Shown here in pieces: positions 1 through 64,000 of a DNA stretch of 64,000 bases. Under the pieces are notes generated by a model. That model worked only from the letters and a program-made list of their open reading frames with translations, ran no database searches and had not been told where the DNA came from. The stretch is from Homoserinibacter sp. GY 40078 (lineage in GTDB: Bacteria > Actinomycetota > Actinomycetes > Actinomycetales > Microbacteriaceae). The stretch spans positions 124,001 through 188,000 of the forward strand of contig NZ_VRTZ01000003.1 in NCBI RefSeq assembly GCF_008017545.1, read 5' to 3'. Within the stretch, counting starts at the first letter, position 1. Each line of letters starts with the position of its first letter. The translations under genes were made by a program, and so were the position numbers.

Positions 1-34
1 GGCCACCCCGGCGCGCGCCCGATAATCTGGGGGG

Positions 35-1081
35 ATGACGCGCACCATCGACCTCGCCGTGATCGCGGGAGACGGCATCGGACCCGAAGTGATCGCGGAG
101 GCGGTGAAGGTGCTCGACCAGGCCGTCGCCGGTGAGGCGCAGCTCGCCACGACCGCGTACCCCTTCAGCGCCGCCCACTACCTCGAGACCGGCCGCGTGC
201 TGGATGAGGACGACCTTTCGGCGCTCGCGCAGCACGACGCGATACTCCTGGGCGCGGTAGGCGGGGATCCGCGCGACCCGCGTCTCGCGGGGGGCCTGAT
301 CGAGCGCGGCCTGCTTCTCAAGCTCCGTTTCGCGTTCGACCACTATGTGAACCTCCGGCCGACCGTGCTGTTCCCCTCGGTCACGAGCCCGCTGGCCGAG
401 CCGGGCGAGGTGGACTTTGTGGTGGTGCGAGAGGGGACCGAGGGCCCGTACGTCGGCAACGGCGGCAGCATCCGCACCGGCACCCCGCACGAGATCGCGA
501 ACGAGGTGAGCGTCAACACCGCCTACGGTGTCGAGCGGGTCGTCCGCTTCGCCTTCGCGCAGGCCGAGAAGCGCCGCAAGAAGCTCACGCTCGTCCACAA
601 GACGAACGTCCTGACCCACGCCGGCGGGCTGTGGGCGCGGACCGTCGAGGCCGAGGCGGCCAATCATCCGGACGTGGCGTGGGATTACCTCCATGTCGAC
701 GCCGCGACCATCTTCCTGGTCACCGATCCTGCTAGGTTCGACGTCATCGTCACCGACAATCTCTTCGGCGACATCCTCACCGATCTGGCCGGCGCCATCA
801 GCGGCGGCATCGGACTGGCGGCCTCCGGCAACATCAACCCGGATGGCACCTTCCCCAGCATGTTCGAGCCGGTTCACGGATCCGCGCCTGACATCGCCGG
901 GCAGCAGAAGGCCGACCCCACGGCCGCGATCCTGTCGACCGTGCTCCTGCTCGATCACCTCGGGCTCCCGGATGCGGCCCGCCGGGTCGAGCGGGCGGTG
1001 GCGGCGGATCTCGCCGAACGAGGAACCACCCCGCGCACCACCTCCGAGGTGGGCACCGCGATCGCGGCCCGCCTCGCCTGA
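35..1081 (+). CDS. leuB: 3-isopropylmalate dehydrogenase
   Basis: Third step of leucine biosynthesis: NAD-dependent oxidative decarboxylation of 3-isopropylmalate in the cytoplasm. The 348-residue protein opens with the nucleotide-binding signature AGDGIGPEV. It carries the family's central [10 protein letters not shown] segment and the metal/substrate region around [18 protein letters not shown], followed by the cofactor-binding stretch [12 protein letters not shown]. Length is normal for actinobacterial LeuB. The ATG follows a GGGGGG ribosome-binding stretch. ilvE starts 53 bases downstream in the same direction, so the two branched-chain amino acid genes are probably expressed together. 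Identification is secure. Confidence 0.97.
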
Positions 1082-1134
1082 GGCGGTCGACGGGCGCACA
1101 ATAGACTCCACACCCAGCAGAAGACGAGCCAGAC

Positions 1135-2250
1135 ATGTCCCTGAACCTCCTTCCCATGGCGAACCAGGATCTCCAGTTCCAGGTGACCCGCAACGAGAAC
1201 GCCGCCTCGCCCGAGGAGCGCGCCCAGGTGCTCGAGAATCCCGGATTCGGGCAGCACTTCACCGACCACATGGTCGACATCTGCTGGTCGGAGCGGGGCG
1301 GGTGGCACCGCCCGCGCGTGCAGCCGTACGGGCCGATCCAGTTGGACCCGGCCGCGGCGGTGCTGCACTACGCGCAGGAGGTCTTCGAAGGGCTCAAGGC
1401 CTACCGTCACGCCGACGGGTCGATCTGGACCTTCCGTCCGGAGGCGAACGCGGCGCGGATGCAGCGTTCGGCGAAGCGCCTCGCCCTGCCCGAACTGCCC
1501 ACCGAGTACTTCCTCGACTCCCTCGCCCAGCTGATCGCCGTCGACGGCGACTGGGTGCCGTCGCAGGCGGAGACGAGCCTGTACCTGCGGCCCTTCATGT
1601 TCGCGAAGGAGGCGTTCCTCGGGGTGCGCCCGGCGAAGAAGGTCAACTACTACGTGATCGCATCCCCGGCTGGCGCCTACTTCCACGGCGGCGTCACGCC
1701 CGTCTCGATCTGGCTGTCGACCACCTACACCCGTGCCGGCCACGGGGGGATGGGTCAGGCGAAGACCGGCGGCAACTACGCCGCATCGCTCGTCGCTCAG
1801 CAGGAGGCGTACGCGCACAATTGCGCCCAGGTGCTGTTCCTCGACGCGCAGGAGGGCCGCTACCTCGAAGAGCTCGGCGGGATGAACGTCGTACTCGTGA
1901 AGAAGGACGGCACGCTCATCACCCCCGACTCCGACTCGATCCTCGAGGGCATCACCGTCGACTCGGTGCTGACGCTCGCCCGCGATCGCGGGCACCGCGT
2001 TGAGCAGCGTCCGGTGACGATCGACGAGTGGCGCGACGGCGTGGCCTCGGGCGACATCGTCGAGGCGTTCGCATGCGGCACGGCCGCGGTGATCACGCCG
2101 ATCGCCGAGATCAAGGCGGCGGACGGTCGCGGGATCGTGATGCCGGAGGTCTCCGACCGGCTGGCGATGTCGCTGCGGGCGGAGCTCACCGGCATCCAGT
2201 ACGGCCGCGTCGAGGACCGCCACGGCTGGCTCCACCGCCTCGACGCCTGA
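1135..2250 (+). CDS. ilvE: branched-chain amino acid aminotransferase
   Basis: Pyridoxal-phosphate transaminase that interconverts Leu/Ile/Val and their 2-oxo acids. The 371-residue class IV aminotransferase has the typical early QVFEGLKAYR-like motif (seen as QEVFEGLKAYRH), the PLP-lysine region AKTGGNYAASL and the cofactor segment EELGGMNV. The C-terminal half has GTAAVITPI, diagnostic for the IlvE group. It follows leuB, which fits a biosynthetic pairing. It ends about 40 bases before a large palindrome that separates it from the convergent hydrolase gene. Confidence 0.97.
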   Translation: MSLNLLPMANQDLQFQVTRNENAASPEERAQVLENPGFGQHFTDHMVDICWSERGGWHRPRVQPYGPIQLDPAAAVLHYAQEVFEGLKAYRHADGSIWTFRPEANAARMQRSAKRLALPELPTEYFLDSLAQLIAVDGDWVPSQAETSLYLRPFMFAKEAFLGVRPAKKVNYYVIASPAGAYFHGGVTPVSIWLSTTYTRAGHGGMGQAKTGGNYAASLVAQQEAYAHNCAQVLFLDAQEGRYLEELGGMNVVLVKKDGTLITPDSDSILEGITVDSVLTLARDRGHRVEQRPVTIDEWRDGVASGDIVEAFACGTAAVITPIAEIKAADGRGIVMPEVSDRLAMSLRAELTGIQYGRVEDRHGWLHRLDA

Positions 2251-2288
2251 CCTCCGACCCCGTCGCTCACCCGGGCGCCCCTCTCGTT

Positions 2289-2356
2289 CCCGTGAGAGTA
2301 CGCACTTTTGCGTACTCTCACGGCCGAGAGCACGCAAAAGTGCGTACTCTCACGGG
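2289..2356. repeat. paired REP/BIME-like palindromes between convergent genes
   Basis: The outer arms (2289-2312 and 2333-2356) are a perfect 24-bp inverted repeat. The left half is itself a hairpin: arm CCGTGAGAGTACGCA, loop CTTT, perfect complementary arm (2290-2323). The right half is the same unit inverted, with loop AAAG and a decayed left arm (two bases missing, one substitution). This head-to-head arrangement resembles bacterial REP pairs. It lies between ilvE and the convergent hydrolase and overlaps the hydrolase stop codon, so it may also act as a two-way terminator. Confidence 0.8.
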
Positions 2357-2991
2357 GTTGAGGGCTCCGGGAGGTGTGCGGCGACAGCCGCGGCCGTCGC
2401 GTCCAGGTTGTCGGCGAGGGTGTGGCCGGATGCCTTGCGGGGCTTGAGGTCGTGGTCGCCATCCGGAAGCCAGTTCAGATCGATCGCATCCGAGAGGGCG
2501 TAACCCGCGACCTCCTCGCGAGATCCCATGATGTCGCGCTCGCCCTGACAGATGAGCGCAGGGGTGCGCAGCTGGGCGAGGTGCGCGGTGCGCAGCTGCC
2601 CGGGCTTACCCATCGGGTGGAACGGATAGCCGAGGCACACGAGCGCGGTCACGTCGCCCGTCGTGTGCAGCTCGTCGGCGATCATGCTCGCCACCCGACC
2701 CCCGAACGACTTGCCCCCGATCGCCGGAACGCGGCCGGTCTCCGCCCGCACCTGCTCGATCACCGCGCGGTACTCGTCGAGCACCGCCTCCGCCCGCGGA
2801 TTCGGCCGCCGGACACCCTCGCGCCGCGCCGCCATGTACGCGAACTCGAACCGCGCCACGCGGATGCCGCGCTCGCCGAGGCGCGCCGCCATGTCATCCA
2901 TCCAGGGCGAGTCCATCGGTGCCCCGGCTCCGTGGGCCAGCACCAGGATGCGGGAGGCGTCGGCGGGCCCGGTCCACAGCAGCTCGGTCAT
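2350..2991 (-). CDS. alpha/beta hydrolase of the KANL3/Tex30-like family
   Basis: A 213-residue cytoplasmic alpha/beta-hydrolase fold protein. The early oxyanion segment LAHGAGAPMDSPW and the nucleophile elbow GGKSFGGR (Ser about 95) are clear, with a later QGERDIMG acid region and a GDHDLKPRK histidine motif. These match the small predicted hydrolases annotated as KANL3/Tex30 or dienelactone-hydrolase-like; the substrate is unknown. An upstream in-frame extension would run into the divergent FAH gene, so the ATG at 2991 is preferred. The stop codon lies inside the palindrome shared with ilvE. Confidence 0.85.
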   Translation of the reverse strand: MTELLWTGPADASRILVLAHGAGAPMDSPWMDDMAARLGERGIRVARFEFAYMAARREGVRRPNPRAEAVLDEYRAVIEQVRAETGRVPAIGGKSFGGRVASMIADELHTTGDVTALVCLGYPFHPMGKPGQLRTAHLAQLRTPALICQGERDIMGSREEVAGYALSDAIDLNWLPDGDHDLKPRKASGHTLADNLDATAAAVAAHLPEPSTP

Positions 2992-3055
2992 CGGTCCAGT
3001 ATTGCGGTGCTCGAACACAACAAGCGCCTCTCGGCCGCCCCGGTAGGCTCGCAGG

Positions 3056-3835
3056 GTGAGAGTCGCGCGTTTCAGCACCGGAGGCGACCCGCGCTACGGC
3101 ATCGTCGATGACGACGAGGTCGTGGTGCTCGCGGGCGACCCCATGTTCCAGGGATTCGATCCGACCGGCGAGCGGGTGCCGCTCGCGGACGCCCGGCTCC
3201 TCGCTCCGGTGATCCCGCGCTCGAAGGTGGTGTGCGTCGGCCTCAACTACGCCGAGCATCGCAAGGACCTCGCCAACGTCGACGCCCCCGACAACCCCCT
3301 CATCTTCCTGAAGCCCAACACCGCGGTGATCGGGCCGGACGATCCGATCCGCATCCCGCCGGTCGAGGGTCGCATCACGCACGAGGGCGAGCTGGTCGCG
3401 GTGATCGGCCGCATCGCGAAGCAGGTGAGTGCCGAGAACTGGTCCGACTACGTCTTCGGATACACGGTGGGCAACGACGTCTCGGCGCGCGACCAGATGT
3501 TCGCCGACGGGCAGTGGGCGCGGGCGAAGGGTTACGACACCTTCGCGCCTATCGGTCCCTGGATCGAGACGGAGCTCGACCCGAGCGCCCTCGAGATCAC
3601 TACGTGGGTCGATGGGGAGCCGCGGCGTCACGGAAACACCCGCGACATGATCCACGGCCTGCCGGAGCTCATCGAGTACATCTCCGACATCTGGACGCTG
3701 CTGCCCGGCGACATCATCATGACGGGGACGCCGTCCGGGCTCGGCGGGTTCGTCCACGGGCAGACCGTGGAGATCGAGATCGAGGGGATCGGGCGCCTGC
3801 GTAACCCCGCGCTCGACCGCGACGCGACGTCGTGA
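3056..3835 (+). CDS. fumarylacetoacetate hydrolase family protein
   Basis: A 259-residue FAH-fold enzyme of the FAHD1/HpcE type, which hydrolyses or decarboxylates C-C bonds in acylpyruvate-like or beta-keto acids using Mg2+. Visible family motifs are VVCVGLNYAEHR, the metal-binding ITHEGELVAVIG (Glu-X-Glu) and GNDVSARD, then the C-terminal MTGTPSGLG. The start is GTG. The stop overlaps the GTG of the YeiH-like gene by 4 nt, implying translational coupling. The exact substrate cannot be read from sequence. In related genomes a gene of this type commonly sits between ilvE and gltX. Confidence 0.9.
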   Translation: MRVARFSTGGDPRYGIVDDDEVVVLAGDPMFQGFDPTGERVPLADARLLAPVIPRSKVVCVGLNYAEHRKDLANVDAPDNPLIFLKPNTAVIGPDDPIRIPPVEGRITHEGELVAVIGRIAKQVSAENWSDYVFGYTVGNDVSARDQMFADGQWARAKGYDTFAPIGPWIETELDPSALEITTWVDGEPRRHGNTRDMIHGLPELIEYISDIWTLLPGDIIMTGTPSGLGGFVHGQTVEIEIEGIGRLRNPALDRDATS

Positions 3836-4854
3836 CGGGCGGCATCCGGCTGCGCGTTCCCGGTGTGGCTGTGGCGCTCGCAGGGGCGGGCGTCGCCTTC
3901 CTGATCCACCTGGCCCTTCCGGCGGTGCCGTGGCTCACGGCCGCGTTCGTCATCGGGTTCGTGGCGGCGGCTATCCCGCCCGTGCGTCCTGCGCTCGATG
4001 GCGTGCTGAGATCCGGGCTCGCGTTCTCGGCGCGCACCCTGCTGCGCGCGGGGATCGTGTTGCTCGGACTCGATCTGGCGATCGGCGATGTCGCGGCGCT
4101 CGGGATCACGGGGGTCGCCGCGATCGTCGGGCTCGTGGTCATCGCGTTCGCCGCCACCTACGGCATCGCCCGCGCACTCCGGCTTCCGGGTGACGAGCCC
4201 GTGCTGCTCGCTGCCGGGTTCTCGATCTGCGGAGTGTCGGCCGTCGGGGCGATGTCGGCCGCGCGGGGGCGTTCGTCGGATGACACGGCGACTCCGACGG
4301 CGCTCGTCACGCTCTTCGGTACCGCGGCGATCGCGGTGCTCCCGGCTCTCGCCCAGTTCGCTGCGGCGCTCGGCGCGCCGATGAGTCCCGAGTTCTTCGG
4401 CGCGTGGGTGGGTGCGAGCGTTCACGACGTTGGGCAGGTGGTCGCGACGGCGCAGACCGCGGGCGCCGCGGCGCTCGCGGCGGCGATCGTGGTGAAGCTC
4501 ACGCGCGTGCTCATGCTGGCGCCGATGGTGGCCGTCGCATCCGTGCGCACTCGCCGGGCGGCCCGCGCGGGTGGCACAGGAGACGCCGCGCTGCCGCCGA
4601 TCGTGCCGCTGTTCATCGTGGGGTTCGTCCTCCTGGTGCTGGTGCGCACGTTCGTGCCGGTTCCCGATCTCGCGCTCGATGTCGCCGACACGGTGCGGAA
4701 CGTGCTGCTCGCGGCGGCACTCGTGGGCATCGGGGCGTCGTTGCGGCTCGAACGTCTCGTGCGCACCGGTGGTCGGGCGGTGCTCGCGGCTGCGGCGTCG
4801 TGGGCTGTGATTCTCGTGCTCGGCTGGGGTGTGGCGTTCGTCGTCACCTCCTGA
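3832..4854 (+). CDS. YeiH/YadS family putative sulfate exporter (UPF0324)
   Basis: A 340-residue integral membrane protein with about ten hydrophobic segments. It matches the UPF0324/YeiH family by the early TAAFVIGFVAA helix, LRAGIVLLGLDLAIGD, the GFSICGVSAVGAMS signature (about residues 123-140) and GASVHDVGQVVA (about 195). YeiH-type proteins are described as putative sulfate exporters, but the function is poorly supported experimentally. The GTG start overlaps the preceding FAH gene stop. Confidence 0.85.
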   Translation: MTGGIRLRVPGVAVALAGAGVAFLIHLALPAVPWLTAAFVIGFVAAAIPPVRPALDGVLRSGLAFSARTLLRAGIVLLGLDLAIGDVAALGITGVAAIVGLVVIAFAATYGIARALRLPGDEPVLLAAGFSICGVSAVGAMSAARGRSSDDTATPTALVTLFGTAAIAVLPALAQFAAALGAPMSPEFFGAWVGASVHDVGQVVATAQTAGAAALAAAIVVKLTRVLMLAPMVAVASVRTRRAARAGGTGDAALPPIVPLFIVGFVLLVLVRTFVPVPDLALDVADTVRNVLLAAALVGIGASLRLERLVRTGGRAVLAAAASWAVILVLGWGVAFVVTS

Positions 4855-4880
4855 GAGAAATCTGGATATCCAGCGCTCTC
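4853..4880. terminator. hairpin after the YeiH-like gene
   Basis: A perfect 12-bp palindrome CTGGATATCCAG (4862-4873) is framed by GAGAG (4853-4857) and CTCTC (4876-4880). It begins at the stop codon of the exporter gene and could form a stem-loop. There is no U-tract, so terminator function is tentative. Confidence 0.45.
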
Positions 4881-4907
4881 CCCGGCGGGAGCGGGCAGGC
4901 TGGAGGA

Positions 4908-5240
4908 ATGTCCGAGCCGCCTCTCGACCCCGCACGCGTGCGGGATCAGCCGGCGCTCACGACGTCGAGGGGCACGGGCTGGCTCGTGATGGGCGGTCTG
5001 CTCTCGGTCGTGTCTCTCGGCGCCCTTGTGCCGATGGCGGTCATGCGGATGCCGCCGACCGGCATTGCGGCGACGGCCGTCTTCGTGATCGTGTCGCTCA
5101 CGGCGAGCATGGTGATCGTGCGGTTTGCGACCCCTCCGGGGCGGCTCCGCATCGGGCTTCTCGCGCTTGAGATGAGCGGCATCGCCTTCGTCGCGCTGCT
5201 CGCGGTGGTCGTCGTGGCGCAGCGCGCGGCCATCGCCTGA
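4908..5240 (+). CDS. small hypothetical membrane protein
   Basis: A 110-residue protein with a hydrophilic N-terminus of about 25 residues and three predicted transmembrane helices (about residues 26-48, 52-70 and 82-108). I do not recognise the family. The ATG at 4908 directly follows GGAGGA, an unusually close ribosome-binding site. It runs convergently toward the LacI gene at 5269. The region between the two stops contains a 16-bp near-direct repeat of CGCCTGAGGC(G/T)CAGCG. Confidence 0.65.
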   Translation: MSEPPLDPARVRDQPALTTSRGTGWLVMGGLLSVVSLGALVPMAVMRMPPTGIAATAVFVIVSLTASMVIVRFATPPGRLRIGLLALEMSGIAFVALLAVVVVAQRAAIA

Positions 5241-5268
5241 GGCGCAGCGCGCCGCGGACGCCTGAGGC

Positions 5269-6282
5269 TCAGCGGGCGCGAGTCGACGCGCGCAGTACGA
5301 GGCGGGTCGGCAGCGGAGTGTCCTCCGTGACGGTGTCGGGGTCCTCCACCGCGAGAAGCACCTTCTGCATCATGAGCCCGCCGAGGGCCGCGAAGTCCTG
5401 CCGCACGGTCGTGAGCGGCGGGAAGAGGTAGCCGGCCTCGGGCACGTCGTCGAATCCGACGACGCTCACGTCGTCGGGCACGCGGAGCCCGCGCTCGCGG
5501 AACGCCGAGAGCAGGCCGATCGCCATGTGGTCGTTGCCGACGAACACGGCCTCCCCGGGTTCGACGGGCAGGTCGAGCCCGACCCGGTAGCCGCTCTCGG
5601 CAGACCAGTCCCCTCGCGGCGCATCCACGAGGTCGAGCCGCCGGCCCACGAGCTCGTCACGCCATCCGCGTTCGCGCTCGATGGCATCCGGGTTCTCGCT
5701 CGGTCCGCCGAGATGCAGGATGCGCGTGTGACCGAGTTCCGCGAGGTGCCGCACGGCGGCGCGGGCACCGCGGTACTGGTCGATCGAGACGATGAGGGGA
5801 CTGGGCCGTGGGGACGCCGCGACCGCCACGACGGGGATCGCGAGGTCGAGCCCGCCTACCACCTCGAGCACGGCGATGTCGACGACGATCAGCACGATCG
5901 CATCCACTCGCTGGCGCAGCAGCGACTCGACCACCGAGCGCACGGCGCCGGGATCCTCATCGAGCGAGCTGACCGCCTCCACGCTGTAGCGCGCGGCGCG
6001 CGCCGCGAAGTTGAAGTGCATCGCGATGGAGCTCGGACCGTAGTCCGAGACGCCGGGCGAGACGAGGCCGATCGTGCGGGTGCGTCGGGTGACGAGCGCA
6101 CGCGCGGCAGGGGAGGGGCTGTAGCGCAGTTGTGCGATCGCCTGCTCGACGCGCGCGCGGGTGGCGGGCCGTACGTTCGGCAGGTCGTTGAGCACGCGCG
6201 AGACAGTTTGGTGCGAAACACCCGCGAGCCGGGCGACGTCGAAGATGTTGGCGGCGCGGGCGCCCTTCTCCTCCTGGCTCAT
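5269..6282 (-). CDS. LacI family transcriptional regulator of the sugar ABC operon
   Basis: A 337-residue LacI/GalR regulator. The N-terminal helix-turn-helix and hinge are clear (NIFDVARLAGVSHQTVSRVL, then RPATRARVEQAI). A periplasmic-binding-like effector domain follows, ending in the family motifs VFVGNDHMAIG, DVSVVGFDDVPEA and PPLTTVRQDF. The ATG at 6282 is chosen because the upstream in-frame part is low-complexity and overlaps the ATPase gene. It starts 10 nt after that ATPase stop, so it is the last gene of the transporter operon and probably its repressor. It is paralogous to the LacI protein at 13302-14324. Confidence 0.92.
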   Translation of the reverse strand: MSQEEKGARAANIFDVARLAGVSHQTVSRVLNDLPNVRPATRARVEQAIAQLRYSPSPAARALVTRRTRTIGLVSPGVSDYGPSSIAMHFNFAARAARYSVEAVSSLDEDPGAVRSVVESLLRQRVDAIVLIVVDIAVLEVVGGLDLAIPVVAVAASPRPSPLIVSIDQYRGARAAVRHLAELGHTRILHLGGPSENPDAIERERGWRDELVGRRLDLVDAPRGDWSAESGYRVGLDLPVEPGEAVFVGNDHMAIGLLSAFRERGLRVPDDVSVVGFDDVPEAGYLFPPLTTVRQDFAALGGLMMQKVLLAVEDPDTVTEDTPLPTRLVLRASTRAR

Positions 6283-6292
6283 CGTGGTCCGA

Positions 6293-7816
6293 TCATCCCT
6301 CGTCGTCCGGGCGGGCGACGAGCGCGAGCAGGGAGTCGACCGTGAGCGACTCGGCGGCACTGCTCGCCACGATCTCGCCGTCGCGCATCACGAGGATGCG
6401 GTCCGAGACGCGCAGCACCTCCTCGAGCTCCGCCGAGATGAACACGACCGAGAGCCCGTTGTCGGCGAGTTCGGTCACGAGGTTCTGGATCTCGACCTTG
6501 GCGCCCACGTCGATGCCGCGCGTCGGCTCGTCGAGCACGAGCGCCCGCGGCGCGAGCGCGAGCAGGCGCGCGAGCAGCACCTTCTGCTGGTTGCCGCCGG
6601 AGAGCGTCCGGGCGGGACGCTCCGGATCCGCGGGTCGGATGTCGAGCGCGTCGATCCAGCTCGCGGCGAGTTCGCGCTGGCGCGCCGCGGGGATGCGATG
6701 GAGCACGCCGCGCTGCGCCTGCAGTGCGAGGGTGATGTTCTCGCGCACCGACAGCTCGCCGATGATGCCGTCGGCGCGGCGGTTCTCGGAGGAGTACACG
6801 ACGCCGAGCGAGATCGCCTGCCGCGGATGCCGGGCGTGGATCGGCGCGCCCGCGATGCGGATCACCCCGGACGTGATGGCGTCGACACCGGTGAGGGCAC
6901 GCGCGAGCTCCGTGCGGCCGGATCCGAGGAGCCCCGCGACGCCCAGCACCTCTCCCTCGACGAGGTCGACGTCGGCGCCCCCCACCCCGGGTGCGTCGAC
7001 GCCGCGGGCGCTCAGGTAGGGCGTCGCGATCTCGCCGCTCGGCGGGTCGGACCTCTGCCGGGCGACGAGCTCACCCGACTCCCGGCCGAGCATCTTCTGC
7101 ACGAGGTCGATCCGCAGCAGCTCACGGGTGAGGTACTCGCCGACGAGTCGCCCGCCGCGCAGCACGGTCACGCGGTCGCAGATCTCGTAGACCTGATCGA
7201 GGAAGTGCGACACGAAGAGGATCGCAACACCTCGGCTCTTCAGTTCGCGGATCACGCGGAACAGCTCGGCGACCTCGTCGAGGTCGAGGCTCGAGGTCGG
7301 CTCGTCGAGCACGAGCACGCGCACCTCGGTCGAGATCGCGCGGGCGATCGCGACGAGCTGCTGCACGGCGAGGGAGTGCGTGCCGAGCAGGGAGGCGGGA
7401 TCGACATCGAGCCCGAGGTCGGCGAGCACGGTACGGGCGTCTTCGCGCATCCGCGCCCCGTCGATGAGTCCGAGTCTGCGCGGCTCGCGTCCCAGCCAGA
7501 TGTTCTCGGCGACCGAGAGGTTCGGCAGCAGGTCGATCTCCTGGTACACGGTCGAGATGCCCGCGTCGATCGCCTCGCGCGGGTTCGCGAAGCGCACCCG
7601 ATCGCCGGCGAGACGGATGGTGCCCGCGTCGAGCGGCAGCGCACCCGTGAGCGCCTTGATGAGGGTCGACTTGCCGGCCCCGTTCTCGCCCATGAGCGAG
7701 TGCACTTCGCCCGGGAACATCCGGAAGTCGACGCGATCGAGTGCCAGCTCCGCCGGGAAGCGCACCGTTGCGCCGGTCACCTCCACGACCGGCCGAGTCT
7801 CGTCGACCATCCTCAT
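6293..7816 (-). CDS. sugar ABC transporter ATPase (YtfR/RbsA type)
   Basis: A cytoplasmic ATPase of about 507 residues with two fused nucleotide-binding domains, the CUT2 architecture. Domain 1 has Walker A GENGAGKST, and domain 2 has the LSGGNQQK signature and EPTRGIDVG. It is a second ATPase besides the one at 9895-11496, so the operon carries two double-domain ATPases. Start choice is uncertain: ATG at 7816, or two codons later at 7810. It is 40 nt downstream of a permease gene and 10 nt upstream of the LacI gene. Substrate is inferred from the binding protein to be a furanose or pentose sugar. Confidence 0.9.
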   Translation of the reverse strand: MRMVDETRPVVEVTGATVRFPAELALDRVDFRMFPGEVHSLMGENGAGKSTLIKALTGALPLDAGTIRLAGDRVRFANPREAIDAGISTVYQEIDLLPNLSVAENIWLGREPRRLGLIDGARMREDARTVLADLGLDVDPASLLGTHSLAVQQLVAIARAISTEVRVLVLDEPTSSLDLDEVAELFRVIRELKSRGVAILFVSHFLDQVYEICDRVTVLRGGRLVGEYLTRELLRIDLVQKMLGRESGELVARQRSDPPSGEIATPYLSARGVDAPGVGGADVDLVEGEVLGVAGLLGSGRTELARALTGVDAITSGVIRIAGAPIHARHPRQAISLGVVYSSENRRADGIIGELSVRENITLALQAQRGVLHRIPAARQRELAASWIDALDIRPADPERPARTLSGGNQQKVLLARLLALAPRALVLDEPTRGIDVGAKVEIQNLVTELADNGLSVVFISAELEEVLRVSDRILVMRDGEIVASSAAESLTVDSLLALVARPDDEG

Positions 7817-7856
7817 ATCATGCCCGCGCGGGACCTCCCGCGGCCCGTGCACGGCG

Positions 7857-8873
7857 CTATCGGCGGTTCGAGCGGGCGACGATGATCCGCTGTACGACCA
7901 CGAACACGAGCAGCAGCGTGCCGATCGAGATGCGCGTCCATGACTGGTCGGCCCCGAGGAACGAGATCACCGACTTGATCGTGCCGTACACGAACACGCC
8001 GATCATCGATCCGACGACGAAGCCCGAGCCGCCGGTCAGCAGGGTGCCGCCGACGACCACCGCGGCGATCGTGTCGAGCTCGGTGCCCATGCCGTTGAGC
8101 GGATACGACGCGCCCGTGTAGGCCGTGAAGACGACTCCGGCGAGCCCAGCGCAGACTCCGCTCACGACGTATGCGAGCAGCTTGGTGCGCACCACCGGGA
8201 GGCCCATGAGGCGGGCGGAGCTCTCGTTGCCGCCGATGGCGTAGATCGTGCGACCGAAGCGGGTGAGGGCGAGAACGAGCGCACCGACCAGCACGACGAG
8301 CAGGGCGATGATGCCCGTGGGGGTGATGTACCAGCTGCCCGGCGCCACCTGCAGGCGCGTGGACTGCAACCACAGGATGGCGGTGTCCTCGACCTTGATC
8401 GAGTCGAGGCTCACCATGAAGGCGAGCCCGCGGGCGGCGAACATCGCGGCGAGGGATGCGATGAACGGCTGCACGTCGAAGAACTGCACCATGACGCCGA
8501 TCGCGAGACCCATCGCGGCTCCGATGAGCAGCATGATCGGCACGACCGCGGCGCTCGGCACCCCGTCGCGCAGCAGGCTGGCGCCGAACATCCCCGTGAA
8601 CGCCATCACGGCGCCGACCGACAAGTCGATGCCGCCGGTCAGGATCACGAACGTCATGCCGACGGCGAGAATGAACAGGTAGGCGTTGTCGAGCAGGAGC
8701 GACGAGATCACCCGAGGGGTGAGGAAGTTGCCGAACCGCGCCTGCGCGAGAGCGAAGATCACGATGAGCAGCGCCAGGGCAGCGAACACCGGCACCCAGG
8801 AGGCGCGGCGGCTCATGAACCGTGCGACGACCCCGGGGGAGCGGCGCTCGGCGGTGGTGGTCGCGGTGGTCAT
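7857..8873 (-). CDS. sugar ABC transporter permease (YjfF-like)
   Basis: A 338-residue BPD_transp_2-type permease with about nine hydrophobic helices and the RbsC-family motif TGGIDLSVGAVMA near residue 80. It also has GGNESSARLMG and GGTLLTGGSG near the C-terminal third. Its length and position next to a second, different permease match the YtfT/YjfF pair of the galactofuranose importer. It overlaps the upstream permease gene by 4 nt. Confidence 0.9.
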   Translation of the reverse strand: MTTATTTAERRSPGVVARFMSRRASWVPVFAALALLIVIFALAQARFGNFLTPRVISSLLLDNAYLFILAVGMTFVILTGGIDLSVGAVMAFTGMFGASLLRDGVPSAAVVPIMLLIGAAMGLAIGVMVQFFDVQPFIASLAAMFAARGLAFMVSLDSIKVEDTAILWLQSTRLQVAPGSWYITPTGIIALLVVLVGALVLALTRFGRTIYAIGGNESSARLMGLPVVRTKLLAYVVSGVCAGLAGVVFTAYTGASYPLNGMGTELDTIAAVVVGGTLLTGGSGFVVGSMIGVFVYGTIKSVISFLGADQSWTRISIGTLLLVFVVVQRIIVARSNRR

Positions 8874-9894
8874 CGGGCGGTCTCCGTCTTCTGGGGGCGC
8901 AGCGACTGCGCGAGCCGGGCGATGTGGCCGCGCAGGCGCGGCGACTGGACGAGCACGACGATCACCACGACGATCGCCAGGAACAGCGGGGCGACCGCCG
9001 ACGGCACACCGAGGAAGAGGATCGTCGATCGGAGCGTCTCGATCGTGAAGACACCGATCACGGTGCCCGCGACGCTGAACTTGCCGCCCATGAGCGAGGT
9101 GCCGCCGAGCACGACCGCGAGGATCGCATACAGCTCGATGTAGAGGCCGGCGGCGTTCGCGTCGGCGGCCATGATGTTCGAGCTGTAGAGGATCCCGGCG
9201 AATCCGGCGAGCAGACCGCTCGCCGCGTACGCGCCCCAGATGATCCCGCGGGCGCGCACCCCGGCGAGGCGACTCGCCTCGGGGTTGATGCCGACCGACT
9301 CCGTGAGCACGCCGAGCGCTGTGCGTCGTTCGATGAGCGCCACGATCGCCACTGCGGCGACCGACACGAAGAACGCGAACGGCAGGCCGAGCACGTATCC
9401 CTGCGCCATGAACCGGTACGGCTCGGAGTTGATCGTCGTGATGAACCCGCCGGTGATGAGCAGCGCGACGCCGCGCCCCGCGAGCATGAGCACGAGGGTC
9501 GCGATGATGGGTTGGATTCCCACGACGGCGACGAGGAACCCGTTCCAGACCCCGAGGAGCAGCGCCACCAGCACACCCGCGCCGATCGCGACGAGCACGG
9601 TGCCGAGCGAGTCCGGCGTCGGCGAGTCGGCGATGATCGTGAGCGCGACGGCCCCCGAGACCGCCATGATCGCGCCGACCGAGAGGTCGATGCCGCGCGT
9701 GGCGATCACGACCGTCATGCCGAGCGCGACGAGCATGAGGGGCGTGCTGTTGCGCAGGATGTCGATGAGCGCGCCGTAGAGCTGCCCGTTCTGGACGGTC
9801 ACGCTGATGAACGTGGGGCGCGCGACGGTGTTGACGACGATGAGCGTCAGGAGTGCGGCGATCGGCCAGAACAGCCGGTGCTTCACGATCTTCT

Positions 9895-9898
<4 letters not shown>
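8870..9898 (-). CDS. sugar ABC transporter permease (YtfT-like)
   Basis: A 342-residue inner-membrane permease of the same family, with ATRGIDLSVGAIMAVSGA near residue 65 and VLGGTSLMGGKF near residue 240. It overlaps the ATPase gene upstream and the YjfF-like gene downstream by 4 nt each, so all three should be co-translated. It pairs with the YjfF-like permease to form the membrane channel. Confidence 0.9.
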
Positions 9899-11496
<1,598 letters not shown>

Positions 11497-11576
11497 GGAG
11501 GCGTCCTCGTGTCGTGAGTGGACCGTCGGGGACCGACGCAGGGCCGGTCCCCGACGGATGGTGGTGGTGCGTCGGA

Positions 11577-12536
11577 TCAGTAGGGGCGCGTCGGCAGCAG
11601 CTCGATCGCGTCTTCCTGGGTGAAGGCCCCGTCCGGGACGATCGTGGTCTTGTCGACCTCTTCGCCGGCGAGCACCGCCTTCACGAGCTCCGCGACCTTC
11701 TCTCCGAGCAGCGGGTTGCACTCGACGATGTAATTGAACTTCCCGTCGGCGAGAGCCTGCATGCCGTCGTGCACCGCGTCGATGGTGACGATCTTGATGT
11801 CCTCACCGGGGGTCAGGCCTGCCGCCGTGATGGCGTCGAGAGCACCGAGACCCATGTCGTCGTTGTGCGCGAAGAGCAGGTTGATCTCGCTGCCGTACTT
11901 CTGCAGGAAGCCCTCCATGACCTTCTTGCCGCCGTCGCGGGTGAAGTCACCCGTCTGCGAGTCGAGCAGGTTGATGCTCGAGCCCTCGATGGCCGAGTTG
12001 AATCCCGCGGCCCGATCGAGCGCGGGGGCCGATCCCGTGGTGCCCTCGAGCACGACGAGGTTCGAGCCGTCGGCGTTCGCCGCGGCCCATTCACCCGCGG
12101 TGTGGCCCTCCTTCTCGAAGTCGAGGCCCACCCAGCTGGCGTAGAGGTCGTCGCTCGCCGAGACGGTGCGGTCTTCGAGGATCACCGGGATGCCGGCGTC
12201 CTTGGCCTCCGTGAGCACGTCGTCCCAGCCATCGACCGTGATGGGCGCGATGACGATCGCGTCGACGCCCTGGTTGATGAAGCTGCGGACGGCCGCGATC
12301 TGGGCCTCCTGCTTGTTGTCGGCGGCGTTGAAGATGAGGTCGAAGCCGTTGTCCTTCGAGAACGCTTCCTTCATCGACTCGGTGTTCGCCGAGCGCCATC
12401 CGGATTCGGAGCCGGTCTGGGCGAAGCCGACGGTGATGAGTTCATCTCCGCCGTCGCCCGTGCCGTCGCTTGCGCAGCCGGTCAATGCGAGAGCGATCGC
12501 TCCCGTGATCGCCACGCCCGCCAGGATCTTCTTCAT
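11577..12536 (-). CDS. sugar ABC transporter substrate-binding lipoprotein (YtfQ-like)
   Basis: A 319-residue type I periplasmic-binding lipoprotein. The signal peptide ends in a lipobox, LTGC (Cys 21). The mature protein begins GFAQTGSESGWRSANTESM, which closely resembles E. coli YtfQ, the galactofuranose binder. Later stretches such as VIVIAPITVDGWDDVL, FAHNDDMGLGA and TIDAVHDGMQAL support this. A strong ribosome-binding site (GAGGAGG) precedes the ATG. In this window the more plausible ligand is arabinose or a furanose sugar, given araB/D/A nearby; that is inference. Confidence 0.93.
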   Translation of the reverse strand: MKKILAGVAITGAIALALTGCASDGTGDGGDELITVGFAQTGSESGWRSANTESMKEAFSKDNGFDLIFNAADNKQEAQIAAVRSFINQGVDAIVIAPITVDGWDDVLTEAKDAGIPVILEDRTVSASDDLYASWVGLDFEKEGHTAGEWAAANADGSNLVVLEGTTGSAPALDRAAGFNSAIEGSSINLLDSQTGDFTRDGGKKVMEGFLQKYGSEINLLFAHNDDMGLGALDAITAAGLTPGEDIKIVTIDAVHDGMQALADGKFNYIVECNPLLGEKVAELVKAVLAGEEVDKTTIVPDGAFTQEDAIELLPTRPY

Positions 12537-12840
12537 TCCAAAACCTCCTCGTTTTGGCCCCGGCGTCGCTGCCGGTGGTGATGGTGGTATGTCTCTTGGC
12601 GCGATGTCACCAGGGGGGTGGACATCGCCTGAATGTTAGCCTTCACATTTCCCGCCTTGGCAAGGAAAGTTCCATAACGGTTTGATAACGTGACTGAAAT
12701 GTTGGGGGTTCGATGCCTTGCCGACGGTGAGTTGTGGGAGCGCTCGCGTGATCGCTCACATCGGACATCCCGAGGCCACTCCCGCTGCCGGCTGCGACGG
12801 ATCGCGAGCCCAGCCGTGTGGATGCGCGATGATGTCCGCC
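12537..12840. promoter_or_regulatory. promoter/leader region of the sugar ABC operon
   Basis: About 300 bp between the binding-protein gene (minus) and the DUF1905 gene (plus). It holds a hairpin with 8-bp perfect arms GCGATGTC (12601-12608) and GACATCGC (12621-12628), expected in the operon's 5' UTR. It also holds a tandem ATAACG repeat (12674-12679 and 12685-12690, period 11), a plausible regulator contact site. A possible minus-strand promoter (TTGCCA with TAACAT, 19-bp spacer) lies between about 12632 and 12662. All assignments are tentative. Confidence 0.4.
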
Positions 12841-13278
12841 ATGAGGTTCGCGACGACCCTGCTGAAGATGGGCAACAACACCGGCATCGAAGTGCCCCCG
12901 GAGGTCATCGAGGGACTCGGAGCTGGGAAAAGGCCTCCCGTGATCGTGACGGTCAACGGATTCCGCTATGAGTCGACGGTCGGCGTCATGGGAGGGAAGT
13001 CGCTCATCCCGTTCTCGTCCGACAAGCGCGCTGCGACAGGGCTCTCGGGTGGTGAGGCGATCGAGGTCGAGCTGGAGCTCGATGCGAGCCCTCGGATCGT
13101 CGAGCCGCCGACCGACCTCGCCGAGGCGCTCGCCGCGGATCCGGCTGCCGCCGCTGCCTGGGAGCGCCTCGCCCCCAGCCGCCGCAAGGCGCACGTGACG
13201 TCCGTCGAGTCGGCCAAGGCGGCCGAGACGCGGGCCCGGCGGGTCGCGGCCGTGGTGGCGAAGCTCTCCGACGCCTGA
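12841..13278 (+). CDS. DUF1905/YdeI domain protein
   Basis: A 145-residue protein. The N-terminal DUF1905 barrel is recognisable (FATTLLKMGNNTGIEVPPEV, VTVNGFRYESTVGVMGG). The C-terminal YdeI/OmpD-associated-like helix pair reads LAPSRRKAHVTSVESAKAAETRARR. Such proteins are small cytoplasmic proteins of unknown role. Three closely spaced ATGs (12829, 12832, 12841) are possible; 12841 matches the family start. The gene is monocistronic-looking, with the LacI gene 23 nt downstream. Confidence 0.85.
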   Translation: MRFATTLLKMGNNTGIEVPPEVIEGLGAGKRPPVIVTVNGFRYESTVGVMGGKSLIPFSSDKRAATGLSGGEAIEVELELDASPRIVEPPTDLAEALAADPAAAAAWERLAPSRRKAHVTSVESAKAAETRARRVAAVVAKLSDA

Positions 13279-13301
13279 ACCCGTGCCGCTAGCCTGGGCC
13301 G

Positions 13302-14324
13302 GTGGCGCAGGCGTCGAGGAACACCCCCAACATGCACGACGTGGCTGCGCGCGCCGGAGTGAGCCACATCACCGTCTCGCGAGTGCTCAACGACTACCCG
13401 TCGATCCGACCGGAGACGCGCGATCGGGTGCTCGCGGCCATCGCCGAGCTCGGCTACCGGCGCAACCTCGCCGCTCGCGCGCTCGTCACGAGCCGCACCC
13501 GCGCGATCGGCGTGCTCTCTCCTGAAGTCGCTCAGCACGGTCCCGCGTCGAGCGTGCTCGCGGTCGAGCGCGCCGCGCGCGAGCACGGTTACCACCCGCT
13601 CGTGACCGCCGCCGCCGTCGAGCATGACGCGAGCGTCGCAGCCCTCGGCTTCCTCCTCGATCAGGCGGTCGAGGCGCTCGTGGTGATCGCTCCGCACGAG
13701 ACGGTGCTCGCCGCGATCCGTGATCTCGACATCCGCGTGCCGCTCGTCACCCTGCAGGCGCCCGACCGCCCCACGGGCGTCGGGGTGGACCAGTCGGCCG
13801 GGGCGCGGCTCGCGGCCGAGCATCTGCTCGGGCTCGGCCACACGCACGTGCAGCTGTTGTCCGGGCCCGAGGGGTACCTCGAGGCGACCGCGCGTCGGCA
13901 GGGCGTGCTCGCGGCTCTCGACGATGCGAGCGTGGTGCCGGGGCCGGAGCTCCGCGGCGACTGGAGCGCGGCATCCGGATTCGCGGTCGCAGCCGAGATC
14001 GAGGCGTCGACCACCGCCGTGATCGCCGCGAACGACCAGATGGCCATCGGTCTGATCGCCGGACTCGCCGATGCCGGGCGGGATGTTCCCTCGCAGGTGA
14101 GCGTCGTCGGGTTCGATGACATCCCCGAGGCGGAATATCAGCGGCCCGCGCTCACGACCGTGCAGCAGGACTTCGAGCTCGTCGGGCGCCGCGCCGTAGA
14201 GGCGCTGCTCGCACGTATCGCTCCGGATCCGGACGCGCCCCCGGTGGAGGCGGTCATCGCGCCACGGCTCGTGGTGCGCGCGTCGACCGCGGTGCCGCGG
14301 AGCGTGACGCCCCGGAGGGAGTGA
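13302..14324 (+). CDS. LacI family transcriptional regulator
   Basis: A 340-residue LacI/GalR regulator starting at GTG. The N-terminal HTH (DVAARAGVSHITVSRVLNDY) is followed by the hinge and a sugar-binding effector domain ending AANDQMAIG, SVVGFDDIPEAEYQRPALTTVQQDF. It resembles the LacI protein at 5269-6282 over its whole length, so the two are likely duplicates with different targets. It lies between the transporter and the rhamnosidase, but no obvious operator links it to either. The stop is inside a terminator-like hairpin shared with the convergent GH78 gene. Confidence 0.92.
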   Translation: MAQASRNTPNMHDVAARAGVSHITVSRVLNDYPSIRPETRDRVLAAIAELGYRRNLAARALVTSRTRAIGVLSPEVAQHGPASSVLAVERAAREHGYHPLVTAAAVEHDASVAALGFLLDQAVEALVVIAPHETVLAAIRDLDIRVPLVTLQAPDRPTGVGVDQSAGARLAAEHLLGLGHTHVQLLSGPEGYLEATARRQGVLAALDDASVVPGPELRGDWSAASGFAVAAEIEASTTAVIAANDQMAIGLIAGLADAGRDVPSQVSVVGFDDIPEAEYQRPALTTVQQDFELVGRRAVEALLARIAPDPDAPPVEAVIAPRLVVRASTAVPRSVTPRRE

Positions 14325-14341
14325 GCTCGCTCACCCCCTCC
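14314..14341. terminator. bidirectional terminator hairpin between LacI and GH78 genes
   Basis: Arms GGAGGGAGTGAGC (14314-14326) and GCTCACCCCCTCC (14329-14341) pair with one mismatch around a 2-nt loop. The hairpin includes the LacI gene stop codon and ends 8 nt from the convergent rhamnosidase stop. Confidence 0.6.
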
Positions 14342-14348
14342 CGACCGG

Positions 14349-17075
14349 TCACGCGACGATCGCCGACTCCGCGGCCGTCCACTCCACACGGTGCGTTCCC
14401 GAGCCGAGCTGGACCGCGAGGGCGCCGTCTGCCTCGGTGACGCGGTCGGATCCGGCGAGGGTCTCGCCGTCGATGCTCGCCGACTCGGCTCGCCCTCCCC
14501 GCAGCGTCATGGTCGCGCTCGCCCCCGCCGGAATGCGGACGGTCGCCACCGCGTGCACGCCTTCGAGCGACCACTCGATGCCGAGCGGGCCGAACGGCGT
14601 ACCGGTCTGGGCGCTCACCCGGTCGATGCGCCGGTTGAGCAGCGGGTCGACAGTGATGCGCGCCCACCCGGGCGCCGCGGGCCGGATGCCCGCGAGCCGC
14701 TCATACAGCCACCGGGCGGAGGCGCCGAGCGAGTAGTGATTATGCGACATGATCGCTCGGCCGTTCTCGTCGTGTCCCGTCCAGGACTCCCAAACCGTGG
14801 TGGCGCCTGCCTCGACCTGCCCGAGCCACGACGGAGCCGAGGTCTGCAGCAGCAAGTCGAGGGCGACGTCATCCGCGCCGTTCTCCGAGAGCTGCCCGAG
14901 CAGGAACCCGGTGCTGAGAAAGCCCGTGCCGAGGTGTGTGCCGCGCTCGCGGATTCGCTCGACGAGACGCGCTGTCGTCGCGGCGCGACGTTCCGCCGGC
15001 ACGAGGCCGAATTCGAGAGCGCGCACGTACGTCGCCTGCGCCTCCGGCAGCAGCCCGTTCTCGGGCATGTAGTGCCGCTGCCAGGCATCGCGCGCACCCT
15101 CGGCGTACACCGTGAAGTGCGCCGCATCCTCTGCATGCCCGAGCAGTTCGGCGATCTGTGCGAGGAGTCGGCTCGAGTGCTCGAAGTAGGCGGTCGCCAC
15201 CCACGCACGCGGATGCACATGCAGATCCTGCGTCATCGACATGATGTCGAGGACGCCGTCGCCTTCGCCTGCGGGCTCGAGCCATTCGCCCCAGTGGTAG
15301 CCGGCGTTGACGAAGTAGGGGTCGTCGGCTCCGCTGCTCGCGGCGAGCGTCGCATAGCGCTCGATCCATCGCGACATCGCGGTGTAGTTCTCCTCGAGTG
15401 CCGTGGTGGACCCGGTGGCGAGGTAGATCGACCACGGGATGAGCACGATCGCGTCACCCCAGCCTGCAGAGCCGGGAGGGGGCAGCGGCATGCCGGGGGC
15501 CATCTCCTCGCGCTCGGCACCCTCGCGCCAGTTGTTCGCGTCGACCGGCACGATGTCGGGGATGGTGCCGTCGGTGTGCTGCTGGAGGCGCGCATCGACC
15601 ATCCAGTTCGCGAGGTACGGTGCGGTGTCGGCCATGAGCAGGGCCGTGCGGGCGAACACCTGGGCGTCGCCGGTCCATCCGCTGCGCTCGCGAGTGGGGC
15701 AATCGGTCGGCACGTCGAGGAAGTTGCCGCGCATGCTCCACGTGACGTTCTCGTGGAACCGGTCGACGAGCGGGTTCGACGAGGTGAAGCGGCCGTCGTA
15801 GTCGATCGCCGCGTGGATGGGCACCGCAGCCGCCTGCAGGATCTCGACGCCCTCGGGAGCGGTGATCGCGATGTAGCGAAAGCCCTGGGTACTGAACGTC
15901 GGCTCGAACTCGTCCTGTTCACCGGAGAGGATGAGGCGGTTCGGGCCGAGGTGGATGTCGACCGGCATCCCCGCGAAGAGGTAGTCGAGATCGACTTCGC
16001 CCTCGGGGGTCAGCACCTCGCTGTGGTGGACGACGACCTCCGTGCCCGCCGGTCCGCGGGCGGTGATCCGCGCGACGCCGTGCAGGTTCTGCCCGAAGTC
16101 GACGATGAGCGCTCCGGAGGGTGCGCGGGTGCGCGACACTTCGGCGATCGGCGCTGCAGCGGCGAACGGAGCAGGCCCCTCGCCCACGAGCGAGCGCCGC
16201 TCCTCGACCGCGACGACGCGCTCGGGATGCGGAATGGATCCGCCGATCCGATCCCACGCGCCGCGCAGGCGGGCGTCGATGGTCTCGCCCTCCCGAGGGT
16301 CGGATGCGCCGATCTCGCCGGTGCCGCCCTCCCACGAGTCGTCGGTCGCGATCTCGACGATGCTGCCGTCGGCGAGTTCGATCTCGAGCCGCGCGATCAC
16401 CGCCGTGCGGTTGCCGTAGATCGCCGGCTGACCGAGAGCGCCGATGCGCCCGCGGTAACGGCCGTCGGCGAGCAGCAGCGATACCGCGTTGTCGCCTTCG
16501 TGCAGGAGCGAGGTGATGTCGCGCACCTGATACTCAACGCGTGCCTCGAAGGCGGTGAATCCGGGGAAGATCCCGGGTCCCAGGGCGTCCTGCCCGTTGA
16601 CGCCCAGGCGGTACCAGCCGAGTGCGGTGGAGTAGGAGCGGGCACGCACGGGCGCGCTCGGAAGCGTGAACTCGTGACGGAGGTACTGCACCGGCGCCGT
16701 CTCGCCGACGGCGGGCTCGTCGCCCACGCGGATCCATCGCGCCGGCTCGAGGCCTGCGCCGAGAAGGCCCGTCGAGAACTGCGCGGGCTCCGACCAGTCG
16801 GACTCCGTGCCGTCGGCGTCCCAGACGACGACCTGCCAGGTGAAGGTGCTGCGCGGGGGAAGCTGCGGCCCGGCGTAGCGGATCGTGGGCACGGTCACGG
16901 GCATCGCACCGGAGTCCCACACCGGCTCTCCTGCGAGGTCCCGCACCACCACCTGCGCCGTCCCGAGAATCACCCCTTTCGCGTCGGTGGCGAGTTGCCA
17001 GCTGAACTCGGGGGTCCCATCGAGGCCCTCGGGGGATATCCGCCCGGAGGTGCGGAGAGCGGTCGGGACGAGCAT
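14349..17075 (-). CDS. GH78 alpha-L-rhamnosidase
   Basis: A 908-residue glycoside hydrolase family 78 enzyme that releases terminal alpha-L-rhamnose. It shows the N-terminal Ig-like and beta-sandwich domains (WQVVVWDADG, LGWYRLGVNG) and the conserved PTDCPTRERSGWTGDAQVF block at about residues 455-475, which includes the acidic catalytic residues. The (alpha/alpha)6 barrel follows, with the late motif GATTVWESW and a C-terminal beta domain. There is no signal peptide, so it acts on imported rhamnosides. It is divergent from the TetR gene, and a palindromic operator sits 25 bp upstream of its start. Confidence 0.93.
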   Translation of the reverse strand: MLVPTALRTSGRISPEGLDGTPEFSWQLATDAKGVILGTAQVVVRDLAGEPVWDSGAMPVTVPTIRYAGPQLPPRSTFTWQVVVWDADGTESDWSEPAQFSTGLLGAGLEPARWIRVGDEPAVGETAPVQYLRHEFTLPSAPVRARSYSTALGWYRLGVNGQDALGPGIFPGFTAFEARVEYQVRDITSLLHEGDNAVSLLLADGRYRGRIGALGQPAIYGNRTAVIARLEIELADGSIVEIATDDSWEGGTGEIGASDPREGETIDARLRGAWDRIGGSIPHPERVVAVEERRSLVGEGPAPFAAAAPIAEVSRTRAPSGALIVDFGQNLHGVARITARGPAGTEVVVHHSEVLTPEGEVDLDYLFAGMPVDIHLGPNRLILSGEQDEFEPTFSTQGFRYIAITAPEGVEILQAAAVPIHAAIDYDGRFTSSNPLVDRFHENVTWSMRGNFLDVPTDCPTRERSGWTGDAQVFARTALLMADTAPYLANWMVDARLQQHTDGTIPDIVPVDANNWREGAEREEMAPGMPLPPPGSAGWGDAIVLIPWSIYLATGSTTALEENYTAMSRWIERYATLAASSGADDPYFVNAGYHWGEWLEPAGEGDGVLDIMSMTQDLHVHPRAWVATAYFEHSSRLLAQIAELLGHAEDAAHFTVYAEGARDAWQRHYMPENGLLPEAQATYVRALEFGLVPAERRAATTARLVERIRERGTHLGTGFLSTGFLLGQLSENGADDVALDLLLQTSAPSWLGQVEAGATTVWESWTGHDENGRAIMSHNHYSLGASARWLYERLAGIRPAAPGWARITVDPLLNRRIDRVSAQTGTPFGPLGIEWSLEGVHAVATVRIPAGASATMTLRGGRAESASIDGETLAGSDRVTEADGALAVQLGSGTHRVEWTAAESAIVA

Positions 17076-17099
17076 GGGATCTCCTGTCGCGTCGTTGCG

Positions 17100-17119
17100 C
17101 CTACCAACTAGTAGGTAGG
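17100..17119. promoter_or_regulatory. TetR operator, copy 1 (rhamnosidase/tetR promoter)
   Basis: Near-palindrome CCTACCAACTAGTAGGTAGG between the divergent rhamnosidase (start 17075, minus) and tetR (start 17150, plus). A near-identical site recurs at 17770-17789 upstream of the MFS gene. The two share CCTACCAACT, GT and GGTA at identical spacing, as expected for a TetR dimer site controlling all three genes. Confidence 0.75.
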
Positions 17120-17149
17120 CCGACTCTATCAGGGGCCAGACTAGGAGCC

Positions 17150-17728
17150 ATGACCGAGATCGCCAGCCCCCGCGAGCGCATCCTGGATGCCGCCGAGCGC
17201 GTCTTCGCCGAGAGCGGCTACCGGGGCGGAAGCCTCAACGACGTCGCGGTGGCGGCCGGCTACACGCGGGCCGGACTGCTGCACCACTTCCCGAGCAAGG
17301 AGGCGCTTCTCCTCGCGATCCTCGAGCGCCGCGACGACCGTCTTGGTGTCACGCAACTCGCCGAGACCTCCTCCGGTGTCGAGGAGATGCTGGACCGAAT
17401 GGTGGGGCAGATCGAGGAGGTGCTGCAGATCCGTCCGCTCATCCGCCTCGGGCACATCCTCGAGGCCGAAGCCGCCTCGAGTGACCACCCGGCGCACGAA
17501 TGGGCGGCCGCCCGTGAACGCACGCTCCGTGAATTGATGGCCGAGGGGATCCGCCGGTCTCAGCGTGCGGGATCTCTGCGTGCGGATATCGACCCGATCC
17601 TGCTCGCCGCCGTGCTGCTCGCCGCCGAGGAGGGGCTTGAGGCGCAGTGGCTGCTCGACGAAAGCGTCGATGTGGTCGCAGGCATGCGGCTCGTGAGAGA
17701 GATGCTCGGCTCGCTCGCCCCCGAGTGA
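17150..17728 (+). CDS. TetR family transcriptional regulator
   Basis: A 192-residue TetR/AcrR regulator. Its N-terminal DNA-binding domain is typical (ILDAAERVFAESGYRGGSLNDVA then GYTRAGLLHHFPSKEALL), followed by an all-helical ligand domain. It lies between the GH78 rhamnosidase and an MFS transporter, both of which carry the same palindrome in their promoters. It is therefore probably a local repressor relieved by a rhamnose-derived ligand; the ligand is inferred. Confidence 0.93.
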   Translation: MTEIASPRERILDAAERVFAESGYRGGSLNDVAVAAGYTRAGLLHHFPSKEALLLAILERRDDRLGVTQLAETSSGVEEMLDRMVGQIEEVLQIRPLIRLGHILEAEAASSDHPAHEWAAARERTLRELMAEGIRRSQRAGSLRADIDPILLAAVLLAAEEGLEAQWLLDESVDVVAGMRLVREMLGSLAPE

Positions 17729-17769
17729 GCGGAGGCTGCGGTGCGGGCGCGCAGCCATCTCCATGCTCA

Positions 17770-17789
17770 CCTACCAACTGGTTGGTATG
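17770..17789. promoter_or_regulatory. TetR operator, copy 2 (MFS promoter)
   Basis: Palindrome TACCAAC-TG-GTTGGTA inside CCTACCAACTGGTTGGTATG, about 83 bp upstream of the MFS start. It matches the copy at 17100-17119 at 15 of its 17 core positions. Confidence 0.75.
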
Positions 17790-17871
17790 TGTGATACGTT
17801 TCACTCGCTCAGCAGCGGGGCGCCCCTCACGCCCTCGCGAATAGCCGATCACTCATTCAAGGGAGAATGTC

Positions 17872-19149
17872 ATGAGCGAAAGAAGCCAGCCCCGCCCGTG
17901 GTGGGTCGGCGTGGTGTCCGGAATGGCGTCGTACATCGACGCCGCAGCGATCATGAGCTTCGGCATCGCGATCGTCATCCACCAGGCGGTGCTCGGCCTT
18001 GATGCGGCCCAGGTGGGCGCCGCGTCGGCGATCCTCACGGTCGGTATCGCGATCGGCGCCCTCGTCGGTGGCAAGCTCGGCGACCGCTTCGGCCGTCGCC
18101 CCGTCTTCACGATCACGATGATCGTGGTCGTGCTCGGGTCGGCACTGCTCGTCGTCGGCGGATCCTTCGGCCTGATCGTCGCGGGCGCCGCCCTCGTCGG
18201 GCTCGGCACAGGTGCCGACCTGCCCGTCTCCCTGTCGACGATCTCGGAGGCCGCGAACGACACGAATCGCGGTCGCATCGTGGCGTTCTCGAACGTTCTC
18301 TGGCTCGCGGGCGTCGTGTCCGGGATCCTGATCGGCACAGTCGTGGGCAACCTCGGCGAGCTGGGCGCGCAGATCCTGTTCATCCACGTCGGAGGGGTCG
18401 CCTTCATCGTGCTCCTGCTCCGGCTGACGATCCCAGAATCGGCTGTGTGGCTCGCGGCGCGGCGCGCCCGCCAGGCGGGCGAGGCATCGGTGCGCGCCGA
18501 ACGCACGACCGTTCGCGAACTCCTCCGCGCGCCCTACCTTGCCCCACTCCTCGGGCTTGCGGTCTTCTACGCGCTCGTCAACCTCGGCTACAACACCTTC
18601 GGACAGTTCGGCCCCTACCTGCTCGTGAACGCGGCCGGAACGGATGTCTCGACGGCGTCGGCGCTGAGCCTGGCGTCGGTTCCGGTCGGTCTGATCGGAA
18701 TCCTGTGGTTCATGAAGATCGTCGACAAGCCGCGACGCTTCGTGTACTTCACCGTCGGCGCGGTGCTCTCGGTCGTCGGCCTCCTGATCCCGGCAGTCTT
18801 CGGGTTCTCGGTGGCGACCTATCTCGTGGCGGTGATCCTGCTGATCGGCGGCGGAACCTTCGCAGGCGAGGCCATCATGAAGGTCTGGACGCAGGAGCAG
18901 TTCCCGACTCTCCTGCGCACGACGGCGCAGGGCACGGTCATCGCGGTCGCACGGTTCGTCGCCGCCGCGGGTGCCGCCGTCACGCCGATGATCGTCGAGG
19001 CCGGGGCCAGCGTGCTGTTCCTGCTGCTCGCGATCGTGAGCGGCATCGGCCTGCTCGTGGCGTGGCTCGTGTTCCGCACGCGGGACCGTCGCAACGAGTT
19101 CCTGGGCGAGTCGCGGCCCGACGAACTCGTGGCCACCCCGGGCAGTTAG
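17872..19149 (+). CDS. MFS transporter (sugar/metabolite:H+ symporter type)
   Basis: A 425-residue major facilitator with about 12 membrane helices. The loop 2-3 signature GGKLGDRFGRRPVF is clear. The intracellular mid-loop (residues about 195-215) reads RARQAGEASVRAERTTVRELL. The family resembles YdjE/metabolite:H+ symporters. A GGGAGA site precedes the ATG. Shared operators with the GH78 and TetR genes suggest it imports rhamnose or a rhamnoside for the cytoplasmic rhamnosidase; substrate is inferred. Confidence 0.88.
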   Translation: MSERSQPRPWWVGVVSGMASYIDAAAIMSFGIAIVIHQAVLGLDAAQVGAASAILTVGIAIGALVGGKLGDRFGRRPVFTITMIVVVLGSALLVVGGSFGLIVAGAALVGLGTGADLPVSLSTISEAANDTNRGRIVAFSNVLWLAGVVSGILIGTVVGNLGELGAQILFIHVGGVAFIVLLLRLTIPESAVWLAARRARQAGEASVRAERTTVRELLRAPYLAPLLGLAVFYALVNLGYNTFGQFGPYLLVNAAGTDVSTASALSLASVPVGLIGILWFMKIVDKPRRFVYFTVGAVLSVVGLLIPAVFGFSVATYLVAVILLIGGGTFAGEAIMKVWTQEQFPTLLRTTAQGTVIAVARFVAAAGAAVTPMIVEAGASVLFLLLAIVSGIGLLVAWLVFRTRDRRNEFLGESRPDELVATPGS

Positions 19150-19165
19150 CCAAGGACGCTCGACA

Positions 19166-19200
19166 GGTGGAGGCCTCGATCGCCGATCGGGGCCTCCACC
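19166..19200 (+). terminator. terminator after the MFS gene
   Basis: Stem GGTGGAGGCC (19166-19175) and GGCCTCCACC (19191-19200), perfect over 10 bp, with further pairing inside the 15-nt loop (CGATC/GATCG). A short T-containing stretch follows. It separates the MFS gene from the arabinose operon. Confidence 0.75.
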
Positions 19201-19225
19201 GTCGTTCAGGCGCGCGCGGTAGGGT

Positions 19226-19261
19226 ATCGTCGCGATGTTCGTTAACGTGAACATCGACGAT
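19226..19261 (+). promoter_or_regulatory. AraR-like operator upstream of the arabinose operon
   Basis: Inverted arms GATGTTC (19234-19240) and GAACATC (19249-19255) flank GTTAACGT. The symmetry extends outward to ATCGTC (19226-19231) and GACGAT (19256-19261) with a 2-nt bulge. It lies 23 bp upstream of the kinase gene's ribosome-binding site, a typical repressor position. The regulator is not obvious in the window; one of the two LacI proteins or a distant AraR could bind it. Confidence 0.6.
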
Positions 19262-19293
19262 CAGCTCCGACCGGCGAGGAGGCCGTGACCCAC

Positions 19294-20889
19294 ATGAGCG
19301 CCGAGACGTACCTGGGGATCGAGCTCGGATCCACCCGCATCAAGGCATGCCTCATCGATGGATCCGGGGCCACGCTCGCCACCGGCTCCCACGCCTGGGA
19401 GAACCGTCTCGTCGACGGCCTGTGGACGTATCCGCTCGACGAGGTGCGCGACGGGTTGCAGGCCGCGTACGCCGACCTCGTCGGGGCGCTCGACGCTCCG
19501 CTCGCGACGGTCTCGGGCATCGGCGTCTCGGCGATGATGCACGGCTACCTCGCCTTCGACGGAGACGACGAACTGCTCGTCCCGTTCCGCACCTGGCGGA
19601 ACACCAACACCGGTCCCGCAGCCGAGCAGCTTTCGGCCGCGCTCGGCGTGAACATCCCGTTGCGCTGGTCGATCGCGCACCTGCATCAGGCGATTCTCGA
19701 CACCGAGCCGCATGCCCCTCGAGTCCGCCGCCTCACGACCCTCGCGGGGTACGTGCACGGCTTGCTCACCGGTCGGCACGTGCTCGGCGTGGGCGACGCC
19801 TCGGGCATGTTCCCGATCGACTCGTCGACCGGCGACTACGACGCCGAGCTCGTCGCGCGCTACGACGAGCTCGCGACCGCCGCCGGCGCGACGACACAGC
19901 TCACCGACCTCCTTCCGCAGGTGCTCCCCGCGGGAGCGGATGCCGGCGCGCTCACCGCCGAAGGGGCGGCGCTGCTCGACCCGAGCGGCGCGTTGCGGCC
20001 GGGCATCCCGTTCTCTCCGCCCGAAGGCGACGCGGGCACCGGCATGGTCGCGACGAACGCCGTGAGCCCGCGCACCGCGAACGTCAGCGCCGGCACGAGC
20101 ATCTTCGCGATGGTCGTGCTCGAGCGCGCGCTCGCGCGGCCGCGACCCGAGATCGACGTGGTCACCACACCGGCGGGCCTGCCGGTCGCGATGGTGCACT
20201 GCAACAACGGATCGAGCGAACTCGGCGCCTGGGTGGGGGTGTTCGCGGAGTTCGCCTCCGCGCTCGGCTCGACCGCCGGCTCCGACGAGATCTTCGCGGC
20301 CGTGCTCGGTGGCGCGCTCGACGCGGGCGATGACGGTGTGCTCGCCTACAACCTGCTCTCCGGCGAGCCGGTGCTCGGCACCGATGAGGGTCGCCCGCTC
20401 GTTGTGCGCACCCCTGGATCCCGCCTGACTCTCGCGACCTTCGCGCGCGCCCAGCTGTTCGGTGTGTTCGCCGCCTTGAGTGTCGGGATGCGCGGCCTCG
20501 CCGACGAAGATGTCACGGTCGACGCGGTCGTCGGCCACGGCGGCCTGTTCCGCGCAGGCGAGGTGGCCCAGCGTGCGCTCGCCGCGGCGCTCGATGCCCC
20601 CGTCGCCGTCGGTGAGAGCGCCGGCGAGGGCGGCGCGTGGGGGATGGCGCTCCTCGCGGCCTACCGCGGCGCGGTGGACTCCGGGGTGGCGTCCGGCCGC
20701 GACCTCGGCACCTGGCTCGCGGACGAGATCTTCGCGGATGCGCCGATGCGCACCGTTGAGCCCACCGCATCCGAGGTGGAGGCCTACGCCTCCTACCTCG
20801 AGAACTGGCAGGCGGGGCTCGCCATCGAGCGTGCCGCCATCGGATCGATCGGCGACCGCGCGGTCGCCGCGCAGGAGGAGAGCGAATGA
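19294..20889 (+). CDS. araB: FGGY family carbohydrate kinase, probable L-ribulokinase
   Basis: A 531-residue ATP-dependent sugar kinase. The FGGY N-terminal domain opens LGIELGSTRIKACLI; the phosphate-binding loop region (NVSAGTSIFAMV) and the C-terminal GHGGLFRAGEVAQ segment with GEGGAWGMALLAAY are visible. It phosphorylates L-ribulose if the operon is read as a pathway. It belongs to a xylulokinase-like branch rather than classical AraB, so the assignment rests on context. AGGAGG (19277-19282) serves either ATG 19294 (11-nt spacing) or GTG 19285 (2-nt spacing); ATG is preferred. It overlaps araD by 4 nt. Confidence 0.85.
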   Translation: MSAETYLGIELGSTRIKACLIDGSGATLATGSHAWENRLVDGLWTYPLDEVRDGLQAAYADLVGALDAPLATVSGIGVSAMMHGYLAFDGDDELLVPFRTWRNTNTGPAAEQLSAALGVNIPLRWSIAHLHQAILDTEPHAPRVRRLTTLAGYVHGLLTGRHVLGVGDASGMFPIDSSTGDYDAELVARYDELATAAGATTQLTDLLPQVLPAGADAGALTAEGAALLDPSGALRPGIPFSPPEGDAGTGMVATNAVSPRTANVSAGTSIFAMVVLERALARPRPEIDVVTTPAGLPVAMVHCNNGSSELGAWVGVFAEFASALGSTAGSDEIFAAVLGGALDAGDDGVLAYNLLSGEPVLGTDEGRPLVVRTPGSRLTLATFARAQLFGVFAALSVGMRGLADEDVTVDAVVGHGGLFRAGEVAQRALAAALDAPVAVGESAGEGGAWGMALLAAYRGAVDSGVASGRDLGTWLADEIFADAPMRTVEPTASEVEAYASYLENWQAGLAIERAAIGSIGDRAVAAQEESE

Positions 20890-21584
20890 ACGCGCGGGAT
20901 GCCGCGATCGAGGCCGTCCGAGAGGACGTCGCCCGGCTGCACGCGGAGCTCATCCGCTACGGCCTCGTGATCTGGACCGGAGGCAACATCTCGGGGCGCG
21001 TGCCCGGCGAAGACCTCTTCGTCATCAAGCCGAGCGGGGTGAGCTACGACGACCTCGCGCCCGACAACATGATCCTCTGCGATCTCGACGGCAACGTGAT
21101 CCCCGGAACCCCGGGCTCTGAGCGGAGCCCCTCGAGCGACACCGCCGCGCACGCCTACGTCTACCGCAACATGCCGCACGTCGGTGGGGTCGTGCACACC
21201 CACTCCACCTACGCCACCGCCTGGGCGGCGCGGGGCGAGGCGATCCCGTGCGTCATCACCGGGATGGCCGACGAGTTCGGCGGCGAGATCCCGGTGGGGC
21301 CGTTCGCGATCATCGGCGACGACTCCATCGGACGCGGCATCGTCCAGACCCTCGACGGTCACCGCTCGCGCGCGGTGCTCATGCAGAACCACGGCGTCTT
21401 CACGATCGGCAAAGACGCCAAGGACGCCGTGAAGGCGGCCGTCATGTGCGAAGACGTCGCCCGCACCATCCACATCTCCCGGCAGCTGGGCGACCCGTTG
21501 CCGATTCCCCAGGAGAGCATCGACGCGCTCTTCGACCGCTACCAGAACGTCTATGGCCAGAAGCCGCAGGGAGAACTCCAGTGA
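20886..21584 (+). CDS. araD: L-ribulose-5-phosphate 4-epimerase
   Basis: A 232-residue class II aldolase/epimerase that converts L-ribulose-5-phosphate to D-xylulose-5-phosphate. Visible are [34 protein letters not shown] and the zinc-binding [23 protein letters not shown] follows. Length is standard. Both ends overlap neighbours by 4 nt, so kinase, epimerase and isomerase form one coupled operon. Confidence 0.96.
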
Positions 21585-23098
21585 CCAGCATCATCCCCGA
21601 CCTGAAGACCTACACGGTCTGGTTCCTCACCGGCAGCCAGGACCTCTACGGCGAGGAGACCCTGCGTCAGGTCGCCGAGCAGTCGCAGGGTGTGGCGGCG
21701 CTGCTGCAGGAGGCATCCGACATCCCCGTGACGATCGAGTGGAAGTCGGTGCTGAAGAGCTCGGATGCGATCCGCCGTGCCATGATCGACGCCAACTCCG
21801 ACGATCAGGTGATCGGCGTGATCACCTGGATGCACACCTTCAGCCCCTCGAAGATGTGGATCCACGGCTTCGACGCGCTCCAGAAGCCGCTGCTGCATTT
21901 CCACACGCAGGCGAACGTGGCGCTGCCGTGGTCGGAGATCGACTTCGATTTCATGAACCTCAACCAGGCCGCGCACGGCGACCGCGAGCACGGCTACATC
22001 CTGAGCCGCATGTCGGTGCCGCGGAAGACGGTCGTGGGTCACGCATCCGACCCGGAGGTCACCGCGGCGATCGGCACCTGGAGCCGAGCCGCCGCCGGGT
22101 GGAAGGCGTCGCAGGGCATGCGCGTCGCCCGCTTCGGCGACAACATGCGCAACGTCGCGGTGACCGAGGGCGACAAGACGGAGGCCGAGATCCGTCTCGG
22201 CGTGAGCGTCAGCACCTGGGGCGTCAACGAGCTCGTCGCGCGTGTCAACGCGCAGACGGATGCCGACATCGACGCGCTCGTCGAGGTGTATCTCGCCGAG
22301 TACGACGTCGTGCCCGAGCTGCTGGTGGGGGGCGAGCGGCACGAGTCGCTGCGTTCCGGCGCCGCGATCGAGCTCGGGCTGCGGTCGATCCTCGAAGAGG
22401 TCGGCGCGACCGCGTTCACCGACTCGTTCGAAGACCTCGGTGAGCTGACCCAGCTTCCGGGCCTCGCGGTGCAGCGGCTCATGGCCGACGGCTACGGCTT
22501 CGGCGCGGAGGGCGACTGGAAGACGGCCGTGCTCGTGCGCATCGCGGCCGTCATGGGGGCGGGCCTGCCCGGCGGGGCGAGCCTCATGGAGGACTACACC
22601 TACGACATGACCCCGGGCGACGAGCTGATTCTCGGCGCCCACATGCTGGAGGTGTCCCCGGCGCTGTCGTCGGCGAAGGCGAGCCTCGAGATCCACCCGC
22701 TCGGGATCGGCGGCAAGGACGACCCGGTGCGTCTCGTCTTCACGGCGGATGCGGGCCCGGCCGTCGTCGTCGCCCTGAGCGACCAGCGCGAGCGCTTCCG
22801 CCTCGTGGCGAACGCCGTCACCAACGTCGAACCGCCCGCGGCGCTGCCGAAGCTGCCCGTCGGTCGTGCGGTGTGGAAGCCCGCGCCCGACTTCCGCACG
22901 AGTGCCACCTCGTGGCTCATCGCGGGTGCTGCGCACCACACGGTCATGACCAACCAGGTGGGCATCGAGGCGTGGGAGGACTTCGCGCGCATCGCGGGTG
23001 TCGAACTGCTCATCATCGACGACGCGACGACGGTGCGGTCGTTCGAGGACCAGGTGCGCGCGAACGCGGCGTTCTACCGGCTCGCGCAGGGGCTCTAG
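21581..23098 (+). CDS. araA: L-arabinose isomerase
   Basis: A 505-residue enzyme that isomerises L-arabinose to L-ribulose with Mn2+. It starts at a GTG overlapping the araD stop (GTGA), giving residues [25 protein letters not shown], typical of AraA. Conserved features are [61 protein letters not shown] with the catalytic Glu, and [11 protein letters not shown] near the C-terminus. A longer in-frame reading exists but lies inside araD. Last gene of the operon; a large inverted repeat follows. Confidence 0.97.
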
Positions 23099-23116
23099 CG
23101 CAGGCGAGCACTGGTC

Positions 23117-23234
23117 AGCGGAGCGAGACGGGGTACGGGCCGCGGCCCGCGTCCCCCGCGTATCGCCTGACGGCGATGCGCTCCCGCCAGTCCCGAGCCA
23201 GCGGCCCGCGGCCCGTACCCCGTCTCGCTCCGCT
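23117..23234. repeat. 29-bp perfect inverted repeat between convergent genes
   Basis: Arms 23117-23145 and 23206-23234 are exact reverse complements over 29 bp (left arm begins AGCGGAGCGAGACGGGGTAC). They are separated by 60 bp and extend four more bases after one mismatch. It sits between araA and the convergent LysR-type gene. It could be a long bidirectional terminator or a non-autonomous repeat. No target-site duplication is evident. Confidence 0.75.
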
Positions 23235-23253
23235 CAAGGGGTCGTCACCAGCC

Positions 23254-23784
23254 TCAGCGCGAGGAGTTTGTCGTGCGGCCGCGCACGATGCCGATGAAGG
23301 TGTCGATGCGCGGGTCGTCGGCATCCGCGCGCCAGACGAGGGAGATGCCCGTGTCGGGGGCGTCGGTGACGGGCCGGGCGATCACATCGCGGCGTGAGTG
23401 GGCGCGTGCGACCGACATCGGCATGACCGCGAGTCCCACGTTGGCGGCGACGAGCTCGACCGTGTCGGCGCCCTGGCCGTCGAGGATCGTCTCGCCGGTG
23501 AGGTCGGCGAGGGCGAGTTCGTCGAACGCGGCGACCGCGTGATCCTTCGGTGCCACCACGACGGGCCGCTCACGGTACAGCGGGATCGCGTGAAGCGTGT
23601 CGTCGGCCGCGATATCCCGCAGGAACGCCATCCGTGCGGAGGCCCCCAGCACAGCGTCGAGCGCCTCCGGCTGGGGGAGGGGCGTCAGCTCGAGCGACGA
23701 GCGCGGCATCCGATCCCGCCAGATCCGCTCCCACTTGCCGGGCGTCACACCGGGCACGAACGCGACGACGAACGGGACGGACAC
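23254..23784 (-). CDS. stand-alone LysR-type substrate-binding domain protein
   Basis: A 176-residue protein matching only the effector-binding (periplasmic-binding type 2) half of LysR regulators. The start VPFVVAFVPGVTPGKWERIW corresponds to the first strand of that domain. Later motifs include YRERPVVVAPKDHAVAA and the glycine-containing segment AANVGLAVMPMSVARAH. The usual ~60-residue N-terminal winged helix is absent. The open frame does not extend upstream, because the divergent DUF5997 gene starts 23 bp away. This is therefore a natural single-domain form, not a truncated reading. DNA binding must come from a partner, if at all. Confidence 0.85.
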   Translation of the reverse strand: MSVPFVVAFVPGVTPGKWERIWRDRMPRSSLELTPLPQPEALDAVLGASARMAFLRDIAADDTLHAIPLYRERPVVVAPKDHAVAAFDELALADLTGETILDGQGADTVELVAANVGLAVMPMSVARAHSRRDVIARPVTDAPDTGISLVWRADADDPRIDTFIGIVRGRTTNSSR

Positions 23785-23807
23785 GCTGACGAGGCTACCC
23801 TCGGAGG

Positions 23808-24188
23808 ATGACCGAGGAGCCCCGCGAGGACCGCCGCCAGCAGCCGAAGCCCCCGAAGCCCCCGAAGCCGCAGTACCTCTCGGCGCAGACGGCCGCCAAG
23901 AAGCTCGGCATCTACCTGCCGGCAGCGCCGCCCGAGTTCCGGGACGTGCAGCACTCGCGCGACGAGCTCGCCGCCTTGCAGGCAGATCCGCCCGAGTGGT
24001 TGCGCACGCTCCGCGCCGAGGGACCGCATCCGCGGCAGGAGGTCTCGCGGCGGCTCGGGATCACCAACTCGGGCCTGGCCCGGGCAGGCGTCTCGGATTC
24101 GATGACGACCGCCGAGATCCAGGCGCTCATCGCGGATCCGCCCGAGTGGCTCCACGCGGAGCGGGGTCGGGCTCGCCCCCGCACATGA
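23808..24188 (+). CDS. DUF5997 family protein with internal 50-residue duplication
   Basis: A 126-residue protein. A Pro/Lys-rich N-terminus (residues 10-22) is followed by two homologous units, about residues 29-65 and 78-115. Each has K/R-K/R-LGI near the start and ADPPEWL at the end, with an exact period of 50. The EVSRRLGITNSGLARAGV stretch resembles a small helix-turn-helix. The family is recognised as DUF5997, which accompanies the LysR-effector-only gene in related actinobacteria. The divergent arrangement with 23 bp between starts suggests they share a promoter and perhaps a function. No function is established. Confidence 0.8.
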   Translation: MTEEPREDRRQQPKPPKPPKPQYLSAQTAAKKLGIYLPAAPPEFRDVQHSRDELAALQADPPEWLRTLRAEGPHPRQEVSRRLGITNSGLARAGVSDSMTTAEIQALIADPPEWLHAERGRARPRT

Positions 24189-24203
24189 GCAGACTCTCAT
24201 GTG
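24182..24203 (+). terminator. hairpin overlapping the DUF5997 stop
   Basis: Arms CACATGAG (24182-24189) and CTCATGTG (24196-24203) with a 6-nt loop; the stop codon is inside the left arm. A second hairpin, TACCCCC/GGGGGTA (24207-24225), follows and may belong to the peptidase promoter. Confidence 0.5.
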
Positions 24204-24284
24204 GTCTACCCCCGTTCGGGGGGTAACGTCGCTCGCGTCCGTGTCGTCTGAACAGCGGACGGCACACGTGAGTAAGGGGAACAC

Positions 24285-25886
24285 GTGAGAGCAACACGGA
24301 AGTCGATGATGACGGCCACCGCCGTCGCGACAGGCGCGATCCTGGTTCTGGGATCCGCCGCACCGGCCATCGCAGGCACCGGCCCGGGTCATGGCGGAGA
24401 TAGACACACCTCGGTGTCGCAGCAGTTGCAGCGCGCGGTCTCCGCGCACTCGATCGAGAAGCGGCTGCGCACGTTCCAGTGGATCGCCGATCGCTACGAC
24501 GGCAACCGAGCCGCCGGCACGGAGGGGCACGAGAAGACGGCCGCCTACATCGAGAAGCTCCTGAAGCGCGCCGGCTACAGCACCGAACGCCAGCCGTTCA
24601 GCTACGAGAAGGTCAACATCGACCGGGCGGAGTTCTCGCAGGTCTCGCCGGATCCGGTGGACTACGTGCTCGAGGACGAGTTCTATCCGATGGACTACTC
24701 GGGCGAGGGTGCCGTCGAGGAGGGTGCGGTCACTCCCGTGGACATCAACCTCGACGGAGATCGTGCGTCGACCTCCGGCTGTGAGGCCGAGGACTTCGCC
24801 GGCTTCCCGGCCGGCGACATCGCGCTCGTGCAACGCGGCTCGTGCGACTTCGCCACGAAGGCCGCGAACGCGGAGGCGGCGGGGGCATCCGCGGTGGTCG
24901 TGTTCAACCAGGGCAACGACGTGCCGGGTGACGACCGCTTCGGCGTGATCTTCGGAACGCTCGGCGAGCTGGGCATCGGCATCCCGGTGCTCGGCACGAG
25001 CTTCGAGATCGGTGAGACGCTCGCGACGGCGACCGATCCGACGGTGAGCATCGTGCTCGAGACGACGACCGTGACGGTCGACACCTTCAACCTCCTCGCG
25101 CGGTCGAAGAAGGGCGATCCGACCGAGCAGGTCGTGGTCGGTGCCCACCTCGACTCCGTTGCGGAGGGACCCGGCATCAATGACAACGGCACCGGATCGG
25201 CGACGATCCTCGAGGTGGCGCTGAAGCTCGCGAAGCTCAAGGCCAAGCCGGCCAACCAGCTCGTGTTCGCGTGGTGGTCGGGCGAGGAGGACGGCCTGCA
25301 GGGGTCGGACTACTACGTCTCGCAGCTCGGTGAGGAGGGCGTCGCGAACACGGCGCTGAACCTCAACTTCGACATGGTCGGATCGCCCAACCCGGTGCGT
25401 TTCGTCTACGACGGAGACGGCTCGGAGTTCGGAGACGAGGGCCCCGAGGGCTCGGCCGAGATCGAGGCGACGTTCGTGGAGCACTTCGCATCGAAGGGGC
25501 TCGAGACGGCGCCGACCGAGTTCGACGGTCGGAGCGACTACGCCGCGTTCATCGACGCGGGCATCCCGGCGGGCGGTCTGTTCACGGGAGCCGAGGGGAT
25601 CAAGACCGAGGAGGAGGCCGCGATCTTCGGCGGCACGGCGGGGGAGCCGTACGACCCCTGCTACCACCAGGCCTGTGACACCAAGGACAACGTCGACGGG
25701 GCGGTGCTCGGTCAGATGGCGGATGCCGTGGCCCACGCGGTCGCGACGTTCGGCTCGGTCTCCTCCTGGGGTTGGGGCTGGCACGGACACCACGGTCACG
25801 ACGGCTCGTGGAAGAAGTGGAACAAGAACCACGGATGGGACGGCCGCGGGTTCCACGGCTCCCACGGAGGTGACGGTAAGCGCTGA
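24285..25886 (+). CDS. secreted M28 family aminopeptidase with PA domain and His/Trp-rich tail
   Basis: A 533-residue exported zinc aminopeptidase. The signal peptide runs to about residue 30 (VLGSAAPAIAG). A protease-associated domain spans about residues 130-240 (ALVQRGSCDFATKAANAEAAGA). The M28 catalytic part begins near 285, with metal and catalytic motifs VVGAHLDSV, GINDNGTGSA and WWSGEEDGLQGS. The last ~40 residues (about 493-533) are extremely rich in Gly, His, Trp and Asp, including WGWGWHGHHGHDG. That is unlike the usual M28 C-terminus and may bind metal or cell wall. The start is GTG after AAGGGGA. Confidence 0.9.
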   Translation: MRATRKSMMTATAVATGAILVLGSAAPAIAGTGPGHGGDRHTSVSQQLQRAVSAHSIEKRLRTFQWIADRYDGNRAAGTEGHEKTAAYIEKLLKRAGYSTERQPFSYEKVNIDRAEFSQVSPDPVDYVLEDEFYPMDYSGEGAVEEGAVTPVDINLDGDRASTSGCEAEDFAGFPAGDIALVQRGSCDFATKAANAEAAGASAVVVFNQGNDVPGDDRFGVIFGTLGELGIGIPVLGTSFEIGETLATATDPTVSIVLETTTVTVDTFNLLARSKKGDPTEQVVVGAHLDSVAEGPGINDNGTGSATILEVALKLAKLKAKPANQLVFAWWSGEEDGLQGSDYYVSQLGEEGVANTALNLNFDMVGSPNPVRFVYDGDGSEFGDEGPEGSAEIEATFVEHFASKGLETAPTEFDGRSDYAAFIDAGIPAGGLFTGAEGIKTEEEAAIFGGTAGEPYDPCYHQACDTKDNVDGAVLGQMADAVAHAVATFGSVSSWGWGWHGHHGHDGSWKKWNKNHGWDGRGFHGSHGGDGKR

Positions 25887-25915
25887 GCGCACCACGCTCC
25901 GCACATGAGCGGCAC

Positions 25916-25952
25916 CCGGCCGGGCAGCATCCACCCCCCGCTGCCCGGCCGG
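25916..25952 (+). terminator. strong terminator hairpin after the M28 gene
   Basis: Perfect 13-bp stem CCGGCCGGGCAGC (25916-25928) and GCTGCCCGGCCGG (25940-25952) with an 11-nt loop, 30 bp after the stop. Confidence 0.75.
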
Positions 25953-26011
25953 TCCGCATCCGGATACCGTCCCGCCCCGCGCCGTTCGCCCACGGCACGT
26001 AGGCTCGTCGG

Positions 26012-26770
26012 GTGCCGGAATGCATCCACGGGTTCGACGAAGGTCTCTGCGACATCTGCTACCCGCGGAAGGCGCCCGAGCCGGTGCGGGCGGCTCGCAG
26101 CAGCACCGCCACTCGCGCGCCGCGCGCGACGACCGTGCGGACCGCCTCGGCGCCCGCCGCGCCGGCGACGCTGAAGCTCCCCGGCCGCCGCGTCTTCCAC
26201 GTGACCCACGTGCGCACCCTCGAGTCGATTGCGCTCGATGGTGCGCTCGTGGCCGGCGCTGAGCCGGATGTCGACCTCAGCTCCGCGACGACCCGCGAGC
26301 TGCGCGCCTCGGCGACCGTTCCGGACGGCCGCAGCGTCGCCGAGCTGGTCCCGTTCTATGTGGCCCAGGATGCGAACCGCTGGCGCGAGCTGCGATCCGG
26401 CGCCGAGGGCGCCCACTGGTCGGATGCGGCCCGCGCCTCCCGAGCCACCGAGTTCGTCGTGCTCGCGGTGCCGGTCGACGCCCTCGGTGATGACGTGATC
26501 CTCGCCGACGCGGATGCCGCGGGCGTCACGACCCGGTTCGCCGCCGGACGCGACGCGGGCACGGCGGCGCTGCGCCGGATCCACGCGCTCGATCCCGACT
26601 TCCGGGACGCGGAGTTGCTGGCCCCGGGCCCCGTGCCGCTCGCCTCGGTCGCCATCATCACGGTCGCGAACGACAAGATCCGCGATCGGGTGCGCGAGAT
26701 GTTCTCGGACGCGGGAGCGACCGTGCCGCGGATCGCGGTGCACCCGCCGAGCTTCCAGCCCGCCGAGTAG
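26012..26770 (+). CDS. DarT-like ssDNA thymidine ADP-ribosyltransferase domain protein with N-terminal zinc knuckle
   Basis: A 252-residue protein. Residues 4-16 form a possible zinc knuckle (C4-x-H6, C13-x2-C16), followed by an Ala/Arg-rich linker. From residue about 60 it resembles DarT/DUF4433. FHVTHVRTLESI fits the NAD-binding start, VAELVPFYVAQDANRW (109-124) fits the conserved VPFY block, and FRDAELLAPGPVP places a Glu at 201 in the position of the DarT catalytic Glu. The usual DarG macrodomain antitoxin is not adjacent, since both neighbours are unrelated. Activity is uncertain; it could be a domesticated or auto-limited member. Confidence 0.75.
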   Translation: MPECIHGFDEGLCDICYPRKAPEPVRAARSSTATRAPRATTVRTASAPAAPATLKLPGRRVFHVTHVRTLESIALDGALVAGAEPDVDLSSATTRELRASATVPDGRSVAELVPFYVAQDANRWRELRSGAEGAHWSDAARASRATEFVVLAVPVDALGDDVILADADAAGVTTRFAAGRDAGTAALRRIHALDPDFRDAELLAPGPVPLASVAIITVANDKIRDRVREMFSDAGATVPRIAVHPPSFQPAE

Positions 26771-26782
26771 CTGCCTTCGGCC

Positions 26783-27208
26783 TCAGTCCCGCTCGGGCTC
26801 CGGCCCGCGGCGGAAGCGGCGGCCGGTCACGTGCCGCGGCCGGATGCGCACCCAGCGGTATTTGAGCGTCGGCGCCCACGGCGTGAGCGGCACCGCGCTC
26901 TCGGCGTGCTCGATGTCGGCGGCGGCTTCGAGCCGCTCGGCGACACCCTTCACGACAACGCTGTACGCCTCGCCCTCGTCCCAGCCGTCGATCTCGAGGG
27001 CCACCTCGGGGTGGGCGGTGAGCTCGACGAGCTTCGTGCCGGGGGCGGTGCGCAGATACAGGGCGCCGTCGTGGATGGCGTAGTTGATCGGGAAGATGTC
27101 GATCTCGCCGCCCGCCGCAAGGGCGAGCCGTCCGAACGGGGCGAGCTCCAGAAGCTCCCAGCACTCGCGCTCATCGAGTTCTTCGACCGGGTTCATCGCA
27201 TCGCTCAT
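26783..27208 (-). CDS. pyridoxamine 5'-phosphate oxidase-fold protein
   Basis: A 141-residue split-barrel flavin-binding family protein (ECWELLELAPFGRLALA, DIFPINYAIHDGALYLRTAPGTKL, VALEIDG). Such proteins bind FMN, F420 or haem; cofactor and substrate cannot be decided. The ATG at 27208 is preferred over an in-frame ATG ten codons upstream because family similarity begins with EELDERECW. It is convergent with the DarT-like gene. Confidence 0.85.
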   Translation of the reverse strand: MSDAMNPVEELDERECWELLELAPFGRLALAAGGEIDIFPINYAIHDGALYLRTAPGTKLVELTAHPEVALEIDGWDEGEAYSVVVKGVAERLEAAADIEHAESAVPLTPWAPTLKYRWVRIRPRHVTGRRFRRGPEPERD

Positions 27209-27269
27209 GTCGCCACCTCGCACGTCATCCGTGTCCATCGTCGCGCGATGCCTCTCGCGGCGCCAGGGA

Positions 27270-27302
27270 CCTTCGACCCGCGGGGGTGCTCCCGGTCGAA
27301 GG
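27270..27302. repeat. inverted repeat in a divergent intergenic region
   Basis: Arms CCTTCGACC (27270-27278) and GGTCGAAGG (27294-27302) separated by 15 bp, between the divergent flavin-binding and EamA genes. It could be an operator or a small repeat element; nothing else is recognised in this 134-bp gap. Confidence 0.45.
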
Positions 27303-27342
27303 CGCGCCCCACGGTGTCGTCCGCATCCGCTTGGATGGGCAC

Positions 27343-28197
27343 ATGATCGTCCTCCTCGGGCTCGCGAGCGCCGTGATCTACGGCGTCTCCGACTTCTTCG
27401 GGGGGCTGGGGGCGCGGCGCATCCCGCCCGTGCTCGTGAGTCTCGTGAGCTTCGCGGCCGCCGTCGTGCCGATCGCGGTGGTGACGCCGCTCATGGGCTC
27501 GGTCTGGTCGGTCGAGGCAGTGACACTCGGTGTCCTCGCCGGTGTCGCGGGCGCCCTCGCGATCTGGGCGTTCTACGCGTCGCTCGCGATCGGCCCGATG
27601 AGCGTCATCTCGCCGACGGTCGCGGCCGTGGCGGCGCTGCTGCCCGCGGTGGTCGGCATCCTGCGGGGCGAGCGCTTCACGCCGGTGGGGTACGCGGCGC
27701 TCGCGGCGCTCGTCGTGGCGGCGGTGCTGCTGGGGGTCACGCGCGAGCAGTCCGGCGGACGGGTCGGCGTGCGTGTCGTGGTGCTCGCCGTGCTCGCGGG
27801 CATCGGATTCGGCGGCTACAACGTGCTCATCGAGGCGACGCCTCCCGAGTCGGAGCTCGTGCCGCTCCTGGTCGACCTGATCGTGGGGCTCGCCGTGTTC
27901 GTGGTGGTCGTGGCGGTGCTGCGGATGCGACGGGGTGCGGCGCTGCCGGTACTGAGCGCGGATCGCCGGGGGCTCGCTCTCGCGGCAGGCGCGGGCCTCC
28001 TGCTCGCGGCCGCGAACGCGCTGCTCGTGTGGGGTCTGCACCTGGGCGAGCTCGCGATCATGGGGGTGCTCGGCGCGCTGTATCCGCTCGGCACCGTGCT
28101 GCTCGCGCTCGTCGTGCTGCGTGAGCGTCTCACGACGGTGCAGGTCGTCGGCGTGGCCCTCGCGCTCGGGGCATCCGTCGCGCTCGTGTTCGGCTGA
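27343..28197 (+). CDS. EamA/DMT family transporter
   Basis: A 284-residue drug/metabolite-type membrane protein with about ten helices in two EamA repeats. The first repeat starts [18 protein letters not shown], the second around [19 protein letters not shown], and both end in the conserved basic-capped helix ([19 protein letters not shown]). Substrate unknown. The ATG at 27343 begins the first helix; an upstream in-frame part is non-hydrophobic. gltX follows 31 bp later. Confidence 0.88.
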
Positions 28198-28228
28198 GGC
28201 TCGCGCGCGGCTCGGTAGGATCGAGGGG

Positions 28229-29737
28229 ATGTCGCTCCCCTTCTCGCAGGCCTCCGGCGCCGATGTGCGCGTGCGGTTCTGCCCCTCGCCCACCGGCACC
28301 CCCCACGTCGGGTTGGTGCGCACCGCGCTTTTCAACTGGGCGTACGCCCGGCACACGGGCGGCAAGCTCGTGTTCCGCATCGAAGACACGGATGCGGCAC
28401 GCGACTCGGAGGAGAGCTACCTGCAGCTGATCGACGCTCTGCGTTGGCTGGAGCTCGACTGGGATGAGGGCGTCGAGGTCGGCGGCGAGCACGGGCCGTA
28501 CCGCCAGTCGCAGCGCACCGAGATCTACCTGGAGCTCATCGAGCGACTGAAGGCATCCGGTCACCTCTACGAGTCGTTCGTGACTCCGGAGGAGATGGAG
28601 GCGCGCAACGTCGCCGCGGGCCGTGACCCGAAGCAGGGCTACGACAACTTCGAGCGAGACCTCAGCGACGAGCAGCGGGCCGCGTTCCGCGCGGAGGGCC
28701 GAGTGCCGGCGCTGCGTCTGCGTGTGCCCGACGAGGACCTCTCGTGGCACGACCTCGTGCGTGGCGACATCACGTTCCCCGCGGGCAGCTTCAGCGACTT
28801 CGTCGTGGTGCGCCCGAACGGCGCCCCGCTGTACACATTTGTGAATCCGGTGGACGACGCGCTCATGGGTATCACGCACGTGCTCCGCGGTGAGGACCTG
28901 CTGCCGTCGACGCCGCGACAGATCGCGCTATATCTCGCCCTTATCGAGGCGGGGGTCACGGACTTCATCCCGCAGTTCGGCCACATGCCGTACGTGATGG
29001 GGGAGGGCAACAAGAAGCTCAGCAAGCGCGACCCCGAGTCGAACCTGTTCCACCACCGCGACCGCGGCTTCGTGCATGAGGGGCTGCTGAACTACTTGGC
29101 GCTGCTCGGCTGGTCGATCGCCCCGGATCGCGATGTCTTCACCCGCGACGAGCTGGTGGCGGCGTTCGACATCCGCAACGTGAACCCCAACCCTGCCCGC
29201 TTCGATCTGAAGAAGGCGGAGTCGATCAACGGCGACCACATCCGCATGCTGCAGGTGGACGACTTCACCGCTCGGATCGTGCCCTACCTCGAGGGGTTCG
29301 TCGCCGATCCGCCGACGGCCGCCGAGCAGGCGATCCTGCGGGAGGCGGCGCCGCTCGTGCAGGAGCGCGTGGGCCTGCTGGGCGAGACGCGTGGCATGCT
29401 GCAGTTCCTGTTCACACCCGACGACGAGCTGGTGTTCGAGGCCGATGCGCTGCCGAAGGACGTCGACGAGGCGCGCCTCGTGCTCGACGCGGCCGAGGCG
29501 GCGCTCGAGCAGCTCGACGAGTTCGGTCGAGTGGAGATCGAGGCGGCGCTGCGTGCGGCCCTGTTGACACCGGCCGAAGAGGGCGGACCGGGACTCAAGC
29601 CCCGCACCGCCTTCGGGCCGCTGCGCACGGCGATCTCGGGTCGCAGGATCAGCCCGCCGCTGTTCGAATCGATGGAGATCCTCGGCAAGGAGTCGACCCT
29701 CGCCCGCATCGAGCGGTTCCGCCGCAGCCTCGCCTAG
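28229..29737 (+). CDS. gltX: glutamate--tRNA ligase
   Basis: A 502-residue class I aminoacyl-tRNA synthetase charging tRNA-Glu (and possibly tRNA-Gln where GatCAB is used). The HIGH-type motif appears in [22 protein letters not shown], the KMSKS motif as KKLSKRD (about residue 265), plus FRIEDTD. The ATG at 28229 is chosen because an earlier in-frame start lies inside the EamA gene and lacks similarity. A possible -10 (TAGGAT) lies immediately upstream, so the mRNA may have a very short leader. A DUF167 gene and a tRNA-Gln gene follow. Confidence 0.97.
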
Positions 29738-29747
29738 GGCGCTCGCC

Positions 29748-29978
29748 GTGGCGGAGCTCGTGCAGGTTCGGGTGAAGCCGGGCTCGTCGAAGGGCCCGCT
29801 CGTGGAGGAGGGCCCGGATGGCGTGCTCGTCGTGCACGTGCGGGAGCGCGCGGTCGAGGGAGCCGCGAACGAGGCCGTCGTGAAGGTCGTCGCCGCGCAC
29901 TTCGGGATGCGCCGCCGCGACGTCACGATCCGCCGCGGGCACACCTCCCGGCAGAAGACCCTGGAGCTCGATCGCTGA
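29748..29978 (+). CDS. DUF167 (YggU) family protein
   Basis: A 76-residue protein of the UPF0235/YggU family: start VQVRVKPGSSKGPLVEE, then VHVRERAVEGAANEAVVKVVAAHF and the basic C-terminal RRGHTSRQKTLEL. GTG start, 10 nt after gltX, so probably co-transcribed. Molecular function unknown. Confidence 0.9.
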   Translation: MAELVQVRVKPGSSKGPLVEEGPDGVLVVHVRERAVEGAANEAVVKVVAAHFGMRRRDVTIRRGHTSRQKTLELDR

Positions 29979-30005
29979 GCGACCGGAGCACCCCCGCGCG
30001 TGCGG

Positions 30006-30060
30006 TAGAGTAGGCGGTCGGTTCGGTTTTCCGAGCCACCGCGGATCGGCCCCTGGCCGA
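30006..30060 (+). promoter_or_regulatory. possible tRNA-Gln promoter and leader hairpin
   Basis: A -10-like TAGAGT at 30006-30011 is followed by a hairpin GGTTCGG/CCGAGCC (around 30021-30040, TTTT loop) just before the tRNA. No convincing -35 is visible. Confidence 0.35.
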
Positions 30061-30065
30061 GCCCT

Positions 30066-30137
30066 TGGGGTATGGTGTAATTGGCAACACGGCTGATTCT
30101 GGTTCAGTTGTTCTTGGTTCGAGTCCAGGTACCCCAG
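30066..30137 (+). tRNA. tRNA-Gln (anticodon CTG)
   Basis: Acceptor stem TGGGGTA (30066-30072) pairs with TACCCCA, and the discriminator is G at 30137. The anticodon stem GCTGA/TCAGT encloses loop TTCTGGT with anticodon CTG at 30099-30101. The T-loop GGTTCGAGTCC is normal and CCA is not encoded. The D-arm and U-rich features match bacterial tRNA-Gln. Confidence 0.95.
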
Positions 30138-30143
30138 CTTTGA

Positions 30144-30166
30144 AAAGTCCCGGTCACCGGGACTTT
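30144..30166 (+). terminator. terminator after tRNA-Gln
   Basis: Stem AAAGTCCCGG (30144-30153) and CCGGGACTTT (30157-30166) with a 3-nt loop, followed by CTCGTTT. Typical intrinsic terminator position just after the tRNA. Confidence 0.85.
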
Positions 30167-30308
30167 CTCGTTTCTGCGAGCGTTTCGAGCGCCGCCAGCT
30201 GGCCGCTCGGGCACGCCAACGAGGAGATCACCCACGCGTCGAGGTCCGAGGCCGGATGTGCGGGGGTGCCGTCATGGCACCACCGGGGATTTCATGGTTC
30301 CGCGTTCA
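30167..30308. other. unassigned gap between tRNA-Gln and the abiE genes
   Basis: About 140 bp with no credible gene. A small hairpin GGTGCC/GGCACC lies near 30267-30283. I looked for a repeat of the tRNA 3' end that would mark an integration site and saw none. Confidence 0.5.
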
Positions 30309-31220
30309 CTACGCCGCGTTGGCGACTGTCTCGATGATGTGCGCGAGCCACTCGCGAGCGGAGGCGATGTCGGGGAGCACCGGCGTTTGACCGTCCACCT
30401 CGGTCTCGTCCCGCACATCGGCGTAGGCGAGATCCCAGTCGTCCATCGGTCGCAGCGGCAGCGGCGGCCAGGGCTGCTGGCGGCGCCAGTCGAAGGTCCG
30501 CTCGCACAGGTTCCGCAGGGTCGTGAGGTCGGGCCCGGTGTTCCAGAGCAGTTGCAGGTCGACCAGGTCGTGTGCTCGCTCGTAGGTGGGATCAGTGACG
30601 GCATGGATCTTCTGGGCGAGCTGATACTCCAGATCGACCAGCTCGACCGGCTGCAGGTCGCCGAACCCGAAGCGCGCGCCGAACTCCACAAGCTCGCCGT
30701 CGATCTCTCTCGGCGTGTGGGCATGCGTGTCGATCTCGGGATCGGAGACCTCGACCTCCAACGCGCCCCACGCGCTGCCGAGGAACGCGATCGACACCCG
30801 GTACGGGTGCATTACGTACTCGGGGCGGGCGAGCCCCGGATCGTGCCGCCGCGCGGTGCGCGCCGTCGCGGTGAAGGCGACCCGATCGGGAGCCTCGGGA
30901 TCGCGACGCAGCTCGCCTCTCGACGGAGGCACCGTCCCCCACCCCGCGGCGAGCCGAGCACGGAACGCCTGCTCGAACTCCTCGCCGCGGGCGTGAGTCG
31001 ACAGGTCGAGGTCGGAGGTGGCGCGTGTGCCGCGTTCTCCCAGGCGCAACTTCACGCCCATGCCGCCCTTGATGGCGACCGCGTCGGGAAGCATCTGCGA
31101 CACGATGAGGGTGCACAGCATCACGCGGGCGCGGGCGATCGGGATGCTCAGCTCGCTCGCAACGTGGGCGAGTCGGTCGTTGAGCTGGGTTACGTTCAGC
31201 GGCGGCGCCACTTCGCTCAT
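30309..31220 (-). CDS. type IV toxin, AbiEii/AbiGii nucleotidyltransferase family
   Basis: A 303-residue DUF1814 nucleotidyltransferase-like toxin. The catalytic core shows AVAIKGGMGVKLRLG followed by RATSDLDLS, which supplies the two acidic residues (about 70 and 72). Downstream family motifs are QLAQKIHAVTD and AHDLVDLQLL. Known AbiEii toxins are NTP-dependent transferases giving phage abortive infection. The ATG at 31220 overlaps the antitoxin gene by 4 nt. An upstream in-frame extension lies within the antitoxin gene and is not credible. Confidence 0.85.
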   Translation of the reverse strand: MSEVAPPLNVTQLNDRLAHVASELSIPIARARVMLCTLIVSQMLPDAVAIKGGMGVKLRLGERGTRATSDLDLSTHARGEEFEQAFRARLAAGWGTVPPSRGELRRDPEAPDRVAFTATARTARRHDPGLARPEYVMHPYRVSIAFLGSAWGALEVEVSDPEIDTHAHTPREIDGELVEFGARFGFGDLQPVELVDLEYQLAQKIHAVTDPTYERAHDLVDLQLLWNTGPDLTTLRNLCERTFDWRRQQPWPPLPLRPMDDWDLAYADVRDETEVDGQTPVLPDIASAREWLAHIIETVANAA

Positions 31221-31753
31221 GCGGGCGCCGCAGCTTCCGCCGGGAGCTCCCCGACGTCGATGAGGTCGCGTCGTAGCGCCTGATCGACGAGCTTTTCCCA
31301 GCGTTCGGGTGGCATGCGGTGCCGCATGTCTTCCAGCGCCCGCCGCACGGTCGTCGCCGGGATGCCTTCGTACTCGGTGAGGTCCTCTGCAGGCATGTCG
31401 GTGCGGTACTTCAGGTCCATCCATCCCGGCAGGGCACGCCGAACTCGGCGACGGGTGCCGACCCGCACCCTGGGCGGGTTGAACTGCCCCAAGCCCAGGA
31501 GGTCGAGCACGGACTCGCGTTGCAGGAAGGCGCCCTCGCCGGCAAGCGCGACCGCGACGGCCGGCTCGGTGAACGGGGTCGTCGGCACGTCACGGTGTGT
31601 GTAGACGCCCTGCCCGTATGCCCGGAGCGCACCGCGCCCAGCAAGCTTCCGCACCTCGACCGCGGGCACCCCGACGTCCTCCGCCTCCGCAATGGTCACT
31701 ACGCCGTTGCGGGACGCTGCGATCTCCCACAGGTCACGCCGGTATCCCATCAC
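31217..31753 (-). CDS. type IV antitoxin, AbiEi family
   Basis: A 178-residue protein. The N-terminal winged helix (LWEIAASRNGVVTIAEAEDVGVPAVEVRKLAGRGALRAYGQGVYTH) matches the AbiEi antitoxin DNA-binding domain, and the C-terminal domain includes TTVRRALEDM. AbiEi proteins repress their own promoter and neutralise AbiEii. Here an inverted repeat lies 12 bp upstream of the start (31765-31798). Start is ATG 31753 or 31750; GGAGG precedes. Confidence 0.85.
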   Translation of the reverse strand: MMGYRRDLWEIAASRNGVVTIAEAEDVGVPAVEVRKLAGRGALRAYGQGVYTHRDVPTTPFTEPAVAVALAGEGAFLQRESVLDLLGLGQFNPPRVRVGTRRRVRRALPGWMDLKYRTDMPAEDLTEYEGIPATTVRRALEDMRHRMPPERWEKLVDQALRRDLIDVGELPAEAAAPA

Positions 31754-31764
31754 CGCACCTCCGT

Positions 31765-31798
31765 GTCAATAGCGTACCAATAACGGTACTCTATTGAC
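31765..31798. promoter_or_regulatory. AbiEi autoregulatory operator
   Basis: Inverted arms GTCAATAGCGTACC (31765-31778) and GGTACTCTATTGAC (31785-31798), 13 of 14 positions complementary, spacer AATAAC. Lower GC than surroundings and overlapping the expected promoter of the minus-strand abiE operon. Known AbiEi antitoxins bind such inverted repeats. Confidence 0.75.
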
Positions 31799-31844
31799 GG
31801 AACGGATGTTCTGGTGCGTGTGGCATATCCGGGACCACCTAGCC

Positions 31845-33449
31845 CTACCTCGCCTCCGTCAGCACGCCTCCGCGATCGAGCCGCAGTTCGGCCGTGAGGC
31901 CGAGCCGGTCTAGGAACGCACGGTCGTGGCTCACGACGATGAGCGCTCCGCGGTAGGCGCCGAGCGCATCGACGAGCTGGTCGATGCTCGGCAGGTCGAG
32001 GTTGTTCGTCGGCTCGTCGAGGAGGAGCAGCTGGGCGGGGGGAGTGGCGAGCAGCAGCTGCGCGAGGGCCGCGCGGAACCGCTCGCCGCCCGAGAGCGAC
32101 CCGACCGTCCGGCCGACCATCGCGCCGCGCAGCAGCAGTCGTGCGAGCTGGTTGCGCAGCTCGGCGGTGGGGGTGCCGGGTGCCGCGCGCTCGATGTTCG
32201 TCAGCACGCTCGCCTCATCGTCGAGCGCGTCCAGCCGCTGCGTCAGCATTCCCACATGATCGACGAACGCCTCTGCATGCGCGCGCCCGTCGGTCAGGCC
32301 CGGATCCGCGTTCGGCACGAGCTGCCGAAGCAGTGTCGTCTTGCCCACCCCGTTCGGCCCGGTGAGCGCCACCCTCTCCGGGCCCTGCAGGACGAACTCC
32401 CGGCCGTCGCCACCGACGAGCCGTGCGATCCGCCGTCCCGCGGGCACCCCCGGGTCGGGCAGGTCGATCACGATGCGGTCGTCGTCGCGGATGCGCGACT
32501 CGGCATCCGCCACCGCCTCGCGGGCGCTCGCGACCTTGTCGTCGAGCATGCCCCGCTTCGCGCCCTGCGCCTTCTCGGCCGAGTTGCGGCGATCGTTGAT
32601 CGCGGCCTTCACGAACCGGCGGTTCACGGCGTCCTTCCGACCCTTGCGCTCGCTGTGCGCGATGCGCTCCTCCGCCTCGATGCGCTGCCGCTTCTCGACC
32701 GCGAGGGTCTTCTCGGCGGCGCGCAGCATCCGCTCGGCCGCCTGCTGCTCCCCGTCGACCTGCGCGCGGTACGCGCTGAACGAACCGCCGTACACCGCGA
32801 GGGATCCGGCGCGCAGCTCGGCGGTGTCGTCCATGAGCTCAAGCAGGGCGATGTCGTGACTCACCACCACGAGCGCACCGCGCCACGAGCGGACGACGTC
32901 GGAGAGGCGCTCGCGCGCATCCGCATCCAGATCGTTCGTGGGCTCATCGAGCAGCGCCACATCGGGACGCCGCAGCGTCACGCCCACGACAGCGGCGAGC
33001 ATCGCCTCGCCGCCCGAGAGCGTCCCGACGGTCCGATCGAGGCTCGCTACCTCGAGCCCCGCGGATGCGAGCGCCGCAAGCGAGCGCTCCTCGATGTCCC
33101 AGTCGGTGCCGATCCGGTCGAACAGCTCCGGCTCGGTGCGGCCCGACTCCACCGCGCGGATCGCGGCGACCGTGTCGTGAACGCCGAGCAGCTCGGCGAG
33201 AGTGAGCGACGGATCGGCCGCGAGCCGCTGCTTCAGCCGCACCACCGATCCGGTGGTCGTGATTCGACCCGAACTGGGCGCGAGCTCGCCGGCGATCAGG
33301 CGCAGCAGGGTCGACTTGCCGACCCCGTTGAGGCCGACGAGGCCGGTGCGACCCCTGCCGAAGGCGCCCGAGACGTGCGCGATGGGGGTCTGGCCATCCG
33401 GCCAGGCGAAGGTGACGTCGTGCAGCACGACGGAAGGTGTGACGGACAT
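31845..33449 (-). CDS. ABC-F family ATPase (ribosome-protection type)
   Basis: A 534-residue cytoplasmic ABC-F protein with two nucleotide-binding domains and no membrane part. Domain 1 has Walker A GLNGVGKST (about 38-46), LSGGE and LLDEPTNDLD. A charged helical linker (about 215-310, Lys/Arg/Glu-rich) follows. Domain 2 has GPNGVGKTT, LSGGERFR and LLDEPTNNLDLPS. ABC-F proteins act on the ribosome E site, either as translation factors or antibiotic-protection proteins. The leader peptide and structured 5' UTR (33450-33550) favour an inducible resistance role, but the target drug is unknown. Confidence 0.88.
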   Translation of the reverse strand: MSVTPSVVLHDVTFAWPDGQTPIAHVSGAFGRGRTGLVGLNGVGKSTLLRLIAGELAPSSGRITTTGSVVRLKQRLAADPSLTLAELLGVHDTVAAIRAVESGRTEPELFDRIGTDWDIEERSLAALASAGLEVASLDRTVGTLSGGEAMLAAVVGVTLRRPDVALLDEPTNDLDADARERLSDVVRSWRGALVVVSHDIALLELMDDTAELRAGSLAVYGGSFSAYRAQVDGEQQAAERMLRAAEKTLAVEKRQRIEAEERIAHSERKGRKDAVNRRFVKAAINDRRNSAEKAQGAKRGMLDDKVASAREAVADAESRIRDDDRIVIDLPDPGVPAGRRIARLVGGDGREFVLQGPERVALTGPNGVGKTTLLRQLVPNADPGLTDGRAHAEAFVDHVGMLTQRLDALDDEASVLTNIERAAPGTPTAELRNQLARLLLRGAMVGRTVGSLSGGERFRAALAQLLLATPPAQLLLLDEPTNNLDLPSIDQLVDALGAYRGALIVVSHDRAFLDRLGLTAELRLDRGGVLTEAR

Positions 33450-33550
33450 GCGGATCTCCAGGACGTGTCAGAAGGTGGCACTGACACGGGATCCGCGGAA
33501 AGGAGGGCGCGGCTCGGTCAGCGGGGAACGCTGGAACCGAGATCCGTCAC
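33450..33550 (-). promoter_or_regulatory. leader peptide and SD-sequestering hairpin of the ABC-F gene
   Basis: On the minus strand a ten-codon ORF (GTG at 33550 to TGA at 33518; MTDLGSSVPR) is preceded by AGGA. Nested hairpins follow: outer arms 33450-33456 and 33490-33496 (GCGGATC/GATCCGC), inner arms 33465-33471 and 33481-33487 (GTGTCAG/CTGACAC). The ABC-F ribosome-binding site lies inside the structure. This layout fits ribosome-stalling attenuation. Confidence 0.6.
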
Positions 33551-33559
33551 GAGATGTCC

Positions 33560-34462
33560 TTACTCACGCTCCTTCTCACGCGCGGCGGGGTGTGCCGCAG
33601 GAGCCTCGGAGAGTATGCCACGCCCGGCCTCAGCACGCGAGCGCCGAGCGTGTCGCCACAGCAGCCAGGCGCTCAGCACCCCTTGCGCCATGACGATCGC
33701 GCTGATGGTCGAGGCGATGAGCCCCGCGGCCTGGTCCGCCGCCGTCAGCAGGTCGAACCCCGCGTGCCAGAGCAGTACGGGCACGATGCTGCCGCCTGCA
33801 CCGAGCGTCATCCATGCGAGCAGGAACGAACCGCACACGAGGGCCAGCATCCACCCGACGATCCCGGCACCCATCTCCATGTAGGTGGGGTTGAAGAAGA
33901 ACGCGGGAGCGTGCCACGCGATCCACACCCCGCCGACGACGAGCGCCGCCCAGAACGGGCTCATGCGGCGCGAGAGCGCGGGCAGCAGCCAGCCGCGCCA
34001 TCCGGACTCCTCACCCAGTCCGAACGTCAGCACCCACACGAGCGCCACCAGCGGCCATGCCAGCCCGGAAAGCTTCTCGGTGAGGCCGAAGCCGCCCGCA
34101 TCCGGCCAGCTCCCCTCGACCGCGAACACCGTCACCCACGCGATCGCGAGATAGGCGAGCGGCATGCCGACCCCGGCGAGCCACCAGACCCAGCGGAACC
34201 GGACCGAGAACGCCCGCCGCGCCCACGCCGCGATGCCCCGACCTCCGCCCTCCCACGCGGCAGCGGCGACAGCCCCGCAGAGCGGCCCCATCGACGCGAG
34301 GAAGAAGGTCCACGGCATCTCGTCGAGGCCGACGGTCTGCGCCTCGACGAGGATCGGCAGCCAGATCGCCCACGTCACGAGGAAGGCGACTACGAGGAAG
34401 ACCGCGACGCCGCCGGGGCGCCGTCTCTCGGCGGCAGGGGTCGCGGGAACCGTCTCAGACAT
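33560..34462 (-). CDS. CPBP family intramembrane metalloprotease
   Basis: A 300-residue CAAX/CPBP (Abi) protein with about eight membrane helices. The three catalytic motifs are present: GLGEESGWRGWLLP (EExxxR type), WIAWHAPAFFF and LLWHAGFD. Family members process peptides or confer bacteriocin self-immunity in Gram-positives. The ATG at 34462 overlaps the MMPL gene end by 8 nt, so they are co-translated. Immunity-like membership fits the export theme of this run of genes. Confidence 0.88.
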   Translation of the reverse strand: MSETVPATPAAERRRPGGVAVFLVVAFLVTWAIWLPILVEAQTVGLDEMPWTFFLASMGPLCGAVAAAAWEGGGRGIAAWARRAFSVRFRWVWWLAGVGMPLAYLAIAWVTVFAVEGSWPDAGGFGLTEKLSGLAWPLVALVWVLTFGLGEESGWRGWLLPALSRRMSPFWAALVVGGVWIAWHAPAFFFNPTYMEMGAGIVGWMLALVCGSFLLAWMTLGAGGSIVPVLLWHAGFDLLTAADQAAGLIASTISAIVMAQGVLSAWLLWRHARRSRAEAGRGILSEAPAAHPAAREKERE

Positions 34463-36554
34463 CGGCAGCAATCCTCTCGCGCCCCCGGCCCGGCCACCAC
34501 CACGCCGCACGACCCATGAGCGTCATCACCGCGGGCACGAGGAGCAGGCGTATGACGGTCGCGTCGATGAACACCGCCACTGCGAGGCCCACCCCGAAGA
34601 CCTTGATCACCGGGTTGGCGCTGAAGGTGAAGCTCAGGAACACGGCGATCATGATGATCGCGGCGGCCGAGATGACGCCGCCCGTGCGGGCCAGGCCCTC
34701 CGTGACCGCGTCTCGCGGGCTCACGCCCCGCTGCCACGCCTGGCGCACCGCGGTCAGCAGGAACACCTCGTAGTCCATGGACAACCCGAAGAGCACCGCG
34801 AAGAGCATCATCGGCACATACGGGTCGAGCGGCATCGGCCCGTCGAGCCCGAAGAGCTCGACGCCGTGACCCTCCTGGAACACCCACACGATCGCCCCGA
34901 AAGCCGCTGTGATCGAGAGCACGTTGCACACGGCAGCCTTCAGCGGCAGCAGTACGGAGCGGAACGTGAACGCGACGAGCGCCATCGCGGCCGCGATCAC
35001 GATGCCGATGAGCCAGGGCAGCCTCTCGGCGATCCGGTCGCTGAGATCGAGGCGCGTGGCGACCACGCCGCCGACATGGGCCTCGATCCCCGTCGCAGGG
35101 ATCACGTCCGTGCGCAGGTCGTCCACCAGTTGCGCGGTCGCGGCGTCGTTGGGACCGCTCGTGGGGATGACCTGCATCGTGATGATCCCGTTCTGCGCGG
35201 ATGCCCGCGAGACCGAGGCGACATCGTCGCGCGCCGCGATCGTGCTGTTGAGCGAGCCCCAGAGGTCAGCATCGTCTCCTTCGGCGACGATCAAGAGCGG
35301 TGAATTCTGGCCGGCGCCCCAGTGCTCGGCGGTGAGGTCGAACGTCGCGCGCTGGTTCGAACCGGGGAGGGCGTTCCCCGCGGATGACTGGCCCAGCTCG
35401 AGCGAGAGCGCCGGCAGTGACACGGCCGCGAGGGCCGCGATCGCGGCGGCACCCGCCACGACCGGATGCCGGGTGAGCCGCGGTGCGATCCGGTCCCATC
35501 CGCCCCGGGGCGGCGCGGGCGCGTCGGAGGCGGGCCGCTCACGCCGCGGCAGTGCGCGACGTCCGATGAGGGCGAGCACCGCGGGGGTCAGCGTGAGGGT
35601 TGCCGCCACCGCCACGAGCGCGACGATCGCCGTTGCGAAGCCGAGCCACGCCACGAACTCGACCCCGGAGATCGCGAGACCGGTGGCGCAGAGCGCGACC
35701 GTGATGCCGGCGATCGCCGCTGCCTCGCCCGCGCCGCGCCCTGTCGCGGCGACGGCGTCGATGACCTCCGCACCCTCACGCAGCGATTGGCGGAAGCGCG
35801 AGAGCAGGAAGAGGGCGTAGTCGATGCCGACCCCGAGGCCCACCATCACCGCCAGGGTCACGGCGCTCTCGGGGATGCCGAATCCGTGGCTCAGCAGCCA
35901 CACGCCGCTCGCTCCACCCGCGACCGCGATGATGCCGGTGGCGACAGGTACGAGCGCGGCGAGCGCCGATCCGAGTGCGATGAGGAGCACGACGAGCGCC
36001 GCGATCACACCGACGAGCTCGCTGTTGACGCCCCCGGCGCGGTCGAGCTGGGTGCCGAGCGGAGACCCGATCGCGACCTCGAGCCCGGCATCGCGCGCCG
36101 GGTCGAGGGCGGCATCGACCTCGCCCTGCCACGCGCGCCCTTCTTCCTTCGGATCGCCCGGCACCGAGAGCGTGAGCGCATCGCCATCGGGCGAGATCAC
36201 TCCGGTGCGCGTCGCGGTCGGTACATCGTCGAGCGGATTCTCGATCTCCTCGCCGGTCGCCTCCTCGAGGGCGGTGACCACCTCGTCGATGGCGTCGGCG
36301 TGCGTGGCGATGTCGTCACCCGCCACCACGATCCGGCTCGTCGGGGTGCCCGTGTCGTCCGAGTCGCCGCGCTCCTCGAGCAGCCGATTCGCGGTCTGGC
36401 TGTCGCTGCCGCTCACCTCCACGTCGTCCTGAAGGGTGGGCCCGATGAGGAAGGCCGTCGCGAACAGCGCGCCGACCACGCCGACCCAGACGAGCACTAC
36501 GAGGAGGCGGTGACGGGCGCAGGCGCGCGCGAGCGCGGCGACGAGGTTCTTCAT
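34455..36554 (-). CDS. MMPL family RND transporter
   Basis: A 699-residue membrane protein with the MMPL layout. TM1 (about 15-38) is followed by an extracellular domain, a five-helix block including GLGVGIDYALFLLSRFRQSLREG, a second extracellular domain, and a second block with the paired motif FGLSMDYEVFLLTAVRQAWQRG. Actinobacterial members export lipids, siderophores or drugs; substrate unknown. One nucleotide separates it from the upstream LmeA-like gene. Confidence 0.92.
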   Translation of the reverse strand: MKNLVAALARACARHRLLVVLVWVGVVGALFATAFLIGPTLQDDVEVSGSDSQTANRLLEERGDSDDTGTPTSRIVVAGDDIATHADAIDEVVTALEEATGEEIENPLDDVPTATRTGVISPDGDALTLSVPGDPKEEGRAWQGEVDAALDPARDAGLEVAIGSPLGTQLDRAGGVNSELVGVIAALVVLLIALGSALAALVPVATGIIAVAGGASGVWLLSHGFGIPESAVTLAVMVGLGVGIDYALFLLSRFRQSLREGAEVIDAVAATGRGAGEAAAIAGITVALCATGLAISGVEFVAWLGFATAIVALVAVAATLTLTPAVLALIGRRALPRRERPASDAPAPPRGGWDRIAPRLTRHPVVAGAAAIAALAAVSLPALSLELGQSSAGNALPGSNQRATFDLTAEHWGAGQNSPLLIVAEGDDADLWGSLNSTIAARDDVASVSRASAQNGIITMQVIPTSGPNDAATAQLVDDLRTDVIPATGIEAHVGGVVATRLDLSDRIAERLPWLIGIVIAAAMALVAFTFRSVLLPLKAAVCNVLSITAAFGAIVWVFQEGHGVELFGLDGPMPLDPYVPMMLFAVLFGLSMDYEVFLLTAVRQAWQRGVSPRDAVTEGLARTGGVISAAAIIMIAVFLSFTFSANPVIKVFGVGLAVAVFIDATVIRLLLVPAVMTLMGRAAWWWPGRGRERIAADV

Positions 36555-36555
36555 C

Positions 36556-37200
36556 TCAGTCCTCCGAAGCGGTGTCGAGGCAGTCGCGGACGCGACCGAG
36601 GGCGGACCCGGATCCGGAGGACCGGTCGGTGGGGGCCGAGACGGTCACCTCGACGGCTCCCGCACGGAAGTCGACCTGCTCCACGGCGAGTGATCCCGCC
36701 GAGAGCGGTATGCCATCCAGAAGCCGGCGTCCCAGCCCGTCGTCGCCGCCCAGCGCAGTCAGCACACGCTCAGCGGGCAACGAGATGCCGGCGACGCTCA
36801 CCGAGTCCGCCGTCAGCGTCCAGCCGTCGGAGGTGCGGTGCGGCACGAGCAGCACCTCGACCGGCACCGTCATGCCGCGCAGCGTGCGCTCGGTGCCGAC
36901 CACGAGACCGTCCGGCATGGCGTGCACCGTGAGCTGCTGGTCGATGCGGCACGCGGCGATGTCGGCGAGCGCGGCGTCGGTCGCCGTGAGCCGCACCTGT
37001 ACGTGCCCCGAGAGCACCTGCCCGAGGGCCGAGCCTCCGGCGGGCTCCACCGACATCCCCGGGAATCCGGCGGAGAGAGAGCTCATTCGATCCTCGATGC
37101 GGGCCTGCGCGACCGCTTCGCCGGTGACAGCCAGAGCGCCGACGCCGACCACGGCGATGCCGGCGACGATCAGAATCGTGCGTGTTCGACGGGAGACCAT
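36556..37200 (-). CDS. LmeA-like (DUF2993) phospholipid-binding protein
   Basis: A 214-residue protein with an N-terminal membrane anchor (about residues 9-28) and a DUF2993 domain: RIEDRMSSLSAGFPGMSVEPAGGSALGQVLSGHVQVRLTA and the later LSAGSLAVEQVDFRAGAVEVTV. Such proteins act at the outer face of the membrane; mycobacterial LmeA binds phospholipid and affects lipomannan. A much longer in-frame reading continues upstream through the histidine kinase gene and is a shadow. It sits directly before the MMPL gene. Confidence 0.8.
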   Translation of the reverse strand: MVSRRTRTILIVAGIAVVGVGALAVTGEAVAQARIEDRMSSLSAGFPGMSVEPAGGSALGQVLSGHVQVRLTATDAALADIAACRIDQQLTVHAMPDGLVVGTERTLRGMTVPVEVLLVPHRTSDGWTLTADSVSVAGISLPAERVLTALGGDDGLGRRLLDGIPLSAGSLAVEQVDFRAGAVEVTVSAPTDRSSGSGSALGRVRDCLDTASED

Positions 37201-37268
37201 GCCGCAACCCCATCGTCCCGGCCTCTCGGAATCCGCCCGAGCGCCTGACGGAAGGCTGACGATCGGTG

Positions 37269-38651
37269 CTACGGCATCGCCGAGGGAAGCGAGACCGTCA
37301 CACGGGTTCCCTCGCCCGGTTCGGAATCGAGCGCGGCGTATCCGCCGTGGGATACCGCGATCGCTTGCACGATGGCGAGACCCAATCCGCTTCCGTCTCG
37401 GCGGTCGCCGCTCACGAACCGCTCGAACGCGCGCTCGCGGAGTTCTGGCGACATCCCGACGCCGTCGTCCTGCACCACCAGTTCGATCGCATCGCCCGCG
37501 CGGTGGGCACCGAGCGTGATGGAGGCGCCCGGTCCCGCGTGGCGCAGGGCGTTGCCGAGCAGATTGCGCACGAGCTGGTCGAGCGCGAGCGGGTCGCCCA
37601 CGACGATCGCCGGGCCGGGCGCGTCGACCGTGACGGATGCCTCGGGCGCGAGCAGCGCCGCGTCTCCGGCGGCGGAGCGGCACACGGATGCGAGATCGAC
37701 GGGCTCCCGCACCTGCACCGCAGCCTCGCTCCGCGCGAGCAGCGCCAAACGGTCGACGAGGGTGCGCATGCGCTCCGACTCCTCCACGATGCTCGCGAAG
37801 GCGTCGTCGGCGGTCGCCGGATCGTCGGGTCGCTGGAAGTGCAGCTGCGACCAGCCCTGGATCTTCGTGAGCGGGGTGCGCAGCTCGTGCGAGACGTCCG
37901 CGACGAAGTCGCGCAGCTGACGCTCCGTCTCTCCCCGCCGGGCATCGAGGCCCTCGATCGCGGTCGCGATCCCCTCGGTCTCTGCGAAATCGGCGGCGGG
38001 GGAGGTGGCCAGATCGTCGAGCTCCCCGCGATCCACTCGCTCGGCGAGAGTCGTGAGCGAACGCGTCGTGCGCGACACGACGATCGTGACGACGACGCCC
38101 GTGATCGCCAGCACGAGCATGAGAAGCACGAGCGCCGCGACGGCGAGAGCCTGGATCAGAACATCCGCGGCCTCGACCCCGACCCCCACGAGCGCCGCCG
38201 ACACCGGGCGTCGGCTGTCGTCGTCGTCGAAGACCGTGCCGCTCGGCAACTCCACCACCGTGAACAGCATCGTGCGTCCGCCCACGTCGGCCCGGACGGT
38301 GTCTGCATCGCGCAGCCGCACGACCGTGTCCTCGAGCACACCGATCGGGGCCGGAGCTTCGGATGCCGCGACGACCCGGCCGTCGGAGTCTATGAGCGCC
38401 ACGATCGTGGTACCCGCATCGGCGGCGGCGAGACGCTCGCCCGAGATGGCGCGCTCTCCGCCGTCCGGCTCCGCCCACGAGGCGACCGTCTGCGCCGTGA
38501 CCTGCACCTGGCGGTCGGCGGCCCGGAGGGTGACGATCCGGAGCCCCCAGACGCTCGCGACGGCGAGCACGACACCGGCGATCGCCACGACGAGGAGCAA
38601 GCGTCGCCGCAAGGTCCGCACCATCGAGGGGCGCGGGTGGATGCTCATCAC
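37269..38651 (-). CDS. two-component sensor histidine kinase
   Basis: A 460-residue membrane kinase: TM1 about 17-38, extracytoplasmic sensor about 40-162, TM2 about 168-193, HAMP, then HisKA with DFVADVSHELRTPL (His 255). The ATPase domain follows with N-box QLVRNLLGNALRHA, DDGVGM and GSGLGLAIVQ. The sensor part has no recognisable ligand motif. It overlaps the response-regulator gene by 4 nt. Confidence 0.94.
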   Translation of the reverse strand: MMSIHPRPSMVRTLRRRLLLVVAIAGVVLAVASVWGLRIVTLRAADRQVQVTAQTVASWAEPDGGERAISGERLAAADAGTTIVALIDSDGRVVAASEAPAPIGVLEDTVVRLRDADTVRADVGGRTMLFTVVELPSGTVFDDDDSRRPVSAALVGVGVEAADVLIQALAVAALVLLMLVLAITGVVVTIVVSRTTRSLTTLAERVDRGELDDLATSPAADFAETEGIATAIEGLDARRGETERQLRDFVADVSHELRTPLTKIQGWSQLHFQRPDDPATADDAFASIVEESERMRTLVDRLALLARSEAAVQVREPVDLASVCRSAAGDAALLAPEASVTVDAPGPAIVVGDPLALDQLVRNLLGNALRHAGPGASITLGAHRAGDAIELVVQDDGVGMSPELRERAFERFVSGDRRDGSGLGLAIVQAIAVSHGGYAALDSEPGEGTRVTVSLPSAMP

Positions 38652-39355
38652 GGGCCCTCGACGCGCAGGCAGTAGCCGAACCCGCGCACGGTCTGGATCA
38701 GCGGATCCCGTCCGGCGTCGACCTTACGGCGCAGCGTCGACACCGCCTTCTCGACGACCTCGCCGCTGCCACCGAAGTCGAACTGCCACACCCGTTCCAG
38801 GAGCTGACCGCGCGAGAGAACCCGCTCGGCGTTCTCGAGCAGGAACCGCAGCAGCCGGAACTCGGTCGGCGTGAGCGCGATCGGGTCTCCCGCCCGGCGG
38901 ACCTGCAGGCCCGCGAGGTCCATCTCGAGGTCGGCGTACCGCAGGAGCTGCGGGTCGTCGGAGGGTCCCGCGGAGCGCCGACGGACCGCGTCGATCCGAG
39001 CGAGCACCTCCGACACGTGGAAGGGCTTGCCGAGGAAGTCGTCCGCCCCCGCGCGGAGCCCCGAGATGCGGCCGTCGACGTCGTCCACGGCACTCAGCAT
39101 GACGATCGCGGCACTCGGTGCGGCGGCGCGCAGTGCCGGAACCAACTGCACCGCGTCGACCTCCGGCAGGAACCGGTCGAGCAGGATCGCGTCGAAATCC
39201 TCGGCGCGTGCGGCCACGAGCGCGTCCGCCGCGGTTCCCGTGGTGACGACACGGTAGCCGGGGGCCGCGAGCACCGATTCGAGGAGCAGGCGGATTCCGG
39301 CGTCATCGTCGACGACCAGCACCCGCGTAGGGGTCTCGTCGCCCGGCACCGTCAT
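38648..39355 (-). CDS. OmpR-family response regulator
   Basis: A 235-residue regulator. The receiver domain has acidic pocket DDD (16-18), phospho-acceptor Asp 60 (ILLDRFLP) and GKPF. A winged-helix C-terminal domain follows (ALTPTEFRLLRFLLENAERVLSRGQLLERVW, then STLRRKVD). It is translationally coupled to the kinase and 24 bp downstream of the FtsX permease gene, so it probably controls the flanking export genes. Confidence 0.94.
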   Translation of the reverse strand: MTVPGDETPTRVLVVDDDAGIRLLLESVLAAPGYRVVTTGTAADALVAARAEDFDAILLDRFLPEVDAVQLVPALRAAAPSAAIVMLSAVDDVDGRISGLRAGADDFLGKPFHVSEVLARIDAVRRRSAGPSDDPQLLRYADLEMDLAGLQVRRAGDPIALTPTEFRLLRFLLENAERVLSRGQLLERVWQFDFGGSGEVVEKAVSTLRRKVDAGRDPLIQTVRGFGYCLRVEGP

Positions 39356-39379
39356 CGTGCGATCGTATCCGGATCGCGT

Positions 39380-40564
39380 TCAGCCCCGGAGCGCCCGCGC
39401 GATGGGCAGCCGGGTCGCCGCGACAGCCGGGACGAGGCTCCCCAGAAGGCTCGTCGCCATCGCCGCGACGACTCCCGCGGCGCATGCGAGCCAGGGGAAC
39501 ACAGGGGGCGAGATCGAACTCGCCGCGGGGATGAGCGCCGGAACGAGCACGTAGGTGCCGATCACCGCCAGCAGGATCGCGAGCGCGCTGACGACGGTTC
39601 CGATGAGCGCCGCGCCGGTGAGCACCTGCGCGAAGACGTCGAGGCGTGTGGCCCCGAACGCCCGGCGGACGACGAGCTCCCGCGCCCGCTCGGCGACGGA
39701 GGCGATGCCGACGTTCGCGATGCCGAGCGTCGCCACCGTGAGCAGCAGGGCGCTGCTCACGCCGAACAGCAGGGTGAGCGTGGCCACCTGTTCGCGCACC
39801 TGCTCGACCGTGTCGAGCCGGTGGAATCCCGCCTCCGCGACGCGGTGGCGGGGAGCCGCCTGCCGGAGCACCTCGTCGAGCACCGGCTGAGCTCCTGGGT
39901 CCGCGTGGGCCCGCACCGTGAGCTGCGCGGCGAGCAGTAGCGGCTCGTCCGCGCAGGCGAGCGACTCCCACGCCCCGTAGGCCTGAGCTTCGGCGTTCCC
40001 GTCGGCGACGATCCCCGAGACCGCCAGCGGGAGCGCCGCGCCGTTGTCGCCGATCCGGTGGATGAGGGTTCCGGGGCCCGCCCCGAGCCGTGCCGCCGCC
40101 TCCTCGTTGAGCGCGACGGCCGCCGGGTAGCACGAGGCGGGCGGCATGCTGCCCTCGATGACGGGCATCCGGCGGATCTCGTCGACGGTGGCACCGATGG
40201 TCCAGCTCGACGTGACCTGCACACCGCCCGCGGGAGGCGCGTCCGGATCCCTCGACAGCGACATCGGCACGGTGGCCTCGAGGTGGACCGCGACCGAGGG
40301 ACCGGTCGTCGCATCGAGTTCGTCGAGAAGCGCCACGAGCGAAGCCCCTGCGTCGTCCCGCGGATACTCGGCCAGAGGCGCCTCGAAGGTCGCCTCGCGT
40401 CCGTTCAGCTGCTCCTGCTGGGCGACGAGCATCTCGGCGGCCACAGAGTTCGCGAGGGCGATCGCCACGGTGCCGACGACACCGAGCAGCATGCTGAGGC
40501 TCACCAGCACGTAGCGCCGCAGCTGCGTCGAGAACTCGTGGCGCACCACTCCGCGGGCGATCAC
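39380..40564 (-). CDS. MacB/FtsX-type ABC transporter permease
   Basis: A 394-residue permease with the FtsX/MacB topology. One N-terminal TM helix (about 18-40) precedes a large extracytoplasmic domain (about 45-250). Three TM helices follow in the C-terminal part around LTLLFGVSSALLLTVATLGIAN, ALIGTVVSALAILLAVIG and CAAGVVAAMATSLLGSLVPA. The LVVRRAFGATRLDV loop is the ATPase coupling region. It overlaps the ATPase gene by 4 nt. Confidence 0.9.
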   Translation of the reverse strand: MIARGVVRHEFSTQLRRYVLVSLSMLLGVVGTVAIALANSVAAEMLVAQQEQLNGREATFEAPLAEYPRDDAGASLVALLDELDATTGPSVAVHLEATVPMSLSRDPDAPPAGGVQVTSSWTIGATVDEIRRMPVIEGSMPPASCYPAAVALNEEAAARLGAGPGTLIHRIGDNGAALPLAVSGIVADGNAEAQAYGAWESLACADEPLLLAAQLTVRAHADPGAQPVLDEVLRQAAPRHRVAEAGFHRLDTVEQVREQVATLTLLFGVSSALLLTVATLGIANVGIASVAERARELVVRRAFGATRLDVFAQVLTGAALIGTVVSALAILLAVIGTYVLVPALIPAASSISPPVFPWLACAAGVVAAMATSLLGSLVPAVAATRLPIARALRG

Positions 40565-41250
40565 GGCGTGCCCTCCGGATGCAGTACGCCGTCGTCGAGA
40601 CGCAGCACGCGGTCGGCGGACGCCGCGACGACCGGATCGTGGGTGACCATGATGAGGCAGGAGCCGGCCACCCGCGTGACGCCGGCCAGCAGGCGGATCA
40701 CCTGATCGCCGGTGGCCGTGTCGAGCGCTCCGGTGGGTTCGTCGGCGAGCACGATCCGTGGCCGGGTGACCAGCGCGCGCGCGATCGCGACGCGCTGCTG
40801 CTCTCCTCCCGAGAGCCGCCCCGGCCGCATCCGTTCGCGTCCGCCCATGCCGACGGCATCGAGTGCCGCGGCCACGCGCTCGCGTCGGTCGCGGCGGGAA
40901 CGGACACCCGCGTAGTCGAGGGGCATCTCCAGGTTCCCCCGCACATCGAGCTCGCGGATGAGCGCGTAATCCTGGAACACGAATCCGATCGCCCGGCTGC
41001 GCTTCCGTGCGCGGGCGGTGTCGCCGAGGCGGCGGGTGCTCGTCCCGGCGATCAGCACATCGCCCGCGGCGGGCGGTTGGAGCAGGCCCAGGATCGTCAG
41101 GAGGGTCGACTTACCCGACCCCGAGCGGCCGACGATCGCTACCGATTCCCCCTCCTCGACCGAGAGATCGACGTCGCGAAGAATGGGGCTGCCGCCGCGA
41201 CCCGGCACGCGCGCCGTCAATCCTGTCGCCTGGAGCACGGGCCCGGTCAT
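40561..41250 (-). CDS. MacB/LolD-type ABC transporter ATPase
   Basis: A 229-residue single nucleotide-binding domain: Walker [11 protein letters not shown]-loop FVFQDYALI, signature [15 protein letters not shown], Walker [13 protein letters not shown]. The ATG at 41250 overlaps the adaptor gene by 4 nt; an earlier in-frame start is Arg-rich and lies within the adaptor gene. With the permease and adaptor it forms a tripartite MacAB-like exporter or mechanotransmission complex. Confidence 0.93.
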
Positions 41251-42083
41251 CCGAGTCCGGGGGCGAACGCGAGCACCTCGTCGCCCTCCTCGAGGCCCGC
41301 GACGATCTCGACCCATGCGCCGTCGCTGACGCCGAGGGTCACCTCGACGACCTCGCGCGCCCCACCGCGCAGCAGCGTCACCCGACCGGTGTCGACCGAT
41401 CCGAGTACCGCCGAGACAGGCAGCGCGAGCACGTCATCGCGCTGGGCGGTGCGCATGCCGATCTTCGCCGGGAGGCCGGCCACGACCGTCGCGTCGAGGG
41501 GGAGCAGGCACACGAGCGGCGCGGTCGGCGCGTCGGTGTCGTCTGCCGGATCCGTGGCGTCGGACGTCGTCGGCATGAGACGGCAATCGATGCCCGCCGG
41601 GCCCGCATCGATGCTTACCGTGGCGGAGGTCGGCGTCGAGTACACCCGGAAGGCGAGCTCCGGCGGCACATCCACCATCACTCCGAAGCCGGCGTAGGCG
41701 AGCGTGGCGATCGGCGCCCGCTCGACGACCGTGGCTCCCTCGGGGTAGGTCACCTCCAGCACGCGCGAGGGCACCGGGGCGCGGGTCTCCTCGCCCGCGA
41801 CCGTCGCGATGCGCGCCCCCTTCACCACCGAGGGGGCTGCGATCGCCTCGGATGCGTAGTCGATCGCCCCGGACGCCCGCGCGGCGAGCACGAACGTCGG
41901 TGAGGAGACCACGCGGCCCGGCACGACGATCACCGAGGTGATGCTGCGCGTTTCGACGGTGACCGTCGGCGGAGGGCTGTTCTCGGCGGGTGTCGGCACG
42001 AGAGCTTCTGCAGTGCACGCGGAGAGCGTGAGCGCGCCGGCGAGGGCCAGAGCGAGCGGAACTGCTTTCTTCACTTCGGACAT
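41247..42083 (-). CDS. lipoprotein membrane-fusion adaptor (MacA/HlyD-like)
   Basis: A 278-residue lipoprotein. The signal peptide ends LSAC. A PPTVTVETRSITSVIVVPGRVVSS segment typical of adaptor N-termini follows. The lipoyl-like and beta-barrel parts end in VTLLRGGAREVVEVTLGVSDGAWVEIVAGLEEGDEV, the C-terminal membrane-proximal signature of MacA/HlyD proteins. The ATG at 42083 overlaps the preceding lipoprotein gene by 13 nt. Confidence 0.85.
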   Translation of the reverse strand: MSEVKKAVPLALALAGALTLSACTAEALVPTPAENSPPPTVTVETRSITSVIVVPGRVVSSPTFVLAARASGAIDYASEAIAAPSVVKGARIATVAGEETRAPVPSRVLEVTYPEGATVVERAPIATLAYAGFGVMVDVPPELAFRVYSTPTSATVSIDAGPAGIDCRLMPTTSDATDPADDTDAPTAPLVCLLPLDATVVAGLPAKIGMRTAQRDDVLALPVSAVLGSVDTGRVTLLRGGAREVVEVTLGVSDGAWVEIVAGLEEGDEVLAFAPGLG

Positions 42084-42571
42084 CCGCCATCCGTGATCGA
42101 CTGCATGGCAGACGGGTCCCCGAGCCGAGCCCTCTCGATCGCGTCTCGGATGACGGGCTGCATGCTTGCAGGGTCGTAGCTGTTTGCGAAGACGTCGGTG
42201 TCGACGATCGTCGCGAACACCTCGAGCGCTTCGGTGGCGGTGGTCGGATCTTCGCCGAAGGCAGTGAGATAGGTCGTGCCCCACGCGCATCGCCAGACCC
42301 GGACTGCCTCACCCCGCCCATATCCGGTTTGGTAGGAGCCGGAGACGTCATTGAATGAGGGGTCGGGGTAGGAGTACCCGTCGGGCAGCTCGAACTCGTC
42401 GGCCGTTTCCCAGTACTCGTCGACGGCCGATCCGAAATCGGTGAACGTGGTCTCGCCCTGGGCGGACGGCGGCGGTTCCACCGGGTCGGGCGCCTCCACC
42501 GCGCAGGCGGCGAGCGTGACCGCCGCACTCAGTGCGCACCCGATCAGGGGGATCCGCCTCACTGGGGACAC
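42071..42571 (-). CDS. putative lipoprotein, tandem paralogue B
   Basis: A 166-residue lipoprotein with lipobox LAAC. It is homologous along its length to the gene immediately upstream: shared A(V/I)(D/E)EYW.TA, SGSYQ.GYG..EAV, CAWG..YL.AFG.DP, SYDP and QS(I/V).DGGCP. Two conserved cysteines (W-x-CAWG and GGCP) could form a disulfide. I do not recognise the family. It overlaps both neighbours by about 13 nt. Confidence 0.75.
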   Translation of the reverse strand: MSPVRRIPLIGCALSAAVTLAACAVEAPDPVEPPPSAQGETTFTDFGSAVDEYWETADEFELPDGYSYPDPSFNDVSGSYQTGYGRGEAVRVWRCAWGTTYLTAFGEDPTTATEALEVFATIVDTDVFANSYDPASMQPVIRDAIERARLGDPSAMQSITDGGCPK

Positions 42572-43062
42572 CCCCCGTCGATCACGCTCTGCACGCGCGA
42601 AGGGTCCCCGAGCTTTGCCTTCTCGATGCTGTCATAGACGGCGGACTGGGCGCTCTCGGGGTCGTAGGAGCGCGCGAACGCGTCGGTCTCGACGAGGCGG
42701 GAGTACTCCGCGAGTGCTGTCGCCTCCCGTTCCGGGTCCGTACCGAAGGCCTCGAGGTATTCGCGACCCCACGCGCAGTTCCAGGCGCCGACGGCCTCGG
42801 TCTCGCCGTATCCCGCCTGGTAGGAGCCCGAGGCGTCGTCGAACGTGGGTTCCGGGTACTCCTCGCCCGCGGGAAGCGGGAACTTCTCTGCGGTCGCCCA
42901 GTACTCCTCGATGGCCGCGTCGAAACTGGTGAAACCGTCTTCGTGAATCGTCGCCTCGGTCGGCTCGTCCGAAGCGGTGTCCGATGTTGTCGAGGCGCAT
43001 CCGGCAAGGAACGCCAGAACCAGCGCGAGCGCCGCCGCGCCCGGGATCGTCATGCCGCGCAT
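42559..43062 (-). CDS. putative lipoprotein, tandem paralogue A
   Basis: A 167-residue lipoprotein with lipobox LAGC, acidic after the cleavage site, and paralogous to the next gene. Conserved blocks are AAIEEYWATAEKFPLPAG, DASGSYQAGYGETEAV, NCAWGREYLEAFG and VIDGGCPQ. The ATG at 43062 overlaps the stop of the secreted-protein gene (TGATG), implying translational coupling. Function unknown; tandem lipoproteins beside an exporter could be immunity or sensor proteins. Confidence 0.75.
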   Translation of the reverse strand: MRGMTIPGAAALALVLAFLAGCASTTSDTASDEPTEATIHEDGFTSFDAAIEEYWATAEKFPLPAGEEYPEPTFDDASGSYQAGYGETEAVGAWNCAWGREYLEAFGTDPEREATALAEYSRLVETDAFARSYDPESAQSAVYDSIEKAKLGDPSRVQSVIDGGCPQ

Positions 43063-43502
43063 CAGTAGTACAGGGTCCCCGAGAAGTAGTTGTCGCACTT
43101 CCCGTCGGAAGCGGGCATCTTGCCGTACATCGTGAACTCGGTGTTCTTCAGCCAGTACGTCGACGACAGCACTGCATCAGGCCGAACGGGAAGGGACATG
43201 CTCGTCAGCCCCTGGTACTTGCCCGTGGTCACGATCTTGATGCCGAGATAGGTCATGTCCGTGCCGTACTGACTACCCGCGGAGTCCTTCAGCCGGTACT
43301 CGACATTGTCGCTACCCGAGGTGTAGCGCGAGACGTTGTAGAACACCGTCGACCCGGAGCAGTTCAGCGTGCCCCACGTCGACGCGGTCTTGGCCTGCGC
43401 GGGGATGGACGGAGTGATCGCTACCAGCGCGGCAGCCAGAACGGCGGTGGCAAGAAGCGGAAGAGAGCGGCGCCGTCGAGCGGCGGTCGTGGTGATGTGC
43501 AT
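43062..43502 (-). CDS. small secreted protein with two cysteines (hypothetical)
   Basis: A 146-residue precursor. A twin-basic N-terminus (RRRR) and hydrophobic stretch end in PAQA, giving a signal-peptidase site near residue 37. The mature ~109 residues are Ser/Thr/Tyr-rich with only two cysteines (48 and 136), likely a disulfide, and end GTLYY. No known family was recognised; it does not match lactococcin 972 motifs. It is the first gene of the run containing two lipoproteins and a MacAB-like exporter. Start could also be 43511 (three codons longer). Confidence 0.7.
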   Translation of the reverse strand: MHITTTAARRRRSLPLLATAVLAAALVAITPSIPAQAKTASTWGTLNCSGSTVFYNVSRYTSGSDNVEYRLKDSAGSQYGTDMTYLGIKIVTTGKYQGLTSMSLPVRPDAVLSSTYWLKNTEFTMYGKMPASDGKCDNYFSGTLYY

Positions 43503-43553
43503 GCTCGCCATCGTGGGTCGCGGACGGCACACGTAAGCCGCGAAACGGGACGA

Positions 43554-43633
43554 TTGCAGTGCAAACGGGTCAGCCGAGCAGCTCACTTAAGTGCATAGAC
43601 GGCTGCCTTAAGTGCAGATCGCCCTGCACTGCA
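43554..43633. promoter_or_regulatory. promoter region with four AGTGCA-type half-sites
   Basis: Upstream of the secreted-protein gene are TTGCAGTGCAA (43554-43564), two direct CTTAAGTGCA repeats (43586-43595 and 43607-43616, period 21) and TGCACTGCA (43625-43633). The spacing suggests regulator binding on one face of the helix. The OmpR-type regulator in the same gene run is a candidate binder. Confidence 0.5.
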
Positions 43634-43637
43634 TCGC

Positions 43638-44852
43638 TCATCGCCCGCGGAGCAGGCCGCGCTCGGCGAGGTTCGCCATGAGCGCCCCGACCCCGAAGGT
43701 CCACGGCGGCAGATCCTCCGAGCGTCGCACCCAGTTCACGAGCGAACCGAGCCGGGGCGACGAGATGCGCACGACGTCGTCCGGGTGGTGCGTGAAGCCC
43801 ATGCCGGGCTGGTCGCGATCCTTCGTCGGGGCGAACATCGTGCCGAGGTAGAGGGCGAAGCCGTCGGGGTACTGGTGGCGCGCGCCGATGGTCTGGCCGA
43901 CGAGGTCGAGCGGATCGCGGCTGATCGCGGCGAGCGGCGACGTCGCCTCGAGCTCGAATCCGTCGTCGCCCGACACGTGGAGCGTCACGACCTCCTGGCG
44001 CAGCTCCTCGATGCCGAATCCGCCGTCGAACAGCCGGATGAACGGACCCACCGCGGCCGAGCCGTTGTTGTCCTTCGCCTGCCCGAGCAGCAGCGCCGAG
44101 CGCCCCTCGATGTCGCGCAGGTTCACGTCGTTGCCGAGAGCCGCGCCCACGGCCCGCCCCGCGGACGAGACCACGAGCACCACCTCGGGCTCGGGGTTGT
44201 TCCACTCGGAGTCGCCCCGCACGCCCACCTCGGCACCACTGCCGACGGTCGAGAGCACGGGCGCCTTCGTGAACACCTCGGCATCCGGTCCGATGCCCAC
44301 TTCGAGGTAGGCGCTCCACATGCCCTCCGCGACGAGGGTGCGCTTGAGCCGCATCGCCGCCTCGGATCCGGGAACGAGCTCCGAGAGGTCGGCGCCGAGC
44401 GCCGCGAGCACGGTCTCGCGGATGCGATCCGCCGAGCCGGCGTCGCCGCCCGCGCGCTCCTCGATCACCCGCTCGATCATCGAGACCGGGAAGGTGACTC
44501 CAGCCGCCTTCACGACGTGGAGGTCGAGAGGGCTGAGCAGGCGAGGCTTCGCCGGGTCGCCATCCATGGACGCGTTCGCGAGCAGGTCACCCACCTCGCC
44601 GACCGCGGGACCGGATGCCTCCCTCGCGGACAGGGCAGGCTCCGGATGCTCGGTGAGCGCCCGCATCGTGGGGAAGCTCTCGCCGATGTCATAGGCGACC
44701 CCGTCGCGCACCGTCACGACCGCAGGTCCCCCGACCCCCGGGACCCAGATGCGGCCGACGAGCACGGCGTCCGCGGAGTCGTGGGGGAGTGCCTGCGCGG
44801 AGTCGCCCGCCCAGCCCGCCCGGCCCGCGAGGCCCGCCTCAGTGGGACTCAC
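43638..44852 (-). CDS. FAH family 2-keto-3-deoxypentonate dehydratase-like protein (XylX type)
   Basis: A 404-residue long-form fumarylacetoacetate-hydrolase-family enzyme. The catalytic fold shows VVKAAGVTFPVSMIERVIEE, YLEVGIGPDAEVFTKAP, SEWNNPEPEVVLVVSS, GNDVNLRDIEGRSALLLGQAKDNN, and HQYPDGFALYLGTMFAP near the end. Length and motifs match the XylX-like group that dehydrates 2-keto-3-deoxy-pentonates to alpha-ketoglutarate semialdehyde. This differs from the short FAH protein at 3056. It overlaps the pentonate dehydratase gene by 14 nt, consistent with a two-step oxidative pentose pathway. Stereospecificity (xylose or arabinose) is unresolved. Confidence 0.8.
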   Translation of the reverse strand: MSPTEAGLAGRAGWAGDSAQALPHDSADAVLVGRIWVPGVGGPAVVTVRDGVAYDIGESFPTMRALTEHPEPALSAREASGPAVGEVGDLLANASMDGDPAKPRLLSPLDLHVVKAAGVTFPVSMIERVIEERAGGDAGSADRIRETVLAALGADLSELVPGSEAAMRLKRTLVAEGMWSAYLEVGIGPDAEVFTKAPVLSTVGSGAEVGVRGDSEWNNPEPEVVLVVSSAGRAVGAALGNDVNLRDIEGRSALLLGQAKDNNGSAAVGPFIRLFDGGFGIEELRQEVVTLHVSGDDGFELEATSPLAAISRDPLDLVGQTIGARHQYPDGFALYLGTMFAPTKDRDQPGMGFTHHPDDVVRISSPRLGSLVNWVRRSEDLPPWTFGVGALMANLAERGLLRGR

Positions 44853-46551
44853 GGCTCACCGTCGATCCGCTGCCGCCGACCAGGAAATCGAGGTCGGCGC
44901 CCGTGTCGGCCTGGGTGACGTGGTCGACGTACAGTCGCTCCCATCCGCGCCGCGGACTTGCGAATCCCGCGAGCGTCGCCTCGTTCGGTGTGCGCGCGGC
45001 GAGCTCCTCCTCCGACACCTCCAGATCGACGCGTCGCGCCGCGACGCTCAGGGTGATCCAGTCGCCGGTGCGCACGAGGGCGAGCGGGCCGCCCGCCGCC
45101 GCCTCCGGAGTCACATGGAGGATCACCGTGCCATATGCCGTTCCCGACATGCGTCCGTCGCAGATGCGCACCATGTCGCGCACGCCCTGCTCCAGCAGCT
45201 TCTTCGGGAGCGGCATGTTCGACACCTCGGGCATCCCCGGGTATCCCTTCGGACCGCAGCCGCGGAGCACCATGACGCTCGTCTCGTCGATGTCGAGCTC
45301 GGGGTCGTCGATGCGGGCGTGGAAGTCCTCGATCGAGTCGAACACCACCGCGCGTCCGCGGTGCTCCAGCAGGTGCGGGGATGCCGCGGCGGGCTTGATG
45401 AGCGCCCCGCCGGGCGCGAGCGACCCCCGCAGCACGGCGATCCCGGCGGAGGGCTGCAGGGGCTCCTCGCGCGGGGTGATGACCTCGCGATCCCAGATCG
45501 TGGCGTCGCCCAGGTGGTCGACGAGCGGACGCCCATCCACCGTGAGCGCCGTCGGGTCGAGCAGGTCGCCTACTTCGCGCAGCACCGCCTGGAAGCCACC
45601 CGCCCGGTACAGGTCGTCCATGAGGAAGCGCCCCGCCGGCTGGAGGTTCACGAGCAGCGGCACGTCCGCGCCGATCCGGTCGAAGTCGTCGATCGTGAGG
45701 TCGATGCCGAGGCGGCCGGCGATCGCGAGAAGGTGCACGACAGCGTTCGTGGAGCCGCCGATCGCGGCGAGCGCGACGATCGCGTTGTGGAAGCTCGCCG
45801 GGGTGAGGAAGGTGCTCGGGCGCCGGTCGTCGTTCACGAGCTCCACCGCGAGGCGGCCGGTCTCACGCGCGCCGACGAGCAGGCGCGCATCCGGTGCTGG
45901 GGTGCCGGCGAGGCCCGGCAGCACGGTGCCGAGCGCCTCCGCGACGAGCGCCATGGTCGAGGCGGTGCCCATCGTGTTGCAGTGGCCCTTGCTGCGGATC
46001 ATCGAGCCCTCCGACTTCATGAAGTCGGCGTTGCTGAGGCTGCCGGCGCGCACCTCCTCGCTGAGCCGCCACACGTCGGTGCCGCATCCGAGCGCCTCCC
46101 CCCGAAAGTGACCCGAGAGCATGGGCCCGCCCGGCACGACCACGGCAGGGATGTCGACGGACGCCGCCGCCATCAGCAGCGACGGGATCGTCTTGTCGCA
46201 TCCGCCGAGCAGCACGACGCCGTCCACCGGGTTCGCGCGCAGCATCTCCTCCGTGGCCATCGCGGCCATGTTGCGCCACAGCATCGCCGTCGGGCGCACC
46301 TGCGTCTCACCGATCGACGCGACCGGCAGCTCGAGCGGGATGCCGCCCGCTTCGGTGATCCCGTCGCGCACCGAGGCCGCCACCTCGGTTAGGTGGCGGT
46401 TGCATGGCGTGAGGTCGGATGCCGTGTTCGCGATCGCGATCTGCGGCCGCTCGGCGAAGTCGTCGGGCACCCCGCGACGCATCCACGCTCGGTGGATGTA
46501 GGCGTTGCGGTCGTCTCCCGCGTACCACTCGGAACTGCGCAACGACGTCAT
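44839..46551 (-). CDS. IlvD/Edd family sugar-acid dehydratase (pentonate dehydratase)
   Basis: A 570-residue Fe-S dehydratase. Conserved features are ANTASDLTPCNRHL with a cluster Cys, LLGGCDKTIPSLLMAA, and KGHCNTMGTASTM, with GGSTNAVVHLLAIAGR and CDGRMSGTAYGT further on. These distinguish sugar-acid dehydratases from dihydroxyacid dehydratase (IlvD), together with the partner FAH-family gene. Likely substrate L-arabinonate or D-xylonate. It is divergent from the GH51 gene across a 184-bp promoter region, suggesting arabinose relevance. No aldose dehydrogenase is present in the window. Confidence 0.87.
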   Translation of the reverse strand: MTSLRSSEWYAGDDRNAYIHRAWMRRGVPDDFAERPQIAIANTASDLTPCNRHLTEVAASVRDGITEAGGIPLELPVASIGETQVRPTAMLWRNMAAMATEEMLRANPVDGVVLLGGCDKTIPSLLMAAASVDIPAVVVPGGPMLSGHFRGEALGCGTDVWRLSEEVRAGSLSNADFMKSEGSMIRSKGHCNTMGTASTMALVAEALGTVLPGLAGTPAPDARLLVGARETGRLAVELVNDDRRPSTFLTPASFHNAIVALAAIGGSTNAVVHLLAIAGRLGIDLTIDDFDRIGADVPLLVNLQPAGRFLMDDLYRAGGFQAVLREVGDLLDPTALTVDGRPLVDHLGDATIWDREVITPREEPLQPSAGIAVLRGSLAPGGALIKPAAASPHLLEHRGRAVVFDSIEDFHARIDDPELDIDETSVMVLRGCGPKGYPGMPEVSNMPLPKKLLEQGVRDMVRICDGRMSGTAYGTVILHVTPEAAAGGPLALVRTGDWITLSVAARRVDLEVSEEELAARTPNEATLAGFASPRRGWERLYVDHVTQADTGADLDFLVGGSGSTVSRESH

Positions 46552-46735
46552 CCTCGACTCCTCATCCGCTGAACGGGGCTCACTCTATCCAGCTGTGCCG
46601 ACTCGCCTCCGTCCCCGCGGGGTTCGCGACGCCTGACCGATGCTCGATTCCCGCCTCGCAGTGAGTCTGCTTGGCATCGACCGCGACACGTGCTTGCGTA
46701 CAGGTGTCGGCCCGCCCATATCCGATCGAGGAACC
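46552..46735. promoter_or_regulatory. divergent promoter region of pentonate and GH51 genes
   Basis: 184 bp with no gene. It includes the GH51 ribosome-binding site (CGAGGA, about 46727-46732). I found no clear -35/-10 pair and no copy of the AGAACNAGTTCA or GATGTTC/GAACATC palindromes seen elsewhere. Confidence 0.4.
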
Positions 46736-48247
46736 GTGATCTCTGCACATCTCACCATCGACCCGCATTTCGTGGTCGGTCCCATCAACCGCCGACTGTT
46801 CGGCTCGTTTGTCGAGCACCTCGGGCGCTGCGTCTACGACGGCATCTATGAGCCGGGCCATCCGGATGCCGACGAGCACGGCTTCCGTCGCGATGTGATC
46901 GAGCTGGTGCGCGAGCTCGGGGTGTCGACCATCCGCTATCCGGGCGGCAACTTCGTCTCGGGTTATCGCTGGGAGGACGGCGTCGGCCCCCGCGACGAGC
47001 GGCCGCGCCGACTGGATCTCGCCTGGCATTCGACGGAGACCAACCAGGTGGGCCTCGATGAGTTCGCGCTCTGGCTCGACAAGGTCGGCAGCGAGCTCAT
47101 GTACGCCGTGAACCTCGGCACGCGGGGCGTGCAGGAGGCGCTCGACGTGCTCGAGTACGCCAACATCCGCTCGGGCACCGAGCTCTCGGATCAGCGGGTC
47201 GCCAACGGGGTCGAGGAGCCGTACGACATCCGGATGTGGTGCCTCGGCAACGAGATGGACGGCCCATGGCAGCTGGGGCACGGCACGCCGCGCGAGTACG
47301 GCCGCCTCGCCGTGAAGACGGCCCGCGCGATGCGGCAGGTCGATCCGTCGCTCGAACTCGTCGTGTGCGGCAGCTCGAGCGCCCAGATGCCGCTCTTCGG
47401 GGAGTGGGAGCGGGTCGTGCTCGAGGAGACCTACGACGAGGTCGACTACATCTCGTGCCACGCCTACTACGAGCCGGTGGGCGGCGACTACGGCAGCTTC
47501 CTGGCATCCGCGGTGAACATGGACCGCTTCATCGAGTCGGTCGTCGCTACAGCCGACCACGTGAAGGCCATCCGCGGCAGCGAGAAGACGATCGACATCT
47601 CCTTCGACGAATGGAACGTCTGGTACCACTCGCGCTACGCGGAGGTCGACCGGATCACCGACGTGAACGAGTGGCCCGTGGCCCCCCGGCTTCTCGAGGA
47701 CTCCTACTCGGTGGTCGACGCCGTGGTGTTCGGCAACCTGCTGATCTCGCTCATCCGGCACGCCGATCGCGTGACCGCAGCGAGCCTCGCCCAGCTCGTG
47801 AACGTGATCGCCCCGATCATGACCGAACCCGGCGGCCCGGCGTGGCGGCAGACGACGTTCTTCCCGTTCGCGCTCACCTCCCGCCTCGCGCGGGGCGTGA
47901 CGCTCGAACTCAAGCTCGACTGTCCCAGCTACACCACAGAGCGGCACGGCGAGGCGTCCGTCGTCGACGCGGTCGCGACCCATGACGACTCGACGGGCGC
48001 CACGGCGGTGTTCCTCGTGAACCGCAGCCTCGATGAGGAGGTCGAGCTCGTGATCGACACGAGCATCCTGGGCGACGTCTCGATCGGCAGTGCGCAGAGC
48101 CTCCACGACGACGACATGCACGCGGCCAACACCCTGGATGCGCCCGACCGCGTGCGGCTACGGCCGAACGACTCCGCACGCCTCGCCGACGGCGAGCTGC
48201 ACATCACGCTGCCGCCCGTCTCGTGGACGGCGGTGACTCTCGGATGA
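46736..48247 (+). CDS. GH51 alpha-N-arabinofuranosidase
   Basis: A 503-residue cytoplasmic enzyme that removes terminal L-arabinofuranose. GH51 landmarks are NRRLFGSFVEHLGRCVYDGIYEP, TIRYPGGNFVSGY, the acid/base Glu 173 in CLGNEMDGPWQ and the nucleophile Glu 292 in ISFDEWNVWY. A C-terminal beta domain follows. GTG at 46736 is preferred because GAGGA lies just upstream and homology starts there. No signal peptide, so it processes imported arabino-oligosaccharides, feeding araA/B/D. It overlaps the following GH5 remnant by 4 nt. Confidence 0.95.
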   Translation: MISAHLTIDPHFVVGPINRRLFGSFVEHLGRCVYDGIYEPGHPDADEHGFRRDVIELVRELGVSTIRYPGGNFVSGYRWEDGVGPRDERPRRLDLAWHSTETNQVGLDEFALWLDKVGSELMYAVNLGTRGVQEALDVLEYANIRSGTELSDQRVANGVEEPYDIRMWCLGNEMDGPWQLGHGTPREYGRLAVKTARAMRQVDPSLELVVCGSSSAQMPLFGEWERVVLEETYDEVDYISCHAYYEPVGGDYGSFLASAVNMDRFIESVVATADHVKAIRGSEKTIDISFDEWNVWYHSRYAEVDRITDVNEWPVAPRLLEDSYSVVDAVVFGNLLISLIRHADRVTAASLAQLVNVIAPIMTEPGGPAWRQTTFFPFALTSRLARGVTLELKLDCPSYTTERHGEASVVDAVATHDDSTGATAVFLVNRSLDEEVELVIDTSILGDVSIGSAQSLHDDDMHAANTLDAPDRVRLRPNDSARLADGELHITLPPVSWTAVTLG

Positions 48248-48994
48248 CGGATGCCCCAGGCATCCTGCGGGTCGACGGCGCGCGGATCGTCGGCGACGCG
48301 GGTCCCGTGGTGCTGCGCGGCTTCGGGCTCGGCGGCTGGATGAACATGGAGAACTTCATCACCGGGTACGCCGGAGCCGAGTCGCAGCAGCGCCGGGCGC
48401 TGCGGCGGGTGCTCGGCGAGGAGGGATACGAGCGGTTCTTCGCGCGCTTCCTCGAGGTGTTCTTCACCGACGAGGACGCCGCGTACCTCGCGAGCCTCGG
48501 TCTCAACTCGCTGCGTGTGCCGTTCAACTACCGCCACTTCGAAGACGACGACGCACCGATGCAGCTGAAGGAGGAGGGGTTCCGGCTGCTCGATCGGGTG
48601 GTCGACGCGTGCGCGCGGCACGGCATCCACACGATCCTCGATCTGCACGCTCTGCCCGGCGCCCAGAACCAGCACTGGCACAGCCGGGAGGCGATCGCCG
48701 AGCACTACCGGGGCAACCCGTGGGTGGCGCGCTACAACCCGATCAACGAGCCGGGGGCAGTACATCGACCGCGACGAGGTGGAGCGCATCTTCCTCGCAC
48801 GCACTGCGTACGTGCGCGACATCCTCGAGCCCATCGAGCGGCTGTTCGCCACGGAGTTCCCGGATTTCGCCCCCTACCCGTGGGGAGCACCGCGGTGGGT
48901 CACCGGTCTTCCCGGTGTGATGGTCGGGAAGGGCGGGGTCGCCCGGTCGGCATGCCGTACCGGGCGACCCTCGTCGGTGGGCGCGGGGAGGTAG
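48244..48994 (+). pseudogene. GH5-like glycoside hydrolase, internally deleted and frameshifted
   Basis: Codons 1-169 are a good N-terminal GH5/cellulase-type half: VLRGFGLGGWMNMENFI, SLRVPFNYRHF, LDLHALPGAQNQHWH, and NPWVARYNPINEP ending at the acid/base Glu (48748-48750). At about 48752-48757 the frame changes. A different frame then continues QYIDRDEVERIFLARTAYVRDILEPI and FPDFAPYPWG, recognisable as the family C-terminal region. The nucleophile half between is missing. So this is an internal deletion with frameshift and the protein is surely inactive. The start overlaps the GH51 stop, so it was once part of that operon. Confidence 0.75.
48936..48970. terminator. bidirectional terminator between GH5 remnant and BNR/LamG gene
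   Basis: Perfect 12-bp stem GGGTCGCCCGGT (48936-48947) and ACCGGGCGACCC (48959-48970), whose 11-nt loop includes the further palindrome CGGCATGCCG. It serves both convergent transcripts. Confidence 0.7.
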
Positions 48995-48998
48995 CGGC

Positions 48999-51071
48999 TC
49001 AGAGAGTCGAGAACCGCGCCACCTCCGCCGCGGTCAGCGCGCGGTCGAAGATCTCGACGTCGTCCACGGCGCCCGCCATCGGGTCGACGTTCGCGGCCGA
49101 GGGGTAGCCGACTCGGAGGGGCGAAGTGCCCGTCGCGATCGCGCCCGAGATCGGCGCGGTGCCGGTTCCGACGAGCGATCCGTCGACGTAGAGCCGCACG
49201 GTCGATCCGTCGTAGGTTCCGACGAGGTGATGCCACGTGCCGACCCCGAGGGAGCCGCCCTTCGCGGTCGTGCCTGCCGAGTACCAACCCGAACTCGCGG
49301 TCTTGACCGCGAACGTCACCACCCCGCTCGCGTTGACGGCGAGACGATACGACGCCTGAGCGCTCGTGCCCGAGTCCTTGCCTACCGGCACGCAGCTCTG
49401 CGCGGGCATTGCGTCGAGCCGCGTCCACACGGACAGGGTCAACTGCGCCATCCCTTCGAGGGTCGCGGAGTCGGGGATCTCGACGTAGTCGTCGACCCCG
49501 TCGAGCTGCACGGCCGTCCCGCGGACGCCTGCCACGCGGGTCGCGCCTCCGAGCAGGGCGCCGTCGAGTCCGGCGGGGGAAGAGGCCACGGCTGTCGTAC
49601 CGGTCGGCTCGTCGAAGCCCCACTCGCCGAGCGGAGGCGTGATCGGCGCCCCGGACCGCAGCTCGATGTCGAACACGTGCAGCGCCGACGGCGCCCCCGC
49701 CGACGGCTGCGCCTCCTGCAGGTAGACGGAGAGCACGCCGCTCGAGCGCCAGCGGTACCAGTCGACGAGCGGTTCGCCCCCGTAGGACCCGGGCAGCGTC
49801 GCGATCGCCTGCCAGTCGGAGTAGCCGCTCGACACCGTGCCTCGTGCGATCCGCAGCTCGGTGCCCGAGCGGTAGACCGCGTACGCGTCGCCCTCGGCAT
49901 CGACGACGATCTTCGGCCGGGAACCGGTGATGTCGAGCTCCGACACGTGCCAGACGCCCGAGGTGTCGCGCCAGTAGTGGTGGTAGACCCGCGCGGCGAG
50001 GGCGTCCGCCCCGGTCGCCGGAGTCGGCAGAGACGCCGGCATGTGCTGGGTGAGCACGTGGACGACGCCGTCACCGTCGACGTACGAGGACTCCTGGTTC
50101 AGCAGCCCCCGGTTCATGCCGATGGCCGTCACGCGTACCCCCGTCGTCGCGATCGAGATCGGGCTCGAACCCGTCGTTCCGGCGAGGGCACCCGAGCCGT
50201 CCCGCCAGGTGAGGCCGTCATCGTCGCTGTAGGCGTAGTTGAGGTCGTGGTTGGACCCGGAGTCCGCGGTCTCGCGCCACATCCAGGTGAGGTGGAGTCG
50301 GCCGTCATCGTCGTACTGCGGGTAGTCGAGGTAGGCGTTGCGGTTGCCGTCGCCGCCCGGGTAGGTGCCGGATTTCGCGATGAAGATGCCGCGCTTCGCC
50401 CACGTGTGGGTCGTCCCGTCGTACTGGTAGAGCAGGCTGTCGCCGTTGCCCGAACCGCTCTGGCGGCGGATGAAGATGAGCTTCCCCTCGGAGCTCGTGA
50501 TGAAGCGCGGGTACGTCACGCTCGACTCCGTCACGCCCGTGACCAGCTGACTGCGCACGCTGCTGAACAGCGATGTCGACCAGGGGTGGGAGGCGGGGTC
50601 GGTCGCCACACCCGCGACCGAGACGCGGTAGTGGAGCGCATCGACGTGGTGGTGGAACGCGAGGTGGATGGTGCCATCCACGGGGCTGATGCCGAGCACC
50701 GGATCGTCGTGTGTGTCGGTGCCCGTCACCTCGTAGTCGGAGAAGCATGCGCGCTCCCACGATCCGGATGGCAGCTCACGCCGTGCGACGCAGACCTGCC
50801 GGTCGGCGTCGTAGTAGGTGGCGTACTGATGATCGCCGAACGTCGCCAGGCCGTCCTGCTGGAACGAGACCCCGTTCGGGTACACCCCATACGTGCCCGA
50901 GGTGAAGGTCAACGCCTCGTCGTCGACGATCGAGTCCGAGATCAGATTGACGTGGGCCGCGTGCGCGGCGGGTGGCGCCGGCGGTGCCAGTGTGCATGCG
51001 AGGGCGACCGCAGCGGCGGCGACCGCAGCGACGGCGATGCGTCGTGGGTTCGAGAGGGTGGATGTGCGCAT
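48999..51071 (-). CDS. secreted BNR-repeat (BNR_4-like) beta-propeller protein with C-terminal LamG domain, putative polysaccharide lyase/hydrolase
   Basis: A 690-residue exported protein. The signal peptide ends about residue 38 (AAHAAH). Residues about 45-470 form a BNR_4-type propeller with LAFHHHVDALHYR (about 132-145) and NAYLDYPQYDDDGRLHLTWMWRET. These histidine/tyrosine/arginine-rich motifs recall ulvan lyases and other uronate-cleaving propeller families. A LamG/concanavalin-like domain follows (about 475-690; GTWHHLVGTYDGSTVRLYVDG), usually glycan-binding. A 300-codon upstream extension in the same frame is spurious. It is 32 bp after the WbsX gene, so same operon. Precise activity unproven. 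Confidence 0.75.
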   Translation of the reverse strand: MRTSTLSNPRRIAVAAVAAAAVALACTLAPPAPPAAHAAHVNLISDSIVDDEALTFTSGTYGVYPNGVSFQQDGLATFGDHQYATYYDADRQVCVARRELPSGSWERACFSDYEVTGTDTHDDPVLGISPVDGTIHLAFHHHVDALHYRVSVAGVATDPASHPWSTSLFSSVRSQLVTGVTESSVTYPRFITSSEGKLIFIRRQSGSGNGDSLLYQYDGTTHTWAKRGIFIAKSGTYPGGDGNRNAYLDYPQYDDDGRLHLTWMWRETADSGSNHDLNYAYSDDDGLTWRDGSGALAGTTGSSPISIATTGVRVTAIGMNRGLLNQESSYVDGDGVVHVLTQHMPASLPTPATGADALAARVYHHYWRDTSGVWHVSELDITGSRPKIVVDAEGDAYAVYRSGTELRIARGTVSSGYSDWQAIATLPGSYGGEPLVDWYRWRSSGVLSVYLQEAQPSAGAPSALHVFDIELRSGAPITPPLGEWGFDEPTGTTAVASSPAGLDGALLGGATRVAGVRGTAVQLDGVDDYVEIPDSATLEGMAQLTLSVWTRLDAMPAQSCVPVGKDSGTSAQASYRLAVNASGVVTFAVKTASSGWYSAGTTAKGGSLGVGTWHHLVGTYDGSTVRLYVDGSLVGTGTAPISGAIATGTSPLRVGYPSAANVDPMAGAVDDVEIFDRALTAAEVARFSTL

Positions 51072-51103
51072 GTCGACTCCTTCGTCGCGCGGTGGTGAGG
51101 CGA

Positions 51104-52243
51104 TCAGGCGAGCTCGCGCCTGATCGCCTCGAGGTAGGCCATGCCGTGATGCGTGTCGGGCTCGAGGTAGCTGCCCTCGGTCCACTCGTTCCAGGCATTG
51201 ACGGTGATGATCCCGTGGCCGTTCTCGACGTCGTCCGCCCAGGCGCGCGCCTCGGCCAGCTGGGCGGCGAACGCCTCCGGGGTGGCGCCGGTGAGGATGC
51301 CGGTGAAGGGGTACCGGTCGAGGTCCTCGTAGACGTCGGACTGCACGGTGCGCGGGCTCGCATCCCAGCCGACGGTCACGTTCGGGAAGAACGGCACTGG
51401 CACGGTCGCCGCGAGCTCGCGCATCCGCGAGCGGGCGTCGTCGAGGTGGGCACTGTAGTCGGTGGCGGGTGTTCCGCGCAGCGGCGCGTGATGCAGCGAG
51501 ACGTAGGCGGTGGTCGAGTCGAAACCGAGCCGTTCGACGAGCTCGCCCGGGTCGGGCAGCGCGCGGTCGGTGACGAGGATCCCGGAGCCGACGAGCACGG
51601 CGTTGAGGTGCAGGTCGGTGCCGATCGCGCGCCGCGCGCGCTCCCGGAAGTCGGCGAGCGCGTCGGCCGTCGCATCCACGCCGCCGAGGCCCGCGATGAG
51701 GGTGGGGAGGTCGTAGAACGACACGTAGGGGCGCCCGTCCGGACGCCAGTACTCCGGGCGTCCGAGATAGGTCTCGATCATGTAATCGGTGGCATGGACG
51801 AACACCTCGGGCGAGACCGCCCCCTCCTCGAGCACGGTGGGGTTCGTGCCGCGTTTGACGGGGTGGATGTTGACCCAGTCGTGGTTCGCCCACATCAGCG
51901 CGAACTTCAGACGCTCGCGGTCGGGGGATGCGAGGTATCCCCGTTCGAGCGCCCCCTCGAGGAAGGGGGCGTCGCCGTACCAATACCAGTCGTAGATGAA
52001 TGCGGTGATCCCGTGGTCGGCTGCGGCGCGGATGCTGCGACCGGCGACCTGGGGGTCAGACTCGTCGCCGTACCCCCAGGCAGGTACCCGGGGCTGCTCG
52101 TGCCCGGGGAACCGTGGCTCGGCTCGCCGCACGAGTTCCCACTCCGTCCAGCCGTCGCCGTGCCAGTCGCGGTACCGCGGGTCGTGGTGGTACCCGGGGA
52201 AGTAGTACACGGCTGTCTGGTAGCGGGTTGACCTCGATGTCAT
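51104..52243 (-). CDS. WbsX family (GH99-like domain) protein 1
   Basis: A 379-residue protein without signal peptide. WbsX/GH99-like hallmarks are AVYYFPGYHHD, GWTEWELVRRAEPRFPGHEQP, TAFIYDWYWYGDAPFLEGAL and MWANHDWVNIHP, ending with NAWNEWTEGSYLEP (Glu 353 and 356, likely catalytic-type acids). The family is often annotated as O-antigen glycosyltransferase, but the fold is that of retaining hydrolases and here it heads a catabolic operon. Substrate unknown. A second copy lies at 62563. The start codon abuts the IclR-type operator at 52245-52270. Confidence 0.8.
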   Translation of the reverse strand: MTSRSTRYQTAVYYFPGYHHDPRYRDWHGDGWTEWELVRRAEPRFPGHEQPRVPAWGYGDESDPQVAGRSIRAAADHGITAFIYDWYWYGDAPFLEGALERGYLASPDRERLKFALMWANHDWVNIHPVKRGTNPTVLEEGAVSPEVFVHATDYMIETYLGRPEYWRPDGRPYVSFYDLPTLIAGLGGVDATADALADFRERARRAIGTDLHLNAVLVGSGILVTDRALPDPGELVERLGFDSTTAYVSLHHAPLRGTPATDYSAHLDDARSRMRELAATVPVPFFPNVTVGWDASPRTVQSDVYEDLDRYPFTGILTGATPEAFAAQLAEARAWADDVENGHGIITVNAWNEWTEGSYLEPDTHHGMAYLEAIRRELA

Positions 52244-52244
52244 A

Positions 52245-52270
52245 GTTCATATGTTAGAACGAGTTCATAA
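52245..52270. promoter_or_regulatory. putative IclR operator 1 (WbsX1 / dehydrogenase divergent promoter)
   Basis: AGAACGAGTTCA at 52256-52267, built on GAAC-NA-GTTC, is embedded in a wider run with GTTCATATGTTAGAAC (52245-52260) and GTTCATAA. The same core, AGAACCAGTTCA, occurs at 54151-54162 beside the IclR gene. It lies between the divergent WbsX1 and dehydrogenase genes. Confidence 0.7.
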
Positions 52271-52316
52271 GTGTGTGCTACGGTCCGATCGTGGCCGATG
52301 AAGGCCAGGAGGAACG

Positions 52317-53294
52317 TTGACGTCGATGCGCGAGGGTCTGGTCGACCAGGGCGACCCCGGAGGATCCCCCGGCAAGATCCTGGTGGCCGTGCCGGATGCG
52401 GCGCTCGCAGACGGCATTCGCGAGGCGGACCGCGGCCTGGCGGTCATCTGGGACGGCGTGGGTGAACCCGACGGGGACCTCGCCGACGTCGCGCTCTGGG
52501 TGCCCGCCAAGCGCGTGGCATCCGACGCCCAGCGCAAGGCCGCGCTCGGCCGTCTCCCACGTCTGCGCGCGGTGCAGCTGCTCTCGGCGGGTGCCGACGT
52601 GTGGATCGACATCATGCCGCCCGGCGTCGAGCTCTTCGATGGACGTGGCGTGCACGGCTCGTCGACCTCGGAATGGGCGATGGCCGCGATGCTCGCCTGG
52701 CTCCGCGAACTGCCCCGGTTCGTCCGGGCGCAGGACCGCGGCGAGTGGGATCGGCCCTTCGAGACCGACGAGCTCGCCGGCAAGCGGGTCATGGTGATCG
52801 GTGCGGGGGATGTGGGCGCCTCCCTCGCGCGCCGTCTCACCGCCTTCGATGCCCTCCCGGTGCTCGTCGCCCGCCGCGCGCGCGACGGCGTCGCGGCGAT
52901 CGAGCAGGTGCACGAGCTCTTGCCGGAGGTCGACGTCGTCGTGCTCGTCGTCCCGCTGACGGATGAGACCCGGGGGCTCGTCGACTCGGCCTTCCTCGCC
53001 CGGGTCCCCGACGGCGCCTTGCTCGTGAACGCATCCCGTGGGCCCGTCGTCGACACCGATGCCCTCGTGGGCGAGCTGCGCAGCGGGCGGATCTCGGCGG
53101 CGCTCGACGTGACCGATCCCGAACCGCTGCCGCCGGGGCATCCGTTGTGGTCGATGCCGAACGTCCTGATCACGCCCCATACGGCGGGCCTGGTGTCGGG
53201 CTTCTCGGCCCGGGCGCGTGCGCTCGTGCTCGATCAGCTGCGCCGCCTCGACGAGGGGCTGCCGATGCGCAACAGGGTCGCCGACGGCTACTGA
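52317..53294 (+). CDS. D-isomer-specific 2-hydroxyacid dehydrogenase
   Basis: A 325-residue NAD(P)-dependent dehydrogenase: Rossmann motif VIGAGDVGASLARRL, VLVVPLTDETRGLVD, catalytic Arg in NASRGPVVD, Glu region LDVTDPEPLP, and His in ITPHTAG. The TTG start is supported by AGGAGG at 52307-52312 (4-nt spacing); ATG 52326 is an alternative. Family members oxidise 2-hydroxyacids or reduce 2-ketoacids. In this locus it may handle a sugar-acid intermediate; no substrate can be assigned. It converges on the IclR gene. Confidence 0.88.
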   Translation: MTSMREGLVDQGDPGGSPGKILVAVPDAALADGIREADRGLAVIWDGVGEPDGDLADVALWVPAKRVASDAQRKAALGRLPRLRAVQLLSAGADVWIDIMPPGVELFDGRGVHGSSTSEWAMAAMLAWLRELPRFVRAQDRGEWDRPFETDELAGKRVMVIGAGDVGASLARRLTAFDALPVLVARRARDGVAAIEQVHELLPEVDVVVLVVPLTDETRGLVDSAFLARVPDGALLVNASRGPVVDTDALVGELRSGRISAALDVTDPEPLPPGHPLWSMPNVLITPHTAGLVSGFSARARALVLDQLRRLDEGLPMRNRVADGY

Positions 53295-53319
53295 CCGCGA
53301 CGCCTCGGGGCGCGATGCC

Positions 53320-54087
53320 TCAGGTGTCGAGCCGCCGCAGGAGTTCGTCCCGTGCGTCCTGGAGCAGTGGAACGACGAGCTGGGCGCTGTCGTCGCGCAG
53401 CCGGGGCACCGGTATCGCGACGCTCACCGCCATGAGGGGGATCGCCGTGTGGCTGAGTGCAACGGAGAAGCAGTGCACGCCGATGGTGTTCTCCTCGTCG
53501 TCCTCGGCGTAGCCGCGGTCGCGGGCCAGGTGGAGATCGCGATCGAGGGAGGCGCGGCTCGTGATGGTGTGCGAGGTGAGAGGTTCCAGTCGCGCGGGCA
53601 GATGCGCGTCGAGCTGGGTCTGGTCGAGCGTCGCGAGCATCGCCTTGCCGAGACTCGACGCATACGCCGGCAGCCGCCGACCCGGATGGAAGCGCACGCC
53701 GAGTGCGTGGTCGGAGTACTTCGACGACAGATAGAGAAGCTCGGTCCCGTCGAGCACCGCGAGGTGGGTGGTCTCATTGAGGGCGTCCCGCACGCTCGCA
53801 AGCACGTCGTCGGCGAGCTCGGTGAACTCGGTCTCGTCGAGACCACCGACCCCGAGCATTCGGACGCGGTAGCCGAGCTTGAGGTTGCCCGTGCTGCGGT
53901 CTACAGCCAGCCAGCCGCGCGCGGTCATCGTACTGACGAGGCTGTGAGCGCTCGACTTCGGCAGCTCCATCGCGTGCTGCAGGGCGGTGAAGCTCATCGG
54001 GCCGCGTTGGCCGATGACCTCGAGCACGCGCAACGCGCGGTCTGCGGACTTCACCGGCTGCGGGGCGGATGCCTCGACTCCTGCCAC
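53320..54087 (-). CDS. IclR family transcriptional regulator
   Basis: A 255-residue IclR regulator. The N-terminal winged helix reads SADRALRVLEVIGQRGPMSFTALQHAMELPKSSAHSLVSTM. The C-terminal effector domain has LYLSSKYSDHALGVR, LPAYASSLGKAMLA and GYAEDDEENTIGVHCFSV. It is divergent from the ABC transporter operon. The conserved AGAACNAGTTCA site lies in that promoter and in the WbsX1/dehydrogenase promoter. It is the probable local regulator; the inducer is likely a sugar acid (inference). Confidence 0.92.
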   Translation of the reverse strand: MAGVEASAPQPVKSADRALRVLEVIGQRGPMSFTALQHAMELPKSSAHSLVSTMTARGWLAVDRSTGNLKLGYRVRMLGVGGLDETEFTELADDVLASVRDALNETTHLAVLDGTELLYLSSKYSDHALGVRFHPGRRLPAYASSLGKAMLATLDQTQLDAHLPARLEPLTSHTITSRASLDRDLHLARDRGYAEDDEENTIGVHCFSVALSHTAIPLMAVSVAIPVPRLRDDSAQLVVPLLQDARDELLRRLDT

Positions 54088-54150
54088 GATCGCGGCTCCT
54101 TACTCGCTTGACGGACTGAGGTTAGCAGTCCTACTATCGGTACAGCATTC

Positions 54151-54162
54151 AGAACCAGTTCA
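54151..54162. promoter_or_regulatory. putative IclR operator 2 (iclR / ABC transporter promoter)
   Basis: AGAACCAGTTCA followed by CATATGA, about 12 bp upstream of the ABC operon's AAGGAG ribosome-binding site. Same core as operator 1. Confidence 0.7.
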
Positions 54163-54184
54163 CATATGAGGACGAAGGAGTCCG

Positions 54185-55138
54185 GTGATCGACACGATGA
54201 TCGAACGGCGAGAAGCGCTCCCGGAGGTGCTCACACCGCCTCCGGCGCGTCGCGGCATGACCCGTGAGCGGCGCGCACAGGTGAGGGGACTGCTCTTCGT
54301 CTCACCGTGGATCGTGGGTCTCCTCGCCTTCGTGGTTTTCCCGATCGTGTACTCGGTGTACATCAGCCTGACGGATTACTACGGGATCGGCACCCCCAAA
54401 TTCGTCGGGCTCAAGAACTTCGAGACGCTCTTCAGCGACCCGATCGCCCTCCTCGCAGGGCTCAACACGATCGGATACGCGGGCGCCGCGGTGCCGCTCA
54501 CCCTCCTCGTGGCTCTTCTGCTCGCGTTCGCGATGAACCGGAAGGTCCGCGAGGTCGCCATCTATCGCACCGCGCTCTACCTCCCGACGCTGATCCCGCT
54601 CTTCGCGCTCGCCTTCGTCGTGATCGTGCTGATCAACCCCTCGACCGGCCCGATCAGCTCGCTCCTGGGAGCCGTCGGGCTCGGCAACCGCGACCTGCTG
54701 AGCGACCCGAATCTCGCACGCTGGGTGATCATCGCCATGGCGCCGCTCACCGCTGGTAACGCGGCGATCATCTTCCTAGCGGGCCTCAACAACATCCCCG
54801 GGTCGCTGTACGAGGCCGCGCGCCTCGACGGGGCGAACGCCATCCAGCAGTTCATGCACGTGACCCTGCCGCTGCTCTCGCCGGCGATCCTGTTCAACCT
54901 CATCGTCGGTATCAGCGCCGGCCTCGAGGTCTTCACCCAGGGCTACGTCATGACGGGCGGCGGGCCGAACAACGCGACCCTCTACTACCTGCTGTTCATC
55001 TACCAGAACGCCTTCAGCTACAACCGCTTCGGATACGCGTCGGCTGCGGCGCTGGTGCTGTTCCTCGTCGGCCTCGTACTGGCCGCGATCGTGTACCAGA
55101 TCTCCAAGCGCTTCGTGAACTACGACGCAGCGGCCTGA
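54185..55138 (+). CDS. carbohydrate ABC transporter permease 1 (CUT1, MalF type)
   Basis: A 317-residue permease with six predicted helices and the EAA loop (YEAARLDGANAIQQFMHVTLPLLSPAI, about residues 203-230). N-terminal cytoplasmic tail, then LLFVSPWIVGLLAFVVFPI. GTG start with AAGGAG at 54175-54180. First gene of an operon running at least to the window end, controlled by the IclR-type operator. Confidence 0.93.
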   Translation: MIDTMIERREALPEVLTPPPARRGMTRERRAQVRGLLFVSPWIVGLLAFVVFPIVYSVYISLTDYYGIGTPKFVGLKNFETLFSDPIALLAGLNTIGYAGAAVPLTLLVALLLAFAMNRKVREVAIYRTALYLPTLIPLFALAFVVIVLINPSTGPISSLLGAVGLGNRDLLSDPNLARWVIIAMAPLTAGNAAIIFLAGLNNIPGSLYEAARLDGANAIQQFMHVTLPLLSPAILFNLIVGISAGLEVFTQGYVMTGGGPNNATLYYLLFIYQNAFSYNRFGYASAAALVLFLVGLVLAAIVYQISKRFVNYDAAA

Positions 55139-55149
55139 CCGAGGACACC

Positions 55150-56058
55150 ATGATCGACATCTCAACCCCCGCGAAGCGGATCAGCCCTCGACGAGCCGGA
55201 CGCTCCGGTGGCACCCGTGCCGCGCGCACCGCGCGCAAGCTCTGGGACAACGTCATCGTCCGTGCCTTCCTGATCGTCGCGTCGCTCGCCTTCCTCTTCC
55301 CCCTCGTGTGGATGATCACGACGGCACTCAAGTCGCCGGCCGACCTCGCGATCTCGCCCCCGGAGCTGCTGCCGCGCGACTGGACCTGGGGCAACTTCGC
55401 CGAGGTGTTCAGCTACATCCCGTTCGCGCGGTTCTTCGTCAACACGCTCATCGTGACCGTGCTCACGGTGCTCGTGACGGTGGTGTCGAACTTCCTCATC
55501 GCCTACGGCTTCGCGTGCCTCGACTGGCGCGGACGCGACGGACTGTTCTACACGGTGCTCATCACGCTCTTCCTGCCGTTCCCCCTCGCGATCATCCCCA
55601 CGTTCAACCTCTTCTCGTGGCTGCACTGGATCGACACGTTCCTGCCGCTGATCGTGCCGCACGCGTTCGGCAGCGCGTTCTTCATCTTCCTGCTGCGCCA
55701 GTTCCTGCTACAGGTGCCGCGGGAGTATCTCGACGCCGCACGGCTCGACGGCGCCAGCGAATGGCGGATCGTCTGGCAGATCGTCTTCCCGCTCGCGCGG
55801 CCCGCGGTGATCGCGGTCGCGATCCTCGCCGCCACGAAGGCGTGGAACGAGTTCCTCACACCGCTGCTCTACCTGCACTCGGCCGAGAACCAGACCCTCG
55901 CGATCGGCATGCAGCTGTTCAAGAGCGAGTTCCAGACCGACATCCGGTTCGACCTCATGATGGCCGCCTCTGCGATGGTCATCGTCCCTCCGGTGATCCT
56001 GTTCTTCCTCTGCCAGCGGTACTTCATCCGCGGCATCACCCTCGGTGCCGCGAAGTAA
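55150..56058 (+). CDS. carbohydrate ABC transporter permease 2 (CUT1, MalG type)
   Basis: A 302-residue MalG-type permease with six helices; EAA loop YLDAARLDGASEWRIVWQIVFPLARPAV (about residues 198-225), and MWITTALKSPADL-like first extracellular loop. 11 bp after permease 1. Together they form the channel; a dedicated ATPase is not in the window, so a shared MsmX/UgpC-type ATPase is assumed. Confidence 0.93.
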   Translation: MIDISTPAKRISPRRAGRSGGTRAARTARKLWDNVIVRAFLIVASLAFLFPLVWMITTALKSPADLAISPPELLPRDWTWGNFAEVFSYIPFARFFVNTLIVTVLTVLVTVVSNFLIAYGFACLDWRGRDGLFYTVLITLFLPFPLAIIPTFNLFSWLHWIDTFLPLIVPHAFGSAFFIFLLRQFLLQVPREYLDAARLDGASEWRIVWQIVFPLARPAVIAVAILAATKAWNEFLTPLLYLHSAENQTLAIGMQLFKSEFQTDIRFDLMMAASAMVIVPPVILFFLCQRYFIRGITLGAAK

Positions 56059-56097
56059 CTCCTTCGGTCAACCCGAGGAACCAAGAAAGGTGAAGCA

Positions 56098-57432
56098 ATG
56101 AAACGAATCACAGCGCGGCGCGCCACAGCAACGATGCTTGCCGCCGCCGCCGCGATCGCGCTCGTCGGATGCTCCGACGGCGGGTCGGGGTCGGACGAGA
56201 AGCCCGAGAAGCTCGTCGTCTGGACCGGTCAGGCGAACGAACCCGGCTTCGGTGCCCAGCAGGAGATCGCCGAGAAGTTCGAGGCGGCGACGGGTATCGC
56301 GGTCGAGATCGTTCCGAAGCCCCCGGCCTTCGCGGGCGACAACACCTCGCTCGCGACTTCCGTGGGTGCCGGTGTGCCGCCCGACCTGTATGTGATGGAC
56401 CGCAACAGCCTCCCGGGGCAGGGTGCCATCGGTATGTTGACCGACCTGGGGCCGCTGCTCCAGGGCGAGGACGCCGACCTGCTCGACAACTACCTCCCGG
56501 GACCGGTGAAGACCTCGAGCTTCAACGGCCAGCACTACGGCCTCCCGCTCTTCGCCACCGCGCGCGGCCTCTACTTCAACAAGACGCTGCTGAAGGAGGT
56601 CGGGGTCGATCCGGCCGTCCTGGACCCGGCGAACGGCGCGCCCACGATCGAGCTCATCACCGAGATCGCAGAGAAGCTCGACCACCGCGACGCCTCGGGC
56701 GACTACGACCGCCTCGGTTTCGTGCCGTGGTACTCGCAGGCCAAGCACATGACGTGGAACGTCTCGCACGGCGCCCAGTTCTTCGACGAAGACACCTGCT
56801 CGATCCCCGAGGCGGGGGACGTGCAGGTGCAGACCTTCGAGTACCTGCAGGAGACCGCCGAGCGTCTCGGGTACCAGGACGTGCAGACCTTCATCGCGAC
56901 GTACGCGTCGACCCCGAACAGCTCGCCGTTCTTCACCGGCAACCTGGGGATGACGATCGACGGCAACTTCTTCATCGACGCCCTCGAGAAGTACGCACCC
57001 GACCTCGACTACGGGGTGACCTACATCCCTGTCGCCGAGGAGGGCGACCCCATCGGCACCTACATGGGCGGCTGGTCGGTGGTCATCCCGCGCGGGGTCC
57101 ACTCGGAGCACTGGTCCTGGGAGCTCGCGAAGTTCTTCGCCGGTGAGGAGGGGCAGCGCATCTTCGAGACGGCTACCCAGACGATCCCCACCTGGACCGA
57201 CCTGATCGACGACCCCGAGGTGACCGGCCGACAGGGTCTCTTCAGCTCGATGCTCGAGGACTACGGCATCGAGTTCCCGCCGCTGCCTGTGACGACGCCC
57301 TTCTATTCGGCGATGGATCAGGCCCAGCAGGCGGTGCTCCTCGGCGAGTCGACGCCCGAGGAGGCGCTCGCGAGCGTCGCCCAGCAGGTGAATACCCAGA
57401 TGCAGGGGTACTGCCCGTACACGATCGGGTGA
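56098..57432 (+). CDS. carbohydrate ABC transporter substrate-binding lipoprotein (CUT1)
   Basis: A 444-residue extracytoplasmic solute-binding protein with lipobox LVGC (Cys 25). The mature part starts EKLVVWTGQANEPGFGAQQEIAEKFEAATGI, typical of the family 1 binders, with FFTGNLGMTIDGNFFID later. It captures an oligosaccharide; the IclR site and gudD/kdgD downstream suggest a uronate-containing ligand. A strong hairpin immediately follows its stop, separating it from the catabolic genes. Confidence 0.9.
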   Translation: MKRITARRATATMLAAAAAIALVGCSDGGSGSDEKPEKLVVWTGQANEPGFGAQQEIAEKFEAATGIAVEIVPKPPAFAGDNTSLATSVGAGVPPDLYVMDRNSLPGQGAIGMLTDLGPLLQGEDADLLDNYLPGPVKTSSFNGQHYGLPLFATARGLYFNKTLLKEVGVDPAVLDPANGAPTIELITEIAEKLDHRDASGDYDRLGFVPWYSQAKHMTWNVSHGAQFFDEDTCSIPEAGDVQVQTFEYLQETAERLGYQDVQTFIATYASTPNSSPFFTGNLGMTIDGNFFIDALEKYAPDLDYGVTYIPVAEEGDPIGTYMGGWSVVIPRGVHSEHWSWELAKFFAGEEGQRIFETATQTIPTWTDLIDDPEVTGRQGLFSSMLEDYGIEFPPLPVTTPFYSAMDQAQQAVLLGESTPEEALASVAQQVNTQMQGYCPYTIG

Positions 57433-57437
57433 TCGAA

Positions 57438-57469
57438 CCGGCGGGGAGGGGGCCTGCCCTCCCCGCCGG
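57438..57469 (+). terminator. intra-operon hairpin after the binding-protein gene
   Basis: Perfect 13-bp stem CCGGCGGGGAGGG (57438-57450) and CCCTCCCCGCCGG (57457-57469) with a 6-nt loop, no T-tract. It may stabilise the binding-protein mRNA and reduce downstream transcription. Confidence 0.65.
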
Positions 57470-57509
57470 CTCAACCTCGCCCCTCCGCACACCGACCAGA
57501 AAGGGCCCC

Positions 57510-58742
57510 GTGCCTCCCACGCCTCATCCCTCACGACCCGCCCTCGCCGATGGCTGGGTCGACGTCGTGAAGGCTCCCTCGCATGACGACCTCGGAACGC
57601 CGCTCATCATCGACGACGTGACGCTCACGGAGCTGCCGTCAGGCGCGCTCCTGTGCGGATACACCTTCAACAGGGACTCCCGGGAGCGCTCATACCCGCG
57701 CGACGGTGTGAACCACGACTTCCAGTGGAGCAACCCGTTCCAGCTTCGGCTCGCTCGCAGCGACGACGACGGCGCCACCTGGCACGAGATCGCCGCGCTC
57801 GACCTCAACATGGGGTTCCCGTTCGTGTACGAGGGGCGGCTCTACCTGTTGGGCAACCGTCTCGGGCGCCGCGACGTGGTGATCTGCGCGTCGGATGACG
57901 AGGGGCGGACATGGACGGATCCGGTGACGCTCTTCGAGGGCGGCTACTGGAACACGCCCGCAGGCACCGTGATCGTCGACGGCGTGCTCTACCGCGGTAT
58001 GGGCACTCCCACTGATCTGTCGTGGGGCGGCGGATGGAACGCGATCTGCGTGATCGCCGGAGACCTCGCGAATCCGCTCGATCCGGCGTCGTGGCGGATG
58101 TCGAATCCCGTTGTCTACCCCGGAACGCCGAGCGAGCTGATCCACCGTGCACCGGGCGTCGACGTACCGGAGCCCGGAACCCTCCTGCCGGGCCACTGGC
58201 TCGAAGCGAACGTCGTCGAGCTCGCGGGTGCACTGCGGCTCATCGCGGTCACGCGCCAGCAGAACCTCGTGGGCGTGTGCTCGATCACCGATGCGGACGG
58301 CGAGCTGCGACTCGACTTCGACTGCCTGTATCCGGTGCCCGGCGGCCACGCCAAGATGTTCATCATCCGCGACCCCGAGACGGGACTCTTCTGGTCGCAG
58401 GCCGACATCGCTCCCGACCCGCTCGACCTCACCGGGTGGAACTCGGGCGCGCACGGCGACGGCTACACGGGCGAGCCGGAGCTCGACCGTCACATCCTCA
58501 CCGCCGTGTACAGCGTGGACGCCCTCAACTGGTTCCAGGCGGGTGCCGTCGTGATCGGCGAGCGCCGCGAGTACGGGTTCCAGTACGCGGCGCCGCTCAT
58601 CCGGGGCGACGACATGCTCTATGCGGTGCGCACGGGTGTCGGCGACGCCGCGAATCAGCACGACGCGAACCGCGTGACCCTGCATCGGGTGCGCGACTTC
58701 CGTCGGCTCGCACACGAGCTCGTCCCGGGAGGACTGCGATGA
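57510..58742 (+). CDS. sialidase-like (BNR/Asp-box) beta-propeller protein
   Basis: A 410-residue cytoplasmic propeller with Asp-box repeats (ARSDDDGATWHEI about residue 81; CASDDEGRTWTDP about 130). Other motifs are GYTFNRDSRERSYPRDGVNHDFQW and HAKMFIIRDPETGLFWSQAD. The GTG at 57510 is chosen since AAAGGG sits just upstream and the earlier in-frame region is the hairpin. Such sialidase-fold proteins without signal peptides in catabolic operons are usually exo-glycosidases or lyases of unknown specificity. Stop overlaps the kdgD start. Confidence 0.75.
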   Translation: MPPTPHPSRPALADGWVDVVKAPSHDDLGTPLIIDDVTLTELPSGALLCGYTFNRDSRERSYPRDGVNHDFQWSNPFQLRLARSDDDGATWHEIAALDLNMGFPFVYEGRLYLLGNRLGRRDVVICASDDEGRTWTDPVTLFEGGYWNTPAGTVIVDGVLYRGMGTPTDLSWGGGWNAICVIAGDLANPLDPASWRMSNPVVYPGTPSELIHRAPGVDVPEPGTLLPGHWLEANVVELAGALRLIAVTRQQNLVGVCSITDADGELRLDFDCLYPVPGGHAKMFIIRDPETGLFWSQADIAPDPLDLTGWNSGAHGDGYTGEPELDRHILTAVYSVDALNWFQAGAVVIGERREYGFQYAAPLIRGDDMLYAVRTGVGDAANQHDANRVTLHRVRDFRRLAHELVPGGLR

Positions 58743-59641
58743 TCCGGGTCGACGACGGCGTGCTGTTCTTCCCGGTGACCCCGTTCGACGGCGAGGGCGA
58801 GTTCGCCCCCGACGCGTTCCGTGCCCACCTGGCCGACGGTCTTCGCTTCGAGCCCGGTGGGGTCTTCGCCGCGTGCGGCACCGGGGAGTACTTCTCGCTC
58901 GACGAGGACGAGTACCGCTCCGTCGTTCGGATCGCCGTCGAGGAGGCCGCGGGGCGCGTGGACGTCGCGGCAGGTGCCGGCGGGCCCACCCGCCGCGCGA
59001 TCCGCGACGCACGGGCCGCGATCGAGGAGGGCGCGACGACGATCCTCGCGATGCCGCCGTACCTCGTCCGGGGAAGCCAGGCCGGTCTCGTCGACCACTT
59101 CACCCGCATCGCCGATGCTGTCGACGCGGACGTGATCGTGTACCACCGCGACAACGCCGTGCTCTCGCCGGAATCCGTGCGGCAGCTGGCGCGGCATCCG
59201 CGAGTCGTGGGCCTCAAGGACGGGCACGGCGACGTCGGGCTGCTGGAGCGCATCGTCGCCACGGTCGACGAGTCCGACTTCGTCTACTTCAACGGGATGC
59301 CGACCGCCGAGCTGTACGCGCGTGCGTTCCGCGGTGTGGGTGTGCGCGCGTACTCCTCGGCCGTATTCTGCTTCGCTCCGGAGATCGCGGTCGCGTTCCA
59401 TCGCGCGCTCGCTACGGGCGATGAGGAGACGATCGCGCTGCTGCTCCGCGACTTCTTCGTGCCGCTCGTCGAGATCCGCGACCGGGCACCGGGATACGCC
59501 GTCGCGCTCGTCAAGGCGGGTGTCGCGCTCCGGGGGATCGACGCGGGGGGCGTGCGTCCGCCCCTCCGCGACGCGGACCCCGACGATCTCGCGGACCTCT
59601 CGCGACTCGTTGATCGCGCCCGCGCTACGGCAGGGGTGTGA
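58739..59641 (+). CDS. kdgD: 5-dehydro-4-deoxyglucarate dehydratase
   Basis: A 300-residue DapA/NAL-family enzyme converting 5-keto-4-deoxy-D-glucarate to alpha-ketoglutarate semialdehyde plus CO2 and water. Sequence strongly resembles KdgD: start DGVLFFPVTPFDGEGEF, GTGEYFSLDEDEYRS, Schiff-base Lys 160 in VGLKDGHGDV, Tyr 135, and the late block DFFVPLVEIRDRAPGYAVALVKAG. It lies between the sialidase-like gene (4-nt overlap) and the semialdehyde dehydrogenase gene (1-nt gap). Confidence 0.93.
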   Translation: MIRVDDGVLFFPVTPFDGEGEFAPDAFRAHLADGLRFEPGGVFAACGTGEYFSLDEDEYRSVVRIAVEEAAGRVDVAAGAGGPTRRAIRDARAAIEEGATTILAMPPYLVRGSQAGLVDHFTRIADAVDADVIVYHRDNAVLSPESVRQLARHPRVVGLKDGHGDVGLLERIVATVDESDFVYFNGMPTAELYARAFRGVGVRAYSSAVFCFAPEIAVAFHRALATGDEETIALLLRDFFVPLVEIRDRAPGYAVALVKAGVALRGIDAGGVRPPLRDADPDDLADLSRLVDRARATAGV

Positions 59642-59642
59642 G

Positions 59643-61211
59643 GTGCTGACGGGGGAGTCGCTGATCGCGGGCGAGCGGGTCGCCGGCACCGGGCGGGTCG
59701 TGCACGCGTTCGCGCCGCGGACCGGCGCGCAGCTCGAGCCGGGCTTCCCCATGGTCGATCCGGGACAGGTCGATCGCGCCGCCCGATCCGCCCTCGAGGC
59801 ATTTGCGCAGCTGCGGTCGAGCACACCGGCTGATCGGGCGCGGCTTCTCGAGTCGATCGCGGACGCCATCGAAGCCCTCGGCGATGCGCTCATCGAGCGC
59901 GCCGACGCCGAGACGGCGCTCGGAGTCGAGCGTCTGCGAGGTGAACGTGCCCGCACGACGGGCCAACTGCGGTTCTTCGCACGGATGCTCCGCGACGGCT
60001 GGGGCACCGGGGCTCGCATCGAGCACGGTGATTCTGACCGGCGACCTGCGCCCCGCCCGGATCTGCGTTTGCGCATGGTGCCCGTTGGACCGGTTGCGGT
60101 GTTCGGCTCGAGCAACTTCCCGCTCGCGTTCTCGAACGCGGGCGGCGACACGGCCTCGGCGCTCGCCGCAGGCTGCCCGGTCATCGTCAAGGCCCACAAC
60201 GCCCACCTCGGGACGGCCGCGCTTGTCGCCGACGCCGTGGCGGATGCGGTGAGAGCCGTGGGGATGCCAGGAGGCGTCTACTCCTCCCTCGTCGGCGACG
60301 GCGCGGGCATCGGTCAATCGCTCGTCGCGCACCCCGCGATCGCGGCTGTCGGATTCACCGGGTCGCGTGCCGCAGGGCTCGCCCTCGTGGGTGTCGCGGC
60401 GTCGCGGCCGGCCCCCATCCCCGTCTACGCCGAGATGAGCAGCGTGAATCCGGTGATCGTGCTCCCGTCGGCTCTCGATGCCGAGCGGGCCGCCGGCTAC
60501 GTCAGCTCGCTGACGCTCGGCGCGGGTCAGTTCTGCACGAATCCCGGGCTGCTGTTCGTTCCGGTGGGAGCCGAGGGCGACCGTTTCGTCGGGCACGTCT
60601 CGGAGACCGTTCGTGCGACGAGCGGCGCGACCATGCTCTCCTCGGGTATCCGCACCGCCTTCGAGTCCGCCCGTGATGAGCTCGCAGCGCAGCCCGGCGT
60701 GACGGAGCTCGCCGAGGGCCTCGCAGGAACCGACGACGATGCTCCCGCGGCGCGTGTATTCGAGGCGGCTGCGGGAGAGCTCATCCGTCGTCCCCGACTG
60801 CAGCACGAGATGTTCGGGCCCGCCGGTCTCGTCGTCCGCTACGACGGCACGGACGAGCTCCGAGCGGCGATCGGCGCCCTCGAGGGGCAGCTCACGGCTA
60901 CCGTGCATGCCGAGGACGACGATCACGTGACTCTCGCCGAGCTGCTCCCCGACCTCGAGCGGATCGCGGGCCGGATCATCGTGAACGGCTGGCCCACCGG
61001 AGTCGAGGTCTCGAACGCGATGGTCCACGGCGGTCCGTGGCCCGCCACGTCCGCGCCGCATACGACATCCGTCGGATCGCTTGCGATCGCGCGCTTCCAG
61101 CGGCCCGTGTCGTACCAGAACGTGCCCGAGCGACTGCTGCCGCCCGAGCTGCGGGATGCGAACCCGCTGGCCCAGGAGCGCCGCGTCGACGGGCGGATGG
61201 AGCTGCCATGA
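59643..61211 (+). CDS. alpha-ketoglutarate semialdehyde dehydrogenase (class III)
   Basis: A 522-residue aldehyde dehydrogenase. Catalytic Glu 264 ([10 protein letters not shown]) and Cys 298 ([11 protein letters not shown]) are in place; NAD-binding [22 protein letters not shown]. This sequence type is the KGSADH group that oxidises alpha-ketoglutarate semialdehyde to 2-oxoglutarate, the last step of both glucarate and oxidative pentose pathways. GTG start one base after the kdgD stop. It overlaps gudD by 4 nt. Confidence 0.92.
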
Positions 61212-62527
61212 GCGCACCCCGGATCGAGTCGCTCGAGGTGGTGCCGGTCGCCGGTCACGACAGCATGCTGCTGAACCTGAGCGGCGCGCACGCCCCGTAC
61301 TTCACGCGCAACGTGCTCCTCGTGACCGACAGCGACGGCCGCGTGGGCCTCGGCGAAGCGCCCGGCGGGGCCGCGATCGCCGAGGTGTTGCGCGACTCTG
61401 CGCCGCTCCTCGTCGGCCACTCCCTCGCGCGGATGCAGGAGCTCCTGCGCACGGTCTCCACAACCTTCGGTGAGCTCGACGCCGCCGGCCGCGGTCTGCA
61501 GACCTTCGATCTGCGCACCACGATCCACGCCGTGACGGCGCTCGAATGCGCGCTGCTCGACCTCACCGCACGCTGGCAGGGCGTGCGCGTCGTCGACCTG
61601 CTCGGGCAAGGAGCGCTGCGCGAGAGCGTGCCGGTGCTCGGCTACCTGTTCTTCGTAGGAGATGGGACCGCGGGCGAGCTGCGGTACGAGGCCGGGTCGG
61701 GCGATGGCTGGTTCCGTCGTCGCCGTCAGCCCGCGCTCGACCCCGCGGGGGTGGTCGAGCTCGCCCACGCAGCGCGTGAGCAGTACGGCTTCCGCGACTT
61801 CAAGCTCAAGGGCGGAGTCTTCGCACCGAGCGTCGAAGCCGATGCGGTCGAGGCTCTCGCCGCCGAGTTCCCGGACGCGCGCATCACCCTCGATCCCAAC
61901 GGCTGCTGGTCGCTCGCGGAGGCGGTCGAGATCGGGCACCGACTGCGTCCGGTGCTCGCCTATGCGGAGGACCCCTGCGGTGCCGAGGGCCCATTCTCCG
62001 GCCGGGAGACCATGGCCGAGTTCCGCCGGGCCACAGGGCTTCCCACCGCCACCAACATGATCGCAACGGACTGGCGCGAGCTGGCCCATGCGATCCGCGC
62101 GCAGGCGATCGACATCCCGCTCGCCGACCCCCACTTCTGGACGATGTCCGGCTCGATCCGCGTGGCGGAGCTGTGCGCGGCGTTCGGGATGACGTGGGGT
62201 GTGCACTCCAACAACCACTTCGACATCTCGCTCGCGATGCTCGCCCACGTGGGTGCCGCCGCCCCGGGGCCGATCACCGCCCTCGACACGCATTGGATCT
62301 GGCAGGACGGCGAGCGGCTGACGGCCGCGCCCCCGACGATCCGGGCCGGCGCCCTCGCGGTACCCGACGGGCCGGGTCTCGGCGTCGAGATCGACAGGGA
62401 ACGGCTCGACGAGGCCCATCGCCTGCACGAGGAGCAGGTACTCGGCGGGCGCGACGACGCGCGAGCCATGCGCACGCTCGTGCCCGACTGGGTCTTCGAC
62501 CCCAAGCGCCCCGCGTACGTGCGATGA
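61208..62527 (+). CDS. gudD: glucarate dehydratase
   Basis: A 439-residue enolase-superfamily dehydratase closely matching E. coli GudD over its length ([34 protein letters not shown]). Mandelate-racemase-type residues align with a constant offset of -6 to the E. coli numbering: Lys 201, Asp 229, Glu 260, Asn 283, His 333 and Asp 360. Converts D-glucarate (and L-idarate) to 5-keto-4-deoxyglucarate, feeding kdgD upstream. Its stop overlaps an ATG of the following frame. Confidence 0.96.
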
Positions 62528-62562
62528 CCCGCACGCCGTCCGACGAAGGAGAGACGAGACCT

Positions 62563-63657
62563 GTGACCGAGCCGGAGATCGCTGCGATCTACTTCCCGAG
62601 TTGGCATGCCGACCGCCGACGCGACGCGTACCTCGGTGACGGGTTCACCGAATGGGAGCTCGTGCGCGCCGGCCGACCGCGGTTCCCCGAGCACCGGCAG
62701 CCCATCGTGCCCCTCGACGGTCACCTCGACGAGAGCGATCCGGCCGTCATGAGCGGGATCGTGCGGCGAGCCGCGGACGCAGGGGTCTCCGCATTCCTCT
62801 GGGACTGGTACTGGTACGACGAGGCGGACTTCCTGAACCGTCCGCTCGACGAGACATACCTCGCGTTGCCCGATCCCGCCGTGCAGTTCGCCCTCATGTG
62901 GGCCAACCACGACTGGAGAGATGTGTTCCCAGCACGCACCGAGGGTGAACCTGCCCTGTGGTGGCCCGGTGCCGTCGACGCGGAGCAGTTCGACCGGATG
63001 TGCGAGGTGATCGTTCACCGCTACCTCGTGGAGCCCTCCTACTGGAAAGTCGATGGTGCCGCCTGGTTCAGCGTGTTCAGCTACGAGACCCTCCTGGAGG
63101 GACTCGGTGGCGCAGAGGCCGCCGCCGCGGCGCTCCGCCGCTTCCGCGACATGGCACGCGCGGCGGGGGTCGGTGAGCTGCACCTGAACGTGCTGAACCA
63201 CTGGTTCGACGTCGACCCGGCGGAGCTCCGCGCGGTGGGTTTCGACAGCATCGGCAGCTACGGCTGGGGTGACGTGATGCCGCTCGACCGCGGACCGACG
63301 CTCGCCTACGGTCCCTGGGCCGAGGAGAACGAGGCGCGCTGGGAGGCGGAGGCTGCTCGGCAGTCGCTTCCGTTCGTCCCGACGGTCACCATGGGGTGGG
63401 ATTCGACGACCCGCGTGCACCAGGACGACCCCATGGTGGTGACGGAGTGGCCCCACCTGCCGGTCGTCGTCGACCCCGACCCGGATCGCTTCGAGCAGTC
63501 GGTGCGCCGGGCGCGCGAGCACGTGGAACGCCACCGCACCCCGCCGGTCGTCATCGTCAACGCCTGGAACGAATGGACCGAGGGCAGCTATCTGGAGCCC
63601 GATGAGCGATTCGGCGACGCATTCCCCCTCGCGCTCCGGCGAGGATCTGGACGGTGA
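62563..63657 (+). CDS. WbsX family (GH99-like domain) protein 2
   Basis: A 364-residue paralogue of the protein at 51104: AAIYFPSWHAD, GFTEWELVRAGRPRFPEHRQP, SAFLWDWYWYDEADFL, MWANHDWRDVFP and NAWNEWTEGSYLEPDE (Glu 337 and 340). The two proteins share the framework but differ in the middle and in ligand-facing regions, suggesting different substrates. GTG at 62563 is preferred since AAGGAG lies 11 nt upstream; ATG 62524 overlapping the gudD stop is an alternative. No signal peptide. The stop overlaps the next gene by 4 nt. Confidence 0.8.
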   Translation: MTEPEIAAIYFPSWHADRRRDAYLGDGFTEWELVRAGRPRFPEHRQPIVPLDGHLDESDPAVMSGIVRRAADAGVSAFLWDWYWYDEADFLNRPLDETYLALPDPAVQFALMWANHDWRDVFPARTEGEPALWWPGAVDAEQFDRMCEVIVHRYLVEPSYWKVDGAAWFSVFSYETLLEGLGGAEAAAAALRRFRDMARAAGVGELHLNVLNHWFDVDPAELRAVGFDSIGSYGWGDVMPLDRGPTLAYGPWAEENEARWEAEAARQSLPFVPTVTMGWDSTTRVHQDDPMVVTEWPHLPVVVDPDPDRFEQSVRRAREHVERHRTPPVVIVNAWNEWTEGSYLEPDERFGDAFPLALRRGSGR

Positions 63658-64000
63658 CCGTCCGCTACGCGGGCTCGGATCCGGTGATCGCGGCCTCGAT
63701 CGCGGGAGCCGCGCAGGTGCGTGCCGACGGCGACGCGCTCTCGATCGCGCGTCTGCCCGACGAGGTCTTCGGGCGGGCGCCGGATGCCGGACTCCGCCGC
63801 GCCGCGGAGCAGCTCTCGGGCGTCTCGCTCGTCATCCGCACGCGCGCGTCGCGGCTCCGGCTCGACGTGCACCTGACGCGCTGGCGCCGTGCCGTGGGCC
63901 CGTCGTACTTCCGCCCGGCGCCCTTCGCGGTCTGGGTGGACGGCGCCTGGGCAGGTCGGAACGAACTCGACGCGGGCGACGTGGTCTGGATCGACACCGA
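63654..64000 (+). CDS. SGNH/GDSL esterase-like protein, N-terminal part (cut by window edge)
   Basis: The first 115 codons of a gene continuing past the window. The visible segment includes RLPDEVFGRAPDAGLRRAAEQ, then LRLDVHLTRW and FAVWVDGAWAGRN. This resembles the N-terminal beta-sandwich of SsfX3-like SGNH esterases, often carbohydrate deacetylases. The catalytic part is outside the window. It is coupled to WbsX2 by a GTGA overlap. Identity is tentative. Confidence 0.5.
   Translation, partial: MTVRYAGSDPVIAASIAGAAQVRADGDALSIARLPDEVFGRAPDAGLRRAAEQLSGVSLVIRTRASRLRLDVHLTRWRRAVGPSYFRPAPFAVWVDGAWAGRNELDAGDVVWIDT

What the first reader, a model, noticed from the sequence alone, without database searches (positions are those of the whole stretch)
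46736..64000. Candidate undescribed glycan-utilisation locus for an arabinose/rhamnose/uronate polymer
Seen: GH51, a secreted BNR/LamG propeller, two WbsX proteins, a CUT1 importer, a sialidase-fold protein, kdgD, KGSADH, gudD and the start of an SGNH esterase, all with small gaps or overlaps. A GH78 rhamnosidase and araBDA lie elsewhere in the window. Family knowledge: gudD-kdgD-KGSADH degrades glucarate; BNR-type propellers include uronate-cleaving lyases. Inference: the organism breaks down an arabinogalactan-protein-like or ulvan-like glycan and oxidises its acid sugars to 2-oxoglutarate. I know of no characterised system with this composition.
Basis: partly seen in the sequence, partly recalled or inferred. 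Interest (0 to 1): 0.85.

Follow-up and report, generated by a model that had tools for sequence, protein, structure and literature searches.

The report
Two-lyase acidic-glycan utilisation locus
A bacterium carries one apparently co-regulated gene set that looks built to cut rhamnose-capped acidic sugar chains and oxidise the acid sugar; the enzyme type usually needed for the middle step was not found in its genome, and an odd sialidase-shaped protein sits where that step would be.

Summary
The gene content is real. The core is 48999-67179: two divergent gene pairs share a 16-bp operator-like site, found nowhere else in the genome at up to one mismatch, so probably one IclR regulon. GH51, a decayed GH5 and the arabinonate genes lack the site and are probably neighbours. 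The secreted BNR protein is PL42-like (L-Rha-alpha-1,4-GlcA lyase), with the catalytic residues of FoRham1 kept. Two secreted lyases should leave 4,5-unsaturated glucuronate, yet the genome has no GH88/GH105 match. In the operon, beside kdgD-ALDH-gudD (uronate to 2-oxoglutarate), lies a cytosolic sialidase-fold protein without the sialidase FRIP arginine. WbsX1/2 are GH99-like by fold. Best reading: uptake and oxidation of Rha/GlcA-containing acidic oligosaccharides (plant gum or bacterial exopolysaccharide). Ulvan, intact arabinogalactan and xanthan each lack an expected enzyme; the substrate stays open. A missing GH88 is also reported for actinobacterial xanthan regions; the sialidase-fold protein is a testable candidate for that step here.

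The parts
43638..44852 (-). 404-aa protein, no Pfam or NCBIfam match at E 0.001; fumarylacetoacetate-hydrolase-like by eye (recalled); neighbour, probably outside the core
44839..46551 (-). IlvD/EDD aldonate dehydratase (arabinonate-type); neighbour, probably outside the core
   Evidence: PF00920, PF24877; PRK06131 840 bits, cut-off 539; L-arabinonate dehydratase equivalog 766.7, under its cut-off 882
46640..48247 (+). GH51 alpha-L-arabinofuranosidase (ArfA type), no signal peptide by eye; neighbour without the shared site
48244..48886 (+). decayed GH5 gene (PF00150 matched over profile positions 25-134 of 272 only; recognisable parts lie in two frames; end approximate)
48999..51071 (-). secreted PL42-like L-Rha-alpha-1,4-GlcA lyase with C-terminal LamG domain
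51104..52243 (-). WbsX1, GH99-like putative glycosidase, no signal peptide by eye
52254..52269 (+). operator-like site 1, between WbsX1 and the hydroxyacid dehydrogenase
52317..53294 (+). D-2-hydroxyacid dehydrogenase family protein
53320..54087 (-). IclR-family regulator
54149..54164 (+). operator-like site 2, between iclR and permease 1
54185..55138 (+). CUT1-type ABC permease 1
55150..56058 (+). CUT1-type ABC permease 2
56098..57432 (+). ABC sugar-binding protein, lipoprotein-like by eye
57429..58742 (+). orphan sialidase-fold protein without signal peptide (by eye); FRIP arginine absent
58739..59641 (+). KdgD, 5-dehydro-4-deoxyglucarate dehydratase
   Evidence: PRK03620 404.8 bits, cut-off 278; TIGR03249 311.2, under its cut-off 373.95
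59643..61211 (+). aldehyde dehydrogenase, putative 2-oxoglutarate semialdehyde dehydrogenase (nearest solved chain 3v4c, NADP+ aldehyde dehydrogenase)
61208..62527 (+). GudD, glucarate dehydratase-like
   Evidence: TIGR03247 694.6 bits, under its cut-off 828.7
62524..63657 (+). WbsX2, GH99-like putative glycosidase, no signal peptide by eye
63654..64000 (+). SGNH/GDSL esterase, probably O-deacetylase (inference); the gene runs past the window end to window position 64781 (L004:654-1781) and is followed 13 bp later by the secreted PL8 lyase, which lies wholly beyond the window (64795-67179 in window numbering, L004:1795-4179)
   Evidence: PL8:

Best explanation
An IclR-controlled regulon for acidic oligosaccharides that carry L-rhamnose on glucuronic acid. 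Outside the cell, the PL42-like enzyme removes terminal rhamnose from Rha-alpha-1,4-GlcA ends and the PL8 enzyme splits a second 4-O-substituted glucuronate linkage, both by beta-elimination, leaving 4,5-unsaturated glucuronate ends. The CUT1 importer brings in the oligosaccharides. In the cytosol the SGNH esterase removes acyl groups, WbsX1 and WbsX2 (GH99-like) cut glycosidic bonds, and the sialidase-fold protein acts on the uronate end. The acid sugar is then oxidised through the glucarate branch (GudD, KdgD, aldehyde dehydrogenase) to 2-oxoglutarate. Shown here by sequence: gene content, lyase residues, the shared site, absence of a GH88/105 (PF07470) match. Read by eye: signal peptides. 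Inferred: that IclR binds the site, the roles of WbsX and of the sialidase-fold protein, the direction of flow, and the substrate (plant gum or bacterial exopolysaccharide).
For: PL42: FoRham1 is the best solved match (E about 1e-50); of 13 FoRham1 active-site or ligand-contact positions compared, 11 are identical, including base/acid His85, His105, Tyr150, neutraliser Arg166, Tyr202 and Arg220; the two changes are Y26F and P223A (residues from PMC8377490). The counterpart of BT3686 His48 (FoRham1 Tyr34) is Phe, against the hydrolase alternative. PL8: all three PL8 domains; 536 bits to a xanthan lyase against 332 to the best non-xanthan chain; catalytic residues kept (GL1 numbers recalled). 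Uronate oxidation: kdgD and gudD with strong family scores in one operon. Regulation: the 16-bp pattern occurs twice in 2.98 Mb at up to one mismatch, both at the two divergent gene pairs here; the reversed control pattern occurs once. WbsX: the fold search ranks a GH-like protein (5ngw), GH99 and GH71 on top; two WbsX relatives (47% and 48% identical to WbsX1) lie after ABC importer genes, one followed by an apiosidase-like protein.
Against: No uronate dehydrogenase was recognised to feed glucarate (30 of 36 PF01370 places examined), so entry into the GudD step is not shown. GudD is under its equivalog cut-off and the aldehyde dehydrogenase scores only 86 bits to the KGSADH model (cut-off 770). 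The gene set was not found elsewhere: the sialidase-fold protein is full length in 1 of 299 family genomes, its own, and the neighbourhoods read of WbsX, PL42 and PL8 relatives did not hold it. I cannot name with certainty one polymer that has both the PL42 and the PL8 linkage. The site pattern was derived from its own two copies. The sialidase-fold model is only partly confident (153 of 437 residues under pLDDT 50).
Confidence: 0.6

Rival explanations
1. A reduced xanthan-utilisation region of the Microbacterium XT11 / Paenarthrobacter 6C kind: PL8 removes side-chain mannose, the decayed GH5 was the endo-xanthanase, and the importer takes up the products.
For: PL8 is nearest to xanthan lyases; a hydroxyacid dehydrogenase and an ABC importer also sit in the XT11 and 6C regions, which likewise lack GH88 (PMC12772297, passages); GH5 endo-xanthanases exist (PMC10881899, passages); two GH38 genes are elsewhere in the genome.
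Against: No GH9 match in the genome and the GH5 is decayed; both GH38 lie on another contig; no locus protein scored as GH3; PL42, gudD/kdgD and WbsX are not in the published region lists seen. Another family genome (G093, L082) has PL8 beside GH38, as xanthan regions do, and its locus looks different.
Confidence: 0.12
2. Arabinogalactan-protein / gum arabic side-chain harvesting: Rha caps (PL42), Araf (GH51), GlcA (glucarate route), without attack on the galactan backbone.
For: PL42 was defined on gum arabic Rha-GlcA caps (PMC8377490, sections read); GH51, GH78 and the arabinose genes lie nearby.
Against: PL8 has no obvious place; GH51 lacks the shared site; only one GH43 in the genome, on another contig.
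Confidence: 0.25
3. The sialidase-fold protein is a hydrolase of 2-ulosonic acids (Kdo-like) and the locus feeds on a Kdo- or RG-II-like glycan.
For: Distant relatives on plasmids of Sinorhizobium (2 records) and Burkholderia (1 record; 26-28.5% identity, 72-73% of the query) lie beside or near kdsB in both regions read; Tyr and Glu at sialidase-like spacing are kept (GH33 positions recalled); a WbsX relative is followed by an apiosidase-like protein.
Against: The FRIP arginine that holds the ulosonic carboxylate is not there; in the one MAG locus scanned among the nearer relatives (38-41% identity) the genes within 10 kb include UxuA, amidohydrolase and enolase-family proteins; KdgD scores as 5-dehydro-4-deoxyglucarate dehydratase far above its sialate-lyase score.
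Confidence: 0.12
4. Ulvan-like algal polysaccharide.
For: The BNR_4 fold is shared with PL24/25 ulvan lyases (PMC8377490); a relative (34% identity) in the archaeon Halocatena lies by GH78, a sulfatase and an IclR gene.
Against: The ulvan lyase match is only about 1e-4 over a short stretch; no GH88/105 match in the genome; no locus protein scored as a sulfatase.
Confidence: 0.04

Closest known systems
PL42 L-rhamnose-alpha-1,4-D-glucuronate lyase (FoRham1, Fusarium oxysporum; PDB 7esk/7esl)
   Same: Best solved match over the propeller; 11 of 13 compared active-site positions identical
   Different: Carries a C-terminal LamG domain; bacterial; next to WbsX; activity untested
PL8 xanthan lyases (Bacillus GL1 1j0m, Paenibacillus 6f2p)
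   Same: Near full-length match, catalytic residues kept
   Different: Tyr315 and Arg612 of GL1 (numbers recalled) are Thr and Leu; by eye the Paenibacillus enzyme differs there too; the gene setting is not a xanthan region
Xanthan utilisation regions of Microbacterium XT11 and Paenarthrobacter ilicis 6C (PMC12772297, passages seen)
   Same: PL8, ABC importer, hydroxyacid dehydrogenase, no GH88
   Different: Those have GH9, GH38 and GH3; this has PL42, two WbsX, gudD/kdgD/ALDH and a sialidase-fold protein
D-glucarate to 2-oxoglutarate route (gudD-kdgD-KGSADH)
   Same: All three enzyme types adjacent
   Different: Part of a lyase/importer operon; uronate dehydrogenase not recognised
GH99 endo-alpha-mannosidases
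   Same: Best-ranked named family in the fold search; an E-x-x-E spaced as E333/E336 of the B. xylanisolvens enzyme (pairing not verified residue by residue)
   Different: About 15% identity, TM about 0.5-0.6, no significant sequence match; substrate unknown

Membership tests
PL42 | sequence match to the characterised lyase over the propeller | tested here: met
   E about 1e-50 over query residues 64-470
PL42 | base/acid His85, His105, neutraliser Arg166, Tyr150, Tyr202, Arg220 | tested here: met
PL42 | beta-elimination on Rha-GlcA | not testable with these tools
   needs enzyme assay
PL8 | three PL8 domains over cut-off and catalytic Asn/His/Tyr/Arg | tested here: met
   (residue numbers of GL1 recalled)
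PL8 xanthan lyase | determinants for pyruvylated mannose (Tyr315, Arg612; recalled) | tested here: inconclusive
   not kept, but by eye not kept in the xanthan lyase 6f2p either
GH33 sialidase | FRIP motif arginine | tested here: not met
   Arg of YRIP in 6mnj aligns with Gly of the profile
GH33 sialidase | curated family model over cut-off | tested here: not met
GH99 (WbsX1/2) | GH99-like fold | tested here: met
   WbsX2 model only (pTM 0.79); TM about 0.5-0.6
GH99 (WbsX1/2) | significant sequence similarity to GH99 | tested here: not met
   (best GH99 chain E 0.0067, short)
Xanthan utilisation region | GH9 endo-xanthanase | tested here: not met
   (control rings in 2 of 14)
Xanthan utilisation region | GH38 in the region | tested here: not met
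   two GH38 in the genome, other contig
Ulvan utilisation locus | GH88/GH105 unsaturated uronyl hydrolase | tested here: not met
   (control rings in 3 of 14)
Arabinogalactan degradation system | galactan-backbone enzymes in the locus | tested here: not met
   in the genome only GH43 was searched, not GH16, GH30, GH2 or GH35
Glucarate pathway | GudD, KdgD and KGSADH | tested here: inconclusive
   KdgD over a subfamily cut-off; GudD strong but under its equivalog cut-off; ALDH only a weak match to the KGSADH model

The most novel reading that the evidence does not exclude
The sialidase-fold protein (57429-58742) founds a new family of cytosolic uronate-end hydrolases that takes the place of GH88/GH105: it removes 4,5-unsaturated glucuronate made by the two secreted lyases, which is then oxidised to the KdgD substrate without a kduI/kduD route. 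With WbsX1/2 as GH99-like enzymes for alpha-manno-configured sugars (alpha-D-mannose or alpha-L-rhamnose), the locus would be a complete new route for a gum such as a glucuronomannan.
Probability: 0.18. Interest if true: 0.75.

Novelty: new variant of a known kind. Interest (0 to 1): 0.5.

Why it matters
Authors of an actinobacterial xanthan study say that no GH88 is present and that they cannot tell which enzyme removes the glucuronate (PMC12772297, passages seen); a review assigns this step in Microbacterium to a beta-glucosidase (PMC10881899, passages). This genome has two lyases that should create the same end group, again no GH88/105 match, and one orphan enzyme-like protein in the uronate operon, so the question becomes a test of one protein. 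It would also invite first assays of WbsX proteins, a family still named as glycosyltransferase in Pfam, and of a bacterial PL42-like enzyme with a LamG domain.

Tried and rejected
Ulvan: put low, on the distance to ulvan lyases and the absence of a GH88/105 match. Xanthan: kept as a rival but lowered by the absence of GH9. Y315/R612 as proof against xanthan: rejected, because the xanthan lyase 6f2p differs there too by eye. Sialidase: rejected on the FRIP arginine. Uronate dehydrogenase: none recognised; the best probe hit (L096, 31% over 162 aa) looks like another epimerase-type protein by eye. A shared site upstream of GH51 and the arabinonate genes was looked for and not found. Relatives of the PL42-like protein inside the family: 90 of 299 genomes matched, own included, mostly through the LamG part; in the list of places 5 genomes besides its own match in the propeller, and the neighbourhoods of 4 of these 5 were read without finding this gene set. 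PL8 neighbourhoods: 4 of the 8 other matching genomes read; one (L085) has a hydroxyacid dehydrogenase, 33% identical. The 8 include one marginal match (G033, E 9e-4). PPR-protein hits of WbsX in the PDB are summed short repeats and were set aside. The Streptomyces plasmid region with a PL42-like match has no annotation and was not pursued.


Full report
Observation. I take it for an actinobacterium, probably Microbacteriaceae (inference, no call names it). The window ends inside the SGNH gene. The next stretch of the contig shows that the operon goes on, 13 bp after SGNH, with a secreted 794-aa PL8 lyase (64795-67179 in window numbering); my rough gene caller puts the next plus-strand gene 1 kb further on, at 68223. 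Minus-strand proteins were handed to the tools without their start codon, so their residue numbers are one lower than in the full protein.

Extent. Two intergenic stretches, 52244-52316 and 54088-54184, share T(T/C)AGAAC(G/C)AGTTCA(T/C)A. In the window, the 14-bp core at up to 2 mismatches gives 3 matches, two of them exact, against 0.25 expected in shuffles. In the whole genome the 16-bp pattern at up to 1 mismatch occurs twice, both here; the reversed control pattern occurs once. The pattern was read off these two copies, so their own presence proves nothing; what counts is that no others exist and that they lie in both divergent intergenic stretches. An IclR gene lies between them. I therefore take the core as 48999-67179: PL42-LamG, WbsX1, hydroxyacid dehydrogenase, IclR, importer, sialidase-fold protein, KdgD, aldehyde dehydrogenase, GudD, WbsX2, SGNH, PL8. 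No such site was found before GH51 and the arabinonate dehydratase. The GH5 gene after GH51 is decayed.

The two lyases. The BNR_4+LamG protein is nearest to the PL42 enzyme FoRham1. Of PMC8377490 I saw the outline and abstract and sections 10, 12 and 13. I mapped 14 positions named there. One, Tyr34, is the counterpart of BT3686 His48 and not a FoRham1 active-site residue; here it is Phe. Of the other 13, 11 are identical (His85, His105, Tyr150, Arg166, Ser170, Tyr202, Arg220, Asn275, Gln276, Arg331, Glu381) and two differ (Y26F, P223A). The PL8 protein keeps the catalytic residues (numbering recalled) and is nearest to xanthan lyases. Both have N-terminal signal sequences by eye; WbsX1/2, the sialidase-fold protein, SGNH and GH51 do not.

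The missing step. A PL42 or PL8 cut leaves 4,5-unsaturated glucuronate. PF07470 (covers GH88 and GH105, recalled) has no match in the genome; the same search rings in 3 of 14 control genomes. The passages seen of PMC12772297 report the lack of GH88 in the xanthan regions of Paenarthrobacter ilicis 6C and Microbacterium XT11 and leave the enzyme open; a review (PMC10881899, passages) assigns the step in Microbacterium to a beta-glucosidase. In our operon the gene just before kdgD encodes an orphan propeller. Its model (pTM 0.70, mean pLDDT 63.8, 153 of 437 residues under 50) matches sialidases at 10-15% identity among the 50 rows shown, and an uncharacterised protein, 5hx0. Profile alignment puts a glycine at the FRIP arginine. 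Invariant in the 6 aligned sequences are, among others, Glu259, Lys309, Arg354, Tyr386 and Arg401.

Who has it. With the single protein 3 of 299 family genomes matched, only the own one over its full length. The 7-row profile matched 10 of 394 genomes of the class, own included; over full length only the own genome and G498, where two sulfatase-like genes (by eye), a KdgD-like protein (29%) and an ABC permease are near. Six MAG loci, four of Latescibacterota and two of Gemmatimonadetes by their record titles, carry it at 38-41%; in the one scanned with Pfam (L009) a molybdopterin oxidoreductase, an amidohydrolase, a UxuA-type and an enolase-family protein lie within 10 kb. Three plasmid records have distant relatives; the two regions read have kdsB beside or near them. 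WbsX2 relatives over 40% were found in 2 of 298 other family genomes, PL8 matches in 8 of 298, one of them marginal, and the 5 other same-genus genomes sampled had none of the four proteins searched. So this is an accessory locus without a conserved copy in what I searched.

WbsX. Pfam names the family a glycosyltransferase. The WbsX2 model (pTM 0.79, mean pLDDT 72.4) is nearest to a GH-like protein (5ngw), GH99 and GH71. Sequence matches to GH99 are short and weak. E350 and E353 of WbsX2 are invariant in the 4 sequences and spaced like E333/E336 named in GH99 entry titles. GH99 chemistry by a 1,2-anhydro sugar (recalled) suits alpha-manno-configured sugars, which include alpha-L-rhamnose; this is inference.

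Metabolism. KdgD is over its subfamily cut-off, GudD strong but under the equivalog cut-off, the ALDH nearest to an NADP+ aldehyde dehydrogenase, 3v4c. PF01370 gave 36 places; the 30 examined held no clear uronate dehydrogenase. How glucuronate, saturated or not, enters is thus open. The hydroxyacid dehydrogenase may belong to that step, since one is also listed in the XT11 and 6C regions and one lies beside one PL8 of the four neighbourhoods read here.

Substrate. Ulvan: against. Xanthan: no GH9 match, GH38 elsewhere. Arabinogalactan: one GH43, elsewhere. I favour Rha- and GlcA-bearing oligosaccharides from plant gum or bacterial exopolysaccharide and do not claim one polymer. Literature: ten keyword searches of the open-access library listed no paper that by title or abstract start describes this gene set. 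'WbsX' with 'glycoside hydrolase' gave 0 papers, and of 35 papers with the letters 'wbsx' the 30 listed are, by title and abstract start, not about an enzyme assay. Subscription journals are mostly absent from that library, so this is no proof of novelty.

Noticed in passing
window 5269-12536: ABC importer nearest to the YtfQ/YtfR galactofuranose type (below cut-offs) with a LacI-like gene (by eye) at its end, next to the LacI/GH78 pair at 13302-17075.
   Followed up: partly
window 48244-48886: Decayed GH5 gene squeezed between GH51 and the convergent PL42 gene.
   Followed up: partly
L137:9794-11053 and L138:7743-8942: Sialidase-family relatives beside or near CMP-Kdo synthetase genes on Sinorhizobium mexicanum and Burkholderia pyrrocinia plasmids.
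   Followed up: partly
L064:9469-12224: WbsX relative followed by an apiosidase-like (PF13204) protein after ABC importer genes.
   Followed up: partly
L135:8298-19412: PL42-like BNR-4 protein beside GH78, a sulfatase and an IclR regulator on a Halocatena marina plasmid.
   Followed up: no
L082:8758-18458: PL8 with GH38 and a probable GH3 (by eye) in an unnamed family member, resembling a xanthan region.
   Followed up: no
window 43638-46551: Aldonate dehydratase paired with a 404-aa protein without Pfam or NCBIfam match.
   Followed up: no
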